Source: Candidatus Obscuribacterales bacterium (lineage in GTDB: Bacteria > Cyanobacteriota > Vampirovibrionia > Obscuribacterales > Obscuribacteraceae). From it: 64,000 bases of DNA. The DNA is taken from positions 1-64,000 of the forward strand of contig JAGVKG010000026.1 of the NCBI GenBank assembly GCA_020050685.1, read 5' to 3'. Position 1 is the first letter of the stretch. Each line of letters begins with the position of its first letter. Of the stretch, positions 1 to 64,000 are shown one piece after another. Both the position numbers and the translations under genes were made by a program. The notes under the pieces are model-generated. The model was not told where the DNA came from. It saw only the letters and a list, made by a program, of their open reading frames with translations, and ran no database searches.

Positions 1-3000
1 ACCACCGGTGGTTAACGTTAAGGCAATTGGTGAACCTGAGGTTCCAGAAACAGATTGATAACCACCCGGCCGAATATTTATGGCTGCAGTCGGTGTAACA
101 TTAAGGCTTGCCGGTACCGTGCTGGAAGCACCACTTATGCCCCAAACAAATGCAGTGCGTGGTGTACCACCATTGGCAGTAAAGGTCGCACCAAGAGTAT
201 TGATATTTGCCGGGCTTGCACCTGTAGCACCTGCGGCCGAAAGCAAAATAATATTGCCTGCCGTATCAGCAATCGCACTTGTGCTTGCTGATGTATTGAT
301 GGTTGCACCGCTGGCATTAATAGCAGTAGCACCAGTGCCACCACTGGAAATAAAGACTGAACCACCTAAGGCTTGCGTACTTCCTACTTGTGTGGCTTGA
401 GCAGATATTGTTCTGCCGGATAGATCAATGCCACCAGAGGCAACCAAAGAAACAGGACCAGCAACACCGTTTAGGGCAGTAGCATTAGTTGTGATATTTC
501 CAGACAAGGACAAATTATTCAAGGATGTTGTTGCCGCTGAATTGACCAACATAACTAATCCACCGGCAGTTGCGCCTATGGTGTCAATTGCACCAACAGA
601 CAAATTAGCGACATTTGCCGTATTGCCAGCGGTCATTGCTACCATGCCGCCCTTGGCAGTACCGCTTGTGGTTATATTGCCGGTACTAATGCTTTCTGTT
701 GCCATGACAGTTAGATCGCCACCATTAACACCCGTTGCACTAAATCCACCTAAGGTCACATGGCCATTTGCAGCATACAACATGACTTCACCACCAAAGC
801 CTGTGCCGGCACCATTACTTGATAAAGTACCTGAGATATCAATCTCGTTTGCTCTCATTTGCATATTGGCACCATTGCCATTGGCAAGCAATGCATTACC
901 AGACAAAGTATTGGCTGCAATTGAAATCAAGGAACCAGCTGTAACCATAAACTGTCCGGATGGTGTTACTGATGAACCGGCATTGGTCATGAAACCGGCT
1001 GGGGTTGTGACTCTGTCAGATTGAGCGTTCAATTGTCCGGCAACAATAATATTGGAACTATTTGTCAGATTGAAGAGAACGGCAGATGAATTACCAACCA
1101 GGGTCAGCTCGGAACTAACGTTGTTAATCAAGACATTGGCAGCCGGTGAAGCAACGGTTAAGTTCCGAGCAAAAGTGTTGATAGACATATAACCAATATT
1201 GGAGGCAATGGTCAAAGTTGGTGCAGCAATTAAATTCACACCGGTAATAGATCCAAAAGGAACAAGCAAGGTAATAGAATTAGCCGTTAAGGCACCATTT
1301 AAATCTAAGGTGCCGGCCACACTTAAATCAAGTGTCCCACCAGCATAACCAACATTCATTGTTGTCGCTTGTCCTGTACTATCAACAAAGGCATTGCCAC
1401 CAGCAAAGAAATTAAGAGTGCTGGCAGACGCTTGAATATTATTTGCCAGACTGCCAATATTGCCACCAGCAGACAAAGTCACAGACGCACCAGAAAGTAC
1501 TCCAGAGGTCTGCGACAAACTACCAGCACCGATGGCAGCCAGAAGTACTGCACCATCGGTACCGTTTTGTAGATGATTGGCTGAGACATTGCCTGACACC
1601 GTGATGCCGGTAGCACCACCTGATGCAACAATAGTGGCAAATCCATTGGCTTGATAAGCAAGTGTGCCACCAACCAGGTTATTGCCGCTAAAGCTGCTCA
1701 AGTAAACATCTCCGATTGCAACAATCGGCACAATCGTTCTGCTATCTGCCGCTAAACTTAAGGACAAGGCTACTGGTGTTCCGGCAGTACCAACTGCAGT
1801 CAATATACCAGGATGCAAGTTGACACTTGCAGTTGTTACTGAAATTGTAGTGTTGACCGTAATGCTTGACGGACCGGAGCCACTATAGAACAAGTATGCC
1901 AGCGGAGTAGTCGATTGGGAATAAGTGCTTGCGCGAGTAAAGGCAATGTTGGCATTACCAAGGGCTTGCAGACCATTAGCTCCTGCCACATTTGTGCCTA
2001 GGAAAATCTGGCCAGAAGATCCAGCAGTTGATGATCCGGAGCTGGTATCAATTGAACTCAAAGATATACCTGGAGAATCACTTGAACCGGAGGAAACATA
2101 CATATTACCGGCAATGCCAGAAGCATTTGATGTATTGATATTGGTTACAGAAATTGTATCTTGAGCGGTGAGAGAAACCGAGCCAGAATTATTTTGCTGG
2201 CTTGTGGTATTAATTGAACCATTGACACTAATTGCTCCTGTCAAGCTAATACCAATTACATGGCCAGCATTGCCTGATGTGCAGCAATTGAAACTAGCTG
2301 ATGTGTTAATGCTGCCAACAGAAATTAAGTCGTAGGCCATCATGAACACTGTCGGTGCAGCAACTGGTCCACCGGTTGTCGTCGAAGTAATGGTTCCGGC
2401 CAAGATGGTCGAGTTTTGCGAAAGAATTCTTACATCCCCGGCTGCTGCACCGCAACATGCGGAAGAGTTAAGATTGCCGACTAGGACAGAAGAAACTGCG
2501 TCGACAAGAATTTTGCCACCATTACTTGCCGATGAAGAAACAGTACTAATGTCACCAGTTACTACTGAAGCACCGGAAGCAATTTGTACCGTGCCAGCTA
2601 CATCATCACTGGTAGTTATGTTACCAGTAGACACAGCCGATGGTGTATTGAGTACAACTATGCCACCATTGGTAACGATATTACCTAATGAAAGCATCGA
2701 TCCACCGGTCATTCTCACATTACCTTGACCATTGGTGCCAGATGTGGTTACTGCACTGCCAGATATGGCTGAACCGGCATTTACATTGACATTGCCAGGC
2801 ATGGCTCCGGCTGCACTGGATAAATTATTGAAGGATAGATAGGAACCAGCTGCTAAATTTATATTGCCACCAGTTCCAGTCGAACCAGTATTTACAGAAC
2901 CAACAATTGCATAACCATTGGCGGCTGAAACTGAAACATTACCACCAAATATGCCACCACAGCAATTAGAGGTAGAGGCGGTTAGATCACCGGCTATCAC

Positions 3001-6000
3001 ATTGCCAGAGGCGGCCAAAGTAATATTCGGTACATTGCAGCAGCCAGTGGAAGTTATTGCCTGCACAATCACAGAATTAGCCGATTGCAAGAGAATTGGT
3101 TGAGCACTAGCACCATTGACCAAATTCCCGTGTATTGCCAAAGAGCGTGTGGCATTAACGTAAATATTTTGCGATGTGCTGAAGTTTACACCACCAAACA
3201 TTGCTAGCTCGAAGTTACGAACCGAGGCAGAGAACCCTACTGGTCCGGCAGCTGCACTATTGTTCAAGGCACCTGGTGACACCATCATGTAATAACCAGT
3301 GCCAGCATTCGGGGCAATGTCGCCGGTAGCTGAAATATTACCAGCCGTGACAAAAGCAATGTTATCCAAACCTGTATTTGAGTTAGACGCTTGAGTTACA
3401 GACGAAAGATATAATGAGTTGGATGAACCATCAACCGCACCAAAGTTTATTGGTACAACCAGTTGATTGTCATCACCGGTATTGATATTCAGAGCAATTG
3501 GTGAGCCACTCGTGCCAGAAACAGATTGATAACCACCTGGGCGTATGTTGATTGAAGCCGTCGCAGTCACATTCAAACTGGCTGGAACGGTTGCTGATGC
3601 GCCATTCAATCCCCAAATCAATGGCGTGCGACTTGTGCCACCGGCGGCCGTGATTGTTGCACCACCGACATTGATATTAGCGGGATTGGAACCAGTTGCA
3701 GCATCCGATGAAAGTAAAATGATGTTGCCAGCCAGATTGCCGGCACCGACAGCTTGTGCAGATGTATTGATGGTGGCGCCAGTAGCATTAATAGCATTAA
3801 CGCCAGTGCCACCAGAAGAAATAAATACTGAGCCGCCCATTGCTTGTGTGCTACCGGCCTGCGTTGCTTGAGCAGAAATTGTCCGATTAAGCATGTCAAT
3901 GCGTCCAGTAGCGACAAGTGATACTGGTCCAGCCACGCCATTTGTACCGGTAGCATCGGTAGTGATATTGCCACCAATCGTCAAATTTGGTCCAGCAATG
4001 TTGGGTGATGAATTGACAATCATTACCAGACCACCGCTATCAACGCCGGATGTATTAATGGAGTTGGTGGAAATCGTCCCTGCTGCTGCAGAGCTACCGG
4101 CTGACATAACTACATAACCACCATCTTCAGTACCGGAAGTATTGATGGCACCAACGCTAATGCTATTCGGGGCAAGAATTGTTACGTTGCCGCCGACAAC
4201 ACCTGTTGCAGTAATTGCTCCGGATGTAATTGAACCTATTAATGCACGCAAGGTAACTGATCCCGCCTCACCAATTGCGTCACTGGTATCGATGCTATTA
4301 GTGACAGTGATATCGCGAGCCGACACATACAAGCTGCCGCCAAATATGCCTTGAGCGCTGACACCAAATACAGTCACAGCACCATTGGAATTAATAAAAA
4401 CTGCACCTGCACCACCATTGGCACCAGAGCTATCAGTTGTAATAGTGCCAGAAACATTTATGTTGGTAGAAGTAGTCGATGGAGAAAGGTTAGTAATTTG
4501 CACAACGCCACCGGAAAGTTGTCCCTGCGTGTCAATTGAGCCAAGGATAAGATTGGCTTGGTTGGCTGTCGTACCGCCGGTTATGCGCACATAACCACCA
4601 GCACCGTTGCCCGTTGCTGATGTATCAATATTTGCAATATTGGCACCATTATTAGCACTAACGGTTAAATTGCCGCCTGCTGATCCATTGGCATTAATGT
4701 TCAAGGCATTTACTTGGCCGGTTGTCGACGTCAGTGAAATTGCACCGCCAACTCCATCGCCAAGACCATTACTAGATAATGTACCGTTCACATTAATAGC
4801 ATAACCAGTCAAATATACTGCAGCACCTGGTGAATCAGGAAGAGTCGCATCACCTGAAACTGTGTTGGAAGCAAGATTGATATTTCCAGTGGTAGTCAAA
4901 CGCAACAAGCCGGAAGGATTAACCGATGATCCTGGCAAGGTCGTGAAACTACCAGATGTTGTGACGAGAACTTCCAAACCGGTAAGCGACGATCCACTAT
5001 TCATGACAATATTGGAATTGCCATTAATTGTCAAAACATTAGCAAATGATGCACCAACTGGTGTCAACACCGGTGCCAAGCTATTGATTGTGATATTGCC
5101 ATGATCTGACTGAGCCGTTATGGTTGCCGCACTTGTATTGATTGTAATGTTGCCAAAAGTGCTGCCTAAGATGGCCAGCGGCGAAATTACAATACCAGCA
5201 CCAGAAATTGATCCGAGCGTCATCTGCAAACTAACACTTGTATTTCCGGCTACAGTGTTATTGACCACGATATTGCCGGAATTTGTTTCCAGAGTCACGT
5301 TGTTACCAAATATAATTCCACCGGTGCTGATATTGCTCAAGGTAATTGGTGATGTCGTTTCAAGATTGATCGTGCCACCAAAAATCGTGCCAGAATTCGT
5401 CATGTTGCCTGTATTTGTCACCTGCAACACACCAGCCAGTCCGCCATGCGCCAAAGAAATATTCAAGTTGGCGTTGTTCTCACTGATGTAGGCGCTGCCA
5501 CCAGCAAAGAAAGCAATTGGGCTGATGGCTGTATTAATCGGATTGAGCGCTGTGCCAATGTTGTTGGCAGAATACATATATAAACCATTGCCACCAATAG
5601 AACCGCTTGGCTCAAAAATACTGCCAAGGCCGAAAGCAATAAGCGAAACAGAACCAGGCGTACCTGTTGGTGCAGCTTGCGCACTAACGGTGCCGGCGAC
5701 GCTTAGTCCACCGGCACCACCAGACATGGCAATTGGCGTGTAAGCATTGTTTTGATAAGCAAGCGAACCGCCGAGAGTATTGTCGGCAATGAAGTTATTT
5801 AAGAAAACATCACCGGACGCAACTATTGGCACCATCGTCCGGCTATCTCCACCAAGACTATAAGTAAGCGATACAGGTGAACCGGAAGAGCCAACCGATG
5901 TCAGTACACCAGGATGTATATTCACACCAGAGGTCGTGACAGAGATATTTGTATCGAGAGTAATGCTTGTCGGACCGGAACCGCTAAAGAACAAATAAGC

Positions 6001-9000
6001 CTGCGGTGTTGTCTGAGTTGCATTGCTGCTGACAAGATTGAAGACAATGTTCGGTGTTCCTATACCAGACAATCCATTTGCACCGGCCACGTTCACACCT
6101 AAGAAAATCCTGCCTACAGATCCAGAAACTGCCGATCCGGAACTAGTATCAACGTTGCCTAACGAAATGGCACCAACTGCCGACGAGCCGGACGAAACAT
6201 AGATATTTCCAGCCACACCACCCTGACCAAATTGGCCCATATTAGAGGTATTAATACCGTTCACAGCAATTGTGCCGGCAGCTGTTAATGAAACAGATCC
6301 GGATGTACGTTGGGGTGTATTGAGATTGATTGAGCCATTAACTATGATGCCACCAGTCACGCTAACTAAAATTGCATTGCCACCACCCGCGGTCGAGCAA
6401 CAATTGAAAGAAGATAATGTGTGAATATCACCAGTCGTAATTGAACCATAGGCAAGAATTTGTGTATTGCCCCCGGCTCCTGCTCCACCAAATGCGCTAG
6501 CGTCAAAGTTACCGGCAAGCACGTTGCCTCCCGCCGTCAATGATAAGTTTCCGCCATTGCCACCACCGCAACAAGTTGTAGCAGTTAAATTGCCGAGAAT
6601 CATTCCAGTCCCCGACGTCAAAAGTACATTGCCGCCAAAGTTACCAGAACTTGTAGAGGATGTATTTATGTCTCCGGTAAGCAATGCGCCGGACGTAGTC
6701 AATGTCACACTGCCTGCCGCCACGGCAGATGTACTAATAGTGCCTAAAGAAATTGAATCAGCTGCATCCATGGTTACCGGGCTACCACTTGTGGTGATAT
6801 TAAGTCCGGATATTGATGAAGCAGAGGCAAACGTCATGGTGCCTTGAGTAGCACCGGAGGCATTAGTAGAATAATTACCAGACGCAATGGAGTCACCAGC
6901 GACTATGCTAAATTTGCCACCACCCTGGTTGCCAGATGTCGCTACATCTCCTACCGAGGTGAAAGTAGATGAAGCCAATGTCACGGCTCCGCCTATGCCC
7001 GCAGAAGTAGTGCTGATTTGTCCCAAAGTGATTGAAGAGGAACCTGCTTGGACAAAGACATTTCCACCAGTTACGCCTCCACAACAGTTATTGACTTGAG
7101 TGGTGATATTGCCTGCCGATACTTTTCTGGCTGCAGTCAAAGTGACATTGGCCGTTCTTGTACAGCACCCAGTGGTATTTATACTCTGAGTAATCAAATC
7201 ACCAGCTGATTGTAAAACTACATTGCCGCCGACACCTGTATCAGTGATGCTCCCATATACAGCCAAGCTGCGTGTAGCATTTACAGTAATGTTCTGAGAA
7301 TTGCTGAACCTAGTGCCACCTAAAGTTGTCCAAGCGAAGTTAGCCACCTGTGCAGCAAAACCATTTGTTGAAGCAGCAGAGGTATTGACCAGAGCCTTGG
7401 GCGTGATCACCATATAATAATCTGTGCCAATATTCGGAGCCATATTACCGGAAACCGTTAATGAGCCAGCTGAGACAAACAAGACATTATCCAAACCATT
7501 GTTATTGTTTGAACCTTGAGTAAAGTTAGTCATATACAAGGAATTGCCGGTGGCATCTGCCGCACCAATATTGATCGGCACAGCCAATTGTGTATCCGCA
7601 CCAGTATTTAAGGTAACTGCCACGGGCACACTGATTGTTCCGGTTACTGCTTGATAGCCGCCGGGACGAATGTTGATTGAAGATGTCGGTGTGACGTTTA
7701 CAGTCGTGGGAATAGTTGTGGAGGCACCACTTAGTCCCCAAATAAATGGTGTACGAGGAGTGCCACCATTGGCAGTAAACGTTGCGCCAGTCACATCAAT
7801 ATTGCTTGGGCTGGCACCAGTTGAACCAAAAGCAGAAAGTAAAATAATATTTCCGGCCAAGTCTCCCACTGCACTTGTACTGGCTGATGTATTTATAGTT
7901 GTGCCGAACGCATTAATTGCCGTTACACCAGTGCCACCACTGGAAACAAAGACAGAGCCAGCTAGAGCCTGCGTAGATCCAATTGCCGGAGCCTGAGTAG
8001 AAATTGTTATGCCAGAAATGTTTATGCCACCAGAGGCAACCAATGATACTGGACCAGCCTTACCGTCAATGCCCGTAGCGTTGGTTGTAACATTGCCACC
8101 AACCGTGAGATTCATGTTGGCACTATTGGCAGCCGAGTTCACCAACAGCACAAGTCCGCCGGTCGTCACACCAGCTGTATTAATTGAACCAGTCGCAAGT
8201 GTAGCAACGTTATTGCTATTACCAGTGGCCATCGAAACATAGCCGCCATCGGCCAAACCAGATGTGTTCACACTGCCAATATTGATACCGTCTGTAGTAA
8301 GGACTGTAAAATTGCCACCGGATGTACCAGTTGCACTTACGCTACCAACAATTACTGATCCATTAGTAGCAAACAAGGAAATTTGACCACCAGCTCCTCC
8401 GGCTGCGCCGTTTGCCGTCAATGCACCGGATACGTTGACATTACCTGCCTGAAATATCAAGCTTGCACCGTTAGGAGATGAAACAGTGCCATTGCCAGTC
8501 AGGGTACCTGATGCAACATTGGCGGACAAACCAGCATTCAAAACAAACTCTTCAGTTGGCGTTATGGAAGATCCGGGATTGGTAATAAATGACGAGGCTG
8601 TTGTAATTCTGTCAGCACCGGCAGTCAATTGTCCCGCGACAACAATATTGGAGCTGGAACTAATACTGAGAAGCTGAGCATTGGAAGTACCGACCATAGT
8701 TAGCTGGGGGCTGACGTTTGTGATGTACACGGAAGCAACGGGCGACGAGACAGTCAAGTTGCTTGTCATTGTATTGACAGATATATAGCCAAGGTTAGAA
8801 ACCATGTTCAATGTATTTGCACCAATCAAGCCGCCGCCAGCAATAGCGCCAGATGGATTGGTCAATGTCATCGAATTAGCAAACAAAGCACCAGTCAAGG
8901 TCAAATTTCCGGTAAGCAACATAGTAAGATTTCCACCGGCAGCCCCGGTAAAAATAGTTGTCTTGTTTCCAGTTTCATTGATAAAGGCGTTTTGTCCGGC

Positions 9001-12000
9001 ATAGAAATTGAGCACATTAGTATCAGTGACAATATTGTTTACGCCAGTACCCAAATTCGATCCGGCAGTCAAATAAGCAGAAGCACCAGATATGACGCCG
9101 CCTGTTTGCAATAAGCTACCGGTTGATAAAGCACCAAGTACTAACGCACCATCGGATCCATTTTGAATATGATTGGCAGAAGCATTGCCAGACAAAGTCA
9201 AACCAGTGGCACCACCAGATAAAACCATCGTGGTAAAGCCATTGTTTTGGTAAGCCAATGAACCACCAACTGTGTTGGCACCATTAATGGAGCTGAGATA
9301 AACATCACCTGAGGCAACAATTGGCACAATTGTCCGGCTATCCCCCGACAAGTTGAAATTAAGCGCCACCGGCACACCTGCGGTACCAACGGAGCTCAGT
9401 ACACCAGGATGTAAGTTGACTCCAGTAGTTGTCATAGTCACAGTTGTATCGGCAGTTATGCTGGCAGGCCCGGAACCACTATAGAACAAGTATGCTTGCG
9501 GAGTTGGCGACTGTGAATGACTGCTAGTTAAGGTGAAGACAATATTGGCATTACCTACAGACGATAATCCATTGGTACCAGCCAAGTCAGCACCAAGGAA
9601 TACCAGGCCATTTGATCCTGCCGTTGTAGAAGCAGAACTGGTATCCACACTTCCCAAAGACATTGCCGGTGCTCCACCTGAGCCAGTAGAAACAAAGATA
9701 TTGCCAGCAATGCCGCTATTGTTTGATGTGTCTATCGAAGCAGCTGAAATGGTGCCATCAGCAACCAGCGAAACAGAGCCGGAAGTATTTTGTTGGGAGG
9801 TTGTATTTATCGCACCATTAATGCTGATTGAACCAGCCATGCTTATAGCAATAACATTACCGGCATTACCGGAGGTGCAGCAATTGAATGTAGCACTTGT
9901 GTTAATCGCATTGGTAGAAATCAAATCGTGAGCAACTAACAAAGCAGTTGGTCTGGTGGTTGATGTACCATTTGTATTTGAATTGATTGTGCCAACAACC
10001 AGGCTAGAAGCCTGTGATAGCAAAGTGATATTTCCTGCTGCTGCATCACAACAACTTGAAGAATTCAAATTGCCAACTAAGACCGACGACGGGGCTTCTA
10101 TAACAATATTGCCACCATTATTACTTTGAGTAGAAGAAGTATTGATATCTCCCGTTAATACCGATGCTCCAGATGTAAAATAAACACTTCCACCGACAGT
10201 ACCATTTGTAGAAATGTTGCCAGTGCTAATGGCTGAAGGTGTATCCAAGACAACTACACCGCCACCGGAGGTCGAAACGTTTTGCAAGGCAATCGGACCC
10301 ATAGCCGACATTCTGATATTGCCGGTTGTGGTATTGCCACCATAGATTGTCGCGCCAGAACTAACACCGGCTGAACCATGCTGCGTAGCTAACGTATTTA
10401 TGCCATTGAAGGCCACATACGATCCGGCACCAATGTTAACATTTCCAGCGTTTACCGATGATGTTGCCGTCAGTATTCCAGCCACAACATAACCATTAAT
10501 TGCCAAGAGAGAAATATTGTTTCCGGTAACGGCATTACAACAATTAAAAGTAGATGTAAGATTGCCGGTCGTAATCGTTCCATTAGCAGCAAGGGTAATG
10601 GCATTTGTCGAATTGCAGCAGCCTTGCGTTGTAATGTCTTGCGTAATGATACCGTTTGCCGACTGAAGGTTGACAGTCGCTCCTGTTCCAGAATTATTTA
10701 CGGCACCCAAGAGCGTCAAACTACCGGAGGTATTAACGTAGATATTTTGCTCATTAGTAAATGTCGTACCACCGAACATAGAAACATTGAAGTGTTGCAC
10801 CGTAGCAGAAAATCCCACAGCACCAGGACTGGCACTGTTATTTAATTGTCCTGGCGATAGCAACATGTAATAGTCAGTACCGGCATTTGGGGCAATATCA
10901 TCCGAGGCATTTATATGCCCGGCTGTGACAAAGGCAATATTATCCAAACCGGAATTGTTATTTGATCCTTGGGTCAAACGACCAATAAAAAGCGATCTTC
11001 CAGAACCATCAACTGCACCAATATTAATGGGCGCCATCAGTTGTGTATCGCCTCCTGTGTTAAGCGTAATGTTCAGAGGCACCCCTGCTGACCCGGAAAC
11101 AGCTTGATAGCCTCCTGGACGAATATTGATCGAAGTTGTCGGCGTGACATTTAAGCTTGTCGGCACAGTGCTCGAGGCACCATTTAAGCCATAACGAATA
11201 GAAGAACCAGCCGTGCCACCAGTTTGTACAAATGTGCCACCAACTATATTGGTGGGATTAACAACTGATGAACCGGTTGCCGAAAGCATGATGATGTTTC
11301 CCGCCCGATCACCGGCTGCACTGTTAACAGAAGAAGTATTAATGGTTGCACCAGTGGCACTAATTGCTGTCACTCCCGTACCACCACTGGAAACAAATAC
11401 CGAACCACCCAAAGCTTGTGTACTGCCCACATTGGTTGCCTGAGTGGAAATGGTTATGCCAGAGATATTAATAGCACCGGTTGACACCAACGAAACCGGA
11501 CCAGCCTTTCCATTTAAACCAGTTGCATCGGTTGTGATATTGCCACCAACCGTCAAATTGGTAGATGCAGTAGCAGGCGATGTGTTGACCAGCATCACCA
11601 AACCACCGGAGCTTCCACCTTGGGTACCAATTGATGAAGTTGTGATCGTAGCCGTATTCGTCGCACTACCCGTGGTGCCCACAAGATAGCCGCCGCTTGT
11701 GGTGCCTGACAGATCAATTGCACCTAGCGTAATACCGGTAGTCGAAAGTATGGATAGATTGCCACCAACAAGAGCACTGGCATTAATGCCATTTGTGACA
11801 TTAACGGCACCGTTTGTTGCCCGCAAGATTACCGAACCCGCTTGCTGCACACCATCGGTATTGATGCTGTCTGCACTGACGGACGAACCGGACAAATATA
11901 CATTTCCAGAATATGTACCTTGCGAGGAAATTGCAAATGCCGAAACACCACCGGCAGAAATAATTGACACTGTGCCGGCCGGAGAAGCCAAGCCGACACT

Positions 12001-15000
12001 ATTAGTATTGATTGTGCCTGTAACCGTCACATTTGTTGAAGTTGTGGCGGCAGCCGAGTTGGTAATTTCCACTAGACCGGCCGATAGCGTTCCTTGAGTA
12101 TCAATAGAGCCAAGACTGATGACTGCTTGATTAGCCGCCGTACCAGTAGAAAGATGTACCAAACCACCTGAGCCAGAACCGCCGGCCGTGGTATCAATAT
12201 TTCCTATGTTCATACTATTGTTAGCAGCAATGGTAACATTGCCACCGGATGAACCATTGCTGACAATATCAGTTGCCGCAACGTAGCCAGTTGTCGATGT
12301 AAGAGAAATTGCACCACCGACTCCAGAACCAAGACCATTGCTGGAAATAGAGCCATTGATGTTGATGCTATAGCCTGTGATGTACAAAGCAGCACCAGGA
12401 TTGTCTATACTTCCTGCATCACCGGTGATTGTATTGGAAGCAACATTCACATTTCCGCCAGCCGTCAATCTGACCAAGCCAGAAGCATTTACTAGTGATC
12501 CAGCCTGAGATGTAATGCTGCCATTGGTGGACATAATCACTTCCAGACCAGTGACACTAACGGCATTGGGGAAGATGATGTTAGAATTGCCGTTAATAGT
12601 AAATATGTTCGCAAACGAAGAACCAGCCAAAGTCAGGTTCGGTCCCAAACCAGTAACGGTAACATTACCATTGGTAGAAGAAGCAGAAAGATTCTGCGCA
12701 TTCAAATTAACAGCAATACTGCCAAATGTACTGGCAAAGGTAGCATTCGGTGCGACCAATACGCCTGCACCACTTATAGTACCAAGCGTTGTTTGCAGAT
12801 TCAAACTGCTCGTGCCGACAATTGCATTGTTAGCGGTAATATTTCCGGAGTTTGTTTGCAGACTAATTGCACTGCCATATATCAGACCATTGTTAGCAAT
12901 ATTAGCTAACGCTACTCCCGATGTTGTTTGCAGGCTCACAGTGCCACCAAAAACTGAATTGCTTGTGATGTTGCCACTATTAGTAATTTGGAGCGTGCCA
13001 CCAAGTCCGGCATGAGCGAGACTGACATTTAAGTCCGAAGCACCTTCAGCAATATAAGCGCTACCGGAAGCAAAAAATGCAAGAGAGGAAATTGTTGTAG
13101 TTATGGGATTAACTCCGCTTGCTATATCACCACCGGCATACATATAAAGACTCGCGCCAGATGATATAGAACCACTTGGCTCAGAAATTCCGCCTGTACC
13201 TAAGGCAACCAAATTAATGGCACCGGCTGTACCACCGGAAGCCGCTTGAGCAGTTACGGCACCAGAAACTCTGATACCAGTTGTTCCTCCGGAAACTGCA
13301 ACTGGCATGTAAGCGTTATTTTGGAAGGCAAACGATCCACCGGATGTATTATTGGCATTGAAGTTGTTTAAGAAAATATCGTCAGATGCAACAATCGGCA
13401 CAATCGTCCGGCTATCCCCACCAAGGCTATAAGTCAATGAAACCGGTGAGCCGATAGTGCCAACTGAAGTAAGAACACCAGGATGAATATTTACACCAGA
13501 CGTAGTAACAGAAACATTTGTATCTGTGGTGATACTGGTTGGACCAGAGCCATCATAGAAAAGGTAGGCATCTGGTGTCGGGTGAGCGGAATTGCCGGAA
13601 ACAAGCGTGAAGACAATATTGGCATTGCCAGTCGGTGACAAACCATTGGTTCCCGAAACATTGGCACCTAAAAATATTTGGCCTTGAGTGCCGGCGGCCA
13701 ATCCAGAACTTGTATCAATCTTACCTAGAGAAATTGCGCCGGCGGCCGAAGAACCAGACGAGACATAAATATTTCCGCCAATGCCACCGACACTGAATTG
13801 ACCAACATTGGCAGTGTTGATTCCATTTGCCGAAATTGTGCCGAGAGCTGTCAAACTAACAGAACCGGAACTACGCTGAGCCGTATTCAAATCGATAGAG
13901 CCGTTGACGGCAATTGCGCCACCAACGCTAACCAAAACAACATTGCCACCATTGGCAGTGGAACAACAATTGAAGCTGGAAAGAGTGTGCAAGTCTCCAG
14001 TGGTAATCGAACCGGCAGCAATAATTTGCGTATTGCCTCCGCGTCCATCTCCCCCGAAAGCACTGGCATCAATATTGCCGGCATAAACTGTCGACCCGGA
14101 TGTCAATGTTGTATTGCCACCATTTCCTCCGCCGCAGCAAGTTGTTACCGTGATATTGCCCGTTCGAATCGAGGAACCAGCGGAAATTGAGACATTGCCA
14201 CCAAAATTGCCACCACTTGCCGACGATGTATTCATTGCACCAGTCAAAACAGAACCACCGGAGGCTAATGTTATGGCTGCTCCGGCTGTTGCATTTGTGC
14301 TAATTGCAGCCAACGACATGGAACCTGCCGAATCTGCAGTTACAGCTGCACCGCTGGTCGTGATGTTATAAGCAGAGATTGTTGAGCCGGAAGCAAAGGA
14401 CATTGCACCTTTAACCGTACCTTGAAGGTTGCTTGTGTAATTTCCCGCTGCAATTGCCGCACCAGCTGCGACACTAAACTTTCCACCACCTTGGTTGCCA
14501 CTGGTGGTTACATCTCCAATTGATACAGAGGTTGCTGCAGTCACGGTCACAGATCCGCCAGTGCCAGCGGAAGTGCTGACAATTTGTCCCATAGCCACAT
14601 GTGCAGAATCAGACGATGCAAAAATATTTCCACCTGACACACCACCACAACAGTTATTAGTGATTGCCGTCAAGTCACGCACAGATACACCACGGACCGC
14701 TGTCAGAGTAATGTTATTAGTTCTCGTGCAGCATCCTGTCGTTAATATATTTTGAGCAATTAAGTCACCACCGGATTGCAAGACAACGTTTCCACCCACG
14801 CCGGTATCAGTGATATTTCCATAAATGGACAAACTTCTGGCAGCATTGACGTAAATATTTTGAGAGTTGGTAAAGGTGATACCACCAAAGGCAGCCCAAG
14901 AAAAATTGTTCACTTGCGCAACATAGCCTGTCGTAGTAGCAGCACTTGTATTGCTCACAGCCAAAGGCGTAGCGATTAAATAGTAGTTGGTACCAACATT

Positions 15001-18000
15001 TGGTGCAATGCTACCACTTACAGTAATCGAACCTGCAGCCAACAATAAGATATTATCCAGGCCATTATTGTTGTTGGAACCTTGCATGAAAGAAGATATG
15101 TAAAATGAGTTGGCCGTACTATCGACTGCACCAACATTGATTGGCACGGCCAATTGACTATCCCCACCTGTATTTAAAGCAATCGAGCTTGGAACCGAAA
15201 CTGTTCCGGTAACTGCTTGATAGCCACCAGGCCTAATATTGATCGAAGATGTCGGCGTCACATTCAAACTAGTTGGTATTGTCGAGGATGCACCATTAAT
15301 TCCCCAGACAAAGGCTGTTCTCGGTGTACCACCGGCGAGAGTAAATGTGGAACCACTTGTATTGATATTGGTTGGACTTGCACCAGTACTGGTAAAAGAC
15401 GAAAGTAAAACGATGTTGCCGGCTAGATTGCCTGCGCCAGGTGTAGCGGCCGAAGTATTGATAGTTGAATTAGCAGCATTAATGGCTGTAGCACCAGTAC
15501 CACCAGACGAGATAAATACCGATCCACCTAAAGCCGAGGTGCTACCGCCGGCTGTCGCTTGAGCAGATATTGTCCGGTTAGAAATATCGATGCCACCGCT
15601 TGCCACCAAAGATACCGGACCAGCTGTGCCATTGGCACTTGAGGCATCAGTGGTAATATTGCCAGCCAAAGTCAAATTAGTCAGTGCGCTGTTGGCAGAA
15701 GAATTGACTAATGCCACCATGCCGCCTGATGTTACACCTGAGGTATTGATTGAACCGACGGACATTGTTGCTCTGTTCAAAGAGTTACCGCCAGACATAA
15801 GCACATAACCACCGGTGCCACTGCCAAACGTATTAACATTTCCTGTATTAATACTTTCGCTGGCTATAAGAATCAAGTTGCCACCTTGCACACCATTGGC
15901 TGAGAATGCGCCAGCATTTATTGAGCCATTTGAAGCCAACAAAGTTACTTGCCCACCAGAACCAGTACCTGCACCATTGCTGGCTAATGTTCCGGCAATA
16001 GCTATACTCTTGCCCGCAATTGTCAAACTTGCGCCATTGCCATTAGGCAACCCTGTCGTACCGGTTAGTGTACCGCTGGCAAGATTGACGTTGGTGCCGG
16101 CTGTAAGTGAAAACTGAGTCGAAGGTGAGACCAAAGATCCAGGATCAGTAGTAAACGATCCACGAGTACTAATGTTTGTTGAGGCGGCCAACATTTGTCC
16201 AGCGACAACCATATTAGACGAATTGTTGACTGTCATTGCCAGTGCCTCAGATGTTCCGGACATAGTTAGTTGTGGGCTAACATTGCTTACATAGGTATTT
16301 GCGCCAGGCGAGGCAACAGTCAAGCTAAGTGTAGAAGTATTGGCGTAAATGTAACCAAGGTTTGAGCTCAGCGATACGCTCGAGCCGGCAATAAAATTAT
16401 TTCCAGCAATGGCCCCAGCCGTGCTTTGCAAATTAACAGCATTAGCCGAAACCATACCATTGACTGTCATGTTACCTAAAGCTGCTACCTGCAGAGTACT
16501 GCCGGCAAATTCCGAGTTGAGAGTCAAACCAGTGCCAGTTGAGTTGACATAGTTGTTGCCGGCCGCATAAGTGCTAAGCGAGCTTGCTGTGGTTTGAATT
16601 GAATTGCCTATACTACCAACATTGCCACCAGTCGAATTTAAAACAAGCGAAGCGCCAGAAACGCTGCCTGCGCTTTGAGCAATGCTGCCACCATTAAAGG
16701 CAGCCATTGCCACCATACCATCGCTGCCATCTTGTATATGACTTGACGAGACATTGCCAGACAAAGTAATACCGGCAGCACCACCGCTAACCACAATTGC
16801 CGGCATGCCATTGTTTTGATAATTACGAGAGCCACCGACAGTATTGTTCGCATTGTAACCGCTGAGATAGACATCGCCAGCAGAGACAATCGGTACGATT
16901 ACACGACTGTCACCGCCCGTATTTAAGGTAAGCGCTACCGGTGTACCAACCGTACCGACAGAGGTTAAGACTCCAGGAAAAATGGTAACCGAGGAGGTCG
17001 TAACAGAAATTGTCGAATCAGTGGTTATACTGGCTGGTCCGGAGGCATTGTAGAAAAGATAAGCTTGCGGCGTTGGTGACTGTGAAAATGCACTCACCCT
17101 CGTGAAAGCAATATCAGCATTGCCAGCCGACTGCAATCCGTTAGTACCGGCAACATTTGCACCAAGGAAAATCTGCCCGGCAGATCCTGCTGTCGTTGAG
17201 CCTGAGCTTACATCAATCGTTCCGAGCTGAATTGCTAAAGGTCCATTTGATCCGGATGAGGCAAAGATACTGCCAGCAATTCCTTGCTGGCTGGATAAAT
17301 TCATGTTGGCTACATCGATAGTGGTAGCAGCAGTTAGGGAAACAGAGCCGGCATTATTCTGAGGTGAGGCAACATTGATCGTGCCGATTACGTTTACGGC
17401 AGCAGAACGGCTAACAATAATCACATTGCCTGCTGATCCTGTATTGCAACAATTGAAGCTCGTGGAAGTATTGATATCGTTGGTTGTGACTGTACCTTCG
17501 GCAAGCAATAAAACCGATCCGCCCTGAGCCGGACCTCCTTGAGTGGTGGCACTAATGCTTTCAACCGTCAGGTTAGATCCGGAAGTCACAGTGATTGCAC
17601 CAGCACCGCCGCCACCGGCGCTGCTATTGGAAGTTAAACTACCAGCGAACACAGCACCAGCAGCACTAAGTGTGACATTGCCACCACTAAAACCCGCTGT
17701 AGATGTAGCATTTACGTTGAGAGTAATCAGTGATGCACCAGAAGTTAGCTGAACCATACCACCAGCACCACTGGAAGATTGATAGTTGCTATTTATACTA
17801 CCTGTATTCATGGCCGCTTGCGAAGTTAAGAAAACATCTCCACCATTGGCAGCCATATTTAAAACGGAAAGCGAGGTTCCCGCAGCCATGCGAATATCAC
17901 CAATGTATTGCAAAGAAATATTGCCACCGTGAATTGACATGGTGGAATTCACATTTACGTTGCCGGCACCCTGTCCGGCCACGCTACTTATATCACCGAA

Positions 18001-21000
18001 GGCGAGAAAAGTACCAGATGCGAGATTGATATCGCCACCGGTGCCAGCCGAGCCGGTAACAACATTATTGGTCACAACATATCCCGTTGGTGAGGAAATA
18101 TAAACATCACCAGCAAATACTCCACCACAACAATTGCTGCGCGTGGTAGTTATGTTTCCCACGCTCACGGAAGTATTGCCAACGATCGTTACATCGTTGG
18201 TGCCATTACAACAACCAGTAGTATCAATGGCTTGAGCAATCACACCGTTTGCCGATTGCAATGTGACATTGGCACCCGTACCTGTATTAGTCAAATTACC
18301 AAATATGGATAAACTGCCGGAAGCATTGACATAAATGTTTTGTTCGTTACTAAACGTGATACCACTAAAAGTTGCCAATTCAAAATGCTTAACTGTGGCA
18401 GAAAATCCCAGTGGTCCAGGAACAGCATTATTGGTGAACTGCCTTGGCGAAACTAGCATATAGTAATTTGTACCGGCATTTGGTGCCACGTCACCGGAAG
18501 CGACTATATTTCCCGCTGTCAGTAAGGCAATATTGTCCAAGCCGGAATTGCTATTCGATCCTTGGGTGAGTGTGGAGATAAAGAAGGAATTATTTGAGCC
18601 GTCCAAAGCACCAATATTGATTGGCACAACAAGTTGCGTATCACCAGCGGTATTGAGATTGAGAGCGATAGGAGAACCGGATGAGCCTGATACAGATTGA
18701 TAACCACCGGGACGAATATTGATCGAGGCTGTCGGTGTAACGTTTAAGTTCGCCGGCACTGTTGCTGAGGCTCCAGACAAACCATATTTGAACAATGTAC
18801 CGGCTGTGCCGCCAGTTTGCGTAAACGTTGCACCAGTAACATCGATATTGGCTGGGTTAATCCCAGAACTACCAGCGGCTGAAAGCATGATCAGATTACC
18901 AGCAAGGTTACCCGCGCCCGGTGTAGCTGCAGATGTATTCACGGTAGTATTGGCTGCGTTAATTGCTGTTGCGCCGGTGCCACCACTGGAAATAAAGACT
19001 GAGCCACCTAGTGCGCTTGCACTACCACCAGCGGTCGCCTGAGCGGAAACGGTGCGGTTAGAAATATCAATGGCACCACTGGCGACTAAAGATACTGGTC
19101 CAGCAATGCCATTCACTCCTGTAGCATCAGTTGTAATATTGCCACCAACGGTCAGATTAGTCGAAGCAGTATTAGCCGACGAATTGACCAACATGACTAA
19201 ACCACCTGATGCAGATCCAGATGTATTGATAGAACCTGCAGTCAATGTACCAGGTGATGTAGCGGTCCCAGTGTGAGCAAGAACATAGCCACCATTTGCA
19301 GTGCCAGACATATTGATATTACCGAGTGAAATTCCACTCGAGGAAAGCACTGTCAGATTGCCACCATTCAAACCATTAGCTGTGATAGTGTCAGCAGTGA
19401 CCGAGCCACTGGTAGCCAGCATAGTTATCACGCCACCAACACCAAGTGGACCGTTGCCATTACTGGAAATTGGTCCTGCTATATTTATCGACGAGGCAGA
19501 CATATAAATTGACGCACCATGCGCAGTTGTTATAGGCGCATTGCCAAAAATGGAAAAACTTGCCGATGGCATAGAAAGCGCGCCCGTGGAAATCAAACTA
19601 ATTGGTCCTTGCGAAACCAAGTTACCACCGATTGTAGTAGTACTGCCGGAATTCACAGTCATCTGCACATTGGCCGTGAGATTTCCACCAATAGAAACAG
19701 ATCCTGCCTTCAATGTGCCAGGAATAAAGGAATTGCCAGAGCTAATTTTGCCATTGGCATTGAAGGTAATGCTTAGCCCGTTTGATGTGGTGGCTTGCGT
19801 CGTCTGAATATTGATTTTGCCACCAGTAATTGCGCCTGTGGAAATCGAAGTACCGCTCGCTTGCCCAGCTAAAATCATCACATTGCCTGCGCCACCATTG
19901 CCAGAACCTGATGTGTTGATGGAACTCGATCCCGGCAAATTGACAGTGCCGACAGTGCCGGCACCATTGGCAAATGCAACGAGAGTGACATTGCCACCAT
20001 TGGCATCGCTGGCGGTGGAATTCGTATTGATTTGCAGTCCGGGACTGGCCGAAAAATCTATATTGCCACCATTGGCTCCAGAGGGAGAAATGGTTACCGG
20101 ATTGGTGGTTTGCGATCCGGGCACGGTCGAAGTTGATGTACCAATTGCCGAGGTGATATTAGCACCAGCAACTATGTGAATATCATGCCCAATGCCCAAT
20201 CCATCTTGCGTGGTTATGGAAGAAACACTTGCAGTGCTTGTTATATTGCCACTGGCCAATATTGCTAATTCCTCACCGACACTGACGTTACCCACAATGC
20301 TGATATTGCCGAGATTGTAGAAAGTCGGATCGCCTGATATTTCAATTTCGCCAATTTGTAAATTATCGGTACTGGCTAAAAGATGTTGCGTACCAGCTTT
20401 CGTATTGATCACGCCAGAGACATCATCAACATTCATATCGACAGCGCCGCTGCCGGAATAAAGATTCAGTTGATGCGAAAGCAAATCGCCTCCACTGATA
20501 GCAATATTGCCCACTCCACAATAACTTGCATCACGCAGGTTAATCGAACCATTAAGTGCAGAAAGCGTGCCGCCGAGATTGCTGAGCATGAGATTGCTAA
20601 TCTCGCCACTGGATAAATTGATATTGCCTTGCAAAGCACTCATCAATCCGGAATTGACAATCGAACCGCTTGCTGAAGACAAATTGAGATTACCGGCGGC
20701 TTGCATGACTGGCAATGCGCCGACAAGACCAGTCGGCAAAGCATTAACGATTGCCCCTCCGGCCATTGCCGTCAAATTGCCTGAACTTGTAATTGTGCCT
20801 GCATTAACAAGAGTTCCTAAGGCAGCAAGCGTAAGATCAAAGTTGGCGACGGAACTGACAAGTTCACCAGGTACTGCTACCGTTGTGATAATCCCGGTTG
20901 ACTGATTGTAAATGTTAGCAGCACTAATAGTCGCACTCGTCACTTGGGGATTGGTCGAGAACGCCATCAGTTTGCCAGCATTGGTCAGATCACCAGTAAA

Positions 21001-21489
21001 ATTCATTGTCGCTGATGAGCCAAAATCTTGATACAAGCGCACATGGTGCGGCACTACCAAATTCCCCACCGAAGCGGCAAGCCCTGGTGCTAAAGAAAAT
21101 GAGCCGAATGTCGCACTGCCTTGTGCCGAGATTCTCAAAGATTGTGTTCCACCAGCCGCCACTTGCGAGGCAGCAACCAGCTCAGCCGGAGTCAATAAAT
21201 CCGCTCCGCCTACGACCCGACTAACGCCGCCAACCATAATTGAAACCGTGCCTTGGGGGATAATTGATGAGGTCGGAATTGCTCTCACTGTCGAGGTTAA
21301 ATCCAAATTCAGCTGGCCGGCTGGCATCGACATGCCGCCTTGGGCGGCAGATGCAGCAGCAGCAGCGGCGGCAGCATCACGGGCGGCGCGATTTTCGCGA
21401 AAGTCCGCAAATGCAGGCTGGGCAAAGAAACAGGCCGGCAATAGCATTTGCACGGCCATGCAAAATGCAATGGCGCTGACGTTTCTCAT
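1..21489 (-). CDS. Giant secreted beta-strand-repeat protein, adhesin-like (3' end outside window)
   Basis: The minus frame is open from the ATG at 21489 to base 1, exactly 7,163 codons, so the protein exceeds 0.6 MDa and continues outside the window. The start gives a signal peptide (MRNVSAIAFCMAVQMLLPA... ending AFA), then an Ala-run and a segment with few repeats. An in-frame TAG just upstream excludes an earlier start. The rest is Gly/Ser/Thr/Asn/Ala-rich, with short alternating strands such as GGNVTL, SGNI and GGLVMLVNS, as expected of stacked beta-helix or beta-prism rungs. GGYQ recurs at residues 928, 2088, 3459, 4610, 5985 and 7142, and YLFY about midway between. Copies differ by many synonymous changes, so the duplications are old. 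I see no clear haemagglutination-type TPS domain, LPXTG or SLH domain. An adhesin, sheath or matrix role is inferred from size and composition; the anchor and secretion route are unknown. Confidence 0.9.
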   Translation of the reverse strand, partial: MRNVSAIAFCMAVQMLLPACFFAQPAFADFRENRAARDAAAAAAAASAAQGGMSMPAGQLNLDLTSTVRAIPTSSIIPQGTVSIMVGGVSRVVGGADLLTPAELVAASQVAAGGTQSLRISAQGSATFGSFSLAPGLAASVGNLVVPHHVRLYQDFGSSATMNFTGDLTNAGKLMAFSTNPQVTSATISAANIYNQSTGIITTVAVPGELVSSVANFDLTLAALGTLVNAGTITSSGNLTAMAGGAIVNALPTGLVGALPVMQAAGNLNLSSASGSIVNSGLMSALQGNINLSSGEISNLMLSNLGGTLSALNGSINLRDASYCGVGNIAISGGDLLSHQLNLYSGSGAVDMNVDDVSGVINTKAGTQHLLASTDNLQIGEIEISGDPTFYNLGNISIVGNVSVGEELAILASGNITSTASVSSITTQDGLGIGHDIHIVAGANITSAIGTSTSTVPGSQTTNPVTISPSGANGGNIDFSASPGLQINTNSTASDANGGNVTLVAFANGAGTVGTVNLPGSSSINTSGSGNGGAGNVMILAGQASGTSISTGAITGGKINIQTTQATTSNGLSITFNANGKISSGNSFIPGTLKAGSVSIGGNLTANVQMTVNSGSTTTIGGNLVSQGPISLISTGALSMPSASFSIFGNAPITTAHGASIYMSASSINIAGPISSNGNGPLGVGGVITMLATSGSVTADTITANGLNGGNLTVLSSSGISLGNINMSGTANGGYVLAHTGTATSPGTLTAGSINTSGSASGGLVMLVNSSANTASTNLTVGGNITTDATGVNGIAGPVSLVASGAIDISNRTVSAQATAGGSASALGGSVFISSGGTGATAINAANTTVNTSAATPGAGNLAGNLIMLSAAGSSGINPANIDVTGATFTQTGGTAGTLFKYGLSGASATVPANLNVTPTASINIRPGGYQSVSGSSGSPIALNLNTAGDTQLVVPINIGALDGSNNSFFISTLTQGSNSNSGLDNIALLTAGNIVASGDVAPNAGTNYYMLVSPRQFTNNAVPGPLGFSATVKHFELATFSGITFSNEQNIYVNASGSLSIFGNLTNTGTGANVTLQSANGVIAQAIDTTGCCNGTNDVTIVGNTSVSVGNITTTRSNCCGGVFAGDVYISSPTGYVVTNNVVTGSAGTGGDINLASGTFLAFGDISSVAGQGAGNVNVNSTMSIHGGNISLQYIGDIRMAAGTSLSVLNMAANGGDVFLTSQAAMNTGSINSNYQSSSGAGGMVQLTSGASLITLNVNATSTAGFSGGNVTLSAAGAVFAGSLTSNSSAGGGGAGAITVTSGSNLTVESISATTQGGPAQGGSVLLLAEGTVTTNDINTSTSFNCCNTGSAGNVIIVSRSAAVNVIGTINVASPQNNAGSVSLTAATTIDVANMNLSSQQGIAGSIFASSGSNGPLAIQLGTIDVSSGSTTAGSAGQIFLGANVAGTNGLQSAGNADIAFTRVSAFSQSPTPQAYLFYNASGPASITTDSTISVTTSSVTIFPGVLTSVGTVGTPVALTLNTGGDSRVIVPIVSAGDVYLSGYNANNTVGGSRNYQNNGMPAIVVSGGAAGITLSGNVSSSHIQDGSDGMVAMAAFNGGSIAQSAGSVSGASLVLNSTGGNVGSIGNSIQTTASSLSTYAAGNNYVNSTGTGLTLNSEFAGSTLQVAALGNMTVNGMVSANAVNLQSTAGAIAGNNFIAGSSVSLSSNLGYIYANTSTLSLTVASPGANTYVSNVSPQLTMSGTSEALAMTVNNSSNMVVAGQMLAASTNISTRGSFTTDPGSLVSPSTQFSLTAGTNVNLASGTLTGTTGLPNGNGASLTIAGKSIAIAGTLASNGAGTGSGGQVTLLASNGSINAGAFSANGVQGGNLILIASESINTGNVNTFGSGTGGYVLMSGGNSLNRATMSVGSINTSGVTSGGMVALVNSSANSALTNLTLAGNITTDASSANGTAGPVSLVASGGIDISNRTISAQATAGGSTSALGGSVFISSGGTGATAINAANSTINTSAATPGAGNLAGNIVLLSSFTSTGASPTNINTSGSTFTLAGGTPRTAFVWGINGASSTIPTSLNVTPTSSINIRPGGYQAVTGTVSVPSSIALNTGGDSQLAVPINVGAVDSTANSFYISSFMQGSNNNNGLDNILLLAAGSITVSGSIAPNVGTNYYLIATPLAVSNTSAATTTGYVAQVNNFSWAAFGGITFTNSQNIYVNAARSLSIYGNITDTGVGGNVVLQSGGDLIAQNILTTGCCTRTNNITLTAVRGVSVRDLTAITNNCCGGVSGGNIFASSDSAHVAMGQIVSTSAGTGGSVTVTAATSVSIGDVTTSGNQGGGKFSVAAGAAIAAGNYTSNLQGTVKGAMSFASGSTISAYNITTSGAAVTADSAGSMSLAAISTNATAGAAITLASGGSVLTGAMNTSSASGGNFGGNVSISAGSSIRTGNITVTTCCGGGNGGNTTLTSGSTVYAGNIDASAFGGDGRGGNTQIIAAGSITTGDLHTLSSFNCCSTANGGNVVLVSVGGAIAVNGSIDLNTAQRSSGSVSLTALGTISANGINTANVGQFSVGGIGGNIYVSSGSSAAGAISLGKIDTSSGLAAGTQGQIFLGANVSGTNGLSPTGNANIVFTLVSGNSAHPTPDAYLFYDGSGPTSITTDTNVSVTTSGVNIHPGVLTSVGTIGSPVSLTYSLGGDSRTIVPIVASDDIFLNNFNANNTSGGSFAFQNNAYMPVAVSGGTTGIRVSGAVTAQAASGGTAGAINLVALGTGGISEPSGSISSGASLYMYAGGDIASGVNPITTTISSLAFFASGSAYIAEGASDLNVSLAHAGLGGTLQITNSGNITSNSVFGGTVSLQTTSGVALANIANNGLIYGSAISLQTNSGNITANNAIVGTSSLNLQTTLGTISGAGVLVAPNATFASTFGSIAVNLNAQNLSASSTNGNVTVTGLGPNLTLAGSSFANIFTINGNSNIIFPNAVSVTGLEVIMSTNGSITSQAGSLVNASGLVRLTAGGNVNVASNTITGDAGSIDNPGAALYITGYSININGSISSNGLGSGVGGAISLTSTTGYVAATDIVSNGSSGGNVTIAANNSMNIGNIDTTAGGSGSGGLVHLSTGTAANQAVISLGSIDTQGTLSAGLVEITNSAAATTSTNVTVTGTINTNSVGLASPAGTVSIISAGGVSAFAISSQGTYSGNVYLSGSSVSADSINTDGVQQAGSVILRATNGAVNVTNGINASALVGGNLSILSTTGITLGAIDLSGTTSGGYLVGTTGSATNTATITTSSIGTQGGSSGGLVMLVNTSPATASTNLTVGGNITTDATGLNGKAGPVSLVSTGAINISGITISTQATNVGSTQALGGSVFVSSGGTGVTAISATGATINTSSVNSAAGDRAGNIIMLSATGSSVVNPTNIVGGTFVQTGGTAGSSIRYGLNGASSTVPTSLNVTPTTSINIRPGGYQAVSGSAGVPLNITLNTGGDTQLMAPINIGAVDGSGRSLFIGRLTQGSNNNSGLDNIAFVTAGHINASDDIAPNAGTDYYMLLSPGQLNNSASPGAVGFSATVQHFNVSMFGGTTFTNEQNIYVNTSGSLTLLGAVNNSGTGATVNLQSANGIITQDITTQGCCNSTNAITLAANGTITTGNLTSTFNCCNAVTGNNISLLAINGYVVAGILTATSSVNAGNVNIGAGSYVAFNGINTLATQHGSAGVSSGATIYGGNTTTGNIRMSAMGPIALQNVSTSGGGVVVLDTPSAISTGNISTNGTVGGSVYFTSGASVLTGDINTSSTQSNNGGNIVIEAPSSVLVGNLNSSSCCDAAAGNITLLSQASSLVVGTINSNTNGTSTTRPTALLVAHDLISTNAINTSATFNCCTSGNAGNVIAISMAGSISINGAINTTSQQNTSGSVSLVADGTISAASIDTSNNSGIAGNIFVSTGSGGAPAMSLGSVDTSSASTTAGSNGLVFLGADLAGTNGLSSVGNANIVFTLTSSHSQSPTPQAYLFYSGSGPASITADTTVTMTTTGVNLHPGVLSSVGTAGVPVALNFNLSGDSRTIVPIVASGDVYLSSINGANTVGGSLAYQNNGFTTMVLSGGATGLTLSGNASANHIQNGSDGALVLGALSTGSLLQTGGVISGASAYLTAGSNLGTGVNNIVTDTNVLNFYAGQNAFINETGNKTTIFTGAAGGNLTMLLTGNLTLTGALFANSMTLTNPSGAIAGGGLIGANTLNMVSNLGYISVNTMTSNLTVSSPVASVYITNVSPQLTMVGTSNAQLLSISSSSNIVVAGQLTAGADRITTASSFITNPGSSITPTEEFVLNAGLSANVASGTLTGNGTVSSPNGASLIFQAGNVNVSGALTANGAAGGAGGQISLFATNGSVIVGSVSATGTSGGNFTVLTTDGINIGSVNTSGLADGGYVSMATGNSNNVATLATGSINTAGVTTGGLVLLVNSAANSANMNLTVGGNVTTNATGIDGKAGPVSLVASGGINISGITISTQAPAIGSTQALAGSVFVSSGGTGVTAINAFGTTINTSASTSAVGDLAGNIILLSAFGSTGASPSNIDVTGATFTANGGTPRTPFIWGLSGASTTIPTTVNVTPTSSINIRPGGYQAVTGTISVPVAVTLNTGADTQLAVPINIGAADATGNSLYMTNFTQGSNNNNGLDNVLFVSAGSLTVSGNMAPNIGTDYYMVITPKALVNTSAASTNGFAAQVANFAWTTLGGTRFSNSQNITVNATRSLAVYGSITDTGVGGNVVLQSAGDLITQSINTTGCCTRTANVTLTAARKVSAGNITTQVNNCCGGVTGGNVFVQAGSSSITLGQISTTSAGIGGAVTLASSTFTSVGDVATSGNQGGGKFSIVAGDSIASGNYSTNASGATQGTMTFASASSISGLNITTSGSPVTMDAADSISLGTISTSAVAAGSVTLTTSGALLTGDINTSSTSSGNFGGNVLLTSGTGMILGNLTATTCCGGGNGGNLSLTAGGNVLAGNFDASAFGGAGAGGNTQILAYGSITTGDIHTLSSFNCCSTAGGGNAILVSVTGGIIVNGSINLNTPQRTSGSVSLTAAGTIAVNGINTSNMGQFGQGGVAGNIYVSSGSSAVGAISLGNVDTSSGSAVSGSVGRIFLGVNVAGANGLSGIGTPNIVFNLVSSNATQTTPQAYLFFSGSGPTSITLDTNISVTTSGVNIHPGVLTSVGSSGSPVSLTYSLGGDSRTMVPIVASGDVFLNNFIADNTLGGSLAYQNNAYTPIAMSGGAGGLSVAGTVSAQAAPTGTPGSVSLIAFGLGSIFEPSGSIGGNGLYMYSANNIGTALNPINTAISPIAFFAGGSAYISENNANLNISLAHGGLAGVLQVTNTGNMTNSGTIFGGTINLETTSPITLSNISTGGIIFGNNVTLETNSGNIVVNNTVAGNTSVSLQMTLGSISGAGIVISPLAILGSTFGNITINTSAATITAQSDHGNITINSLAPVLTPVGASFANVLTINGNSNIVMNSGSSLTGLEVLVTTSGSFTTLPGSSVNPSGLLRLTTTGNINLASNTVSGDATLPDSPGAAVYLTGYAINVNGTLSSNGLGDGVGGAISLTSTTGQVNALNINANGSAGGNLTVSANNGANIANIDTSATGNGAGGYVRITGGTTANQANLILGSIDTQGQLSGGVVQITNLSPSTTSTNINVSGTITTDSSGANGGAGAVFINSNGAVTVFGVSAQGIFGGSLYVSARDITVTNSIDTSDAIGEAGSVTLRALIGSITSGAITATGVVGGNVTILAPNSISVGAINTSGTEDGGYVVMSAGSSAAAGTISTNSINTSGVDSGGLVMIVNSSPNIAGPNLTIGGNITTDATGTNGVAGPVSLVATGRIDMLNRTISAQATQAGSTQAMGGSVFISSGGTGVNAINATGATINTSAQAVGAGNLAGNIILLSSDAATGSNPANINVGGATITAAGGTSRTPLIWGLNGASATVPASLNVTATASINIRPGGYQSVSGTSGSPIALNINTGDDNQLVVPINFGAVDGSSNSLYLSSVTQASNSNTGLDNIAFVTAGNISATGDIAPNAGTGYYMMVSPGALNNSAAAGPVGFSASVRNFELAMFGGVNFSTSQNIYVNATRSLAIHGNLVNGASAQPILLQSANSVIVQAITSTGCCNVPNITLAASGNVIAGDLTASTSNCCGGIFGGNVSVSAANGYAIVGSVNTGSTGTGGNINLAAGSYLSFNNLSSAAGAMPGNVNVNAGSAISGSAVTTSGTNGQGNVRMTGGSMLSLGNIVTNGGIVVLNTPSAVSTGNITTSDDVAGTVQIASGASVVTGDISTVSSSASNGGKILVDAVSSVLVGNLNSSACCGAAAGDVRILSQNSTILAGTITSTTTGGPVAAPTVFMMAYDLISVGSINTSASFNCCTSGNAGHVIGISLTGAISVNGSINTTSQQNNSGSVSLTAQDTISVTNINTSNASGIAGNMYVSSGSSDSPGISLSSIDTSSGSSTAGSSGQIFLGTNVAGANGLQALGNANIAFTRASTYSQSTTPLAYLFYSGSGPSSITVNTTISVTTASVNLHPGILTAVGTAGTPVALSLSLAADSRTIVPIVAIGDVYLSSFSGNNLVGGTLAYQANGFATIVASGGATGITVSGNVSANHLQNGTDGAVLLAAIGAGSLSQTSGVLSGASVTLSAGGNIGSLANNIQASASTLNFFAGGNAFVDSTGQATTMNVGYAGGTLDLSVAGTLDLNGALTANSITLLVPFGSITGVNLIAAPTLTIASNIGYMSINTFARNLTVASPAANVLINNVSSELTLVGNSSAVLFNLTNSSNIIVAGQLNAQSDRVTTPAGFMTNAGSSVTPSGQFMVTAGSLISIAANTLSGNALLANGNGANMQMRANEIDISGTLSSNGAGTGFGGEVMLYAANGHVTLGGFSATGVNGGDLTVMATESISTGNITTSGTAKGGMVAMTAGNTANVANLSVGAIDTIGATAGGLVMLVNSAATTSLNNLSLSGNITTNATALNGVAGPVSLVASGGIDLSGRTISAQATQVGSTQALGGSVFISSGGTGATAINASGATINTSASTSAIADTAGNIILLSAAGATGASPANINTLGATFTANGGTPRTAFVWGISGASSTVPASLNVTPTAAINIRPGGYQSVSGTSGSPIALTLTTGG
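67..3537 (-). repeat. Repeat module 5 (short form, 1,157 codons)
   Basis: This short-form module has YLFY at 1885 and a second half of 1,830 nt. Four vicinal Cys pairs lie at 3037, 2959, 2452 and 2281. A sixth module begins with the GGYQ at 55-66 and runs off the window. Confidence 0.85.
3538..7662 (-). repeat. Repeat module 4 (long form, 1,375 codons)
   Basis: This long-form module has YLFY at 5986 and a second half of 2,460 nt, matching module 2. The added block is near 4,130-4,600. Four vicinal Cys pairs lie at 7162, 7081, 6568 and 6397. Confidence 0.85.
7663..11115 (-). repeat. Repeat module 3 (short form, 1,151 codons)
   Basis: This short-form module has YLFY at 9481 and a second half of 1,830 nt, within one codon of module 1. 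Four vicinal Cys pairs lie at 10615, 10537, 10048 and 9877. Confidence 0.85.
11116..15228 (-). repeat. Repeat module 2 (long form, 1,371 codons)
   Basis: It has the same marker order as module 1, but the half from YLFY (13555) to the next GGYQ is 2,451 nt instead of about 1,830 nt. Most of the extra length appears to be an added block near 11,690-12,170, which repeats the S-I-x-T-x-G ... GLV ... TNVTV unit. Four vicinal Cys pairs lie at 14728, 14647, 14134 and 13963. Confidence 0.85.
15229..18708 (-). repeat. Repeat module 1 (short form, 1,160 codons)
   Basis: This runs from the first GGYQ marker to the next, within the giant gene. Marker order is GGYQ, DNIALL, YYML, NEQNIYVN, paired cysteines, YLFY (17050), PGVLTSVG, SPQLTM, GGSVFISSGGTGATAINA, then the next SINIRPGGYQ. 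It carries three vicinal Cys pairs (plus-strand positions 18208, 18127 and 17446). The third pair of the other modules is replaced here by a Gly-rich stretch. Confidence 0.85.
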
Positions 21490-21621
21490 CGTTTGCTTGC
21501 CTACCAATCCCCACGGCTCATACTCTTTAGATGCCCAAGCAGTGCGGCTTGCAAACCCCTAAACAATGAGATTTAATATTAAACAAAATATCTACTTTCT
21601 CTATGAATTTAGATAGAGTAA
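21490..21621 (-). promoter_or_regulatory. AT-rich leader of the giant gene, probable promoter
   Basis: This 132-bp gap between the acyl-CoA synthetase stop and the giant gene's start is much more AT-rich than either gene. On the minus strand it contains TTGTTTAATATTAAA, a plausible but weak -10 region, and an inverted repeat with 6-bp arms (CTCTAT/ATAGAG, 21598-21617). No strong Shine-Dalgarno sequence precedes the ATG. No U-tract terminator is evident for the upstream gene, so partial read-through is possible. Confidence 0.3.
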
Positions 21622-23193
21622 TTAGACTTTTAAGGCTGCCAAATATTGCTCTTTCAAGAGCCTTTTTGCCAATTTGCCAGAGCCGATTTTAGGCAATGAT
21701 TCAACAAAATGCACTTCCTTGGGAGCTTTGAAGTGGGCCATAGTTTGCTTGACAAATTCAATTAGCTCGTCTTCCTTTGGTTGGACACCCTTTGGTACAA
21801 CAAATGCTACAACGCGCTCACCCCACGTCTCATCCGGACAACCGATCACGGCACATTCCAGAACACTTGGGTGTTCAAACAGTCTATGCTCGACTTCTGT
21901 GGAATAAACATTTTCGCCACCCGTGATGATCATGTCTTTTTTGCGATCGACAATGTTGATATAGCCTTCCTGGTCAACAACCGCCAAATCACCGGTATAC
22001 AGCCAACCATCCTTTATGGCTTGGGCTGTAGCTTCCGGCCTTTGCCAATAACCAGAAGTTACAGTCGGACCTTTGACAATAATTTCGCCGACTTCGCTAT
22101 CATTAGGCTCAACTTCTTGTCCATTCTCTCGTACAACCTTCAAATCCACTCCCAAAAATGGACGCCCGGTTCGACATTTATATTGCAATTGTTTTTCTTC
22201 CGGCAATTGCCTCAAATGCTCTTTCAATAAGCTCAAAGTAAGATACGGACTCGTTTCCGTCATTCCATATGTTTGAATATAATCACAACCAAATGCCAGA
22301 AGTATGCGACGGACAACATCCGGTGCAATCGGCGCGCCACCACTCATGATCGCGCGCAAACTTGAATAATCGTGCTGAGAAAGATTGGGCTCGTGCAATA
22401 AATGATTCAACATTGTCGGAATCAAATTGGAAATTGTCACCTTTTCTTTTTCAATTACGGCAACCACAGAATCAGCCCGGAAATACGGCACAAACACATG
22501 CTTTCCACCGACTGCCGTAATGGCAAATGTCGCCCATGCATCTGCCAAATGAAACATTGGTGCTACATGCAACCAGGTATCGCGATCGCAAAGCGATAAC
22601 TCAGCAATGGCTGCCATTGCATGAAATGTTACATTGCCATGACTGAGCATCACACCTTTGGGCACACCGGTTGTGCCGCTTGTGTAATAAAGATGCAAAA
22701 GCTGATTTGCCGCTGATTCAAACGGAACAATATGCTTTTTGCCTGCTTGAGCCAAGACACCTTCATATGATGCCGGATTTTTTGCTCCGAAATTGGTCAG
22801 CTCGTTGCCCAGCCAAATTACATATTCAACACTGGCGGCTTCACCGAGAGCCCCTTGCACAGACTCGACAAAATCATCATGAGCAATCACAATTCTGGCT
22901 TGCGAGTCATTCAATATAAATGCAATTTCTTGGGCACTGAGGCGAAAGTTTATCGGATTGCAAACTGCACCAATCAAGGCACAGGCATAATATGCCTCCA
23001 TAAATTCATGTCCGTTGGGAGCAATCACGGCCACCACTGTGCCAACGCCGACTCCACGCTCGGAAAGTGCTGCGGCCAAACTGTCCACGCGCTTGGCAAA
23101 TTCTCGATAAGTAAAACGCTTTTCGCCGTCAACCAAAGCCTCCCTGTCCGGCCAGAGTGCCAGGGCTCGTCTTAAAGTCAAAAGCAAATTCAC
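21622..23193 (-). CDS. Acyl-CoA synthetase (AMP-dependent ligase, FadD/AlkK type)
   Basis: This 523-residue ANL-superfamily ligase activates a carboxylic acid, probably a medium- or long-chain fatty acid, with ATP and CoA via an acyl-adenylate. Visible motifs in order are the Thr/Ser/Gly P-loop (YYTSGTTGVPKGVMLSH, about residue 170), the adenine-binding YGMTETSP near 300, YTGDLAVVDQEGYINIVDRK near 395-415, GGENVYSTEVE, and the C-terminal Lys motif IGSGKLAKRLL, whose Lys is the usual adenylation residue. Length and domains are complete. No signal peptide is seen, so it should be cytosolic or membrane-associated. It stands alone between a small protein and the giant gene, so the physiological substrate cannot be read from context. 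Confidence 0.93.
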   Translation of the reverse strand: MNLLLTLRRALALWPDREALVDGEKRFTYREFAKRVDSLAAALSERGVGVGTVVAVIAPNGHEFMEAYYACALIGAVCNPINFRLSAQEIAFILNDSQARIVIAHDDFVESVQGALGEAASVEYVIWLGNELTNFGAKNPASYEGVLAQAGKKHIVPFESAANQLLHLYYTSGTTGVPKGVMLSHGNVTFHAMAAIAELSLCDRDTWLHVAPMFHLADAWATFAITAVGGKHVFVPYFRADSVVAVIEKEKVTISNLIPTMLNHLLHEPNLSQHDYSSLRAIMSGGAPIAPDVVRRILLAFGCDYIQTYGMTETSPYLTLSLLKEHLRQLPEEKQLQYKCRTGRPFLGVDLKVVRENGQEVEPNDSEVGEIIVKGPTVTSGYWQRPEATAQAIKDGWLYTGDLAVVDQEGYINIVDRKKDMIITGGENVYSTEVEHRLFEHPSVLECAVIGCPDETWGERVVAFVVPKGVQPKEDELIEFVKQTMAHFKAPKEVHFVESLPKIGSGKLAKRLLKEQYLAALKV

Positions 23194-23334
23194 GGTGCCG
23201 CCTTGTCAAATCTTATCGACTGGCCAAACAACCAATCGGGCTCTCAAGAGCAAGATAATATTTTATCGCGCTCAATCTCAAGCCTACCCGCAATGGGATT
23301 TAGGCGAAACATAAATTTATCGGCTAGAGAACGT

Positions 23335-23553
23335 CTATCTTACTAGCTGCTTGGCCCGTTTTTTCTTGGGCGCATTTTTCTTCACTTCAGCCAGATGCTG
23401 TAAATGCTTTTCCAGTTGCTTTACAGAAAACGGATACGGGCACCACCCAGCTCCATCAGCTGGGCATACTGCCAAGACCTGAGCTTGTGATTTTGCCTGT
23501 ATCTTCTTAGATTTACGAGGACGTTCGAGGACTAATGTAGTTTGAGACTTCAT
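23335..23553 (-). CDS. Small basic protein of unknown function (72 aa)
   Basis: A short ORF read toward the acyl-CoA synthetase. The ATG at 23553 is chosen because GGAGG lies eight bases upstream; a longer in-frame start at 23634 lacks such a site. The protein is Lys/Arg-rich at both ends (ERPRKSKK; KKNAPKKKRAKQLVR) around a distinctive core, CPADGAGWCPYPFSVKQLEK, with two cysteines and a WCPYPFS motif. I do not recognise a family. The strong ribosome site and mixed composition argue that it is real. The basic tail and Cys pair could suit nucleic-acid or metal binding, but that is speculation. Confidence 0.6.
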   Translation of the reverse strand: MKSQTTLVLERPRKSKKIQAKSQAQVLAVCPADGAGWCPYPFSVKQLEKHLQHLAEVKKNAPKKKRAKQLVR

Positions 23554-23760
23554 AGCGCCGCCTCCATATCTTTGTTTTAGCACCGATTGGCGGATCTGGC
23601 GACCCCCAAATAGCTGAAATTGGCTGAAAATCATGATTTAGCACGATATTTTAATGACAAATGCCCTGAAATGGCGCTAAACAGTGGCTTTCAGCAGGTT
23701 TAGATTATAAGCGCCAGAGGGGATTTTGGCACAAAAATATCGGCAAAATGGCCAAAAATA

Positions 23761-23778
23761 ATCAACTCACTAGTTGAT
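23761..23778. promoter_or_regulatory. Inverted repeat, possible operator
   Basis: ATCAACT and AGTTGAT form 7-bp arms around a 4-base spacer, about 330 bp upstream of paoA. There is no U-tract after it on either strand, so a protein-binding site is more likely than a terminator. Confidence 0.35.
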
Positions 23779-23876
23779 AATGCAAAAATTTCTCAAATGC
23801 TTGCCCAAGCTAGTCACTCAAATGCTGACAATTGCTGATTGGCGATATATTTTTTTGCGCGTGCTTTTCCGCCAAA

Positions 23877-23898
23877 TTGATCCATATATATGGATCAA
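23877..23898. promoter_or_regulatory. Perfect 22-bp palindrome, candidate operator upstream of paoA
   Basis: The half-site TTGATCCATAT is followed by its exact reverse complement with no spacer, centred about 218 bp before the paoA start. A perfect 22-bp palindrome in non-coding DNA is typical of a dimeric regulator site. Which protein binds it is unknown; no regulator gene is adjacent. Confidence 0.5.
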
Positions 23899-24105
23899 GA
23901 TATCCGAATCATTTTGCATGGATCTTGTTGAATGGACCTTGGCACATTCTGGCACAGGACATTTATCCATCTCTTAGAAACCCGATTTACTAATTTGATC
24001 CGAGCGCAACACGGCATTAAGATATAGGCAACGTAAAAACCAAGGAAACTACATATCAGCTTTTGGGCACTGATTTTTAATTGGTGCATGCGAGGAAGCC
24101 GGGCA

Positions 24106-24738
24106 ATGACATACAAAATTTCTCGGCGCAGGTTCGGGCAACTCGCTATAGCCACAAGCGCCCTGGCTGCACTCTATGAATACAATTTTGCCAAGAGCAA
24201 TATTCAAGCGTTAGCCAAGCAAAGTCCTGCCTGGCAAGGAGGCAATATTCCTAAGCTCACAAAAGTCAATGTCAATTTCCAAGTCAATGGCACAAAACAA
24301 GCGGTCGAAGTTGATTCACGCATGTCGCTATTAGATTGTTTACGTGAAAAACTCAAGTTGACGGGCAGCAAAAAAGGCTGCGACCATGGTCAATGCGGAG
24401 CTTGCACCGTGATGGTGAATGGGCGAAGAATTAATTCCTGCCTGACCTTTGCTTGCATGCATGAAGGCGATGAAATTACCACAATCGAAGGACTAGCGAA
24501 GGATGGCAACCTTCATCCTATGCAAGAAGCCTTTATTGCCCACGATGGTTTCCAATGTGGCTATTGTACGCCTGGACAAATCATGTCAGCCGTTGCTTTG
24601 CTTTCCGAAACCTGTGGCAAGCAAGACAGCGATGTTGCTGAATGTATGAGTGGCAATATTTGTCGTTGTGCTGCTTACCCAAACATTGTCGCCGCCATTC
24701 AAGAAGTGAGAAAGGGGAAAGTTAATGCATCCCTTTAA
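24106..24738 (+). CDS. paoA: Periplasmic aldehyde oxidase, [2Fe-2S] subunit (PaoA/YagT-like)
   Basis: Small iron-sulfur subunit of a xanthine-oxidase-family enzyme; it carries electrons from the molybdenum centre to FAD. The protein starts with a Tat signal (SRRRFGQLAIATSALAAL), so the folded complex is exported. The ferredoxin-like domain has Cys92, Cys97, Cys100 and Cys112. The helical domain has Cys151 and Cys154 (CGYC) and Cys186 and Cys188 (CRC), making two [2Fe-2S] clusters. The ATG at 24106 is preferred over 24088 because GAGGAAG lies seven bases before it. It is 210 residues, normal for the family. Its end overlaps paoB by 14 bp, indicating translational coupling. In E. coli the equivalent complex oxidises aromatic aldehydes in the periplasm. 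Confidence 0.93.
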   Translation: MTYKISRRRFGQLAIATSALAALYEYNFAKSNIQALAKQSPAWQGGNIPKLTKVNVNFQVNGTKQAVEVDSRMSLLDCLREKLKLTGSKKGCDHGQCGACTVMVNGRRINSCLTFACMHEGDEITTIEGLAKDGNLHPMQEAFIAHDGFQCGYCTPGQIMSAVALLSETCGKQDSDVAECMSGNICRCAAYPNIVAAIQEVRKGKVNASL

Positions 24739-25723
24739 ATATGGAAAGACAGTTGATCTGAAAGAGGCAATTAATCAGCTTGGTAGCCAGCCGAAAGCAA
24801 ATTTAATTGCTGGTGGTACGACATTGGTAGATTTGCTGCGATTGAATGTGGTCACAGCCAATCATCTAATTGATATCAATCAATTACCAATTGCCAATAT
24901 AGAAATCTTTGAGGCAAAATCATCTCCGGAAATTGGTGCACGCATTGGTGCCCTGGCTCGCAATACAGATGTAGCCATGCACAAACAAATCATCAAAAAT
25001 TATCCGCTGATTTCACAAGCGATTCTTTCTGGCGCCTCGCCGCAGCTGCGCAATATGGCCACAGTCGGCGGTAACGTCATGCAGCGTACTCGTTGCGCAT
25101 ATTTCCGTGACACCGCAGTGCCCTGCAACAAGCGCGAGCCCGGCTCGGGCTGTCCAGCCATCGGTGGCTTGAATCGCTCGCATGCCATATTGGGCACAAG
25201 CGAAAGTTGCATCGCCGTGCATGCATCCGATATGTGCGTTGCCTTGGTGGCACTTGATGCCCAAGTTCTCTTGAGCGGGCCGCAAGGCGAACGTAAGGTA
25301 GCGCTTGTCGATTTTTACTTGCTGCCTGGAAATCATCCAGAAAAAGAAAATCTCCTCAAGCCCGGCGAAATAATTGTGCAAGTCGAATTGCCCCATTCTC
25401 CTTTTGCCAAACATTCTCATTATTTGAAAGTGCGCGACAGGGAATCATTTTCATTTGCATTAGTTTCTGCAGCTTGTGCTCTGGAAATTAAAAATGGCAA
25501 GATTGTCGATGCACGCATTGCTCTCGGTGGTGTAGCAACAAAACCTTGGCGTGCACTAGATGCAGAAAAGCTTTTGCTCGGTCAAAGTCCGAGTGAAGGA
25601 TTATTTGCCAAAGCCGGAGAAGTAAGCATACTTGGTGCTAAGCCACAGAAGTCCAATGCCTTTAAAGTTGAATTAACCAAGCGCACTGTTAAGCGTGCGC
25701 TGCTCGCAGCCGTAGGAGAATAG
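24725..25723 (+). CDS. paoB: Periplasmic aldehyde oxidase, FAD subunit (PaoB/YagS-like)
   Basis: FAD-binding middle subunit (332 aa) of the aldehyde oxidase. The FAD-binding loop NLIAGGTTLVDLLR is at residues 27-40, with a second flavin motif, GASPQLRNMATVGGN, near 103-117. It carries the extra insert typical of PaoB, with Cys124, Cys134, Cys143 and Cys162 (RTRCAYFRD, PCNKREPGSGC, SESC), which in E. coli PaoB binds a [4Fe-4S] cluster. That insert distinguishes this enzyme from ordinary xanthine dehydrogenases. It has no signal of its own and probably travels with PaoA through Tat. It overlaps paoA and ends one base before the paoC start. Confidence 0.93.
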   Translation: MHPFKYGKTVDLKEAINQLGSQPKANLIAGGTTLVDLLRLNVVTANHLIDINQLPIANIEIFEAKSSPEIGARIGALARNTDVAMHKQIIKNYPLISQAILSGASPQLRNMATVGGNVMQRTRCAYFRDTAVPCNKREPGSGCPAIGGLNRSHAILGTSESCIAVHASDMCVALVALDAQVLLSGPQGERKVALVDFYLLPGNHPEKENLLKPGEIIVQVELPHSPFAKHSHYLKVRDRESFSFALVSAACALEIKNGKIVDARIALGGVATKPWRALDAEKLLLGQSPSEGLFAKAGEVSILGAKPQKSNAFKVELTKRTVKRALLAAVGE

Positions 25724-25724
25724 A

Positions 25725-27965
25725 ATGGCAGGCAAAATTGGTGAATCAGAACAATCTGCCAAGTACGTTGGTAAAGCCGTCAATAGAGTTGATGGACACT
25801 CAAAGGTAACTGGTGCTGCTACTTACGCTGCCGAGCACAAAATAGACGATCTCGTCTATGCGGCGTTAATTCAAAGCACAATTGCCAAAGGCACCATCAC
25901 AAAAATGGACACCAGTGAAGCCGAAAGACTGCCTGGTGTGAAAGTAATAATTACACCATTCAATGCGCCAAGGCTTTCCAGTAAATCAACGCCGTCAGGA
26001 CGCAGCTTACTTTTATTGCAAGACAAACAAGTTCAACACGACAGACAAAATATTGGCCTAGTCATAGCCGATACCTGGGAATCAGCAAGTCACGCGGCCA
26101 GCCTGGTAAAAGTGAGCTACAAACAAACAGAACCACAAGTTGAAATTGAAAAGCATGCAACTTATGAAAAACTCAAATCAACCACAAGCGAAATCGGCAA
26201 ACAAATCTCGGCAGCTGGACATAAAAGAGGTGATTTTAGCCAAGCCTTTGCCTCAGGCGCGCATAAAGTCGATCAAATTTATTCCACCCCCATGGAAAGT
26301 CACAATCCCATGGAACCATTTGCCGTGATTGCTAGCTGGGAAGGCGAGCATCTTACACTTTATGATACAACGCAAGCAGTTTTTGCCACACGTAAAACTG
26401 TAGCTGAGCATTTCGATATTCCCGAATCACATGTACGAATAATTTCGCCCTTTGTCGGCGGCGGCTTTGGCAGCAAACTTTCCACTTGGTCGCATGTGAT
26501 ATTAGCGGCAATGGCCGCCCGCAAAGTAAATTTGCCAGTCAAACTGGTTCTTAGCCGTGCGCAAATGTACGGACCAGTCGGTTTTCGTCCTAAGACAATT
26601 CAAAGAATATTATTGGCTGCAGACAAAAACGGTAAATTGACAGCTATCAGGCATGACAATATCAATGAAACATCACACTTTGAAGATTATGTAGAAGCAA
26701 GCACACACACGACTTCGCGCATGTATGCTTGCCCCAACTTAATCACTAGTCAAAACCAAGTTGCTTTGGATATTGGCACACCCACATGGATGCGGGCACC
26801 AGGCGAAGCACCAGGTAGCTTTGCTTTAGAATCAGCCATGGACGAATTAGCTTATGAGCTTGGCCTTGATCCAATTGAATTGCGAGTGCGTAATTACCCA
26901 GAAAAGGATCCAGAATCCGGTTTGCCTTGGTCAAGTAACTCACTAAGAGAATGTTATAAGGTCGGTGCAGAAAAGTTTGGCTGGCACAAACGTAACCCAG
27001 AACCAAAATCGATGCGCGCAGGCAAAGACTTGCTTGGCTGGGGTATGGCTGCCGCAACTTATCCAACTTATCGCATGGCAGCTAATGCCCAAGTAACAAT
27101 TCTGCCAAGCGGAGAGGCATTGGTGCAAGCCGGATCGCAAGACATCGGCACAGGCACCTACACAATCATGAGCCAAGTTGCAGCAGATACGCTTGGCTTA
27201 CCAATTGAAAAAATCAAGTTTGAACTGGGCGACAGTACTTTGCCGCGTACACCGTTGTCCGGTGGATCGATGACTGCGGCTTCCGTCGGTTCGGCTGTCC
27301 AGTTAGCCTGCCAGACAGCCCTAAATAGTTTGATCAAAACAGCCATTGCCGATCAGGTATCGCCACTTTATCAAGCCAAGGCAGAGTCAATTGTTGCCCG
27401 GGATGAAGGGCTTTATTTATCCTCCGATTCTAAAAAAGGCGAAAGGCTTACAGACATAATCAAGCGCAACAAGCTTAAACAAGTTGTCGGCAAAGCAGAA
27501 TCCAAGCCAGGCAATGAAGACGAAAAATACTCAATGCATTCTTATGGGGCAATTTTTGCCGAAGTAAAAATTGACTCGGACTTAGTCAGACCGAAACTAA
27601 CCAGAATGGTTGGCGCTTACGGGGCCGGCAAAATTCTCAATCTCAAAACGGCTCGCAATCAAATGTTTGGTGGCATGACCTTTGGCATCGGTATGGCTCT
27701 CATGGAACACACGCTCATTGATCCCAAGTTGGGTCGGATTATGAACGCAGACTTGGCAGAATATCATTTGCCTGTCAATCTCGACGTTCCTAATTTGGAT
27801 GTGATTTTTATTGATGAACACGATCCGCATATCAATCCTCTAGGCGCAAAGGGCATAGGTGAAATCAGCATTACAGGTGTGGCCGCAGCCATTGCCAATG
27901 CTGTTTACCATGCAACCGGAAAACGCATACGCGATTTGCCAATTACAATCGACAAAATCATGTAG
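25725..27965 (+). CDS. paoC: Periplasmic aldehyde oxidase, molybdenum subunit (PaoC/YagR-like)
   Basis: Large catalytic subunit (746 aa) that binds the molybdenum cofactor and hydroxylates the aldehyde. It has the xanthine-oxidase a/b-hammerhead start (YVGKAVNRVDGHSKVTGAATY), the Moco-binding motifs PFVGGGFGSK and WMRAPGEAPGSFALESAMDE, GSQDIGTGTYT, and the catalytic base in GAKGIGE (Glu713) near the C-terminus. The neighbouring mocA suggests the cofactor is the cytosine dinucleotide form. No signal peptide is seen, consistent with piggy-back Tat export by PaoA. The substrate range (aromatic or aliphatic aldehydes) cannot be read from sequence. Confidence 0.93.
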   Translation: MAGKIGESEQSAKYVGKAVNRVDGHSKVTGAATYAAEHKIDDLVYAALIQSTIAKGTITKMDTSEAERLPGVKVIITPFNAPRLSSKSTPSGRSLLLLQDKQVQHDRQNIGLVIADTWESASHAASLVKVSYKQTEPQVEIEKHATYEKLKSTTSEIGKQISAAGHKRGDFSQAFASGAHKVDQIYSTPMESHNPMEPFAVIASWEGEHLTLYDTTQAVFATRKTVAEHFDIPESHVRIISPFVGGGFGSKLSTWSHVILAAMAARKVNLPVKLVLSRAQMYGPVGFRPKTIQRILLAADKNGKLTAIRHDNINETSHFEDYVEASTHTTSRMYACPNLITSQNQVALDIGTPTWMRAPGEAPGSFALESAMDELAYELGLDPIELRVRNYPEKDPESGLPWSSNSLRECYKVGAEKFGWHKRNPEPKSMRAGKDLLGWGMAAATYPTYRMAANAQVTILPSGEALVQAGSQDIGTGTYTIMSQVAADTLGLPIEKIKFELGDSTLPRTPLSGGSMTAASVGSAVQLACQTALNSLIKTAIADQVSPLYQAKAESIVARDEGLYLSSDSKKGERLTDIIKRNKLKQVVGKAESKPGNEDEKYSMHSYGAIFAEVKIDSDLVRPKLTRMVGAYGAGKILNLKTARNQMFGGMTFGIGMALMEHTLIDPKLGRIMNADLAEYHLPVNLDVPNLDVIFIDEHDPHINPLGAKGIGEISITGVAAAIANAVYHATGKRIRDLPITIDKIM

Positions 27966-28057
27966 GGGCTGGGTCTCCCCGCCCTCAACATATCAATAAA
28001 TTTCATCATGGCAGAATCTACAAGGCAATTGCATCAACCGACAAATTAGGAGAATGA

Positions 28058-28645
28058 ATGTCCACCAAAAAGATATTAATGCTAGTTGGAGATTATGTCG
28101 AAGACTACGAAGCCATGGTGCCATTGCAAATCTTGACCATGGTTGGACACCATGTTGATACCGTTTGCCCAAATAAGAAACCTGGTGACAAAGTCAAAAC
28201 TGCCATCCATGTTTTTGAAGGCGACCAAACTTATAGTGAAAAGCCAGGACACAACTTTGCTATCACTTTCGATTTCAATCAAGTCAAAGAAGGCAATTAC
28301 GATGGCTTGGTAATCCCAGGAGGGCGGGCGCCGGAGTATTTGCGCTTAGATGAACGTGTCTTAGATCTCGTGCGTAATTTTGCCAAATCCAACAAACCCA
28401 TAGCAGTAATTTGTCACGGAGCGCAAATCCTTACTGCTGCTAATGTCGTGCAAGGCAAAGTTTGCTCAGCCTATCCGGCAGTCAAACCAGAACTTATTGC
28501 CGTCGGCGCAAAATGGGGAGAACCAAACCAAACATTCACAAACGCATATGTCGACGACAATATTATTTCCGCCGCAGCTTGGCCTGCCCAAGCAGATTGG
28601 ATGCGAAAGTTTCTCGACAGACTAGGCAGCCGAATTGAGGCTTAA
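28058..28645 (+). CDS. DJ-1/PfpI family protein
   Basis: A 195-residue protein with the class-I glutamine-amidotransferase-like fold. The nucleophile elbow AVICHGAQIL has Cys119-His120, and GDYVEDYE near residue 11 supplies the usual acidic partner. YDGLVIPGGRAPEYLR at 81-96 is the family's conserved strand-loop. The ribosome site AGGAG is clear. Family members act as peptidases, or as glyoxalases/chaperones that repair or remove reactive carbonyls. Its place between paoC and xdhC, two bases from the latter, makes a carbonyl-detoxification role attractive; that is inference. It is not normally part of the E. coli pao operon. Confidence 0.88.
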   Translation: MSTKKILMLVGDYVEDYEAMVPLQILTMVGHHVDTVCPNKKPGDKVKTAIHVFEGDQTYSEKPGHNFAITFDFNQVKEGNYDGLVIPGGRAPEYLRLDERVLDLVRNFAKSNKPIAVICHGAQILTAANVVQGKVCSAYPAVKPELIAVGAKWGEPNQTFTNAYVDDNIISAAAWPAQADWMRKFLDRLGSRIEA

Positions 28646-28647
28646 CG

Positions 28648-29925
28648 ATGAAAGACATCAACACCATCGTCGAAAAGCAAAAGGCGCTAGCCGAGCAAGG
28701 CATAGAATCAGTTCTTGCTACTGTTGTGCAAATCTCTGGCTCAGCTTATCGTAGACCGGGAGCACACATGTTGATTGGCAGAAATGGTGACAAGGCAGGC
28801 ACCATTTCCGGTGGTTGTCTTGAAGGCGATGTAATCGAACATGCAGCCAAGGTATTTACAAATCCCAAACCGCTTTTGTTGCAATACAATATTGACGATG
28901 AGTACGACAAAATCTTCGGCACAGGCAGCGGCTGCAATGGCAGCGTGAGCATTTTGCTTGAACCCTTGATCACGACTACCAAGATTAAGACTACAAAGAT
29001 CAATCCACTAGAGGTCTACGCTCAATGTCTCAAGGACAACAAGAAACGAGCCTTGGTAACTATTTTTGCTGTTGACACTAATGATTCGAAAGAACCGGCA
29101 GTCAAACAAGGAAAACATGCTTTGCTAGACGAGCTTGGCGGTTGGTCGACAGAAATTCCATGTCCTGAATTAAATGCACAAATTCTTGATGATGCCCGCC
29201 ACTGCTTAAGCACTGGTCAATCGACCTCTAGAGAATACAATTTCCAATCCGGTCGCTACGCAACCTTGATTGAAATGATTCAGTCGCCAATCAAATTAGT
29301 AATCTTTGGTGCCGGCGATGATGTAATTCCTGTCGTTGCCTTTGCTAAACAACTAGGCTGGCAAACATGCATTGCCGATCCCCGTCCTGCCTTTGCCACA
29401 AGCGAGCGCTTTGCCCTTGCCGATACTGTACTTTGTTTGCGACCAGAAGAAATAGATTTAAAAGTTGTTTTGGATGAACGCACTGCAGTTGTACTGATGA
29501 GCCACAACTTTCAATTTGATCTAGCTGCACTCAAGCACTTGAAACACTCATTTTCTCATGCCTTTCAATTGCCTTACTTGGGCATTCTCGGGCCAAAGAA
29601 AAGAACAAATGAAATTTTTGCCGAGCTTTCTGAAAGCGACTTTGCCTTCTGGAAAGCCAAAGTGACTGCACTCAATTTCCCCATCGGTTTGGATCTAGGA
29701 GCCGAAACACCGCAAGAAATTGCTTTATCAATCATCTCGGAAATTCAAGCTGTCTTTGCTCTCGGCGAAAAACAAAGCCACGTTGAATTTCTCAAAAATC
29801 GCCAAGGCCCAATTCACCCACCAGAAACTAAGAGTACCGAGCCGAGTCAGTCAGACGATGTCGAGCCCTTGACCAAGGTGACGAAGCAAGAGAACATCCC
29901 ATGCCCCATCTCCAAAGCAAAGTAG
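28648..29925 (+). CDS. XdhC/CoxI family molybdoenzyme maturation factor
   Basis: A 425-residue protein of the XdhC family (PaoD in E. coli), which binds modified molybdenum cofactor and inserts it into xanthine-oxidase-type enzymes. The N-terminal XdhC domain has ATVVQISGSAYRRPGAHMLI and the GTISGGCLEGDV and GTGSGCNG motifs with conserved Cys. The C-terminal Rossmann-like domain has VIFGAGDDVIPVVAFAKQLG near residue 215. The final 55 residues are a Pro/Glu/Lys-rich tail. It starts two bases after the pfpI-like gene, and its last 25 bases overlap mocA in another frame, so the three maturation genes are tightly coupled. Confidence 0.92.
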   Translation: MKDINTIVEKQKALAEQGIESVLATVVQISGSAYRRPGAHMLIGRNGDKAGTISGGCLEGDVIEHAAKVFTNPKPLLLQYNIDDEYDKIFGTGSGCNGSVSILLEPLITTTKIKTTKINPLEVYAQCLKDNKKRALVTIFAVDTNDSKEPAVKQGKHALLDELGGWSTEIPCPELNAQILDDARHCLSTGQSTSREYNFQSGRYATLIEMIQSPIKLVIFGAGDDVIPVVAFAKQLGWQTCIADPRPAFATSERFALADTVLCLRPEEIDLKVVLDERTAVVLMSHNFQFDLAALKHLKHSFSHAFQLPYLGILGPKKRTNEIFAELSESDFAFWKAKVTALNFPIGLDLGAETPQEIALSIISEIQAVFALGEKQSHVEFLKNRQGPIHPPETKSTEPSQSDDVEPLTKVTKQENIPCPISKAK

Positions 29926-30545
29926 GTCTTCTGATTTTGGCTGCCGGCGCCTCAACACGCCTTGGTAGACCAAAGCAGCTCTTGCCCTTTCGGGGTACTA
30001 ATTTAATTGTCCATACAGTTTTAGCCGGGCTTGAGTCAAAGTGTCTGCCAATTGTCGTCGTACTTGGCTCCAATTCCGCGCTGATTGCCGAGACCATTTC
30101 TCATTTCCCAATCCAAATCGTCAAAAATGACCATTGGAATTTGGGCATGTCCTCTTCCATTTGGGCAGGAATGACCAAGCTACTTGAATTAGACAGCGAG
30201 CTGGAAGCCGCAGTCATCGCTACTTGCGATCAACCTCATGTTGCGGGCAAAACCATTGATGATTTGATTGCCCTGCAAGAAACATCCGGCAAACCAATCG
30301 TCGCTTCGGCTTATTCCGATACCCTAGGCGTGCCTGCCATCTTTAATCGTGCTGTGTTCAGCGAGCTTATTAATCTTTTAGATGTTAGGGTAGATGTTCG
30401 GGCAGGAACAGGTGGGGCAAAGCAACTGATCAAGAAATACGCAAAGTCAAATCAGGTCGCCAGCTTGGACTTTGCGCCCGGTGCCATCGATATTGACACG
30501 GAAGCCGACTATGCCCTGCTCAAAGCAGACTCAATCACCTGCTGA
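29901..30545 (+). CDS. mocA: MocA-like molybdenum cofactor cytidylyltransferase
   Basis: A nucleotidyltransferase (214 aa) that adds CMP to molybdopterin to give the cytosine-dinucleotide cofactor used by xanthine-oxidase-family enzymes. The NTP-binding loop LILAAGASTRLGRPKQLLPF is at residues 11-30, MSSSIWAGM and the metal-binding TCDQPH follow, and GVPAIFN is the typical late motif. It overlaps xdhC by 25 bp and ends the operon. CTP rather than GTP specificity is inferred from its partner, a PaoC-type enzyme; MobA-like GTP use cannot be excluded by eye. Confidence 0.88.
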   Translation: MPHLQSKVGLLILAAGASTRLGRPKQLLPFRGTNLIVHTVLAGLESKCLPIVVVLGSNSALIAETISHFPIQIVKNDHWNLGMSSSIWAGMTKLLELDSELEAAVIATCDQPHVAGKTIDDLIALQETSGKPIVASAYSDTLGVPAIFNRAVFSELINLLDVRVDVRAGTGGAKQLIKKYAKSNQVASLDFAPGAIDIDTEADYALLKADSITC

Positions 30546-30583
30546 TATAGTGGAAGCAGGGAGTTTGTTAGGCGGAATGGGCA

Positions 30584-31696
30584 ATGTGCAAATGGCATAC
30601 ATGCTTGTCTCAAACATTGATTCCACTTGTCTCGATCATATTAGTGGCAGTTTCAGCCTGCGCGCCTAGCTATGGCAAACCTGCCTTGCATAAAAAACCC
30701 GCTCTCAAGAAAATGGAAGCAAAAGTTGATTTTTCCGCTGGCAAAACAGCGGCTCAAGGTCAGAGTGAAGTGAATGAGTCTGCCAGCGGCGCTGTCTATG
30801 CCTATTTTATTGGCAAAGGCGTCGATGCCTATAAACAAAACGACTTCCTGGTTGCTGAGCACTTTTTCCAGATTGCTTTGGAAGACGCGCAAATTCAGAA
30901 ATTGGATAAGTTGCAACAAGCAATGATCATGACTAATTTAGCCAGTGTTCAACGCGATGCGCATAAATATGCAGAAGCAGAAAAACTATTCAAACGAGCT
31001 TTGGAAATCGAAAAGCAAGATCTGCAAACCAACAAGCGTGCATTAGAATATACTGCCAATCAATATATTGCTATGTTGCGCAAGGCGGGACGCAATGGTG
31101 AAGCTTGGATGCTGGAAGTTTCTCTGCGCGATGGATTCAAATCAAAAAAATGTATTGCTTGCGAAGAGAGCCTAGCTAAGACCATCCAGCAAGAGCGTCT
31201 CGAAGCTGCGGCAAAACAATTGCCTGTGCTTGCCGCAACAAAACGGCTTAGGCAACCAAAATCCAGTCCACAGATTAATCCATCACATATTCCAGATGGT
31301 GGCATCGCGACTAATCCGCCACACATATTTGGCGGCGATGGAAATCCAAATAACGGTCCACAAATTCCTGGTGCCGATGGAATCCCAAATAACAGTCCGC
31401 AAATTGCTGGTGGCGATGGAAATCCAAATAACAATTATCCGGGTGGACCAGCCAGCACTGTGATTATTCAACAGCCGTACACGGCTCCGGCTGTCTACGG
31501 AATGCCTGTGGTGCAAATGGCACCAGGCGCAGATCCCCATGGTGGCACACCAGGTTATTACCCGATTGTTTCGCCACTCTCGCCGGTAACTTCGCCACGA
31601 CAACCAATACCACTAAGAGCGCCTGTCGGAAATGTCACTGGCGGAAATATGTTTGGTTCTGGACTTGGCACAGGTCGAGGCATGTTTGGCAGATAG
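30584..31696 (+). CDS. Exported TPR protein with Asn/Pro-rich tail
   Basis: A 370-residue protein. The hydrophobic N-terminus (LIPLVSIILVAVSACAPS) could be a signal peptide or a lipoprotein signal, since Cys follows VSA. Residues 70-160 form two to three tetratricopeptide repeats (YKQNDFLVAEHFFQIALEDA; KYAEAEKLFKRALEIEK). A Cys pair sits in KKCIACEES. The C-terminal half is low complexity: 13-residue tandem repeats near 250-283, then Pro/Gly/Gln-rich sequence ending GTGRGMFGR. It begins 38 bp after mocA on the same strand but has its own character. The TPR part should bind another protein in the envelope; no enzyme signature was seen. Confidence 0.8.
   Translation: MCKWHTCLSQTLIPLVSIILVAVSACAPSYGKPALHKKPALKKMEAKVDFSAGKTAAQGQSEVNESASGAVYAYFIGKGVDAYKQNDFLVAEHFFQIALEDAQIQKLDKLQQAMIMTNLASVQRDAHKYAEAEKLFKRALEIEKQDLQTNKRALEYTANQYIAMLRKAGRNGEAWMLEVSLRDGFKSKKCIACEESLAKTIQQERLEAAAKQLPVLAATKRLRQPKSSPQINPSHIPDGGIATNPPHIFGGDGNPNNGPQIPGADGIPNNSPQIAGGDGNPNNNYPGGPASTVIIQQPYTAPAVYGMPVVQMAPGADPHGGTPGYYPIVSPLSPVTSPRQPIPLRAPVGNVTGGNMFGSGLGTGRGMFGR
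31331..31432 (+). repeat. 39-bp tandem repeat within the TPR protein
   Basis: Three units, the third partial, of a 13-codon repeat: GGDGNPNNGPQIP, GADGIPNNSPQIA, GGDGNPNN. A degenerate fourth unit (PDGGIATNPPHIF) precedes them. The period is a multiple of three, so unit gain or loss would keep the frame. Confidence 0.8.
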
Positions 31697-31719
31697 CAAT
31701 TGCTTGAGGGAAATCAGCT

Positions 31720-32082
31720 ATGAGTTCAATGACAAAAGCAGAACTACATGCAACGATTGCTGAAACCTTTCCGCAAGACAGGCTGGAAGACGTAATCGCC
31801 CTGCTTGATGAATACGGCACCGAATCGCACGAGCCTGAAATTACTCGGGTGCAATTCGACATTGTGAAGTTAAGCAAAGGCAACTTGGCTGAGCTGAAGA
31901 ATTTGGTTAAGCAAGCCAAAATTGATTACCGGGACATTCTAATGTGGGCAGAATCACCACTCAGTCCCCAAGAAGCAGCTTTGATTATTAACCAACTGGC
32001 TTCCTGGATGGAGAAAGACGGCAAGCAGGAGCTTGCCAGTGAATTGCGCAGGCGCTCGCAAAGAATTTCCGACAGCTGCTAG
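31720..32082 (+). CDS. Hypothetical helical protein (120 aa)
   Basis: It starts at an ATG nine bases after GAGGG and lies 23 bp downstream of the TPR gene, so the two may be co-transcribed. No signal peptide is present. The sequence is acidic to neutral and predicted helical (TIAETFPQDRLEDVIALLDEY; LSPQEAALIINQLASWMEKDG). I do not recognise a family. The internal LEDVIALLDEYGTES stretch resembles antitoxin-type helical proteins, but no toxin gene is next to it. Confidence 0.65.
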   Translation: MSSMTKAELHATIAETFPQDRLEDVIALLDEYGTESHEPEITRVQFDIVKLSKGNLAELKNLVKQAKIDYRDILMWAESPLSPQEAALIINQLASWMEKDGKQELASELRRRSQRISDSC

Positions 32083-32225
32083 CTCTTATGCTTTATCAGA
32101 CTCTGGATCATTCAAAAATCCTTCTTCCGTGTAGCGATTAATTTCTTGACAAGATGGTTTTTCTCGGCACTGGGGAACAAAATACTTAGCTATTGAAACC
32201 ATGCTGACCACTGGAGGGCCAATTC

Positions 32226-33296
32226 GTGATGAGCTTCAGATTCAAAACAGTAGCACTACATTTGGTGGCATCAATTTCCTTGCTTGCCTCGACTTGCTCA
32301 ATTGCCCATGCACAAAATGCACAAGTGGATATGTCCACTTCAGTTTCAATGACGCTTTATCATCTGACCGCTGGAAAAAATGGCCAACAACTTTATCTCG
32401 ATCGCAACGGGCAATCTTATCCACTGCCTGGTGCCGGATGCAACGATCCAAAAACCTTGGCAGTTTACACAGGTTCAAATGGACAACGCTGGTACGTAGA
32501 TAAAACTGGCAAGCCCATCGATTTACCACCAATAACTCCAGCTGCTTACACTGGTCAAGCGACATACAACCAAAGTGGCTTTTCGATGGACGGACAAAAT
32601 TATTCGAACGATGGCTCTGGCGATAATTCGACACCACAGAACGTCACGATCAACAACGATCCCACGTACAATTCAAACTCATCCGATGATTCTGGTTCCT
32701 ATGATGCCGGCGTTGCCGCCGGAGTTGGTGCCGCAGTAGGTGCATTAGCCGGAGATGCGCTAGCAGATTCAATTGATGGTCTCCCTTATGACACGCCGCT
32801 TTATGTTGGCGATGATGGTTATCCATATTATTGGGGAGCAGATGGTTTGCGTTATCCTTTGGCTACAGGTTTGGCAGGACGCTACTGGTGGAATAACTGG
32901 CGCAATAATTGGAACTGGTATCACCATAATGTCTACGATCCAGGTGGTCGCTATTATGGTCAAGCCAGACAAGTTGCTCAAGATGGTCACTTCTATCATC
33001 CAAACCACGTAGTACCAGGTACGCTTGGTGACCGCATGTTCAATAACCGGAACATGGCAAGCAGTGACATTCCATCATTTGACGATCATGGTTTTCAACC
33101 AATACATGGTCCAATGGACAGTCGCGGCGCTGACTCTGGCATCGAGCGCTCAGATGACATAACTCGCGGTTTTGCTAATGATTTAAATCGCTCCGGATTC
33201 GGAGACAGATTTGGTGGTGGTGGATTCCGTGGAGGCGGATTTAGTGGCGGTGGCTTTGGTGGTGGATTCCACGGTGGCGGCGGCGGACGGCGCTAA
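32226..33296 (+). CDS. Exported protein with aromatic/Asp repeats and Gly-rich C-terminus
   Basis: A 356-residue protein with a signal peptide ending SIAHA. GTG at 32226 or ATG at 32229 may be the start; GGAGGG lies just upstream of both. Three short copies of a Y-(L/V)-D-x-x-G-x-x-Y motif are visible: LYLDRNGQSYPLP, RWYVDKTGKPIDLPP and LYVGDDGYPYYW...GLRYPL. Between them are an Asn/Ser/Asp-rich linker and a small hydrophobic Ala/Gly stretch (AGVAAGVGAAVGALAGDALA) that could insert in a membrane. The last 40 residues are almost pure Gly/Phe/Arg. It is probably a surface or cell-wall-associated protein; the function is unknown. Confidence 0.75.
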   Translation: MMSFRFKTVALHLVASISLLASTCSIAHAQNAQVDMSTSVSMTLYHLTAGKNGQQLYLDRNGQSYPLPGAGCNDPKTLAVYTGSNGQRWYVDKTGKPIDLPPITPAAYTGQATYNQSGFSMDGQNYSNDGSGDNSTPQNVTINNDPTYNSNSSDDSGSYDAGVAAGVGAAVGALAGDALADSIDGLPYDTPLYVGDDGYPYYWGADGLRYPLATGLAGRYWWNNWRNNWNWYHHNVYDPGGRYYGQARQVAQDGHFYHPNHVVPGTLGDRMFNNRNMASSDIPSFDDHGFQPIHGPMDSRGADSGIERSDDITRGFANDLNRSGFGDRFGGGGFRGGGFSGGGFGGGFHGGGGGRR

Positions 33297-33336
33297 CTTT
33301 GAACAAACAACAAATTACAATTTCTAGGAGGCGGCA

Positions 33337-34074
33337 ATGAACGTAAATTCCTCATGCCAAACTAATGTCTTGCGTTTTGGTCTAGCATTTTCTTTGGCAG
33401 TGATGATTTCAGGCCTCTGCAACAATCAACAATGCTTGGCGGAAGACCAAGCCATTGCACAAGCCGACTCGGTTGCCACAAGCCAGCCGCAAGACACGGC
33501 AATTCCACCAGCATCTGATACCACCCTCAAGGGGGCAGTACAGTCAATCCAATTGAATTTGGAAGTGCTACGCGATATCGGCCTGGACATAAAAAAATTA
33601 CGCAGTGCTTCAGAGGAACTGTATAACGAAGTGACACTGCAACCAGTCAGTTTGCAAATGCAACCTAACGTGGTTGGCATGGGCACCATCATTTACACAC
33701 CAGTTGCTGCAGCACCCGTGTATATGGCACCACGCAAAAAACGTGTTGACCTGGCAATGAACGACATGCGTCCGATTGTCACCCTGATGAAAGAAGACGT
33801 TGACGCAGTTCTGTCAGGACAGAGAAAAATTGATTTACCAGAAAATACTGACGAAGTACTTGATCCACTACTTAAGATTTGGGAGAACTTGGTCAACCGC
33901 ATTTTCACTCAATACAGCTCCTTAGAGCCTCTAACTCAAACATCTAATTATGACAACAAGGCAATAGCCAGAATTGCCCATGCAATTCATAAAGACACCA
34001 AGACCTTGGAAGATACAAGGAAGAAAGTCTTCAAGATAATTCAAAAAGCAGGAAAAGAAGCGCAGCAGAAATAG
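33337..34074 (+). CDS. Exported hypothetical protein (245 aa)
   Basis: A strong AGGAGG site precedes the ATG. The signal peptide (FGLAFSLAVMISGLCNNQQCLA) is followed by an Ala/Ser/Thr/Pro linker to about residue 60. The mature part is mostly helical (VQSIQLNLEVLRDIGLDIKK; LMKEDVDAVLSGQRK; ARIAHAIHKDTKTLEDTRKK), interrupted by a hydrophobic, proline-containing loop around VVGMGTIIYTPVAAAPVYMA. No known domain was recognised. It is in line with exported genes on both sides (40 bp and 47 bp gaps), suggesting one transcription unit of envelope proteins. Confidence 0.75.
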   Translation: MNVNSSCQTNVLRFGLAFSLAVMISGLCNNQQCLAEDQAIAQADSVATSQPQDTAIPPASDTTLKGAVQSIQLNLEVLRDIGLDIKKLRSASEELYNEVTLQPVSLQMQPNVVGMGTIIYTPVAAAPVYMAPRKKRVDLAMNDMRPIVTLMKEDVDAVLSGQRKIDLPENTDEVLDPLLKIWENLVNRIFTQYSSLEPLTQTSNYDNKAIARIAHAIHKDTKTLEDTRKKVFKIIQKAGKEAQQK

Positions 34075-34121
34075 TTTTGCAGCGTAAAATAGCCTAGTCA
34101 ACTTTCTCTGGAGAAATTGTT

Positions 34122-34898
34122 ATGAACTTGCTAGCACGTCTGTCCATTCTCCTGCTTGTCACATTTGCGCTTGGCTCGTCAGGCGCGATTGGCGCAGACC
34201 TGAAAACAGACACTCCGGTGCTTACTCATGGCGGCACCTGGAAACTTGTGGAAATAAAACGTGGTGGCAAAGGCACAAGTTACGATATCGCTGTAAAATA
34301 TCCAGAGTTTGTCGATGAACATGGCAAGCCGCTTGAACAATTGAATGAGGCTGTAAAAAAAGCGGCTCTAGACGTGGTTCAAAAAAATGAAGCGGATTTC
34401 AAATCATATAAATCACCAATCAAAACCGGTCGCAACTATTTAAACGGGGAAGCAAACGTTTGCTTGCTCAACCAAACATTTGCCAGTATGAAGTTTAGCT
34501 ATGAGGCCTACCAACGTGGCGACGCACATCCTCGGAATTGGGCCCAAACTTTGAACTACCAACTTTCGCCATTTAAGGAAATCACTTTACAAACTTTGTT
34601 CCGGGAAAAGTCCAATTACCTGACGCACTTGTCTAAATTGAGCATCAATGAATTGAAAGCCAAGCTCAAGAAAAACACCGACGACAACTTTCTCAAAGAA
34701 GGAGCCGGACCGGAAGAAAGTAATTTCAAAAACTTTTGTCTCACCGCACACAACCTGGAAATCACCTTTGATCCGGCAACAGTTGCAGCAAGAATTTTCG
34801 GATCGCAAACGGTGATCATACACTTAACGGCAATCCGCCCCTTAATTAAGCACGATTCTCCAGTTTACACCCAACTGGAGTCACCAGTCTTACACTAA
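34122..34898 (+). CDS. Exported DUF3298/PdaC-like protein
   Basis: A 258-residue protein with an N-terminal signal peptide (LSILLLVTFALGSSGAIGA). The mature part reads as a DUF4163-like segment followed by DUF3298: paired strands around FASMKFSYEAYQRGDAHP, then LNYQLSPFKEITLQTLF, the helix NYLTHLSKLSINELKAKL, and the closing strands FDPATVAARIFGSQTVIIHL. In the family the first segment usually has GGAH; here it is RGDAHP. Members include RsiV-type lysozyme-binding anti-sigma factors and extracellular parts of deacetylases, but many are of unknown role. It converges with the next gene, with 9 bp of overlap at the ends. Confidence 0.75.
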   Translation: MNLLARLSILLLVTFALGSSGAIGADLKTDTPVLTHGGTWKLVEIKRGGKGTSYDIAVKYPEFVDEHGKPLEQLNEAVKKAALDVVQKNEADFKSYKSPIKTGRNYLNGEANVCLLNQTFASMKFSYEAYQRGDAHPRNWAQTLNYQLSPFKEITLQTLFREKSNYLTHLSKLSINELKAKLKKNTDDNFLKEGAGPEESNFKNFCLTAHNLEITFDPATVAARIFGSQTVIIHLTAIRPLIKHDSPVYTQLESPVLH

Positions 34899-35888
34899 GC
34901 GATACAAGACAGAGCGTGCATCGCTCTTACTACTTGCTTCTTGCAAATGGCCAAATTTGTCTAGTCTTCTCAAATAATTGAGCGTATCTTCCCATTGCTC
35001 GGTGAGAAAGAGCGATGGTGAGTCGACTTTATTGACGCTCTCCAACAAATCAAAGCTGGAAAGGTCCTTGGTCTTAGACCAGTTTCCACCTTGATCCTGC
35101 ACCCACGTGTTATCGCCAGCGCACGCAATTCTGTCTACGTTCAGCTCGTCACGTGCCGCCAACTTATCAATCAGCTCAATTGATTCGCCAATCGCATCCA
35201 AGGGCAAGAACTTTCCTCGTTTGTAAGCCCAATGCACAAGAAAATACAAACCACGCAAAATATCGTAGTCATAAAAACGTGGGAAACAAAGCTTAAGCCA
35301 ATCTTGATCAATGACATTACCGGTGCTCAAAGAACGAAACAACTTTCTTGAAAGCAAATAGTTAGCGCCACTATCGAGGAACTGACATTCTTCCTGTGTG
35401 AAAGGGCGATTTGTGTGAAATAAAATCGCTTCTAAGGGTGGCAGCGATGAAACTATGGAGCTCTTTTTTACTTCTTTGCTATAAGCCGATTCATCGCAAT
35501 TCAGCCCGCCATCAGGCAATTGATATTTAAAAAACCATGGGCGAATCCAAGCCAATTCAGAATCAACATCGACACCCCAGGCACTCAAGACTTTATAAAT
35601 TGTGCCCAGATCGCAATGACAAGGAATTTCCCGATACGGATCAAAACCTGCTGGCACGTCCTCCACTGAAAATGGAAAAACCTTGGCATAAACTTTGTTT
35701 AGCGAATCGACCATTTCACAGACAATAATTTCAGGAATTTGATCAGCCAAACCCATTTCGTAAAGTAAGACCATATGCCAACGCGGGCTATCCCATTTAG
35801 GCCAATAGGGATTAACTCGCGCGGCCCTCAGCGCTCTTTCCGAGGAAAGATAGTCAATCGTTGATTCAATAGCCGATTCCAGGTTCAT
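34890..35888 (-). CDS. Squalene-cyclase/prenyltransferase-fold protein of unknown function
   Basis: A 332-residue cytosolic protein resembling the (alpha/alpha)6 toroid repeats of prenyltransferases and terpene cyclases: GLADQIPEIIVCEMVD, KYQLPDGGLNCDES (the QxxDGGxN-type turn), a repeat-like PRFYDYDILRGLYFL, and a late segment ending at FGHLQEASS. The catalytic DxDD of squalene-hopene cyclase and the zinc ligands of protein prenyltransferases are not evident, so it may be a non-terpenoid binding member. Stand-alone versions are often annotated as prenyltransferase. The N-terminus (ESTIDYLSSERALRAARVNPYWPKWDSPRW) suggests a DNA-glycosylase-unrelated helical cap. The function is open. Confidence 0.6.
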   Translation of the reverse strand: MNLESAIESTIDYLSSERALRAARVNPYWPKWDSPRWHMVLLYEMGLADQIPEIIVCEMVDSLNKVYAKVFPFSVEDVPAGFDPYREIPCHCDLGTIYKVLSAWGVDVDSELAWIRPWFFKYQLPDGGLNCDESAYSKEVKKSSIVSSLPPLEAILFHTNRPFTQEECQFLDSGANYLLSRKLFRSLSTGNVIDQDWLKLCFPRFYDYDILRGLYFLVHWAYKRGKFLPLDAIGESIELIDKLAARDELNVDRIACAGDNTWVQDQGGNWSKTKDLSSFDLLESVNKVDSPSLFLTEQWEDTLNYLRRLDKFGHLQEASSKSDARSVLYRLV

Positions 35889-35911
35889 AGGAAATTCTCT
35901 CGGAAAAAATG

Positions 35912-36475
35912 TTATTTACGTGCAGCATAAAGAATGCTGTGCAGCTTGTCGAGAAAGTCTTCATCGCTTTTGGGCTGCCCATACCATTTGGCCACCAGCT
36001 TGCCGCTTTTTTGAAAAATCAAAAACGAAGGAAAGGCATTACAGCCCATATATTTTTTGATTATCTCTGCGTCCTTCGAGCCGGCGGCAATGCGTGTGCA
36101 AACAAAATTGCTGGAGAGAAAATCACGCACCATGGGTTCACCAAAAATCTTTTTCTCCGTCACAGCACAATGCGGGCAAGCAGGTTTCATCAGATAAGCA
36201 AACAAGGGCTTTTGTTCTTGCATTGCTCTGTCCAAGCCCTCATCCATTGTCGAACCGAAGGGGATATTTTGAATTTGAATCGGTTTCCAAACACTAGGGA
36301 GAGAGCTACGCCAAGTATTCTTCCAACGTGTCGCCAAGGCAGGTGTAGACGGAGGTGGATGAGATTTTTTCTTGCGGCGCCTAGCATCTGCCGATTGTCC
36401 ACCAAAGCTTACGCTCAAAACCAGCAAAACAACGATGCTCAACCAGACAAATTGTTTCTGCCGACTTGAATTCAT
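35912..36475 (-). CDS. Exported thioredoxin-like protein (CPHC motif)
   Basis: The start is placed at the second in-frame Met (36475), which has AGGAG upstream and begins a signal/anchor segment (FVWLSIVVLLVLSVSFGG). A basic Pro-rich linker (RRRKKKSHPPP) follows, then a thioredoxin fold: KPLFAYLMKPACPHCAVTEKK with the redox motif CPHC, FVCTRIAAG, and the cis-Pro loop NAFPSFLIFQKSGKLV. CPHC is the DsbA-type active site, here in a thioredoxin/DUF255-like frame. It probably reduces or oxidises disulfides in the periplasm. A DoxX-family gene starts upstream on the same strand and may be co-transcribed. Confidence 0.82.
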   Translation of the reverse strand: MNSSRQKQFVWLSIVVLLVLSVSFGGQSADARRRKKKSHPPPSTPALATRWKNTWRSSLPSVWKPIQIQNIPFGSTMDEGLDRAMQEQKPLFAYLMKPACPHCAVTEKKIFGEPMVRDFLSSNFVCTRIAAGSKDAEIIKKYMGCNAFPSFLIFQKSGKLVAKWYGQPKSDEDFLDKLHSILYAARK

Positions 36476-36511
36476 AGACTTCGTTCTCCTACATTGCAGC
36501 AATTCATTTAT

Positions 36512-37024
36512 CTAAGCCTTTGCCTCACCACTTTCCTGATTCAATTTTTTGAACAAAGTTTTGGAGAGCAAATAATCAAGCGAGAATTTCCCTGGTCCGA
36601 AAGCCAGAATCAGAACCGCAGTCAGCAAAAAGAAAAATGGATCTGCTTGCAAAAAAGTATCCGGATCTTTAAACATATTGAAGACTGCTTCACGATCGTC
36701 TTTGACTGCCAGGTAAGCAACAATCATATTTACCGTCAGCATCAAACCAATCGGACGGGAAGCAAGACCGAGAATAAGCAAAATGCCACCAACACATTCC
36801 ACCCCAGCGACAAACCAAGCATTAAAATCGGGCAAAGGAATCCCGAGGCTGGTAAAAAATTCAACAATATCAGGATGATTTAAAAGTTTGCCCTTGCCTG
36901 TAACAAAAAATTGCCAGCCCCAGGTGAGACGAAAAATAAGCAACAAAACAGGCTGAAGCAAATCGCCGGCGCGAATCAAAAGCCCATATCCTTTTGTCCC
37001 TAAATCAACCACTAATTCTTTCAC
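36512..37024 (-). CDS. DoxX family membrane protein
   Basis: A 170-residue protein with four hydrophobic segments and the DoxX pattern: VLLLIFRLTWGWQFFVTGKG, WFVAGVECVGGILLILGLA, IGLMLTVNMIVAYLAV, PFFFLLTAVLILAFGPGKFSLD. It starts with GTG, preceded by GAGG at good spacing. DoxX-family proteins act with thiol or quinone redox systems. It lies 36 bp upstream of the thioredoxin-like gene, which fits a membrane-linked thiol redox pair; the role is inferred. Confidence 0.85.
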   Translation of the reverse strand: MKELVVDLGTKGYGLLIRAGDLLQPVLLLIFRLTWGWQFFVTGKGKLLNHPDIVEFFTSLGIPLPDFNAWFVAGVECVGGILLILGLASRPIGLMLTVNMIVAYLAVKDDREAVFNMFKDPDTFLQADPFFFLLTAVLILAFGPGKFSLDYLLSKTLFKKLNQESGEAKA

Positions 37025-37138
37025 GCCAATCCCTCACCACCACTAATTCCCTCATAAATACACACCTATCATTCATAGCCCACGATTTCGATTCGCCATA
37101 ACATGGTCGAGATTAAATTTGCCTCTCTAAAATAATCA

Positions 37139-38695
37139 TTACTTGAGCAGCAAGGGTTTGCTCGCAGTCAAGTTAGCCACGGAAATCATGCCGATATCAT
37201 GAAGCAGTCTTGCTTGCGAAACATTATAGGCAACCAAAGCTTGGGCATCTTCAATCTGAGCTGAAGTGTAGTCTTCTTGGGCTTTAAGAATGTCGATATT
37301 TTTTCCCACCCCGTGCTGAAAGCGCAATTGTGCCAATCGCAATTCTTCATAGGAGGATTCTACCTTGGTTTGCGTTTCCTCACGTTTACGATGCGCGCTC
37401 AACGTATGTAAAAATGACTTCCGCACCTGGCTGATAACTGTATTAACTTCCTGGTTATAAGCAAGCAAAGACTCTCGTGACTTAGCCTTTGCAGACAAGA
37501 CATTTGCTAAGTCAGCCGTGCCGAGACCTTCTAAGTTCCAGTTGACCGAATAGCCCAAAGTATAAAGCGGGCCAAGTCCGTGACGCACACTCCCAAGCGT
37601 GACTGGCGCAAGCGATCTCACCACAGTCTCGCGGCTACCAGATAATGTATCACCAACTCCCAAAATATTGCCAAAAAATTGGAAAGTCGGTTTAAGTGGT
37701 GCAGCAGAAACTTTTACTTCCTTGCGAGCCGCTAGCCTTTCCTCATTAAATTGTTTCAGTTCCGGTCGGTTGGCCATTGCAGCCTTGAGCAAAAGTGAAG
37801 GCGTGTTAGCCAAATCAACTAGTGCTGTCGCGGCAATTGTCATTGATGCGGGTACAAGGTCAACACCTTGATCAAGATCCAAATATTCGGCAAGCTCTAT
37901 GGCTCGGCTTCTTCTTTCTACTTGTTGATCGATAAGTTTTTGCCTGTCCGAAGAAAGCTGAGTCTTAGATTGCAAAACATCCAATTGTGTAGCCATGCCA
38001 CCATCAAGCAAATTTTGATTTAAATCCAATTGTGCTACCGAAGTTTCCACCGCCTGGATGCGAATATGTAAAACCGCCTCAGCCAATAAGAGATCGTAAT
38101 ATCGTTTTGTCGATTCAAAAAACACATCGCTAATAGTTGCATCTTTTTTATGACGGGAAGCACGATACAAATTGCGATTAGCAAGCGCTCCGTAAAGAAT
38201 TCTGCCGCCGCGATAACCGTAATAGTTGAATCCAGCCCCAGTGATGATGAAAGGTGAATTAAGCTTGACTGTCTCACTGGCTCCAATAAAAAATGGAATA
38301 TTCGGCTGCCCCAATAAATATTGATAGCGAAAACCTGTGTTTATGTTCGGCAAGAATTTGCCATAAGAAGAAGCAAGTGTCCACTTACGCGATTTTTGCT
38401 GTTCTTGCCTTATGCCTACATCGAGGTTATGCAGGAGCGCCTGATCTAAAACATCAGGCAAGGAAATATTACGCGAGCTACTTGAATCCAGAGAGAATGG
38501 ATCGAGATAATCAGAAATGGTAATCAGAGCCTTAAGGTTAGGCTGTGATAGTTCAATTTTGTCTGCCACTTCTGCAGATGCCGGCAAAATTGACAAACTA
38601 ACTAAATTAGCCAAGTTAACTAAAAGCGAAATTGCTATCGCCACGGGCATTTTATGCAGGATATTTTTTCGATTGATCATCTCAACTACCCTCAT
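37139..38695 (-). CDS. TolC-family outer-membrane efflux protein
   Basis: A 518-residue outer-membrane channel with a signal peptide ending ILPASAEVA. Two outer-membrane-efflux repeats are visible, each with long coiled helices: LPDVLDQALLHNLDVGIRQEQQ ... VETSVAQLDLNQNLLDGGMATQLDVLQSKTQL and, in the second half, NTVISQVRKSFLHTLSAH ... LAQLRFQHGVGKNIDILKAQEDYTSAQ. It is the last gene of the ABC exporter operon, and its ATG overlaps the stop of the preceding permease (ATGA). It should be the dedicated exit duct for the YbhGFSR-like pump. Confidence 0.9.
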   Translation of the reverse strand: MRVVEMINRKNILHKMPVAIAISLLVNLANLVSLSILPASAEVADKIELSQPNLKALITISDYLDPFSLDSSSSRNISLPDVLDQALLHNLDVGIRQEQQKSRKWTLASSYGKFLPNINTGFRYQYLLGQPNIPFFIGASETVKLNSPFIITGAGFNYYGYRGGRILYGALANRNLYRASRHKKDATISDVFFESTKRYYDLLLAEAVLHIRIQAVETSVAQLDLNQNLLDGGMATQLDVLQSKTQLSSDRQKLIDQQVERRSRAIELAEYLDLDQGVDLVPASMTIAATALVDLANTPSLLLKAAMANRPELKQFNEERLAARKEVKVSAAPLKPTFQFFGNILGVGDTLSGSRETVVRSLAPVTLGSVRHGLGPLYTLGYSVNWNLEGLGTADLANVLSAKAKSRESLLAYNQEVNTVISQVRKSFLHTLSAHRKREETQTKVESSYEELRLAQLRFQHGVGKNIDILKAQEDYTSAQIEDAQALVAYNVSQARLLHDIGMISVANLTASKPLLLK

Positions 38696-39825
38696 GCAAG
38701 TTGCTTCCGGAAACGGTAAGCACTAATGCTCATTAGGACAAAGGCAAAACAAAGTAAGGCACAAATACTGGGCCACAAAAGATCAAGCCCAACGCCTTTT
38801 AAGAGCACGCCCTTAATGCAAACAATAAAGTAACGCAGGGGGTTGAACAAAGACAAACCTCTAAAAAATGGCGGCATACTTTCCAAAGGTGTCATGGCAC
38901 CAGAAAGTTGAATAGTCGGCATATTAATGAAGAAGGCGACAAGCATGGCTTGTCTTTGGTTATGGCAAACAGTAGCCAAGGCAATACCTACAGCAATGAC
39001 AACAAAAATAGAAAGAAAAGCGACAACAATAAGAGTGAGTGGATTGCCGCGGAAAGGCAGGTGAAAAATCAACATAGCCACTGCCAAACTGACTCCCAAA
39101 TTGGCATAAAGCACAACCACCAAAGGAACAATTTTGGCCAAGAGAATTTCCGCCGAAGTTACTGGTGTCATCAAAAGTTGTTCCATTGTGCCTGTTTCTT
39201 TTTCTCGCAAAAGCGTGGCAGACGAAACAAGAATTCCAGATATAACCAAAAGCATGCCCATAACACCAGGCAAGAAAAACCAAGCGGCAATTAAGCCGGG
39301 ATTATATAAAAACACGGCATTGTTTTTAATTGCATCGTTGACTCTGGCATTACGAGGATTTTGATCAATAGCAAAATCGTTGATGATTTGATAAGTGTAT
39401 GAAGAAGCAATGCCTGCCGTATTAGCATCCACACCATCCAATACCATTTGCACACTGGCTGGGCGTTCTGCCTTCACTTTACGCTCAAACTCAGGTGGAA
39501 TAACCATGCCGGCATCCAATTCACCATTGCGCACCTGGCCAAACAAAGATTCCGGATTGCCACCACTAGGGAATAAATCAAAAACCTCGTTTCTGATAAA
39601 TGCAAAAACCAGATCCCGAGAAATGGGCGAATTAGAATAATCAAGCACGCCAAGACGCAGATGCTCGACTTCCGGACTAAGCGCCAGACCATACATACAA
39701 AGCTGAATCACAGGCGTCAGCACAATCATAAAGATCAACTGCCGGTTGCGCAAAAGTTGCAGAAACTCTTTTTTAAGAAGAGCTGCAAAACTGCTTTCAA
39801 AAAGTAGCGACCTCAATTCAACCAT
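38692..39825 (-). CDS. ABC-2 type exporter permease (YbhR-like)
   Basis: A 377-residue permease with one N-terminal transmembrane helix (LIFMIVLTPVIQLCMYGLAL), a periplasmic domain of about 150 residues, and a five-helix ABC-2 core. It includes the typical LREKETGTMEQLLMTPVTSAEILLAKI segment (the LREKExGTMEQL coupling motif, about residue 225). Such permeases work as a heterodimer with the paralogous gene just upstream (4 bp gap). In E. coli YbhS/YbhR export drugs or cations. Complete length. Confidence 0.9.
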   Translation of the reverse strand: MVELRSLLFESSFAALLKKEFLQLLRNRQLIFMIVLTPVIQLCMYGLALSPEVEHLRLGVLDYSNSPISRDLVFAFIRNEVFDLFPSGGNPESLFGQVRNGELDAGMVIPPEFERKVKAERPASVQMVLDGVDANTAGIASSYTYQIINDFAIDQNPRNARVNDAIKNNAVFLYNPGLIAAWFFLPGVMGMLLVISGILVSSATLLREKETGTMEQLLMTPVTSAEILLAKIVPLVVVLYANLGVSLAVAMLIFHLPFRGNPLTLIVVAFLSIFVVIAVGIALATVCHNQRQAMLVAFFINMPTIQLSGAMTPLESMPPFFRGLSLFNPLRYFIVCIKGVLLKGVGLDLLWPSICALLCFAFVLMSISAYRFRKQLA

Positions 39826-39829
39826 TTCC

Positions 39830-40978
39830 TCACGCCTTTAATTCCATTTTCTTCATGCCTTGGCAAGCAACAAAGAAAAAGAAAATACACAAACCAATTA
39901 GAACCAAGGGTATATTCCAATGCGCCAACCATGATCCTCCGCGAATAAAAGCATCACGCGAAGCTTCAATGTAATAACGAGCCGCGACCAAATTGGATAA
40001 CAGCGAAATTGGATAAGCAATGTTGCGCAAAGGATAAATAAATCCGCTCAACAACATCGAACCCAAGAAACCGACCATGGCACAGACTTGCACGGCAGCC
40101 ATTTGATTGGAAGTTCGCGAGCCTGCCCACAAGCCAAATACCACGCCACTAAATACATAAAGCATGGTGCAAATGGAAAATGCAATGATGTCGCCGACAA
40201 AGGGCACATGAAAAATAAAGATGCCTTCAAAAATCACAAGCACTGCTTCCACCATGCCAATCAAGAAATAAGCAATGGCTTTACCCAAAATTAGCTCCGG
40301 AGCCGTAATGCTCGAGGCATACAATTGCAAAATAGTGCCTTGCTCCTTTTCGCGCACCAGAGCAAAAGCAGAAAGCAAGGCTGGAAAGATCCAAGTAACA
40401 AGAGCAATAGCGCCAGGCACAATGTGCAATGCTTCTTTCCGACCGGGATTGAACCACAAGCGCGTACGGGCAGTAATGGTTCCCCGTTTATGCGGCAAAT
40501 GATTTTCATTCATAAAATTTTGCGTCAGCGCATAAAAGCCATTTTTGACAATGCGAGCATTGTTAACATCGGTGGCATCAACCAACAATTGCATATTGGC
40601 TGTTTGTTCAGACTTAATTCGGCGAGAAAATTCCGGAGGAATGATCAACGATGCCCTGGCATCTCCACTTTCAATTGGGGCAATTGCACTTTGCCGTTTA
40701 TGCGAGACAAAGCCAAAACCTTGCACCGGTTCAAATTGATTGGTGGCAAAAATGCTGCCGACATAATCGCGACTGACTTTACCCACATCATAGTTGTAAA
40801 CAACGACAGGAATATTTTTGGCCTCGAGCCTTGTGGCATAACCATACATGAGCATAGCCATAAAGGGCAAAAGATAGGCAAGAGCAACCGTCAAATAATC
40901 GCGGCGAAATTGGGCAAGCTCTTTAAGCGCTTGGGCCATGGACCGGGCAATAATTCTTTTCAAGGCAACTGGCTGCAT
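39830..40978 (-). CDS. ABC-2 type exporter permease (YbhS-like)
   Basis: A paralogue of the downstream permease with the same order: N-terminal helix (LTVALAYLLPFMAMLMYGYA), large periplasmic domain, then LVREKEQGTILQLYASSITAPELILGKA and five further helices. The Met at 40978 is preferred; it follows the ATPase stop by one base (TAA-G-ATG). A longer frame reaching 41023 would overlap the ATPase gene by 44 bp. It pairs with the other permease and the dual ATPase. Confidence 0.88.
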   Translation of the reverse strand: MQPVALKRIIARSMAQALKELAQFRRDYLTVALAYLLPFMAMLMYGYATRLEAKNIPVVVYNYDVGKVSRDYVGSIFATNQFEPVQGFGFVSHKRQSAIAPIESGDARASLIIPPEFSRRIKSEQTANMQLLVDATDVNNARIVKNGFYALTQNFMNENHLPHKRGTITARTRLWFNPGRKEALHIVPGAIALVTWIFPALLSAFALVREKEQGTILQLYASSITAPELILGKAIAYFLIGMVEAVLVIFEGIFIFHVPFVGDIIAFSICTMLYVFSGVVFGLWAGSRTSNQMAAVQVCAMVGFLGSMLLSGFIYPLRNIAYPISLLSNLVAARYYIEASRDAFIRGGSWLAHWNIPLVLIGLCIFFFFVACQGMKKMELKA

Positions 40979-40979
40979 C

Positions 40980-42908
40980 TTAATCACCACGCCTTCTTCT
41001 GTGCACGATGCCAATAAAAGCATCTTCCAATGAAAATGGCACTATCCGTCGGGAAACGATTTGAATATTTTCGCGAGCAAACAGTTGTTCCACTGCTTGC
41101 TTCTCACTTTCTTTGCCTTCAGCAACAATATGCAAACGATCACCAAAAATAGACACGCGCCAAGGTTCAATTACCGATTTGATAATGTCATAAGACTTTT
41201 GAATCTGATCGGTTTTCAATTCAATCAGCTGACCAGGTTGCATTTGCTTGATTTCGCTAGGAGTGCCTTGAGCAACTAATTCACCAGCGTCCATGAAACC
41301 AAGTTGCTGGCAATGTTCTGCTTCTTCCAGAAAGTGCGTGGTTACAAGAACTGCCGTGCCATCATCAGCAAATTGCCGAATGTAATGCCAAAGCTGGCGG
41401 CGCCCCATCGGATCAACTCCGGATGTCGGCTCATCTAAAAACAAAATTGAAGGCTTGTGCAAGACAGAAGCTGCAAAGGAAAGTTTTTGCTTCCAGCCAC
41501 CTGGCAAAGAAGCAGCAAAAGTATTTTCTTGTCCATAAAGTTCGAAAGTGGAAAGCGCCCAATCTAATCGTGCTTTACGATACTGAACTGGGATTTGATA
41601 AACCCCACAATAAAAATTCAAATTCTCTAACACCGTCAGGTCATCATACAAAACAAACTTTTGGCTCATATAACCAATTTGCTTGCGCAATTCAATTTTG
41701 CGCAAATCACTCTTATGTCCAGCCAGCATCATCTCGCCACTTGAGGCTTCCAAAAGTCCACAAAGCATTTTGATTGTCGTGGTCTTGCCAGCACCATTTG
41801 CCCCGAGTAATCCATATATCTCGCCATACTTAACAGTCAAGGTGACGTCCTTAACAGCTTGGAAATGACCAAAATGTTTGTTTATATTTCTAGCAGCAAT
41901 CGCTTCGCCCACATGCTTTTGCCAATCGACGACATGCGGGAAGTCCGCCAATTTTGTTTCGTGACCTTCTTTCAAACTAGCGACAAAGACATTTTCCAAA
42001 GTTGGTGCTTGTTTTTCCACTGATATTGTCAAATTAGACATGGTTGTCCCGAGCGAATTGATTTGTTCAACGCCCAGATCAGGGTTTTGCACAAGAACAT
42101 CCAAACGATCACCAAACTCTTGCACATCAGCAATATTAGTTTGGAGGCTAGCAATAACTGCTTTTATTTCTTCCAAACGATTGCTTCTCACTTCCAAGCG
42201 CGCCAGGTGCAAATCGTCTTTCATCTGATTTGGCGTGCCGTGTTTAAGAATCTTGCCTTTATGCAAAAGGGCAATGCGATTGCAACGCTCTGCCTCATCC
42301 AAATAAGGTGTGGCAACGGCAACCGTTACACCTTCGGCAGCAATTGAGGCCAAAACATCCCAAAAATCTCGGCGCGAAATCGGATCTACTCCGGTTGTCG
42401 GTTCATCTAAAAGCAATACAGAAGGTCTTGCCACCAAAGCACAACACAACGCCAGCTTCTGCTTCATGCCACCAGACAGCTGCCCAGCCAAACGTCCTTC
42501 AAAGCGATCGAGATCCATTAAGCGCAAATACTTTTCTTTTCGAGCGCGAAATTCATCTGGCGGTACTTCCCGTATGCGGGCCGCATACTCCATGTTTTCG
42601 GCAATGCTTAGATCTGTATATAAGGAAAAGACTTGCGTTAAATAACCAATTTGCAAACGTGCATCGCGGGGATTCTTGTCAATGACAAAAACCTGCCCAC
42701 CACTTTCCTGCATAATGCCTGCCAGGATATGAAAGGCTGTCGTCTTGCCTGCACCATCCGGACCAATCAAGCCAAAGATTTCGCCTGACTGAATGGAAAA
42801 ACTGACGCGATCTAATGCCTTAAGGTCGCCATAAACTTTTGTCAAATCGTTTACGGAGACAATTGGTCTTAGTTCATTAATGCTAGAGGTATCAGCGTGC
42901 ATTATCAC
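40980..42908 (-). CDS. Fused dual ABC ATPase (YbhF-like)
   Basis: A 642-residue protein with two complete nucleotide-binding domains. The first has Walker A GPDGAGKTT (about residue 53), signature LSGGMKQKLALCCALVARP and Walker B LLLDEPTTGVDP. The second has GANGAGKTTT (about 365), LPGGWKQKLSFAASVLHKP and LFLDEPTSGVDP. The second signature begins LPGG rather than LSGG, a mild departure. It uses a GTG start (or ATG two codons later) and overlaps the HlyD gene by 17 bp. It powers the two ABC-2 permeases. Confidence 0.93.
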   Translation of the reverse strand: MIMHADTSSINELRPIVSVNDLTKVYGDLKALDRVSFSIQSGEIFGLIGPDGAGKTTAFHILAGIMQESGGQVFVIDKNPRDARLQIGYLTQVFSLYTDLSIAENMEYAARIREVPPDEFRARKEKYLRLMDLDRFEGRLAGQLSGGMKQKLALCCALVARPSVLLLDEPTTGVDPISRRDFWDVLASIAAEGVTVAVATPYLDEAERCNRIALLHKGKILKHGTPNQMKDDLHLARLEVRSNRLEEIKAVIASLQTNIADVQEFGDRLDVLVQNPDLGVEQINSLGTTMSNLTISVEKQAPTLENVFVASLKEGHETKLADFPHVVDWQKHVGEAIAARNINKHFGHFQAVKDVTLTVKYGEIYGLLGANGAGKTTTIKMLCGLLEASSGEMMLAGHKSDLRKIELRKQIGYMSQKFVLYDDLTVLENLNFYCGVYQIPVQYRKARLDWALSTFELYGQENTFAASLPGGWKQKLSFAASVLHKPSILFLDEPTSGVDPMGRRQLWHYIRQFADDGTAVLVTTHFLEEAEHCQQLGFMDAGELVAQGTPSEIKQMQPGQLIELKTDQIQKSYDIIKSVIEPWRVSIFGDRLHIVAEGKESEKQAVEQLFARENIQIVSRRIVPFSLEDAFIGIVHRRRRGD

Positions 42909-44160
42909 TTGCCAGAATCAACTCGGCATCAGCCGGCATTCCTGGTTTTGCATAACCTCCTGGTTGGTGAATAGCAACTTTGATGCCAAACACTTGTTTT
43001 ACCCGATCGCTTTTGAAGTAAATATTTTCTGGCGTGAAAGAGCCTTCCGGATCAATTTGAATTACTTCGCCTTCCATTGGTTTGTTTGGCTTAGCATCAA
43101 GATAGACACGGGCTTTCTGACCGACTCGCACATTGCCGATATCTTGCTCTGGCACGTAACCACGCAAATAAACAGTATCCAAATTGATAATTGAAAGCAG
43201 CGTTTGTCCAGGCACCACTACCGCACCAGGCTCAACTGCCCTGGCTGTAATCACGCCATCAATCGGACTAAGAATTTTTAGATATGCAACATTTGCCTTA
43301 ACATGATCACGATCGGCAGTGGCATTTGCGACTTCATGCTCCGATCGTTTGAGAGCATGCTCGGCTTGAATCAATTGCTTTTTCAAAGACAACATTTCAG
43401 CATTTTGAATTTGAGGAGAAAGACGACTGGAGCGCGCCATACCTAATTGACCGTTGGCCGCTTGCAATTGCTTTCGCGCTGCCTCCACTGCGGCACGACG
43501 CGACTTAACCACAGCCTGACTAGTTTCATGCGTGGTTACCGCTTGATCATATTCATCTTTAGTAACGGCCAGCTTCGATACCAAAAACTCGTATCTTTGC
43601 TTGCGAACGGCAGCCAATTGTAAATCGGCAAGCGATTGAGCAAGCAAGGCTTCCGCTTCGCTCAGTTGCGCTTGATTGCGAGCAACATTTGCTTGCGCCT
43701 CACGAATCCGCCCCTGCGAATCTTCACCAGCTTGACTGATACGCAAGCGCGATTCATCAATTTGGTTTTTCACCGATTCTATTTTGTAGCGACTTTCCTC
43801 AACTGCCTCTTCCGCTTTGCCAATACGCGCTTCGCTGCCACGCAATTGGGCTTGCACATCGTCATCGCTAACTTGGACAATCAATTGCCCTTTCTTTACA
43901 TATTCGCCTTCACGGACAGCAACAAAATCAACTCTGCCACCAATTTTGGGACCGACATTGGTTTCATAACCTTCAATTCGGCCACTGACAAACAAGGAAT
44001 TCTTTTTGGCCGCTTGATTGAAGAAGAAATATATCGAGCCAGCAATTAGCAAAACAAGAAGCAAGCCGAGCCCAATGAAGACAGGCTTCTTGTCATGTGC
44101 CTTATTTGGGGATACCGGCTTGGAAGCCGGTGCGGCATATTGTCCCGGAGCACCAGTCAT
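42892..44160 (-). CDS. HlyD-family membrane fusion protein (YbhG-like)
   Basis: A 422-residue periplasmic adaptor with a single N-terminal transmembrane helix (FIGLGLLLVLLIAGSIYFFF). The biotinyl-lipoyl half-domain is VGPKIGGRVDFVAVREGEYV, followed by a very long alpha-helical hairpin (residues about 100-265, coiled-coil rich in Ala/Gln/Glu) and the closing barrel (SPIDGVITARAVEPGAVVVPG). It links the inner-membrane ABC exporter to the TolC protein encoded in the same operon. It is the first gene, with AAGGAG before the ATG, and lies divergent from the tetR gene. Confidence 0.92.
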   Translation of the reverse strand: MTGAPGQYAAPASKPVSPNKAHDKKPVFIGLGLLLVLLIAGSIYFFFNQAAKKNSLFVSGRIEGYETNVGPKIGGRVDFVAVREGEYVKKGQLIVQVSDDDVQAQLRGSEARIGKAEEAVEESRYKIESVKNQIDESRLRISQAGEDSQGRIREAQANVARNQAQLSEAEALLAQSLADLQLAAVRKQRYEFLVSKLAVTKDEYDQAVTTHETSQAVVKSRRAAVEAARKQLQAANGQLGMARSSRLSPQIQNAEMLSLKKQLIQAEHALKRSEHEVANATADRDHVKANVAYLKILSPIDGVITARAVEPGAVVVPGQTLLSIINLDTVYLRGYVPEQDIGNVRVGQKARVYLDAKPNKPMEGEVIQIDPEGSFTPENIYFKSDRVKQVFGIKVAIHQPGGYAKPGMPADAELILASDNAR

Positions 44161-44260
44161 CTTGTCTTCTCCTTAATGCCAGCTTGGCCGGCACCGTCAT
44201 ACCAATTGATTTCGCTTTGGAATCTATACAAGTTCATATATAGGTTCATATTCAGGGCCC

Positions 44261-44266
44261 TATAAT
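44261..44266 (+). promoter_or_regulatory. Probable -10 box of the tetR-family gene
   Basis: TATAAT lies just upstream of the 24-bp palindrome, so transcription would start inside or beside the palindrome. No good -35 box is seen at 17 bp, which fits either a regulated or a weak promoter. Confidence 0.4.
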
Positions 44267-44274
44267 TTTAGCAC

Positions 44275-44298
44275 ACCATACATACATGTATGTATGGT
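44275..44298. promoter_or_regulatory. Perfect 24-bp palindrome, probable TetR operator
   Basis: The half-site ACCATACATACA is followed directly by its exact reverse complement. It lies in the 184-bp gap between the divergent HlyD-family and tetR-family genes, the classical position for a TetR-family operator controlling both. Two copies of GTTCATAT (44232-44252) lie alongside and may belong to the exporter promoter. Confidence 0.75.
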
Positions 44299-44344
44299 AT
44301 AAATGGAGAAGATTTGATTTGGGAATCATTGTCGGAGTCAAAAG

Positions 44345-45025
44345 GTGAAAGTCAAAGCAGGCAAAATCCAAACAGGAAAAGCCAAAACAGGAAAAGCCAA
44401 TTCGCGTCATCGCAAGGTGGCAACACCACCGCTCACAACGCGCAACAAGCGACAACAAATTGTTGACGCGGCTATCGACGTTTTTCTCCGCCATGGATAT
44501 TCCGCCACCACCTTGTTAAAAGTGGCAGAAGAAGCCGGCGTAATTCGCGCCACAATCTACAGCCACTTTCCCGACAAAGAAGCACTCTTTGCCGCAATTA
44601 TCGAAGAGCTAACAATCAATCGCCTCGGCCCAAATCTCGAAGAAAGTATTCAAGATCTCTCACCGCGCGAATTTGTGCTTTTCTTGAGAGACATGGTCAA
44701 GCGCCGCAGCAAGGACAAACAATACCTAGCACTTTTACGCACGGTAATCGGTGAATCGGAACGATTCCCGGAACTGTCCAGAATGTATTTCAATACAATT
44801 TATTCCAAAGGCATGACAATCGCCCACAAATATTTGCACAACCACAAAGAGCTGCGCTTCAAAGATCCAATGGCCGCTTCAATTGTTGTCTGCGGCTCAA
44901 TGATGGCCTGGCTAATTCAACAAGAGTTATTGCACGGCAAAGAAATCGCCCCAATGAGCGTAGACGCAGTGGCAGATACAATCATCGATTTGTTATCGCC
45001 GCGCATTGCGACACGCAAAAGATAA
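44345..45025 (+). CDS. TetR-family transcriptional regulator
   Basis: A 226-residue repressor-type protein. A basic, Lys-rich N-terminal extension (about 35 residues) precedes the HTH domain: KRQQIVDAAIDVFLRHGYSATTLLKVAEEAG, then VIRATIYSHFPDKEALFAAI, the standard recognition-helix and exit motif. The C-terminal ligand domain is helical. GTG is the start, with GGAG seven bases upstream. It is divergent from the ybhGFSR-tolC-like operon, as CecR (YbiH) is in E. coli, so it most likely represses the exporter and itself until a drug binds. Confidence 0.9.
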   Translation: MKVKAGKIQTGKAKTGKANSRHRKVATPPLTTRNKRQQIVDAAIDVFLRHGYSATTLLKVAEEAGVIRATIYSHFPDKEALFAAIIEELTINRLGPNLEESIQDLSPREFVLFLRDMVKRRSKDKQYLALLRTVIGESERFPELSRMYFNTIYSKGMTIAHKYLHNHKELRFKDPMAASIVVCGSMMAWLIQQELLHGKEIAPMSVDAVADTIIDLLSPRIATRKR

Positions 45026-45030
45026 TTAGA

Positions 45031-45864
45031 TCACTTCTTATTCTTGCGATCCGCGTAATATTGCTCAAAGTCTCGCCATACGGGCGGCGACTGATCAGCT
45101 TGTTTAAAGAGCACAAGATTGACCTCGAAATCCCTCGGAGCCAATCGCGCCAAGCCGGAAAATGGTCGGCTAAACACATGCAACAAAACCAAATTTAGGG
45201 ACAAACCCAATGCAATTAGACCAGTGTTCAGGCACTGGATAAAAAGCCCGTGACCACAAAGCAAATAAGTAAAGAGCATTATGCTGATACAGCCCATAAT
45301 CACCACGATCCACAAAATAGCCGGGCACCAATAATTAAGTGCAGCCACGCGAGTGCGACGACTCTCCCCCAAGTCCTTCATGGAAGCGACTATCGAATCG
45401 TGTATGTTGCTTTCCCGATTATCGGCGGGAATAAAAGACAAACACTCATCCCACAACTGTTGATAGACCGCCCAAGCATGACCGCTAGTCTTGCTTTGTT
45501 CCATAAGCGGCCACTCTTCGGCAATCACAGTTTGACAGTAGTCACGGCAGGTGTCTCGAATTATGTACCTTTCCGGTGTGGGCAATCCGCGCGCCAGACG
45601 AAAAACACTCGCTACATCATTAGCTTCCCGGTTCACACCTTCGCGAGCTTCATGAAAGCGATTCATTGCGCCGACCACAAGAAAGCCAATCAAGACGGAA
45701 AACAATGTTCCAGTAATTGCCATCATTGGATCGGTGATATCGTGATTTTGCCTAAGGAAACGATAGTACTTGAAGCGCCTGACGATTAACAACCCGCCAA
45801 TGGAAATGGCAACCACTGCAGCAACAAAGGTAATCGCAAGTAAAATCTTCAGTATCAAACCCAC
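45031..45864 (-). CDS. DUF4239 (bestrophin-like) membrane protein
   Basis: A 277-residue protein with four hydrophobic segments in two pairs: residues 1-27 (ILKILLAITFVAAVVAISIGGLLI) and near 50 (ITGTLFSVLIGFLVVGAMN), then two near 185-235 (CPAILWIVVIMGCISIMLFTYLL; TGLIALGLSLNLVLLHVFSRPF). The spacing and the FHEAREGVNREANDVASVFRLARGLP cytoplasmic helix fit the DUF4239 family. Function is unknown; the bestrophin name rests on distant similarity. It uses a GTG start and is tail-to-tail with the tetR gene, 5 bp apart. Confidence 0.8.
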   Translation of the reverse strand: MGLILKILLAITFVAAVVAISIGGLLIVRRFKYYRFLRQNHDITDPMMAITGTLFSVLIGFLVVGAMNRFHEAREGVNREANDVASVFRLARGLPTPERYIIRDTCRDYCQTVIAEEWPLMEQSKTSGHAWAVYQQLWDECLSFIPADNRESNIHDSIVASMKDLGESRRTRVAALNYWCPAILWIVVIMGCISIMLFTYLLCGHGLFIQCLNTGLIALGLSLNLVLLHVFSRPFSGLARLAPRDFEVNLVLFKQADQSPPVWRDFEQYYADRKNKK

Positions 45865-45964
45865 ACCTCATTCACGCTTTTCAGCCTGCGCAATAAGTCT
45901 AGCATGGACGGTTGTCACGCATTTAGGATATAGGGGGTCCCTTTTGCAATACAGGTTGAAGTCA

Positions 45965-47395
45965 ATGAGAAAGCATTTCGGATGGTTCTGCGCAGCCCTT
46001 GTTATTTCCAATAGTTTTGCCGGTCAAGCCGCTGTGACCAGCATGAGTGATATCAACAATAATGCAAACAGCCACTATGAATCCGAAGCAGTTGGTTTGC
46101 TCTCGCATTATCTGCAAGTTGACACGACCAATCCACCTGGCAACGAAAAACTTGGTGCTCAATTTTTAGCCAGCGTTTTGGGAAAAGAAGGCATCCAAGC
46201 TCATTTGTTTGATACGGCACCGGGACGCACTTGTGTTTATGCCAGGCTAAAAGGTAATGGCAAAAAACGCGCGATCATTTTGCTCAACCACATCGACGTT
46301 GTACCAGCCAACGCACATGACTGGAAACACCATCCATTTAAGGGGGAAATTATCGACGGAGAAATTTGGGGGCGCGGCACGCTGGACATTAAAGGATTTG
46401 GCATTGCGCAATTAGAAACCATGTTGATGCTCAAGCGATCCGGCAAAGTTCTTGATCGCGATATTATTTTTCTTGCTACACCAGACGAAGAATCCGGCGG
46501 CGAACATGGTGCTCGGGTCTTCGTCAAAAACCATTCCGATCTTGTCAGAGATGCAGAATTTCTTCTCAATGAAGTTGGGGCTATCTATACAAACGATAGC
46601 GGCAAACCCTTGTACTGGGGAGTGGACATCGCAGAAAAATCAGTCTTGTGGCTCAAGCTCACGGTAACCGGCGAGGCAGGTCATGCTTCGCTGCCGCTGC
46701 CTGATTCGGCACCGAATAAACTTGTTCTGGCACTGGCCAAAATCATCGAGTCACCACCGCCACCACATGTTTCGCCAGTGGTAGCACAATCGTTCCATGA
46801 CATTGCACCGGCAATGCCAGAGCCTATGAAATCATATCTTACGGACATCACGGCATCCATCCAAGATCCGAAAGTTTATGCTGCGATATTGGCAAACAAA
46901 CAATTGGGTGCCGTGCTTAGAAATACAATTTCACTTACTGTTTTGAAATCCGGTTACAAAACCAATGTGATACCAAAAGAAGCGACGGCTGAGCTTGATT
47001 GCCGGTTGCTGCCTGCAACAGACAAAGATCAATTCATCAAAGAAATCAAAGACACAGTCAGTCCATTTGGCGTAGAAGTTTCCGAGCTTACCTGGCAAAA
47101 AGCTGATGCTTCACTTCCTTGCAGTGCACTTTTTGACGCAATCACTAAAGTTGCCGCCAAAGAACAACCAGGCGTTCCAGTTGTACCAATTATCTGCCCT
47201 GGTTTCACCGATTCACATTGGTTCCGCGACATGGACACAATTTGCTACGGTTTTGCACCATTTGAAGTAGACCCCGAGCACATTGCCACCATTCACGGCA
47301 CCAACGAGAGGATTCCTGTGCGATCATTCGTGCAAGGAATTAAATTCCTCCACGAGATCATAAACAATCTTGCCGGACCATCCGACGTTCAGTAG
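45965..47395 (+). CDS. Exported M20 family metallopeptidase
   Basis: A 476-residue dinuclear zinc peptidase or deacylase. The start is placed at the ATG that begins a signal peptide (FGWFCAALVISNSFAGQAA); an upstream open stretch overlaps the divergent DUF4239 gene and is unlikely to be translated. The metal and catalytic residues are recognisable: LLNHIDVVPA (His, catalytic Asp), GRGTLDIKG (bridging Asp), DEESGGEHGA (catalytic Glu and metal Glu), a later CRLLPATD, and a C-terminal His in TIHGTNERI. The dimerisation/lid domain lies between. The substrate (peptide, acylated amino acid) cannot be told. Confidence 0.9.
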   Translation: MRKHFGWFCAALVISNSFAGQAAVTSMSDINNNANSHYESEAVGLLSHYLQVDTTNPPGNEKLGAQFLASVLGKEGIQAHLFDTAPGRTCVYARLKGNGKKRAIILLNHIDVVPANAHDWKHHPFKGEIIDGEIWGRGTLDIKGFGIAQLETMLMLKRSGKVLDRDIIFLATPDEESGGEHGARVFVKNHSDLVRDAEFLLNEVGAIYTNDSGKPLYWGVDIAEKSVLWLKLTVTGEAGHASLPLPDSAPNKLVLALAKIIESPPPPHVSPVVAQSFHDIAPAMPEPMKSYLTDITASIQDPKVYAAILANKQLGAVLRNTISLTVLKSGYKTNVIPKEATAELDCRLLPATDKDQFIKEIKDTVSPFGVEVSELTWQKADASLPCSALFDAITKVAAKEQPGVPVVPIICPGFTDSHWFRDMDTICYGFAPFEVDPEHIATIHGTNERIPVRSFVQGIKFLHEIINNLAGPSDVQ

Positions 47396-47505
47396 CTGAA
47401 ACACAATATATTGATCACGCGAATTTCAGTTTAATTTACAAACAAAAATTATACGAATGAATTCGCAAAGCCTGGGAATATTCGCCATAGGTGCAAGGAG
47501 CAGCT

Positions 47506-48288
47506 ATGCGAATTCTGGCAATTTCCAGTTTATTAATTATCGGTCTTTCGGGATTAGATGCTCAACTGGCGTTTGCCCAAGGTGTTAAGCCAGAAGACAC
47601 ATCACAATCGCTCGAAGCCGCTACCTGTTTACAAATGGCGCGCCAGGCTGAGCAAAGAGGCGATTTGAATCAAGCCTCTAGTAGTTACACAAGCACATTA
47701 TCTTATTGCTCGCATGCTTACTTGTTGCGCGATCTTCCCCGCGTTGTTTTACTTGGTGAGCCCTTGAGCTCGGTCGGTCGAAGGGCAATATTGGTGCAAT
47801 TGAAAATAATCAAGGGTCTCACGACACAGGGTCATGGTGCGTACAAGAATGAGACCGGCACATACACGCACCACCGAAGTACTTATTTGCAAAACAAAAA
47901 CGTCCAGCTCGATTCAAGAGCCTTAACTATGGAGAATGCCTATCAAGGATTGCACAAAATGTATAGCGAAATGATCTTTATCGAGCCCAATAGCCCAACC
48001 TGGCCATATTTGTTGGGCGTGATGGATGCATCAATTGCCAACTATTATGAGGGCTATCCTCATTTGCTTAAATGTTTAAAGACCACAGGTGGACCACAAT
48101 CCGTGCGCGTTAAGGCAAAGGCACTAGCCGATCATATTTTGCCTGGTTACAACATGCAAAAAAAACAGGTAGAGGAAGACTGGGCTCAATATCAACAATA
48201 CCGGGCCTCAGGCCAAGAGTGGCGCGACATTGCCAGAGCCTCATTTAATACGGAAAGAGAACGCGTACACAAGGAGCGGGGATGGTGA
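47506..48288 (+). CDS. Exported hypothetical protein, TPR-like N-terminal part
   Basis: The ATG at 47506 is chosen over an upstream GTG because AAGGAG precedes it. The signal peptide ends AQLAFAQG. Near residues 35-60 there is one TPR-like hairpin (LQMARQAEQRGDLNQASSSYTSTLSYC). The remainder is helical and rich in Tyr, Gln and His (LHKMYSEMIFIEPNSPTWPYLLGVMDAS), ending in a charged coil (DIARASFNTERERVHKERGW). No family was recognised. It overlaps the next exported gene by 7 bp, so the pair should be translated together. Confidence 0.7.
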   Translation: MRILAISSLLIIGLSGLDAQLAFAQGVKPEDTSQSLEAATCLQMARQAEQRGDLNQASSSYTSTLSYCSHAYLLRDLPRVVLLGEPLSSVGRRAILVQLKIIKGLTTQGHGAYKNETGTYTHHRSTYLQNKNVQLDSRALTMENAYQGLHKMYSEMIFIEPNSPTWPYLLGVMDASIANYYEGYPHLLKCLKTTGGPQSVRVKAKALADHILPGYNMQKKQVEEDWAQYQQYRASGQEWRDIARASFNTERERVHKERGW

Positions 48289-48884
48289 AATCATTGGCAA
48301 TCTCAGCGTCTATGTTTTTGCTTGTCACCACGCAAGCAAACTATGCCGATGCAAGCACGAGCAAACAAATTACAAATGGTGACAAGAAACTGATAATTAG
48401 CCAGGGCTTCCGTGGGCGTCGAAACCAATATCAAGCTCCACCACAGATGTCTCCTGAAGAAGCCAAAAAACTTTACGAACAAGAATGGGGTTATGTAGAC
48501 AAACCTCAAAGTGCACCACCGCGCGCCACTAGTCCAAGCACGATTTCTCCGGATAAGCCTTTGTTTGCCCCACGTTCGCAATGGCCACAATATGTGCCAA
48601 ACAAAATAAACGAAAGCACAGATCCAATTACGCAACGCCGCAATCAAAAAATGGAAAAAATGGCGCGCGAAACACCGCCCGGTCCAATGCCTAATCTTAC
48701 GCCACCGCCAGGTGGTGACGAGGCGACGGTTTTCGCCCCGCCAATGTTAGAAAAAATCGCCAACGACAAAATCATCAAAGCACTTTATGGTGGCAGATTT
48801 TTCTTTACTCCCGACGGCGGCAACTCCTCCACCCCCTGGTGGGTAGTAGATGGTTACAAATCCCAACCATCACCATACGACTAA
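48282..48884 (+). CDS. Exported proline-rich hypothetical protein (200 aa)
   Basis: It starts inside the end of the preceding gene. A signal peptide (SLAISASMFLLVTTQANYADA) leads into a Pro/Gln/Arg-rich mature protein. It has MSPEEAKKLYEQEWGYV near residue 57 and an ordered-looking C-terminus (DKIIKALYGGRFFFTPDGGNSSTPWWVVDGY). No family was recognised. Its stop codon interlocks with that of the convergent antiporter gene (CTAA read both ways). Confidence 0.7.
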   Translation: MVKSLAISASMFLLVTTQANYADASTSKQITNGDKKLIISQGFRGRRNQYQAPPQMSPEEAKKLYEQEWGYVDKPQSAPPRATSPSTISPDKPLFAPRSQWPQYVPNKINESTDPITQRRNQKMEKMARETPPGPMPNLTPPPGGDEATVFAPPMLEKIANDKIIKALYGGRFFFTPDGGNSSTPWWVVDGYKSQPSPYD

Positions 48885-50509
48885 ACTGGTGATTTGTGGT
48901 CATGATCGTCTATTTCTAAGAGGGCGTCCAATTCTAAGAGCCTGGCTTCGGATAGATCTAATTCGTGTTCGAGACGACGCAGGACTTCTTCGGAGGTTAT
49001 TCCTTGTTTTCGCAAATCGAGCATGACTCTGCGTTCGGTTTGAATCAGTTCGAGTTCCAATTCGCGCTGGGAAGTGGCCGCGTTATCGTGCTCTTCGTGT
49101 GGAAGGCCTTGGACATGCGAGCCATAACGAATTATGCGCGCTCTGTAGTAATCGCGATAACGTTCTATCCATTCATGATCAACTCTCAGCTCGCCGGATG
49201 TCGCTAATTCTTCCAGACGCGCCACTGCACCACGTGCCATTTTGATGCGTGCATCAATGTTTTCTCTTTCCAAATTGCCATCATCCTCAACTTTCAGCCA
49301 ACGAATGATCAGAGGCAATGTCAGTCCTTGAACAACAAGCGTGGAGATAATCACACAGAAGGTCAAAAAGATAAGCAGATCGCGATGCGGAAATTCCTGA
49401 CCGCCAGGCAAAGTCAAAGGCAAGGCAAGTGCGGCTGCCAGTGATACCACCCCGCGCATGCCCGACCAACCAATCAACAAACGATGCTTCCAGGGAAGGA
49501 CTACGCGAACTTCCTCGGAGCTTATAAAATGTCGTACATAGCCACCAATCATTGTCCACAACAAACGAGTCAGGATAGTTGTGGCACTAATGGCAAATGC
49601 ATACCATATTAGATTCTCGGTGCTGTAGTTTTTCAGTGCGGCGAGAATGTCATTCAATTGCAAACCAATGAGCAGGAACAACATGCCATTGAGCAGAAAG
49701 GAAATCGTCGTCCAATTCGCACGCCACTGAACTCGTGTAACCGAGTTCATCAAGTATGGTGCTCGCCAGCCCATATATATTCCAGCCGTGACAACAGCAA
49801 GAATACCGGATGTGCCTAGCAGCTCCGCTGGTAAGTAAACGACAAAGGGGCTGATCAAAGACAAAGTCAATTCGACAGGCGTGTCATTAACGCGATGGCG
49901 AATTTTGGCCATCAGCCAACCGACTGCCAAGCCAATTATGATTCCGCCCACACTCATAAAGACGAAATTGCCTAAAAGGTGATGTATAGAAAATGAATTG
50001 GTGAGAACGGCAACAACTGCCATACGATAAATGACGATGCCGGATGCATCGTTTACCAAACTTTCTCCTTCGACAATTTTGATAATTGATTGCGGCACGC
50101 CCATCGTGCGAGCAATTGAAGTTGCCGCTATCGCATCAGTGGGAGAAACAATGGCACCAAGAACGTAAGCAACCGGCCAACTAATTCCCGGAATAATCGC
50201 ATGTGCCACCACGGCCACAGAATATTGCGTCACCAATACCAATCCAATTGCCAAAAGCACAATCGGTTCCGCATGTTCTTTCAAATCCCGCCAAGGAGTA
50301 AAAACCCCTTGGATATACAAAAGTGGTGGCAGGAAAATGAAAAAGACTAGCTCCGGCGCCATGGTGATTTCCGGCAGACCGGGCACAAAACCCAAAATCG
50401 TGCCGACGATCACAAGCAGAATCGGCAAAGGCACTTGGCTGCGACGCGACACTAATGCCAGCACGGCAATAGTTGCCAACATCTCCAGAACCATAATCAT
50501 TTGGGTCAT
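48881..50509 (-). CDS. CPA1-family Na+/H+ antiporter
   Basis: A 542-residue cation:proton antiporter with about 12 transmembrane segments in residues 1-410. The core motifs are present: GAIVSPTDAIAATSIAR (the Asp of the unwound helix) and EGESLVNDASGIVIYRMA (the Asn-Asp pair). The late helix LIGWSGMRGVVSLAAALALP is typical of NhaP/YjcE-type CPA1 members. The last 120 residues form a charged cytoplasmic coiled coil (RELELELIQTERRVMLDLRK) that probably regulates activity. It should exchange Na+ or K+ for H+ at the inner membrane. No Shine-Dalgarno sequence is obvious before the ATG. Confidence 0.92.
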   Translation of the reverse strand: MTQMIMVLEMLATIAVLALVSRRSQVPLPILLVIVGTILGFVPGLPEITMAPELVFFIFLPPLLYIQGVFTPWRDLKEHAEPIVLLAIGLVLVTQYSVAVVAHAIIPGISWPVAYVLGAIVSPTDAIAATSIARTMGVPQSIIKIVEGESLVNDASGIVIYRMAVVAVLTNSFSIHHLLGNFVFMSVGGIIIGLAVGWLMAKIRHRVNDTPVELTLSLISPFVVYLPAELLGTSGILAVVTAGIYMGWRAPYLMNSVTRVQWRANWTTISFLLNGMLFLLIGLQLNDILAALKNYSTENLIWYAFAISATTILTRLLWTMIGGYVRHFISSEEVRVVLPWKHRLLIGWSGMRGVVSLAAALALPLTLPGGQEFPHRDLLIFLTFCVIISTLVVQGLTLPLIIRWLKVEDDGNLERENIDARIKMARGAVARLEELATSGELRVDHEWIERYRDYYRARIIRYGSHVQGLPHEEHDNAATSQRELELELIQTERRVMLDLRKQGITSEEVLRRLEHELDLSEARLLELDALLEIDDHDHKSPV

Positions 50510-50538
50510 AGGTAAACGTCAAACAATTACACGAACAA

Positions 50539-50994
50539 TTATTCGTGGAATGGTTTCAATTCACCTGGCTTGCGCAACATCTTGTTCACTTCATCAAGAT
50601 GCAATTCTTCGGCCATGATCATTTCCCGAGCGTATTCTTCCAGAAGGACAGACTTGCCTTCCGAAGCTTTGAGCAATTCGTAATATGCAGCAACCGATGC
50701 ATTCTCGTGATCGAGACTTTCTCTCAAAATATCACCGATATCATGCTTTTCGGTTTCCAACAACGGTCCAATTTTGAGCGACGGATGACCGCCCATCAAA
50801 GTGACAAGCTCGCCAGCCTTATGTGCATGATCGAGGCTTTCGGTAGCATTGCTCTTCAACCAGGAAACAATTGGAATACGGTTGTAGCCATAAACCATGA
50901 GCGAGTAGTGCGTATAGCGCACCACGCCCGCAAGCTCAAGCTCCATGATCTTGTTGAGAATTGGAATAACCTGTTGTTTATCTTTATCGTCCAC
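50539..50994 (-). CDS. Bacterioferritin / ferritin-like diiron protein
   Basis: A roughly 151-residue four-helix ferritin-like protein. The di-iron ligands are visible as LNKIMELELAGVVRYTHY (Glu), TESLDHAHKAGEL (Glu..His), SLDHENASVAAYYELL (Glu) and MIMAEELHLDEVNKML (Glu..His). The haem-binding Met of classical Bfr is not obvious. A GTG at 50994 has GGGAG eight bases upstream; a GTG at 51009 would add five residues. It should oxidise and store iron, or protect DNA as Dps-like proteins do. Confidence 0.87.
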   Translation of the reverse strand: MDDKDKQQVIPILNKIMELELAGVVRYTHYSLMVYGYNRIPIVSWLKSNATESLDHAHKAGELVTLMGGHPSLKIGPLLETEKHDIGDILRESLDHENASVAAYYELLKASEGKSVLLEEYAREMIMAEELHLDEVNKMLRKPGELKPFHE

Positions 50995-51257
50995 GCCTCT
51001 GTCTCCCACACAATACTAAAACTACGACCAAGGTAGCATAGAAAGCTCCTTTTGTTCGGATTGACTACTTAATGATCACTTTCTGCAATGATGCAAGTTG
51101 TCATTCGCCCCGCGCCAACTAGTCAAGGATCGGCCAGAAAAAGTGCTGCATTCCAGTTCGAGCCAAGGTTAATTCTTGGCTGGACCGGGCTGGAGTATTG
51201 GCTGCAGTACGGCTTCCACGTATTGACCATAAGTTGGACTAAACCGATCATGTAAAA

Positions 51258-53960
51258 ATGAGCGAATGCGCCAAACAGGTCGAAGAAATTATTGCCGCCA
51301 TTGACGATGAATTGGCAGCAATTACGTCCGAACGCGGCCGAAAGCCGTTCAAGCTTAGTAACGGCACCCTAACAGCTAAAAGCGGCAGCACCGCGACTTT
51401 CGCATTCCCTCTGCCGCCCAAGGCAGAAGGACTAGATTTGGGACCGGCAAAAGTGCGCATTCAGCTGCAAGAGCTTGAAGGCGAAATCGTCGCCCTGAGC
51501 CCCGACAGCGTTTCATTAGCATTGCCTGACACTTTTGAAAACGCTGGCGGACAGTTGGAGTTATTCGCTAACCAAAAAGATTTGCTGATCCGGCTGAGAG
51601 ATAGGTTCGATCGCGCTTTCGAGAAAGCTGATACAACATTTGCCCGAAGCTCCGAAGTCTTCAGGGGTAAGTCCGAAAAATTAACAAACTCGTCAGAGCT
51701 GTTTAAAAAATTCCCTCATCTGGGGGATGGTCTCAATAAGTGCCAGAAAGAAGCGGTGGAAAGTTCATACGCTCGGTCCTTATCTATTTTGTGGGGGCCG
51801 CCTGGAACGGGAAAAACCAATACGATCGCCAAAATAGTGGAAGCGCATATTTCAGCCGGCAGGCGGGTGCTGATACTCTCGCAAGCGAACCTCGCCGTTG
51901 ACGGCGCCTTGAAGCGAGTGACGAAGGAATTGCAGGAAACGCTCTACAGCAATGAGCAAATCATTCGCATTGGTTCAAGCGAGGACGCAGACTTGCTCGC
52001 AAACTTCCCTTTGGTCTACAAAGACAATGCTGTGAAAAAGCGGAAACAACCGCTAATGAGACAATTGGAAGCTCTAACACAACAAAAGTTGCTGATTGAT
52101 ATTGAGCTGCAAGAAATACAAGATACCCTTTCACTAATCAGCGAATCGCACGAAAGCAAGTCGCTCGTCAAACGCTATCGAGAAGAATCAGCGACCCTGC
52201 GTCAAGACCACAAAGACATGTTGCAGAAAACCACAAAGCGTACAGATGCGATAGCATTGCAAGCCGAGGCGTTAGATGGGATTGAGACGAAGCACGACGA
52301 GGTCATGCAAAAGCTAACCGATCTGGAATCTCGTCAGCAGGAGATCGAAGCTGCAATACTCGTCTCACTTAAACAACATAATGTCCCGCGATCAGCACTG
52401 GAAACACTATTAAGAAATAAGCAGAAACCGCTTAGTGCCCAATGCGCAGAGTTGGCAACTGAGCTTGATTGTCTTGAGAATGAAATAAATTCGGTAGAAG
52501 AAACAATAATGAATGAGGCAAGAGTCGTTGCCACAACAATTACGCAAACGTTCTTGTTCTCCTTATACAAACAAACTTTCGACGTCGTGATTGTCGATGA
52601 AGTAAGTATGGTATCGCCGTGTCAACTTTTCTGGGCCGTTAGCAAGGCAACGCAGGCAGTAACATTGGTTGGGGACTTTAAACAGTTATCTCCAATTGGC
52701 CGCGGCAAGAGTAAGCTGTGCAAACAGTGGTTTACCCAATCAATATTTGACCGACTAAAAGTCAATACAACTCAAGCGGCTCTAAAAAGCGATATCGTCA
52801 CGCTGCTCAAAACTCAATATAGAATGGCTCCGGGAATTGCTTGCATAGCTAACAATCTTTTCTATGACAAGCAATTGGAAAATCACGAGAGCACACACGA
52901 TCTCAAATTAACTGATACCGTCAGCTGTGACAAGGCTGTGATGCTGATAGACACTGCAGAACTTAAACCATCAGCCTATCGTCCCGATGGATCAAGCAAA
53001 CGTAATTTCCTTCACGCTCAAACAGCCGCCAGCCTCGCGCTCAAACTAAGTGAAGAGTTTCCCAACGAGTCAATTGGAATCATTACACCGTACAAGAAGC
53101 AGGCGACTTTAATAGAAGAATTGCTGGGCGAAAAAAGACGTGAACGCGGAATCACAGCAAATACAGTTCACAGTTTTCAGGGCTCGGAAAAATCGATTAT
53201 CATCTTCGACACTTTAGAAAGTCCCGGTGGCGGCGATTACTCCACGATAAACGAAGAGTCGCACGGGAGGGAAGCCGAGGTTCTCTTAAATGTGGCCCTA
53301 ACTCGAGCACGAAAAAAACTATATATTGTAGCCAACACAGCACACTTGCGAAAATCATTCCGAACTGATTCATTCATCGGTCGCATCATCAAACATTTTT
53401 CAACAAATGCAAGTATGTCGGCTCTTTCGTTTTTTCGATCAGCCAACGCCGTCGGCATCGATGAGAGAACAAACTGCACAGACGTTCTTTATGATGAATC
53501 ATCCTTTTGGTCGCAGTTCGAAAAGGATATCGAATCCGCAAACAAAAGGGTTTCCATTTCCAGTGCATTCTTAGCACGTCCAAGAACAGAGAAGATATTG
53601 CCGTTGCTTGAAGAAGTTATTGCGCGCGGAGTGCAGGTAACCGTTTTCTGCCGCCCACCAGATACGCGCAAAGACCGTGCTCCATCACTCAACCAAGAAG
53701 CATATGATCTGCTCAGAAATGCAGGCGTACAAATACAGCTTGTAAAAACCGTACACCAAAAGATCATCATCATAGACAATCACATTGCCTGGAACGGTAG
53801 CTTGAATATCCTTAGCCAGAGTAATTCTTACGAAGTCATGCACCGGATCATAAACAAGCCATTGATCAAAGAATTCGAGGGAGTGATCGAACGCCTTGAG
53901 CGCATAGCCGAAAGCGATCAGGTAATCCGCATCTATCCAAAGCTCAAGGAGGGAGCATAG
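51258..53960 (+). CDS. SF1 (UPF1-like) helicase fused to PLD nuclease; candidate type II Mokosh-like defence protein
   Basis: A 900-residue protein. Residues 1-160 are a unique N-terminal domain. Then comes an SF1 helicase: Q-like LNKCQKEAV, Walker A GPPGTGKT (180-187), Walker B VVIVDE (to Glu448), GDFKQLSPIG, TQYRM, VHSFQGSE and VALTRARKKLYIV. A charged coiled coil (about 260-390) is inserted between Walker A and B, as in the AAA_11/AAA_12 (UPF1/DNA2) group. The C-terminal 150 residues are a phospholipase-D-type nuclease with one complete HxKx4Dx6GSxN motif beginning at His833 (HQKIIIIDNHIAWNGSLN). A COG1112-type helicase plus C-terminal PLD in one chain is the layout described for type II Mokosh anti-phage protein MkoC. 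The defence role is inferred from domain order only. Confidence 0.85.
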   Translation: MSECAKQVEEIIAAIDDELAAITSERGRKPFKLSNGTLTAKSGSTATFAFPLPPKAEGLDLGPAKVRIQLQELEGEIVALSPDSVSLALPDTFENAGGQLELFANQKDLLIRLRDRFDRAFEKADTTFARSSEVFRGKSEKLTNSSELFKKFPHLGDGLNKCQKEAVESSYARSLSILWGPPGTGKTNTIAKIVEAHISAGRRVLILSQANLAVDGALKRVTKELQETLYSNEQIIRIGSSEDADLLANFPLVYKDNAVKKRKQPLMRQLEALTQQKLLIDIELQEIQDTLSLISESHESKSLVKRYREESATLRQDHKDMLQKTTKRTDAIALQAEALDGIETKHDEVMQKLTDLESRQQEIEAAILVSLKQHNVPRSALETLLRNKQKPLSAQCAELATELDCLENEINSVEETIMNEARVVATTITQTFLFSLYKQTFDVVIVDEVSMVSPCQLFWAVSKATQAVTLVGDFKQLSPIGRGKSKLCKQWFTQSIFDRLKVNTTQAALKSDIVTLLKTQYRMAPGIACIANNLFYDKQLENHESTHDLKLTDTVSCDKAVMLIDTAELKPSAYRPDGSSKRNFLHAQTAASLALKLSEEFPNESIGIITPYKKQATLIEELLGEKRRERGITANTVHSFQGSEKSIIIFDTLESPGGGDYSTINEESHGREAEVLLNVALTRARKKLYIVANTAHLRKSFRTDSFIGRIIKHFSTNASMSALSFFRSANAVGIDERTNCTDVLYDESSFWSQFEKDIESANKRVSISSAFLARPRTEKILPLLEEVIARGVQVTVFCRPPDTRKDRAPSLNQEAYDLLRNAGVQIQLVKTVHQKIIIIDNHIAWNGSLNILSQSNSYEVMHRIINKPLIKEFEGVIERLERIAESDQVIRIYPKLKEGA

Positions 53961-53977
53961 TCTTCAAGCTAGCAGTT

Positions 53978-54760
53978 TCAATGTACTTCGCGTGCCAGAA
54001 AAATAGTGCCGCCATCCGGATAAACGACTAGCGCGAGGCCGCCCGGTCGTATAAGCCACTTGAGTTGAGATGCATCGGGTCGCACAAGCCAACCAGTTTG
54101 ATCCAAACCAGCAACGTGATGATATTTGTGTCGCCAGTCCTCACCAGAAATTACTCTGTAAGTAGATAGAGCTTGGAAGACTTCCTGCTCACGAATTTTT
54201 GGCCGCGGCGGACTAGAGCGCAACTTGAGCAATTTTGTTTCCTGACTTTCATCTTGCACCACCTGCAAAGAATTATCAGAGATGATATTGGCCTTGCTTA
54301 TATCTTCGCTCCATGGCTTGTGCATCGGTTGGTGCTTTTCATACAAGCAATATTTCCCAAAGCCACCAGGGATCATCTGCTGCAAATCCGAAATCGGTGT
54401 GTTCTCAACACCAAGACCCATTACGCTACCGGTCCGGTCGTTAACCCAAAGTACTCCGGTCGGACCTCCGGCATGCATGTGAATAACTCTTACTTCCCAG
54501 ATCCGATCGTTGCGCTCTGCAAAGTTTGCAATCGGACGCACAACTGAAAAGTAACCGGCAACAGTTAATGACTCTTCCGCCAACATGCCACGATTCTTCA
54601 TCCACCACTTAAGCGCAAGATCCTCAACCTGAGCTGAGCGTTCTTTATCAACCGCCGTCACAGCTTTAAGATCGGCCAACGGCTTTAACTCAGCAGCCTC
54701 TGTAGATCCACTGAATAACAAAAGTGCACTTAGAATTAGCGAAACCAACGTTCTACTCAT
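53978..54760 (-). CDS. Exported hypothetical protein (260 aa)
   Basis: AAGGT precedes the ATG at 54760. The signal peptide (LVSLILSALLLFSGSTEA) leads to a mature protein with a beta-rich pattern: EVRVIHMHAGGPTGVLWVNDRTGSVMG near residue 90-115 resembles a PepSY-like strand pair, and the C-terminus is WLIRPGGLALVVYPDGGTIFLAREV. No recognised domain and no catalytic motif. It is convergent with the helicase gene. Confidence 0.65.
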   Translation of the reverse strand: MSRTLVSLILSALLLFSGSTEAAELKPLADLKAVTAVDKERSAQVEDLALKWWMKNRGMLAEESLTVAGYFSVVRPIANFAERNDRIWEVRVIHMHAGGPTGVLWVNDRTGSVMGLGVENTPISDLQQMIPGGFGKYCLYEKHQPMHKPWSEDISKANIISDNSLQVVQDESQETKLLKLRSSPPRPKIREQEVFQALSTYRVISGEDWRHKYHHVAGLDQTGWLVRPDASQLKWLIRPGGLALVVYPDGGTIFLAREVH

Positions 54761-54781
54761 ATTAATTATGACCTTACACGA

Positions 54782-55993
54782 TTAATCCAACCATTCTATA
54801 GCTGAATGAAGTAAGAACTCTTCTACGGGGATGCCACCACTACCAACCAGCAATGTCTTTTTGGTGCCAAACGATTGCGAAAATGCCAACAATCCCGAAG
54901 GCATCTCCTTTGGCAAACCGCTTTTAACTTCAATTGCGAAAAGTTTGCGTCCTTTTCGCAGAACAAAGTCAACTTCACGGTTACGCTCTCTCCAGTAAAA
55001 CAACTCCATATCCTGATTATGAGCAATATTCACCAGATGTGCTCCGACCGCAGACTCGACTAATCGCCCCCACGTTTTTCCGTCTGCCTTTGCTTCAGCC
55101 TGCGTTACTCGCATTTGAGCAGACATCAAAGCTGTGTTCAATACCTGCAACTTCGGACTTGAGGCCCGACTACGTACAGGAACTGTTGAGAATTTGGAAA
55201 TACCGACGATGAGCCCAGCACCGGCAAGCAAATCGAGATAGTGCGCAAGTGTGGTTGTATTGCCTGCGTCATGCAATTGCCCAAGCATCTTTGTATAAGA
55301 CAGAACCTGCCCGGAATACTGGCAGCCAAGCTCAAAAAGACGCCTGAGCAAAACAGGTTTGTCCACGCGGGTAAGAAGCAGGACATCGCGTGATATTGTG
55401 GTTTCAATCAGGGAATCCAAAATGTACCGGCGCCAACGCATAGGATCACTTACTAATGGTGCAGCGCCTGGATAGCCGCCAAAATAAAGAAACTGCTCCA
55501 GCGAGAATCCAAAGGCGGATTTCATTTCTGCAAAAGACCAATGTGTTAAGCGCAATACCTCAAACCGTCCTGACAAGCTTTCGCCCAGTCCACGCTCCAC
55601 GAGAAGAGGCGCAGAGCCAAGAATGATCACATGAAGTTTCAATTTCGCTCTTGTATCTTCGTCCCACAAACGTTTAACCTCCTCCGACCAACCTGGAATC
55701 TTTTGAATTTCATCAAGAGCCAGTACTGCTTGCCCGCGACCAGCCTCGCGAGCCATAAAACGGGCTCGTTCCCACTGAGTAACAAGCCAGGCAATATCTT
55801 TGAGAGTGGGTTCATCAGCAGAGACAAAAAGACTGGGACAGGTTAGCTTTCGCAAGACCTGCTCTACAAGAGTCGTCTTGCCAACCTGACGAGGACCAGC
55901 AACCACCTGGAGAAAGCGCCGCGGCTCCTTAAGGCGCGCCAAAAGCGTAGCGCCTTGATGCCTTTGAAATAATCGATTTGACGTTTTACTCAT
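54782..55993 (-). CDS. AAA_14/DUF4143 ATPase
   Basis: A 403-residue ATPase with an N-terminal P-loop (VVAGPRQVGKTTLVEQVL, about residue 30-48), Walker B-like VLALDEIQKIPGW (about 90), a sensor region (LHVIILGSAPLL) and a C-terminal DUF4143 domain. The latter ends in a PD-(D/E)XK-like core: WRERNREVDFVLRKGRKLFAIEVKSG (Glu-Val-Asp ... Glu-Val-Lys). The family is widespread and poorly characterised, often scattered like accessory or selfish genes. The start codon lies inside a palindrome and no Shine-Dalgarno sequence is visible; no other in-frame ATG precedes the P-loop. Confidence 0.9.
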   Translation of the reverse strand: MSKTSNRLFQRHQGATLLARLKEPRRFLQVVAGPRQVGKTTLVEQVLRKLTCPSLFVSADEPTLKDIAWLVTQWERARFMAREAGRGQAVLALDEIQKIPGWSEEVKRLWDEDTRAKLKLHVIILGSAPLLVERGLGESLSGRFEVLRLTHWSFAEMKSAFGFSLEQFLYFGGYPGAAPLVSDPMRWRRYILDSLIETTISRDVLLLTRVDKPVLLRRLFELGCQYSGQVLSYTKMLGQLHDAGNTTTLAHYLDLLAGAGLIVGISKFSTVPVRSRASSPKLQVLNTALMSAQMRVTQAEAKADGKTWGRLVESAVGAHLVNIAHNQDMELFYWRERNREVDFVLRKGRKLFAIEVKSGLPKEMPSGLLAFSQSFGTKKTLLVGSGGIPVEEFLLHSAIEWLD

Positions 55994-56005
55994 TATAATG
56001 AGTAA
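55986..56005. promoter_or_regulatory. Perfect 20-bp palindrome over the DUF4143 ATPase start codon
   Basis: Half-site TTACTCATTA plus its exact reverse complement. The ATG of the ATPase gene (55993-55991) is within it. Together with the second site 22 bp away it looks like an operator for tight, possibly autogenous, control. Confidence 0.6.
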
Positions 56006-56029
56006 TTTTACTCAATATAATGAGTAAAA
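56006..56029. promoter_or_regulatory. Second near-identical palindrome upstream of the DUF4143 ATPase
   Basis: Arms TTTTACTCA and TGAGTAAAA (9 bp) around ATATAA. Its core differs from site 1 at one base. The centres of the two sites are 22 bp apart, about two helical turns, so bound dimers would sit on the same face. Confidence 0.6.
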
Positions 56030-56087
56030 TCAAGTTGCCCAGGCGACCAACAAACTTCGCATACGGCAAATGGAACCAAAGCCAAGA

Positions 56088-56219
56088 TCAGGATTCTCGC
56101 GATGCTGAACGCCGTCTCTTCTGTTCAAGCAATTGCACTCGTCTCTCAAGATCTTCAATACGCTTATCAAATCCAACCGTCTTCCTCGCTGGATCATAAC
56201 GTGCCTCCGCCTCCGCCAA
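56088..56219 (-). pseudogene. Possible remnant or tiny ORF: coiled-coil C-terminus
   Basis: A frame without ATG reads LLAEAEARYDPARKTVGFDK followed by RIEDLERRVQLLEQ and a basic end before TGA. The heptad-like charged pattern looks protein-like rather than random. It lacks a ribosome site and has an in-frame TGA shortly upstream; only a TTG could start it. It may be the tail of a decayed gene formerly upstream of the ATPase. Confidence 0.25.
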
Positions 56220-56303
56220 GAGTACATTCGGCTGGTGATTTCACCATTGCGGCGGGCAATTTAATCTAATAGCATCAGGACACCCTAGTGCACGGTGAAC
56301 ACA

Positions 56304-56585
56304 ATGACTGGACTAGCATTTATATTAATCCTGATCACAATAACCTTAACGCTTACGTCCAGCGGTAAAATCTGGCTGTACGGACGAGACCGCATGTTTT
56401 GCTGCGTAGCAATACAAATGATGATGGGTTTTCTTCTGTGTTTTCCTAAAGCCGACGACTACTGCTTTCTGTACGCATTCATTTCATTTATATGTACATT
56501 TTGGGCTCGCTACGGTTGGCTTTTCTATTCCAAACGCCAATACCGCCGCTGCACATGCGGCGCGATCAATTGTCGCTTAATGTAG
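56304..56585 (+). CDS. Small membrane protein (93 aa), hypothetical
   Basis: Start at ATG 56304 (a GTG nine bases upstream is also in frame). The sequence has a strong N-terminal hydrophobic helix (LAFILILITITLTLTSSG), then CVAIQMMMGFLLCFP and FLYAFISFICTFWARYGWLF, giving about three membrane segments. It ends in a Cys-rich, basic tail (RRCTCGAINC). No Shine-Dalgarno sequence is clear. It converges on the next gene with 3 bp between stops, which supports a real gene, but it remains uncertain. Confidence 0.45.
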   Translation: MTGLAFILILITITLTLTSSGKIWLYGRDRMFCCVAIQMMMGFLLCFPKADDYCFLYAFISFICTFWARYGWLFYSKRQYRRCTCGAINCRLM

Positions 56586-56588
56586 GCG

Positions 56589-57068
56589 TTATTCTAAATT
56601 TTGTTTGCAGTTGCGCAGGCGTTCGGATGCGGACTTTGAATTGTCGGCGTCGGGGGCAAGTTGCAAATATTGCTCGAAGGAACTTGTGGCTGCTTGCCAT
56701 TCCTTATCGTTTTCTTGCATGGCTCCCAGTTCGTAGAATGCGGGGGCATAGCCAGGATCTACTTCGGTTGAGCGTTGAAATTCTGATTTAGCATCAGAGA
56801 GTTTGCCTTTTTTCTTAAGCGCTCGTCCAAGAGCAACGTGCGGAGCACCGGCTTCGGGATGCTTTTTCAATTCAGCAGAAAACATGCCGACCGCCTGATC
56901 AACTTCGCCAATCGAAAGTTGATGATTGGCTTTTTCCAGGCGTTTATCCCAATCAATCGGCGCTGCAGAGAACGCCTTGGTTGGGAAGAAGGCGCTCTCG
57001 CAAATGAGAGCGCCCGATGCGATACCCACGAAGCTTAGCAAAGCCAAGCGAGCCTGCTTATTAAGCAT
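56589..57068 (-). CDS. Exported TPR protein (159 aa)
   Basis: AAGGGA eight bases before the ATG. The signal segment (LALLSFVGIASGALICESAF) is followed by three tetratricopeptide repeats: RLEKANHQLSIGEVDQAVGM, VALGRALKKKGKLSDAKSEF and YELGAMQENDKEWQAATSSF. It is the last of five minus-strand envelope genes, 18 bp after the CsgG-like gene. It is probably a periplasmic scaffold or partner for that protein (inferred). Confidence 0.82.
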   Translation of the reverse strand: MLNKQARLALLSFVGIASGALICESAFFPTKAFSAAPIDWDKRLEKANHQLSIGEVDQAVGMFSAELKKHPEAGAPHVALGRALKKKGKLSDAKSEFQRSTEVDPGYAPAFYELGAMQENDKEWQAATSSFEQYLQLAPDADNSKSASERLRNCKQNLE

Positions 57069-57086
57069 GTTATCGTCCCTTATAAG

Positions 57087-58193
57087 TTACTGGATCTTTG
57101 AACCAGACTTGAGTCCAACCGAACCGGCAGATGTTCCGCTCGAGCTCTTGGTTGTGGTTGAGCTTGAATTGACTGGTGTGAGCAAGATTGCCGAAACATC
57201 AGTTGTTGCGGAAAGCTTCTTGACGTTGTCGCCAACCACGAGGTTGGAACCGCGCTCGACATTACCGGTAGACGAAGTTGCATCAACTTCGGTCAAAGAA
57301 ATCACGGCTACAGGAGAGGTAACTTCTTTGAGCACTTTACCAGTACTTGGATCTTTGACAGTCTTAGTGATGCGCTCTACTTGAAGGTGATCGCCGACTT
57401 TGAGTCCGTTGTTTTTGCCGACGTTGATAATCACGGTTGAACCGGTCACGTCTGCAACTTTGCCTTGAACGCTTTCAGCAATTAGGGATTGATTGTCTGG
57501 AATCTTGGCTGCCATGGCAGTCAATTGTGTGGTGATTTGATCAACAGCGGCGAGTGTTGCTTCACCGGCAATTGAACTTGCAAAATTGGATGCATCCCAC
57601 CAGTTACCACCCCAGCTGCCGCCCATGGATGCGCCGCTGCGCTTCGATTGTCCTGAGCCGTTAACTGCGCTAAGAATTTCACCGGTGTTGATATCGATGA
57701 CGCGAGCATCAATTGCAACTTTGCATTTCTGCTTGTGCACGCTCAAGCCACCAAATCCACCGAGTCCACCGACGAAAGGAATGTAACCACTGGCTGCACT
57801 CAATGGTGCGCCGATGTTGGTGTTGCTCTTTTCGAAACCGAATTGCGTAACCGTTCCACAAATGATTGCATCGACGCCGAGCAATTTACCGATTTTGGCG
57901 GCAGTTGCTGAATCAGCGCGGTCACTGTTGGAGAGATTTTGTTCTTTGAGAATTGCGTCGATCATTTCGCGTTCGCAAACGGAATATGTTCCGTCGTTGA
58001 CCAATCGAGTGATCATCAAACTGACGATACCCTTACCAACGTCTGCACTTCCGACTTCACTGGAAACGGAACCGTAGTTAAACGGCATAACAGCGATTCG
58101 GCGCTTTGCGCTTGCAAGAGTGGAGGCGGGGAATATGAGGGTTGCCACCATATATAGTGTCACAAGTAATGCTGACTTTTTGCCGAACTTCAT
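57087..58193 (-). CDS. CsgG/HfaB-like outer-membrane assembly protein
   Basis: A 368-residue exported protein (signal ending STLASA) with the CsgG pattern: RRIAVMPFNYGSV, DVGKGIVSLMITRLVNDGTYSVCEREMIDAILKEQNLS, KIGKLLGVDAIICGTVTQFGFE, and ARVIDINTGEILSAVNGSGQSKRSG. In curli systems CsgG forms the secretion pore; related proteins make holdfast anchors or lipoprotein complexes. The usual lipobox Cys after the signal is absent (STLASAKRR). A second, beta-rich domain (residues 245-330, VADVTGSTVIINVGKNNGLKVGD) resembles the FlgT-C type seen in other CsgG-like proteins. A Ser/Thr/Gly tail follows. No csgA/B/E/F lies nearby. Confidence 0.85.
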   Translation of the reverse strand: MKFGKKSALLVTLYMVATLIFPASTLASAKRRIAVMPFNYGSVSSEVGSADVGKGIVSLMITRLVNDGTYSVCEREMIDAILKEQNLSNSDRADSATAAKIGKLLGVDAIICGTVTQFGFEKSNTNIGAPLSAASGYIPFVGGLGGFGGLSVHKQKCKVAIDARVIDINTGEILSAVNGSGQSKRSGASMGGSWGGNWWDASNFASSIAGEATLAAVDQITTQLTAMAAKIPDNQSLIAESVQGKVADVTGSTVIINVGKNNGLKVGDHLQVERITKTVKDPSTGKVLKEVTSPVAVISLTEVDATSSTGNVERGSNLVVGDNVKKLSATTDVSAILLTPVNSSSTTTKSSSGTSAGSVGLKSGSKIQ

Positions 58194-58306
58194 TTCAATC
58201 TACTCCTGCCACAATTAGTGGCGGTCGGAAAACACGTTATTCGTAAACGAGCAATGGATGACAATTTTACCGTATGGCAGCCTAAGTTGGCCTTATCTAT
58301 ATAGAT

Positions 58307-59233
58307 CTAATGGGTCGATCTAATGGCAGCCTCTTGAGCCTCGATTGCCCGACGCCGCGCCTCCAAAGACCGCTTCTCGGCTGCCAGAGCCTTCAATTGA
58401 GCGCTTGATTGCGCTTGAGAAACCGATGCCGGGGTTGACTTATTTTTTGCTAATGTGGGGCGAGAATAAGAGGCAATTAGGCTAACTGCCGTTTGGTGGC
58501 GCTTGGACTTTCGGTCGACTTGGCGCAGGTCGGCAATTGCTTGTTGGTACTTTCCTTGCTTGGCTAACGCCTTCGCTTCAGTAACTAAATTGAATGCTGC
58601 CTTTTCCATCTCTAGCTGATCGACCAACGTATGTGCCGGCCAAAAGTGCGGACTATTGCGCGTGATCGTCATAACCGTTGTTAACGCTTCGTCGTATTTG
58701 TCTTCCGCAGCAAGAGCTTTAGCCTGCGCTATTTTGTCGCGCGCGTCTATTTCCGTGAACACGGCATCTTCAATTGGTTGCACAGCGCGCTGCGTGAGAT
58801 TTGCCACCACTTCATTCATTGCCGAAGTAACCAACGCTTTGTTGATTTGCGTTTGACCTGAGACGCTGAAGTCCTGCTTGTTTGCTTGAGCAGAAAATTT
58901 ACTCAGTACGGCATCGCCCTTTGCTGTTTCAACAGATACAGTGCCGTTGACACGAACGGACAAAGCGCTCGTGTCGATGTGATCTTCCACGCGACAGGTA
59001 ACGTACCAATCCGGATTTACAGTCGAAAGCACAATACTTGGATCTTCCTGCAGTTGCTCTGTTAACGCATCAACTAGCTGCTGCTCGATTCCGCTACCGG
59101 AGGCGGCAACAATTGCGATTCTTACCGGTCTTGGGGCCGAATGAGGCGTCGCGAAACTTATGCAGGAAAATCCAAATCCAATAAATAATGCCAATGCGAA
59201 CCCGAGACAGAAAATAATTTTGTGCGCCTTCAC
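58307..59233 (-). CDS. Exported protein with TPR-like and coiled-coil regions
   Basis: A 308-residue protein with GTG start (GAGGG upstream) and signal peptide (IIFCLGFALALFIGFGFSC). Residues 35-150 have an alternating alpha/beta pattern (VRIAIVAASGSGIEQQLVDALTEQLQ; YVTCRVEDHID) like the N-domains of LPP20/CsgG-associated proteins. Residues 165-240 are TPR-like (AKALAAEDKYDEALTTVMTI; EAKALAKQGKYQQAIADLRQ). The C-terminus is a charged coil (LKALAAEKRSLEARRRAIEAQ). Its place just upstream of the CsgG-like gene suggests they work together; function is unknown. Confidence 0.75.
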   Translation of the reverse strand: MKAHKIIFCLGFALALFIGFGFSCISFATPHSAPRPVRIAIVAASGSGIEQQLVDALTEQLQEDPSIVLSTVNPDWYVTCRVEDHIDTSALSVRVNGTVSVETAKGDAVLSKFSAQANKQDFSVSGQTQINKALVTSAMNEVVANLTQRAVQPIEDAVFTEIDARDKIAQAKALAAEDKYDEALTTVMTITRNSPHFWPAHTLVDQLEMEKAAFNLVTEAKALAKQGKYQQAIADLRQVDRKSKRHQTAVSLIASYSRPTLAKNKSTPASVSQAQSSAQLKALAAEKRSLEARRRAIEAQEAAIRSTH

Positions 59234-60303
59234 CGTAATACCCTCGTTGATGCTGATGATACTTTCGCTGGGATGTGGTCATTCAACCAACCAGACAATA
59301 ATTGAATAACACTTTCTTGAACATCGGGATCGTTGTCTTGAAACTCTTCCAAGATCAAATGCCTGGCTTGATCTACAAAAACAAGTTTGCTGTCTTTGCA
59401 AGGAATTTCTTCAATCAATTCAATTTGACCTTCATGCTTTACCAGAGCGTCGCCGACGCCTTGCAACATGAGCACAGGTGTTGTGGCAATCTTCTTTGCA
59501 GCTTTGTGATTCTCCGCCATGAAACTTTGAAATGCCATAAGCTCAACCGGCGACAATTGCAAACGACCAAATGCTTTCAGATCGGCGATCCATTTTGTTT
59601 CAAGTTCTTGTTGTTTTTGCGCAGACTCTTGCTTGCTTTGTGCCGATTGAATTTGACCAGCCGCGACTTTGGTTGTCGCCGAACGCCCGACGACAATTTC
59701 GGTTACATCCATGTCTTTCTTTGCACCACCGAGCAAATGCAGACCTACTTTTAGTGAGTCTTTGCCCGTGTTGTATCGTTCGCCTGCGGGCACGCAGCAA
59801 ATCAAACCATCAACGAGTTTCGGATACAACGACGTTGCCTGAAGTGAAACGCCACCACCCATTGATTCACCAACGAGAAAGACCGGGACTCCAGGATGTT
59901 GGGTACGAATAAATTCAAGCGCGCTTTCAACATCCTTGAGAGCGCCTGGGAAATCTATGCGTCCGTGATCGTTTATTTGCGCGTCAACGTGAAACGATCC
60001 GAAGCCACGAACATCGACAGCGTAAACTCCATAGCCGAGCTTGGACATGCGTTCGCCGAATGTAGCGAATGCTCCCTTGTGCAAGCCGAGTCCATGAACA
60101 CAAAGCAAATATGCCTTTGGTTTATTCGCCTCATCCACCCATGCTATCCATGGTGTGACTCCCGCTTCGGGCTGTTTGGATTTTCCTTGAACCTGCGGCA
60201 CAAGATCTTCTTTGTCCATTTCCATGAGCTGCGCAAACGCAATCGTGCAGGAAGAAACTGCAAGTGCAAACGCGCTGAGCAAAACGAGTTTCGTCTTTAC
60301 CAT
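59230..60303 (-). CDS. Exported alpha/beta hydrolase (monoacylglycerol-lipase-like)
   Basis: A 357-residue serine hydrolase with a signal peptide (LVLLSAFALAVSSCTIAFA). The alpha/beta core shows the oxyanion region LLCVHGLGLHKGAF, then VDVRGFGSF, the nucleophile elbow VGESMGGG (Ser), the late acid in MLQGVGDALV (Asp), and HLILEE (His). A cap insertion rich in Gln/Lys/Ser lies between residues 210 and 250. This order fits the Hydrolase_4 family, which acts on monoacylglycerols or other esters. It overlaps the downstream gene by 4 bp and the upstream TPR/matrixin gene by 7 bp. Confidence 0.88.
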   Translation of the reverse strand: MVKTKLVLLSAFALAVSSCTIAFAQLMEMDKEDLVPQVQGKSKQPEAGVTPWIAWVDEANKPKAYLLCVHGLGLHKGAFATFGERMSKLGYGVYAVDVRGFGSFHVDAQINDHGRIDFPGALKDVESALEFIRTQHPGVPVFLVGESMGGGVSLQATSLYPKLVDGLICCVPAGERYNTGKDSLKVGLHLLGGAKKDMDVTEIVVGRSATTKVAAGQIQSAQSKQESAQKQQELETKWIADLKAFGRLQLSPVELMAFQSFMAENHKAAKKIATTPVLMLQGVGDALVKHEGQIELIEEIPCKDSKLVFVDQARHLILEEFQDNDPDVQESVIQLLSGWLNDHIPAKVSSASTRVLR

Positions 60304-62411
60304 TTGGCCATACTCACTTGCGGAACGCCCGTGTAAAGTTTTTGAATTGTTGCTGAATCACGCGACGATATCGAAAGCTTGGATGTTGCCGGTGGAAGCG
60401 AACAGAACATAACATCCTGCGGCTTCGGGCTGTGTCCGGCTATGCCAAGCGCGTGGCCAATTTGATGCAAGCAAACAACTCTCAACTGGTTCGGGCTAAG
60501 CGGCGTATCGCCAGTCGGTCCTTTTGTCAGAATCGTAATGGTGGCATGACTGATTTTTGTGCCACCATGCTGAACGCTAGTTTCGCCACCCTCCAAAGGA
60601 GAAATTTTGGAGGCATCGTCTGTCCACGCACATTCTATGTCGGAACCATTAGCACTTTTCACCAATTGAAAGCGTACCTTTTGTTGACAGGCTGTTTCCC
60701 ACTGCTTGAAGCTATCAGCAAGGAAACCTGCGTACTCATCCTTGAAGCCGGGCGTACCGGTGCCGGATGCAATGTAAACTTTGATCGTGCTCTTGTCGGA
60801 AGGCCAACGCGATGGACCCTCATTACTTGCGTGACTGGCATAAGTGAAATAATCATTCGGCGTTTGTGCGCCTGATTGCTCAACTGTCGCTTGCTCTTTC
60901 AGCTCCTTGTCCAGGTGCGATTTTATTTCTTGCACTTTGGCAACAAGCTTCTGATTAGGGAAGCGCTGGATAAACTCACCATAAGTTGCAGCGGCTTCTT
61001 TCAACTGACCACCAATTTGAAGCGTGCCTGCAAGATTCAACCAAGCAGCAGGACGCGACGCATCAATAGATATTGCTTTGCGCAATTGTGATTCAGCATC
61101 GCTTAGTTGTCCGAGCTGCGAATACGCCAAACCTAAATTGGAATGCGCCGACACAAGCTCCGGATAAATCACGAGAGCATTTTTGAGAATCTGTACTGCC
61201 ATCGTATATTTTTCTTCGCGTATCAATTCATAAGCATTGTTAGCGAGCGTCATCGCCTTGAATTGCTCAGGCGATATGAGGCGACCACCAGCAAGATATT
61301 GAATCTTGCCCGACTTTTCGTTTGAAGGGATTGGGACTGAAGCAGTTTGGGTCGTTGTGCTCTTCGACTCCACTGGCTTCGTCGCAGGAACTTCCTTCAC
61401 CTTGATCGGCGCAGGTTCTTCTTTCTTTTGTGCAACAGGTGCTTCCTTCCTCTGTACAACTACAGGCACCTCTGGCCTTGAGGCAACCACTGGCACTTCT
61501 TGCTGTGGTACAATCTCAGTTACTTCCTTCTTCGGAGTAATTATCTGACCAGTAACTTTGAGAGTCGAGACCGGCGAACTCGGCTGAACTGCAACTTGCG
61601 TTTTTGCCGGAGCATCAACCACAGGCTTTTCCGAAAGAGGCGGAGCCGCCTTACCCAACTTCTGATAGATGTACTGCAAGTTAGCAGTAGCAGAATCAAT
61701 TGCTGTGGGCGTATCACCTGCTGCAGTGAGCACCGACACCGCACGTTCGGCAAGCGGTTCTGCTTCAGAATATTTGCCAATGTACGCCAAACACGACGCA
61801 TAAGAATTCAATGCCCAACCAAAGCGTGCGCTATTTGCACCGCTTGTGTGCTCTTCAATATCCACCAATTGCCGATAGCATTCTTGCGCAGTTGCATAAT
61901 CGGAATCGAGCATCGCGTAAGTTGCCATCGCCGGCAAAATCGTAGTCAGTCTTTCGTCGCGCGCACCATAGTGCTTAGTCCAAATCTTGCGCACACGCTT
62001 TAAAAGCAACACCGCCATCTGATGCTTGCCCAACTGCTCATGCGCTGTAGCAAGACCTTGGAGCGTATTGCCGATGTCGATGCTCTCGGGATCCCCCAAC
62101 TTATCTTGCACCTTCAACGCCCGCTCAAAATATTGCTGAGCATTCGCCCAGTCTTCCTGCTTCAATCGCAGCTCCGCGACCTCATAGTAAGTCTTCGCCA
62201 AGCGCGGATCGTTTGCCTGAAACTTCGCAGTCTGCTTCAAAGCCTCTGCCAGCTCATTTTGCGCCTCGTCAAAATTCCCTTCGCTCTCTGCCTTCGTCCC
62301 CGCACTAAAATGACTCTCCCATTGCGCATCCTTTGCGCAAATAGGCAGAGCCTCCGCCGCAACAAGTATGACAGAAAGTACACCGGCAACCAGACGACCA
62401 CTCTGACGCAT
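60297..62411 (-). CDS. Exported TPR protein with C-terminal matrixin-like domain (Glu to Gln at the active site)
   Basis: The start at 62411 is chosen because it has GAGG at good spacing and begins the signal peptide (LVAGVLSVILVAAEALPICA); an upstream Met lacks both. The 704 residues hold a first TPR block (about 30-255), a Pro/Val/Lys/Glu-rich linker (about 285-375), a second TPR block (about 395-500), and a matrixin-like domain (about 550-704) that starts STIKVYIASGTGTPGF. The zinc motif is HQIGHALGIAGHS at 649-661: the histidines and the GHS turn are present, but the general-base Glu is Gln650 (CAA, one base from GAA). A downstream Met turn (PQDVMF) is kept. It may bind zinc without cleaving peptides. 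It is the first gene of a five-gene operon. Confidence 0.85.
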   Translation of the reverse strand: MRQSGRLVAGVLSVILVAAEALPICAKDAQWESHFSAGTKAESEGNFDEAQNELAEALKQTAKFQANDPRLAKTYYEVAELRLKQEDWANAQQYFERALKVQDKLGDPESIDIGNTLQGLATAHEQLGKHQMAVLLLKRVRKIWTKHYGARDERLTTILPAMATYAMLDSDYATAQECYRQLVDIEEHTSGANSARFGWALNSYASCLAYIGKYSEAEPLAERAVSVLTAAGDTPTAIDSATANLQYIYQKLGKAAPPLSEKPVVDAPAKTQVAVQPSSPVSTLKVTGQIITPKKEVTEIVPQQEVPVVASRPEVPVVVQRKEAPVAQKKEEPAPIKVKEVPATKPVESKSTTTQTASVPIPSNEKSGKIQYLAGGRLISPEQFKAMTLANNAYELIREEKYTMAVQILKNALVIYPELVSAHSNLGLAYSQLGQLSDAESQLRKAISIDASRPAAWLNLAGTLQIGGQLKEAAATYGEFIQRFPNQKLVAKVQEIKSHLDKELKEQATVEQSGAQTPNDYFTYASHASNEGPSRWPSDKSTIKVYIASGTGTPGFKDEYAGFLADSFKQWETACQQKVRFQLVKSANGSDIECAWTDDASKISPLEGGETSVQHGGTKISHATITILTKGPTGDTPLSPNQLRVVCLHQIGHALGIAGHSPKPQDVMFCSLPPATSKLSISSRDSATIQKLYTGVPQVSMAKW

Positions 62412-62525
62412 ATTAGACCTCGATTGAAACGAACAGAACCCCCATTTTACGAGGTTTGTCACGCCCCAATGATAAAAAGGCAATCAGAATTGTCCCCGAC
62501 TCGAGCCCTGCGGATCCGAGCGGTT

Positions 62526-62825
62526 TCACTTGTCTTCAAATTTCAACTTACCGAGGTCACGCTTGCCGTGCACCACTCGTATTACTTCGATTGCATCGCC
62601 GCTTTGGCGGTAAAAGATTACGTAATTGCCTTCAGTTACACTGCGAACGTTTGGAAACAACTCATCACGCTTTCGCCCAATGCCGGGGCTCTCTGCGAGC
62701 AAATTGCATTTTTCTTTTAGACGTCCAACGAAGTTGTGAGCAGCGGTAACGTTATCCTTGGCAATATAATCACCGATGTTCTTTAGATCTTGAAGCGCCA
62801 ACCTTGTGAACTGTAGTCGGCTCAC
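62526..62825 (-). CDS. parE: ParE/RelE-family toxin
   Basis: A 99-residue toxin of the ParE/RelE fold: LQFTRLALQDLKNIGDYIAK, the helix AHNFVGRLKEKCNLLAESPG, GIGRKRDELFPNVRSVTEGNYVIFYR and the last strand AIEVIRVVHGKRDL. The pattern is ParE-like (gyrase poison) rather than a RelE ribosome nuclease. Its GTG start overlaps the antitoxin stop (GTGA), the usual antitoxin-first arrangement. Confidence 0.87.
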   Translation of the reverse strand: MSRLQFTRLALQDLKNIGDYIAKDNVTAAHNFVGRLKEKCNLLAESPGIGRKRDELFPNVRSVTEGNYVIFYRQSGDAIEVIRVVHGKRDLGKLKFEDK

Positions 62826-63052
62826 ACCTGATCACCATTAGTCTGATATCGCTTTGCCAGTTCCGAAAAGACCTCATCCCCATCAATCAATTCGCCCCTG
62901 TCAGCCTGATCAACACCTATTTGAATCTCATGACGTAGCCATTGCAGCTTCATCTCGTCCATTAACCGCTCCTGCTCGCCCGGAGTGAGCTGATTAGCAA
63001 GCTTCAATATCTGACTCACAATTGTCTTATCATCTGATTTTGGCTGAGCCAT
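62822..63052 (-). CDS. parD: ParD-like antitoxin
   Basis: A 76-residue partner of the toxin. The Met at 63052 is chosen because AAGAGGT precedes it and the residues upstream do not look protein-like. The N-terminus is helical (KTIVSQILKLANQLTPGEQERLMDEMKL). The C-terminus has the typical toxin-binding signature IGVDQADRGELIDGDEVFSEL found in ParD and related antitoxins. The N-terminal DNA-binding type (RHH or other) is not clear from sequence. It should repress its own promoter together with the toxin. Confidence 0.83.
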   Translation of the reverse strand: MAQPKSDDKTIVSQILKLANQLTPGEQERLMDEMKLQWLRHEIQIGVDQADRGELIDGDEVFSELAKRYQTNGDQV

Positions 63053-63231
63053 GTTTCGGTACCTCTTAATGAAATTATACCCGAAGCGACAATTCTCCAA
63101 TTCCCTAGCAGGCTAACGATTTAATATGCAACAAAGTGCTTCAGTCTAATCTCCAACCGTTATTTGCGAAGCCGCCGAGGGCAAAAACTTGATAGATTTC
63201 TGTGACTTTTGGCAACCTGGGGGGACGCATT

Positions 63232-63792
63232 ATGCACGGTGGGCTTAGCTTTGAGGAACAGCTTGAGGACGCGGAGACTGCACTTGCGGAGTGCATTAAA
63301 ACTCACGGCGAATTTCATGAGCGGGTTTCATATAAATTAGATGCCGTAGCTAAATTGCTACGCAGCAAAGGCATAAGGATTCACGACGCCGCCAATATGG
63401 AGGCGAAGGCGAAGTCTATCCGCATAGGAATAAATACGGGGCAGATGAAGGCAGCCAGCCGTACGTCAAAAGAGATTGTGGAAGCGATGAGCATTACTGC
63501 TCAGCGACGAGCGGCGCAAAGAAGATCGAATAAAGTCCAGACCATTGTTTGGGCGCTGGTCGCCTTCGCCGTTTTTGTATTTGGAGCAAAATTTGTTTCT
63601 GACCCAGCCAACGCCAAATTGATCAACAGCTTGCTCCCAACTGCACTTCTTAAGAACATTGAGAAGGAACCGATACTAATTCAGGATACGGGCGCGAAAA
63701 CCAAAGAGCACAACGAGCAAGTGGATCAAATTCTCAACGAAGGCGGCGAGGGAGCGAGTGCCGACGGTTCAAGCACCAGCGAACAGCAATAA
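63232..63792 (+). CDS. Hypothetical single-pass membrane protein
   Basis: A 186-residue protein, starting at the ATG at 63232, which has a GGGGGGA site nine bases upstream; an earlier GTG at 63202 is less likely. The N-terminal half is helical and charged (LSFEEQLEDAETALAECIKTHGEFHERVSYKLDAVAKLLRSKG), with the early part resembling one TPR helix pair. One transmembrane helix (TIVWALVAFAVFVFGAKFV) lies near residues 103-121. The tail is Asp/Glu/Gly/Ser-rich. No family was recognised. Confidence 0.65.
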   Translation: MHGGLSFEEQLEDAETALAECIKTHGEFHERVSYKLDAVAKLLRSKGIRIHDAANMEAKAKSIRIGINTGQMKAASRTSKEIVEAMSITAQRRAAQRRSNKVQTIVWALVAFAVFVFGAKFVSDPANAKLINSLLPTALLKNIEKEPILIQDTGAKTKEHNEQVDQILNEGGEGASADGSSTSEQQ

Positions 63793-63889
63793 TTGCGTGC
63801 GGGTTAGTGGTCTTGGCGCGGAATTCCTTCTATTGACCAGTGATTGCTTTGAGAATAGGATGAAAGATGGGCATTGTAAGGAATTGGGA

Positions 63890-64000
63890 ATGCTAGTCAA
63901 TCGCATAGCAGCAACAATACTGGCTATGGCTATGATCACCGGCTCGACAAATTCATCTTTAGCGCAGCAAACGACTTCTGACTCAGCAAGAGCATCCATT
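63890..64000 (+). CDS. Start of an exported protein (3' end outside window)
   Basis: An ATG with AAGGA seven bases upstream opens a clear signal peptide (NRIAATILAMAMITGSTNSS, ending SLAQQ) and stays open for the 37 codons to the edge. Another in-frame ATG lies 30 bases upstream without a ribosome site. Only the N-terminus is visible, so function cannot be assigned. Confidence 0.6.
   Translation, partial: MLVNRIAATILAMAMITGSTNSSLAQQTTSDSARASI

Follow-up and report, generated by a model that had tools for sequence, protein, structure and literature searches.

A giant Obscuribacterales gene for a probable surface protein built from nested repeat modules

The giant gene and its modules

The window analysed here is the whole 64-kb stretch of DNA that makes up positions 1-64000 of contig C16 in a 70-contig metagenome-assembled genome (MAG) of Candidatus Obscuribacterales within the Vampirovibrionia/Melainabacteria (G000; 4.20 Mb, 98.7% complete, 3% estimated contamination), and it holds a minus-strand frame that is open from a TTG at 21507 down to position 1 (Table 1). 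The initial annotation had described this frame as open for 7,163 codons and leaving the window, a description that is exact when the frame is read from the ATG at 21489; it leaves because the assembly contig itself ends there. Positions 1-99 of the window match exactly, and in the correct orientation, the final 99 bases of C70 (C70:57295-57393), another contig, and no further exact copy of this sequence was found elsewhere in the assembly. C70 extends the frame by 4,973 codons to a stop at C70:42472-42474, giving a joined gene of about 12,103 codons from the ATG, or 12,109 from the upstream TTG, with no internal stop. From this one overlap in a MAG, and because both the frame and the module run across it unbroken, we infer that the two contigs join and that the window carries the N-terminal 60% of a single gene, whose secreted product would have about 12,100 residues. 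The upstream gene on the same strand (21622-23193) is acyl-CoA synthetase-like (AMP-binding) by reading, and no secretion gene was recognised beside the giant gene on either contig.

Comparing the translated frame with itself recovered the periodicity: matches were strongest at lags of 2522-2532 aa (z 20-24), with a further peak at 1160 aa (z 13-16), and no lag in a shuffled-sequence control exceeded z 3.4. Moreover, the six positions at which the GGYQ marker had been reported to start (18697, 15217, 11104, 7651, 3526 and 55) are all exact, as are the reported spacings of 3480, 4113, 3453, 4125 and 3471 nt, equal to 1160, 1371, 1151, 1375 and 1157 aa. Two anchors, INIRPGGYQ and VNIHPGVLTSVG, recur in every module and lie 566-591 aa apart outside the long modules, so that the ~1,160-aa module can be divided into an R half and an H half of ~580 aa each; identity between the two halves is no more than 22-28% along their length, so the case for a common origin of R and H depends chiefly on the anchor motif they share. 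The second anchor interval widens to 788-791 aa in the two long modules (M2 and M4), and this long form is due to two partial duplications of ~50 and ~155 aa inside H2 and H4 (H-profile positions 178-228 and 346-501). In module 4 these duplications are arranged as in module 2, with H-profile matches at 4357-5286 and 3577-4341. Beyond module 5, the gene continues on C70 with module 6 (M6) and then half-module R7 together with a portion of H7; a repeat region of another kind comes next, and a Thr-rich linker leads to a globular C-terminus. The strict short/long alternation claimed at the outset thus stands for M1-M5 in the window and fails beyond it, because the next module, M6, although of the M2/M4 class, measures 1,170 aa against ~1,371.

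Table 1. Features of the giant gene in the window.
Feature	Position	Strand	Basis or remark
Giant gene, 5' part	1..21489	-	ATG at 21489; continues on C70
Putative Sec-type signal peptide (MRNVSAIAFCMAVQMLLPACFFAQPAFA / DFRE)	21406..21489	-	By reading; cleavage after AFA
Conserved N-domain defining the family	20416..21330	-	29-paralogue alignment
H0, partial module tail before module 1, homologous to H positions 269-583	18748..19698	-	H profile
Module 1, short, alpha class (R1 17014-18747, H1 15268-17013)	15268..18747	-	Anchors, trees
Module 2, long, beta class (R2 13519-15267, H2 11155-13518)	11155..15267	-	Anchors, H profile, trees
Extra length of module 2 (H profile 178-501 at 11878-12855, 346-584 again at 11155-11865)	11155..12855	-	H profile
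Module 3, short, alpha class (R3 9445-11154, H3 7702-9444)	7702..11154	-	Anchors, trees
Module 4, long, beta class (R4 5950-7701, H4 3577-5949)	3577..7701	-	Anchors, trees
Module 5, short, alpha class (R5 1849-3576, H5 106-1848)	106..3576	-	Anchors, trees, modelled structure
Module 6, first codons, beta class (1,170 aa in full)	1..105	-	Remainder on C70
C16/C70 overlap	1..99		Exact 99-bp identity with C70:57295-57393

Modelling of module 5 with AlphaFold2, using 11 homologous modules, gave an all-beta structure of repeated short strands (mean pLDDT 81.6), and the module is accordingly modelled as a continuous all-beta solenoid. The solenoid assignment depends on AlphaFold2 and its alignment of 11 rows, because a Foldseek search of the model against the PDB gave no significant match (best the EtpA adhesin, E 0.3, and the two-partner-secretion (TPS) domain of HMW1, E 0.7). 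Pfam, NCBIfam and PDB sequence searches with the module gave no match, and no ligand-binding or enzymatic domain was recognised in the giant protein. Between protein residues ~60 and 9,300, 54 of 55 Cys are paired in 27 Cys-Cys doublets, which occupy four constant sites within the R half (contexts GCC, NCCGG, CCG and FNCC), against a chance expectation of 0.2 doublets for the window part, and the H halves have no such doublets. The model places the doublets at or close to inter-coil loops, and two of the doublets are separated by 26 aa, about one coil.

Duplication history of the array

The whole-module tree separates M1, M3 and M5, as (M1,(M3,M5)) (98/97), from M2, M4 and M6, as ((M2,M4),M6) (100/99), a division into alpha and beta classes that had been predicted from the spacings. 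The R-half, H-half and whole-module trees agree, with R7 falling outside in the R tree and the placement of H6 less supported. The initial annotation had proposed that a single module duplicated first and a two-module unit later; this order of events holds, and the block can be refined to M2-M3 copied to M4-M5. Specifically, AU tests rejected M1 and M3 as sisters (p 0.0064) as well as M4 and M6 (p 0.00012). Sisterhood of M1 and M5 was not rejected (p 0.12), which leaves the alpha side of the history less certain. Two other blocks were discarded: M1-M2 to M3-M4, which needs M1 and M3 to be sisters (p 0.006), and M3-M4 to M5-M6, which needs M4 and M6 to be sisters (p 0.0001). Duplication of M2-M3 to M4-M5 is favoured by the module sequences because it is the sole block duplication that gives matching alpha and beta topologies. 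M6 is beta by its R half, and its H half is diverged, not clearly beta and without the insert; the length alternation is therefore a property of M1-M5.

Module pairs share 47-62% of their protein and 53-63% of their nucleotide positions, and at fourfold sites they are identical at 30-39%, close to the 28% expected by chance. Since these sites are near saturation while the proteins keep 47-62% identity, the copies are old and under purifying selection, and the early statement that they have diverged at synonymous positions and are no artefact of identical repeats is strengthened. The array has grown by nested duplication, from the half-module to the single module (alpha and beta) and then to the M2-M3 block, with small partial duplications within H producing the long form. 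In-frame recombination between modules may set the length of the rod, and would be a natural way to alter it, with purifying selection keeping each coil foldable.

Homogenisation of the modules by gene conversion, in place of a clean block duplication, could account for the uneven module identity (some stretches ~65% in every comparison, others 30-75%) and for the mixed character of M6, beta-like in R and not clearly so in H; it is nevertheless unlikely, as the congruent alpha and beta topologies fit one duplication of M2-M3 and the fourfold sites carry no recent homogenisation. A second array is found in a relative assembled in 10 contigs (G021), where a single frame of 25,007 codons (C2:174646-249666) inside a 685-kb contig contains the R half of the same module five times, spaced 1,142-1,173 aa apart, with no alternation and with a matching C-terminus. 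The G021 modules (~1,150 aa) and those of the window are reciprocally monophyletic, so the two arrays grew, or were homogenised, separately; because the G021 modules form a clade of their own, the length alternation is not common to both. An assembly or binning artefact, in which short-read assembly of the MAG had collapsed repeats or joined them into chimaeras, would agree with a contig end inside the gene and with a 70-contig assembly of 3% estimated contamination, but is scarcely credible given copies that differ at most fourfold sites, 12,109 codons without a stop, the still greater length of the frame that carries these modules in the ten-contig relative and a 99-bp overlap with no other exact copy in the assembly. 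Overall, the gene illustrates how a bacterium builds very long proteins by duplications nested at several scales, selection having preserved the older copies and the same module having been expanded separately in a related genus.

A giant-paralogue family of Obscuribacterales

The idea of a single odd gene was not borne out, as the frame belongs to a set of about 35 giant paralogues in its own genome. A tblastn search of that genome with the N-terminal 2,169 aa returned 54 stretches in ~34 frames, and the family of ~35 frames amounts to ~139,467 codons, or ~10.0% of the 4.20-Mb assembly, its largest frames having 14,495, 14,113 (truncated at the end of its contig), 10,226, 8,837 and 8,610 codons. 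Members are defined by an N-domain of ~310 aa, for which 29 paralogues were aligned over 310 positions with 42% mean column identity; the window gene matches its profile at E 7e-117 and has a putative Sec leader by reading, and the paralogues carry equivalent A-x-A leaders, likewise by reading. In neither Pfam nor NCBIfam does the N-domain have its own family; it scores weakly with Fil_haemagg in 7 of 29 members and with the FHA-type beta-helical repeat TIGR01731 in 6 of 29.

The N-domain is present in 35 genomes of the same taxonomic family, which counts ~50 in all, 15 of them without it, and in 3 of 3 genomes of the sister family, and the rest of the class gave three weak matches (E 2e-8 to 4e-4; 289 genomes searched in all). 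Phylum-wide (386 genomes), matches at E<=1e-5 were obtained only in the own genome and in one of the weak-match genomes. Judged from these searches, in which the sampled relatives were mostly draft assemblies and the gene itself comes from one MAG, the N-domain is confined to the order Obscuribacterales, with weak matches only elsewhere. The nearest named record is a Candidatus Obscuribacterales MAG, and no published description of this giant-protein family was found in the part of the literature covered.

Two C-terminal types occur in the family, a FecR-like domain with an HGPYS end, to which the window gene belongs, and a VDTGD tag. About 20 other members end in a short tag, (I/V)VDTG(D/E) with an acidic tail, placed 11-27 residues ahead of the stop; tag-bearing members lie on C4, C16:163451-173287, C21, C27, C32, C34, C44, C49, C52, C53 and C70:4771-10131. 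A few frames outside the N-domain set also end in the tag (near C43:37840, C52:141520, C64:30011 and C4:163678), which looks like a C-terminal sorting signal. Several members deserve separate mention. The gene at G000:C52:21300-26738 is split by one in-frame stop at 24246-24248 and may be a pseudogene, a case of recoding or a sequence error. A frame running into a contig end at G000:C13:136797-139118 carries a long (DPPGPP)n repeat on its C-terminal side. At G000:C25:39182-69911, two adjacent paralogues of 6,195 and 3,939 codons have nearly identical C-terminal domains, which suggests a recent local duplication or conversion.

Export, anchoring and likeness to known systems

The C-terminal 470 aa of the giant protein were modelled with two confident all-beta regions, and Foldseek against the PDB matched them to anti-sigma proteins of the FecR family (prob 1.00, E 6e-5 to 4e-4). 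The FecR Pfam profile PF04773 gave no match at E<=0.5 in 11 members, and the similarity to FecR, as judged from the model, is at fold level only. Scores of GGA_N-GAT (PF18308) and Hom_end_hint on the C-terminus were set aside as sub-threshold helix or compositional matches. The 12-strand membrane barrel that ends an autotransporter (type V) was not found at the C-terminus; a soluble FecR-like domain and helices stand there instead.

Taken together, the gene probably encodes a secreted surface protein of about 12,100 residues, a solenoid array grown by nested duplication and one of ~35 Obscuribacterales paralogues, acting as an adhesin or coat fibre. The Sec signal peptide would direct the polypeptide through the inner membrane, the N-domain would cap the solenoid and may guide export, and the FecR-like domain with the conserved 'KLIKMAACLAQTTxxHGPYS' end would hold the protein at the envelope, from which the rod would project. 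With ~25 aa per coil and a rise of 0.48 nm, the rod would be ~0.25 micrometre long. A location at the cell surface is indicated because the protein combines a Sec leader with a solenoid far longer than the width of the periplasm, and a role as surface adhesin or fibre would be in keeping with it. The family, which fills about a tenth of the genome in an uncultured, non-photosynthetic sister group of cyanobacteria and has no Pfam or NCBIfam model, would then be a likely main determinant of how Obscuribacterales cells meet surfaces and other cells.

A structural envelope component (S-layer-like), or a carbon/nitrogen store, might be read instead from the very low charge of the window part (K+R 1.2%, D+E 2.8%), its richness in G, S, T, A and N, the absence of an enzymatic motif and the massive paralogy. 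Such a role is improbable beside that of an adhesin, for ~35 divergent paralogues suggest diversified recognition over a single coat, and storage is hard to reconcile with Cys pairs at fixed positions and with coils under constraint.

The route of export bears on a further reading, in which the surface protein is a strict TPS exoprotein or filamentous-haemagglutinin (FHA) homologue, with an N-terminal TPS domain and export through a dedicated TpsB (ShlB/FhaC) barrel. The Sec leader, the modelled beta-solenoid body, the weak Fil_haemagg/TIGR01731 matches and the identity of the two best, non-significant, Foldseek matches would all accord with it, but it is very unlikely. The TPS domain (PF05860) was found neither in the window gene, whose N-domain has no Pfam match at all, nor in the 29 paralogues; neither PF05860 (at E<=1) nor ShlB (PF03865) was found genome-wide, a search whose controls were silent, so that these two results weigh little; and the C-terminus is FecR-like. 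An Omp85 frame is present in 37 of the 40 genomes of the relatives search (own genome included), nearly all relatives of the same family and order having exactly one, and this supports a diderm cell and leaves no obvious second barrel as TPS partner, the single Omp85 being most simply BamA. None was found in the own genome, most likely owing to an assembly gap, and the idea of a monoderm cell raised by that miss was dropped in view of the 37 genomes. Diderm envelope genes have been reported in Melainabacteria by Soo et al. (PMC4040986). It is possible, and offered here only tentatively, that the N-terminal cap/export domain and the two alternative C-terminal sorting signals form a lineage-specific Obscuribacterales system, by which solenoids of up to 25,000 residues would cross the diderm envelope by a route other than TPS, autotransport or a described tag-based system.

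Among known systems, the C-terminal fold resembles the periplasmic anti-sigma domain of FecR/PupR (PDB 4m0h and 6ovk; TM normalised to target 0.43-0.45) at 14% identity, a domain that belongs to a membrane-anchored sensor there and ends a giant solenoid here. Huge proteins described from Omnitrophota, Planctomycetota and further lineages (PMC11573180 and its references) are similar as very long single frames in uncultured bacteria and differ in lineage and domains; no mention of Obscuribacter or Melainabacteria was found in the text of that survey. Giant1-5 of Apilactobacillus kunkeei are extracellular proteins of 3,000-8,000 aa that take up 6% of the genome, the bodies of Giant1-3 being mainly alpha-helical repeats, Giant4 having beta-sheet domains and the C-termini being DUF5776 (PMC12863079). 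They share with the present family a signal peptide, a repeated body, a common C-terminal domain, a beta-solenoid part and a notable share of the genome, but are encoded by five consecutive genes of a Gram-positive bacterium, where the present family has ~35 genes that lie scattered and occupy ~10% of the genome; the resemblance is one of kind, with no sequence relation seen. Similar in plan are FHA, HMW1 and EtpA, which likewise have a Sec leader and a conserved N-terminal region followed by a very long beta-solenoid (modelled here), with FHA-type repeats scoring weakly in the Obscuribacterales N-domain family. The present protein differs from them in its kilobase-scale super-repeats, its FecR-like C-terminus, the lack of a TPS domain match or of a ShlB partner (in searches with silent controls) and the non-significant PDB fold matches of its module. 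With the defining features of TPS and autotransporter proteins, as tested, absent or unsupported, the giant protein would by analogy resemble the long beta-solenoid adhesins in the way it works.
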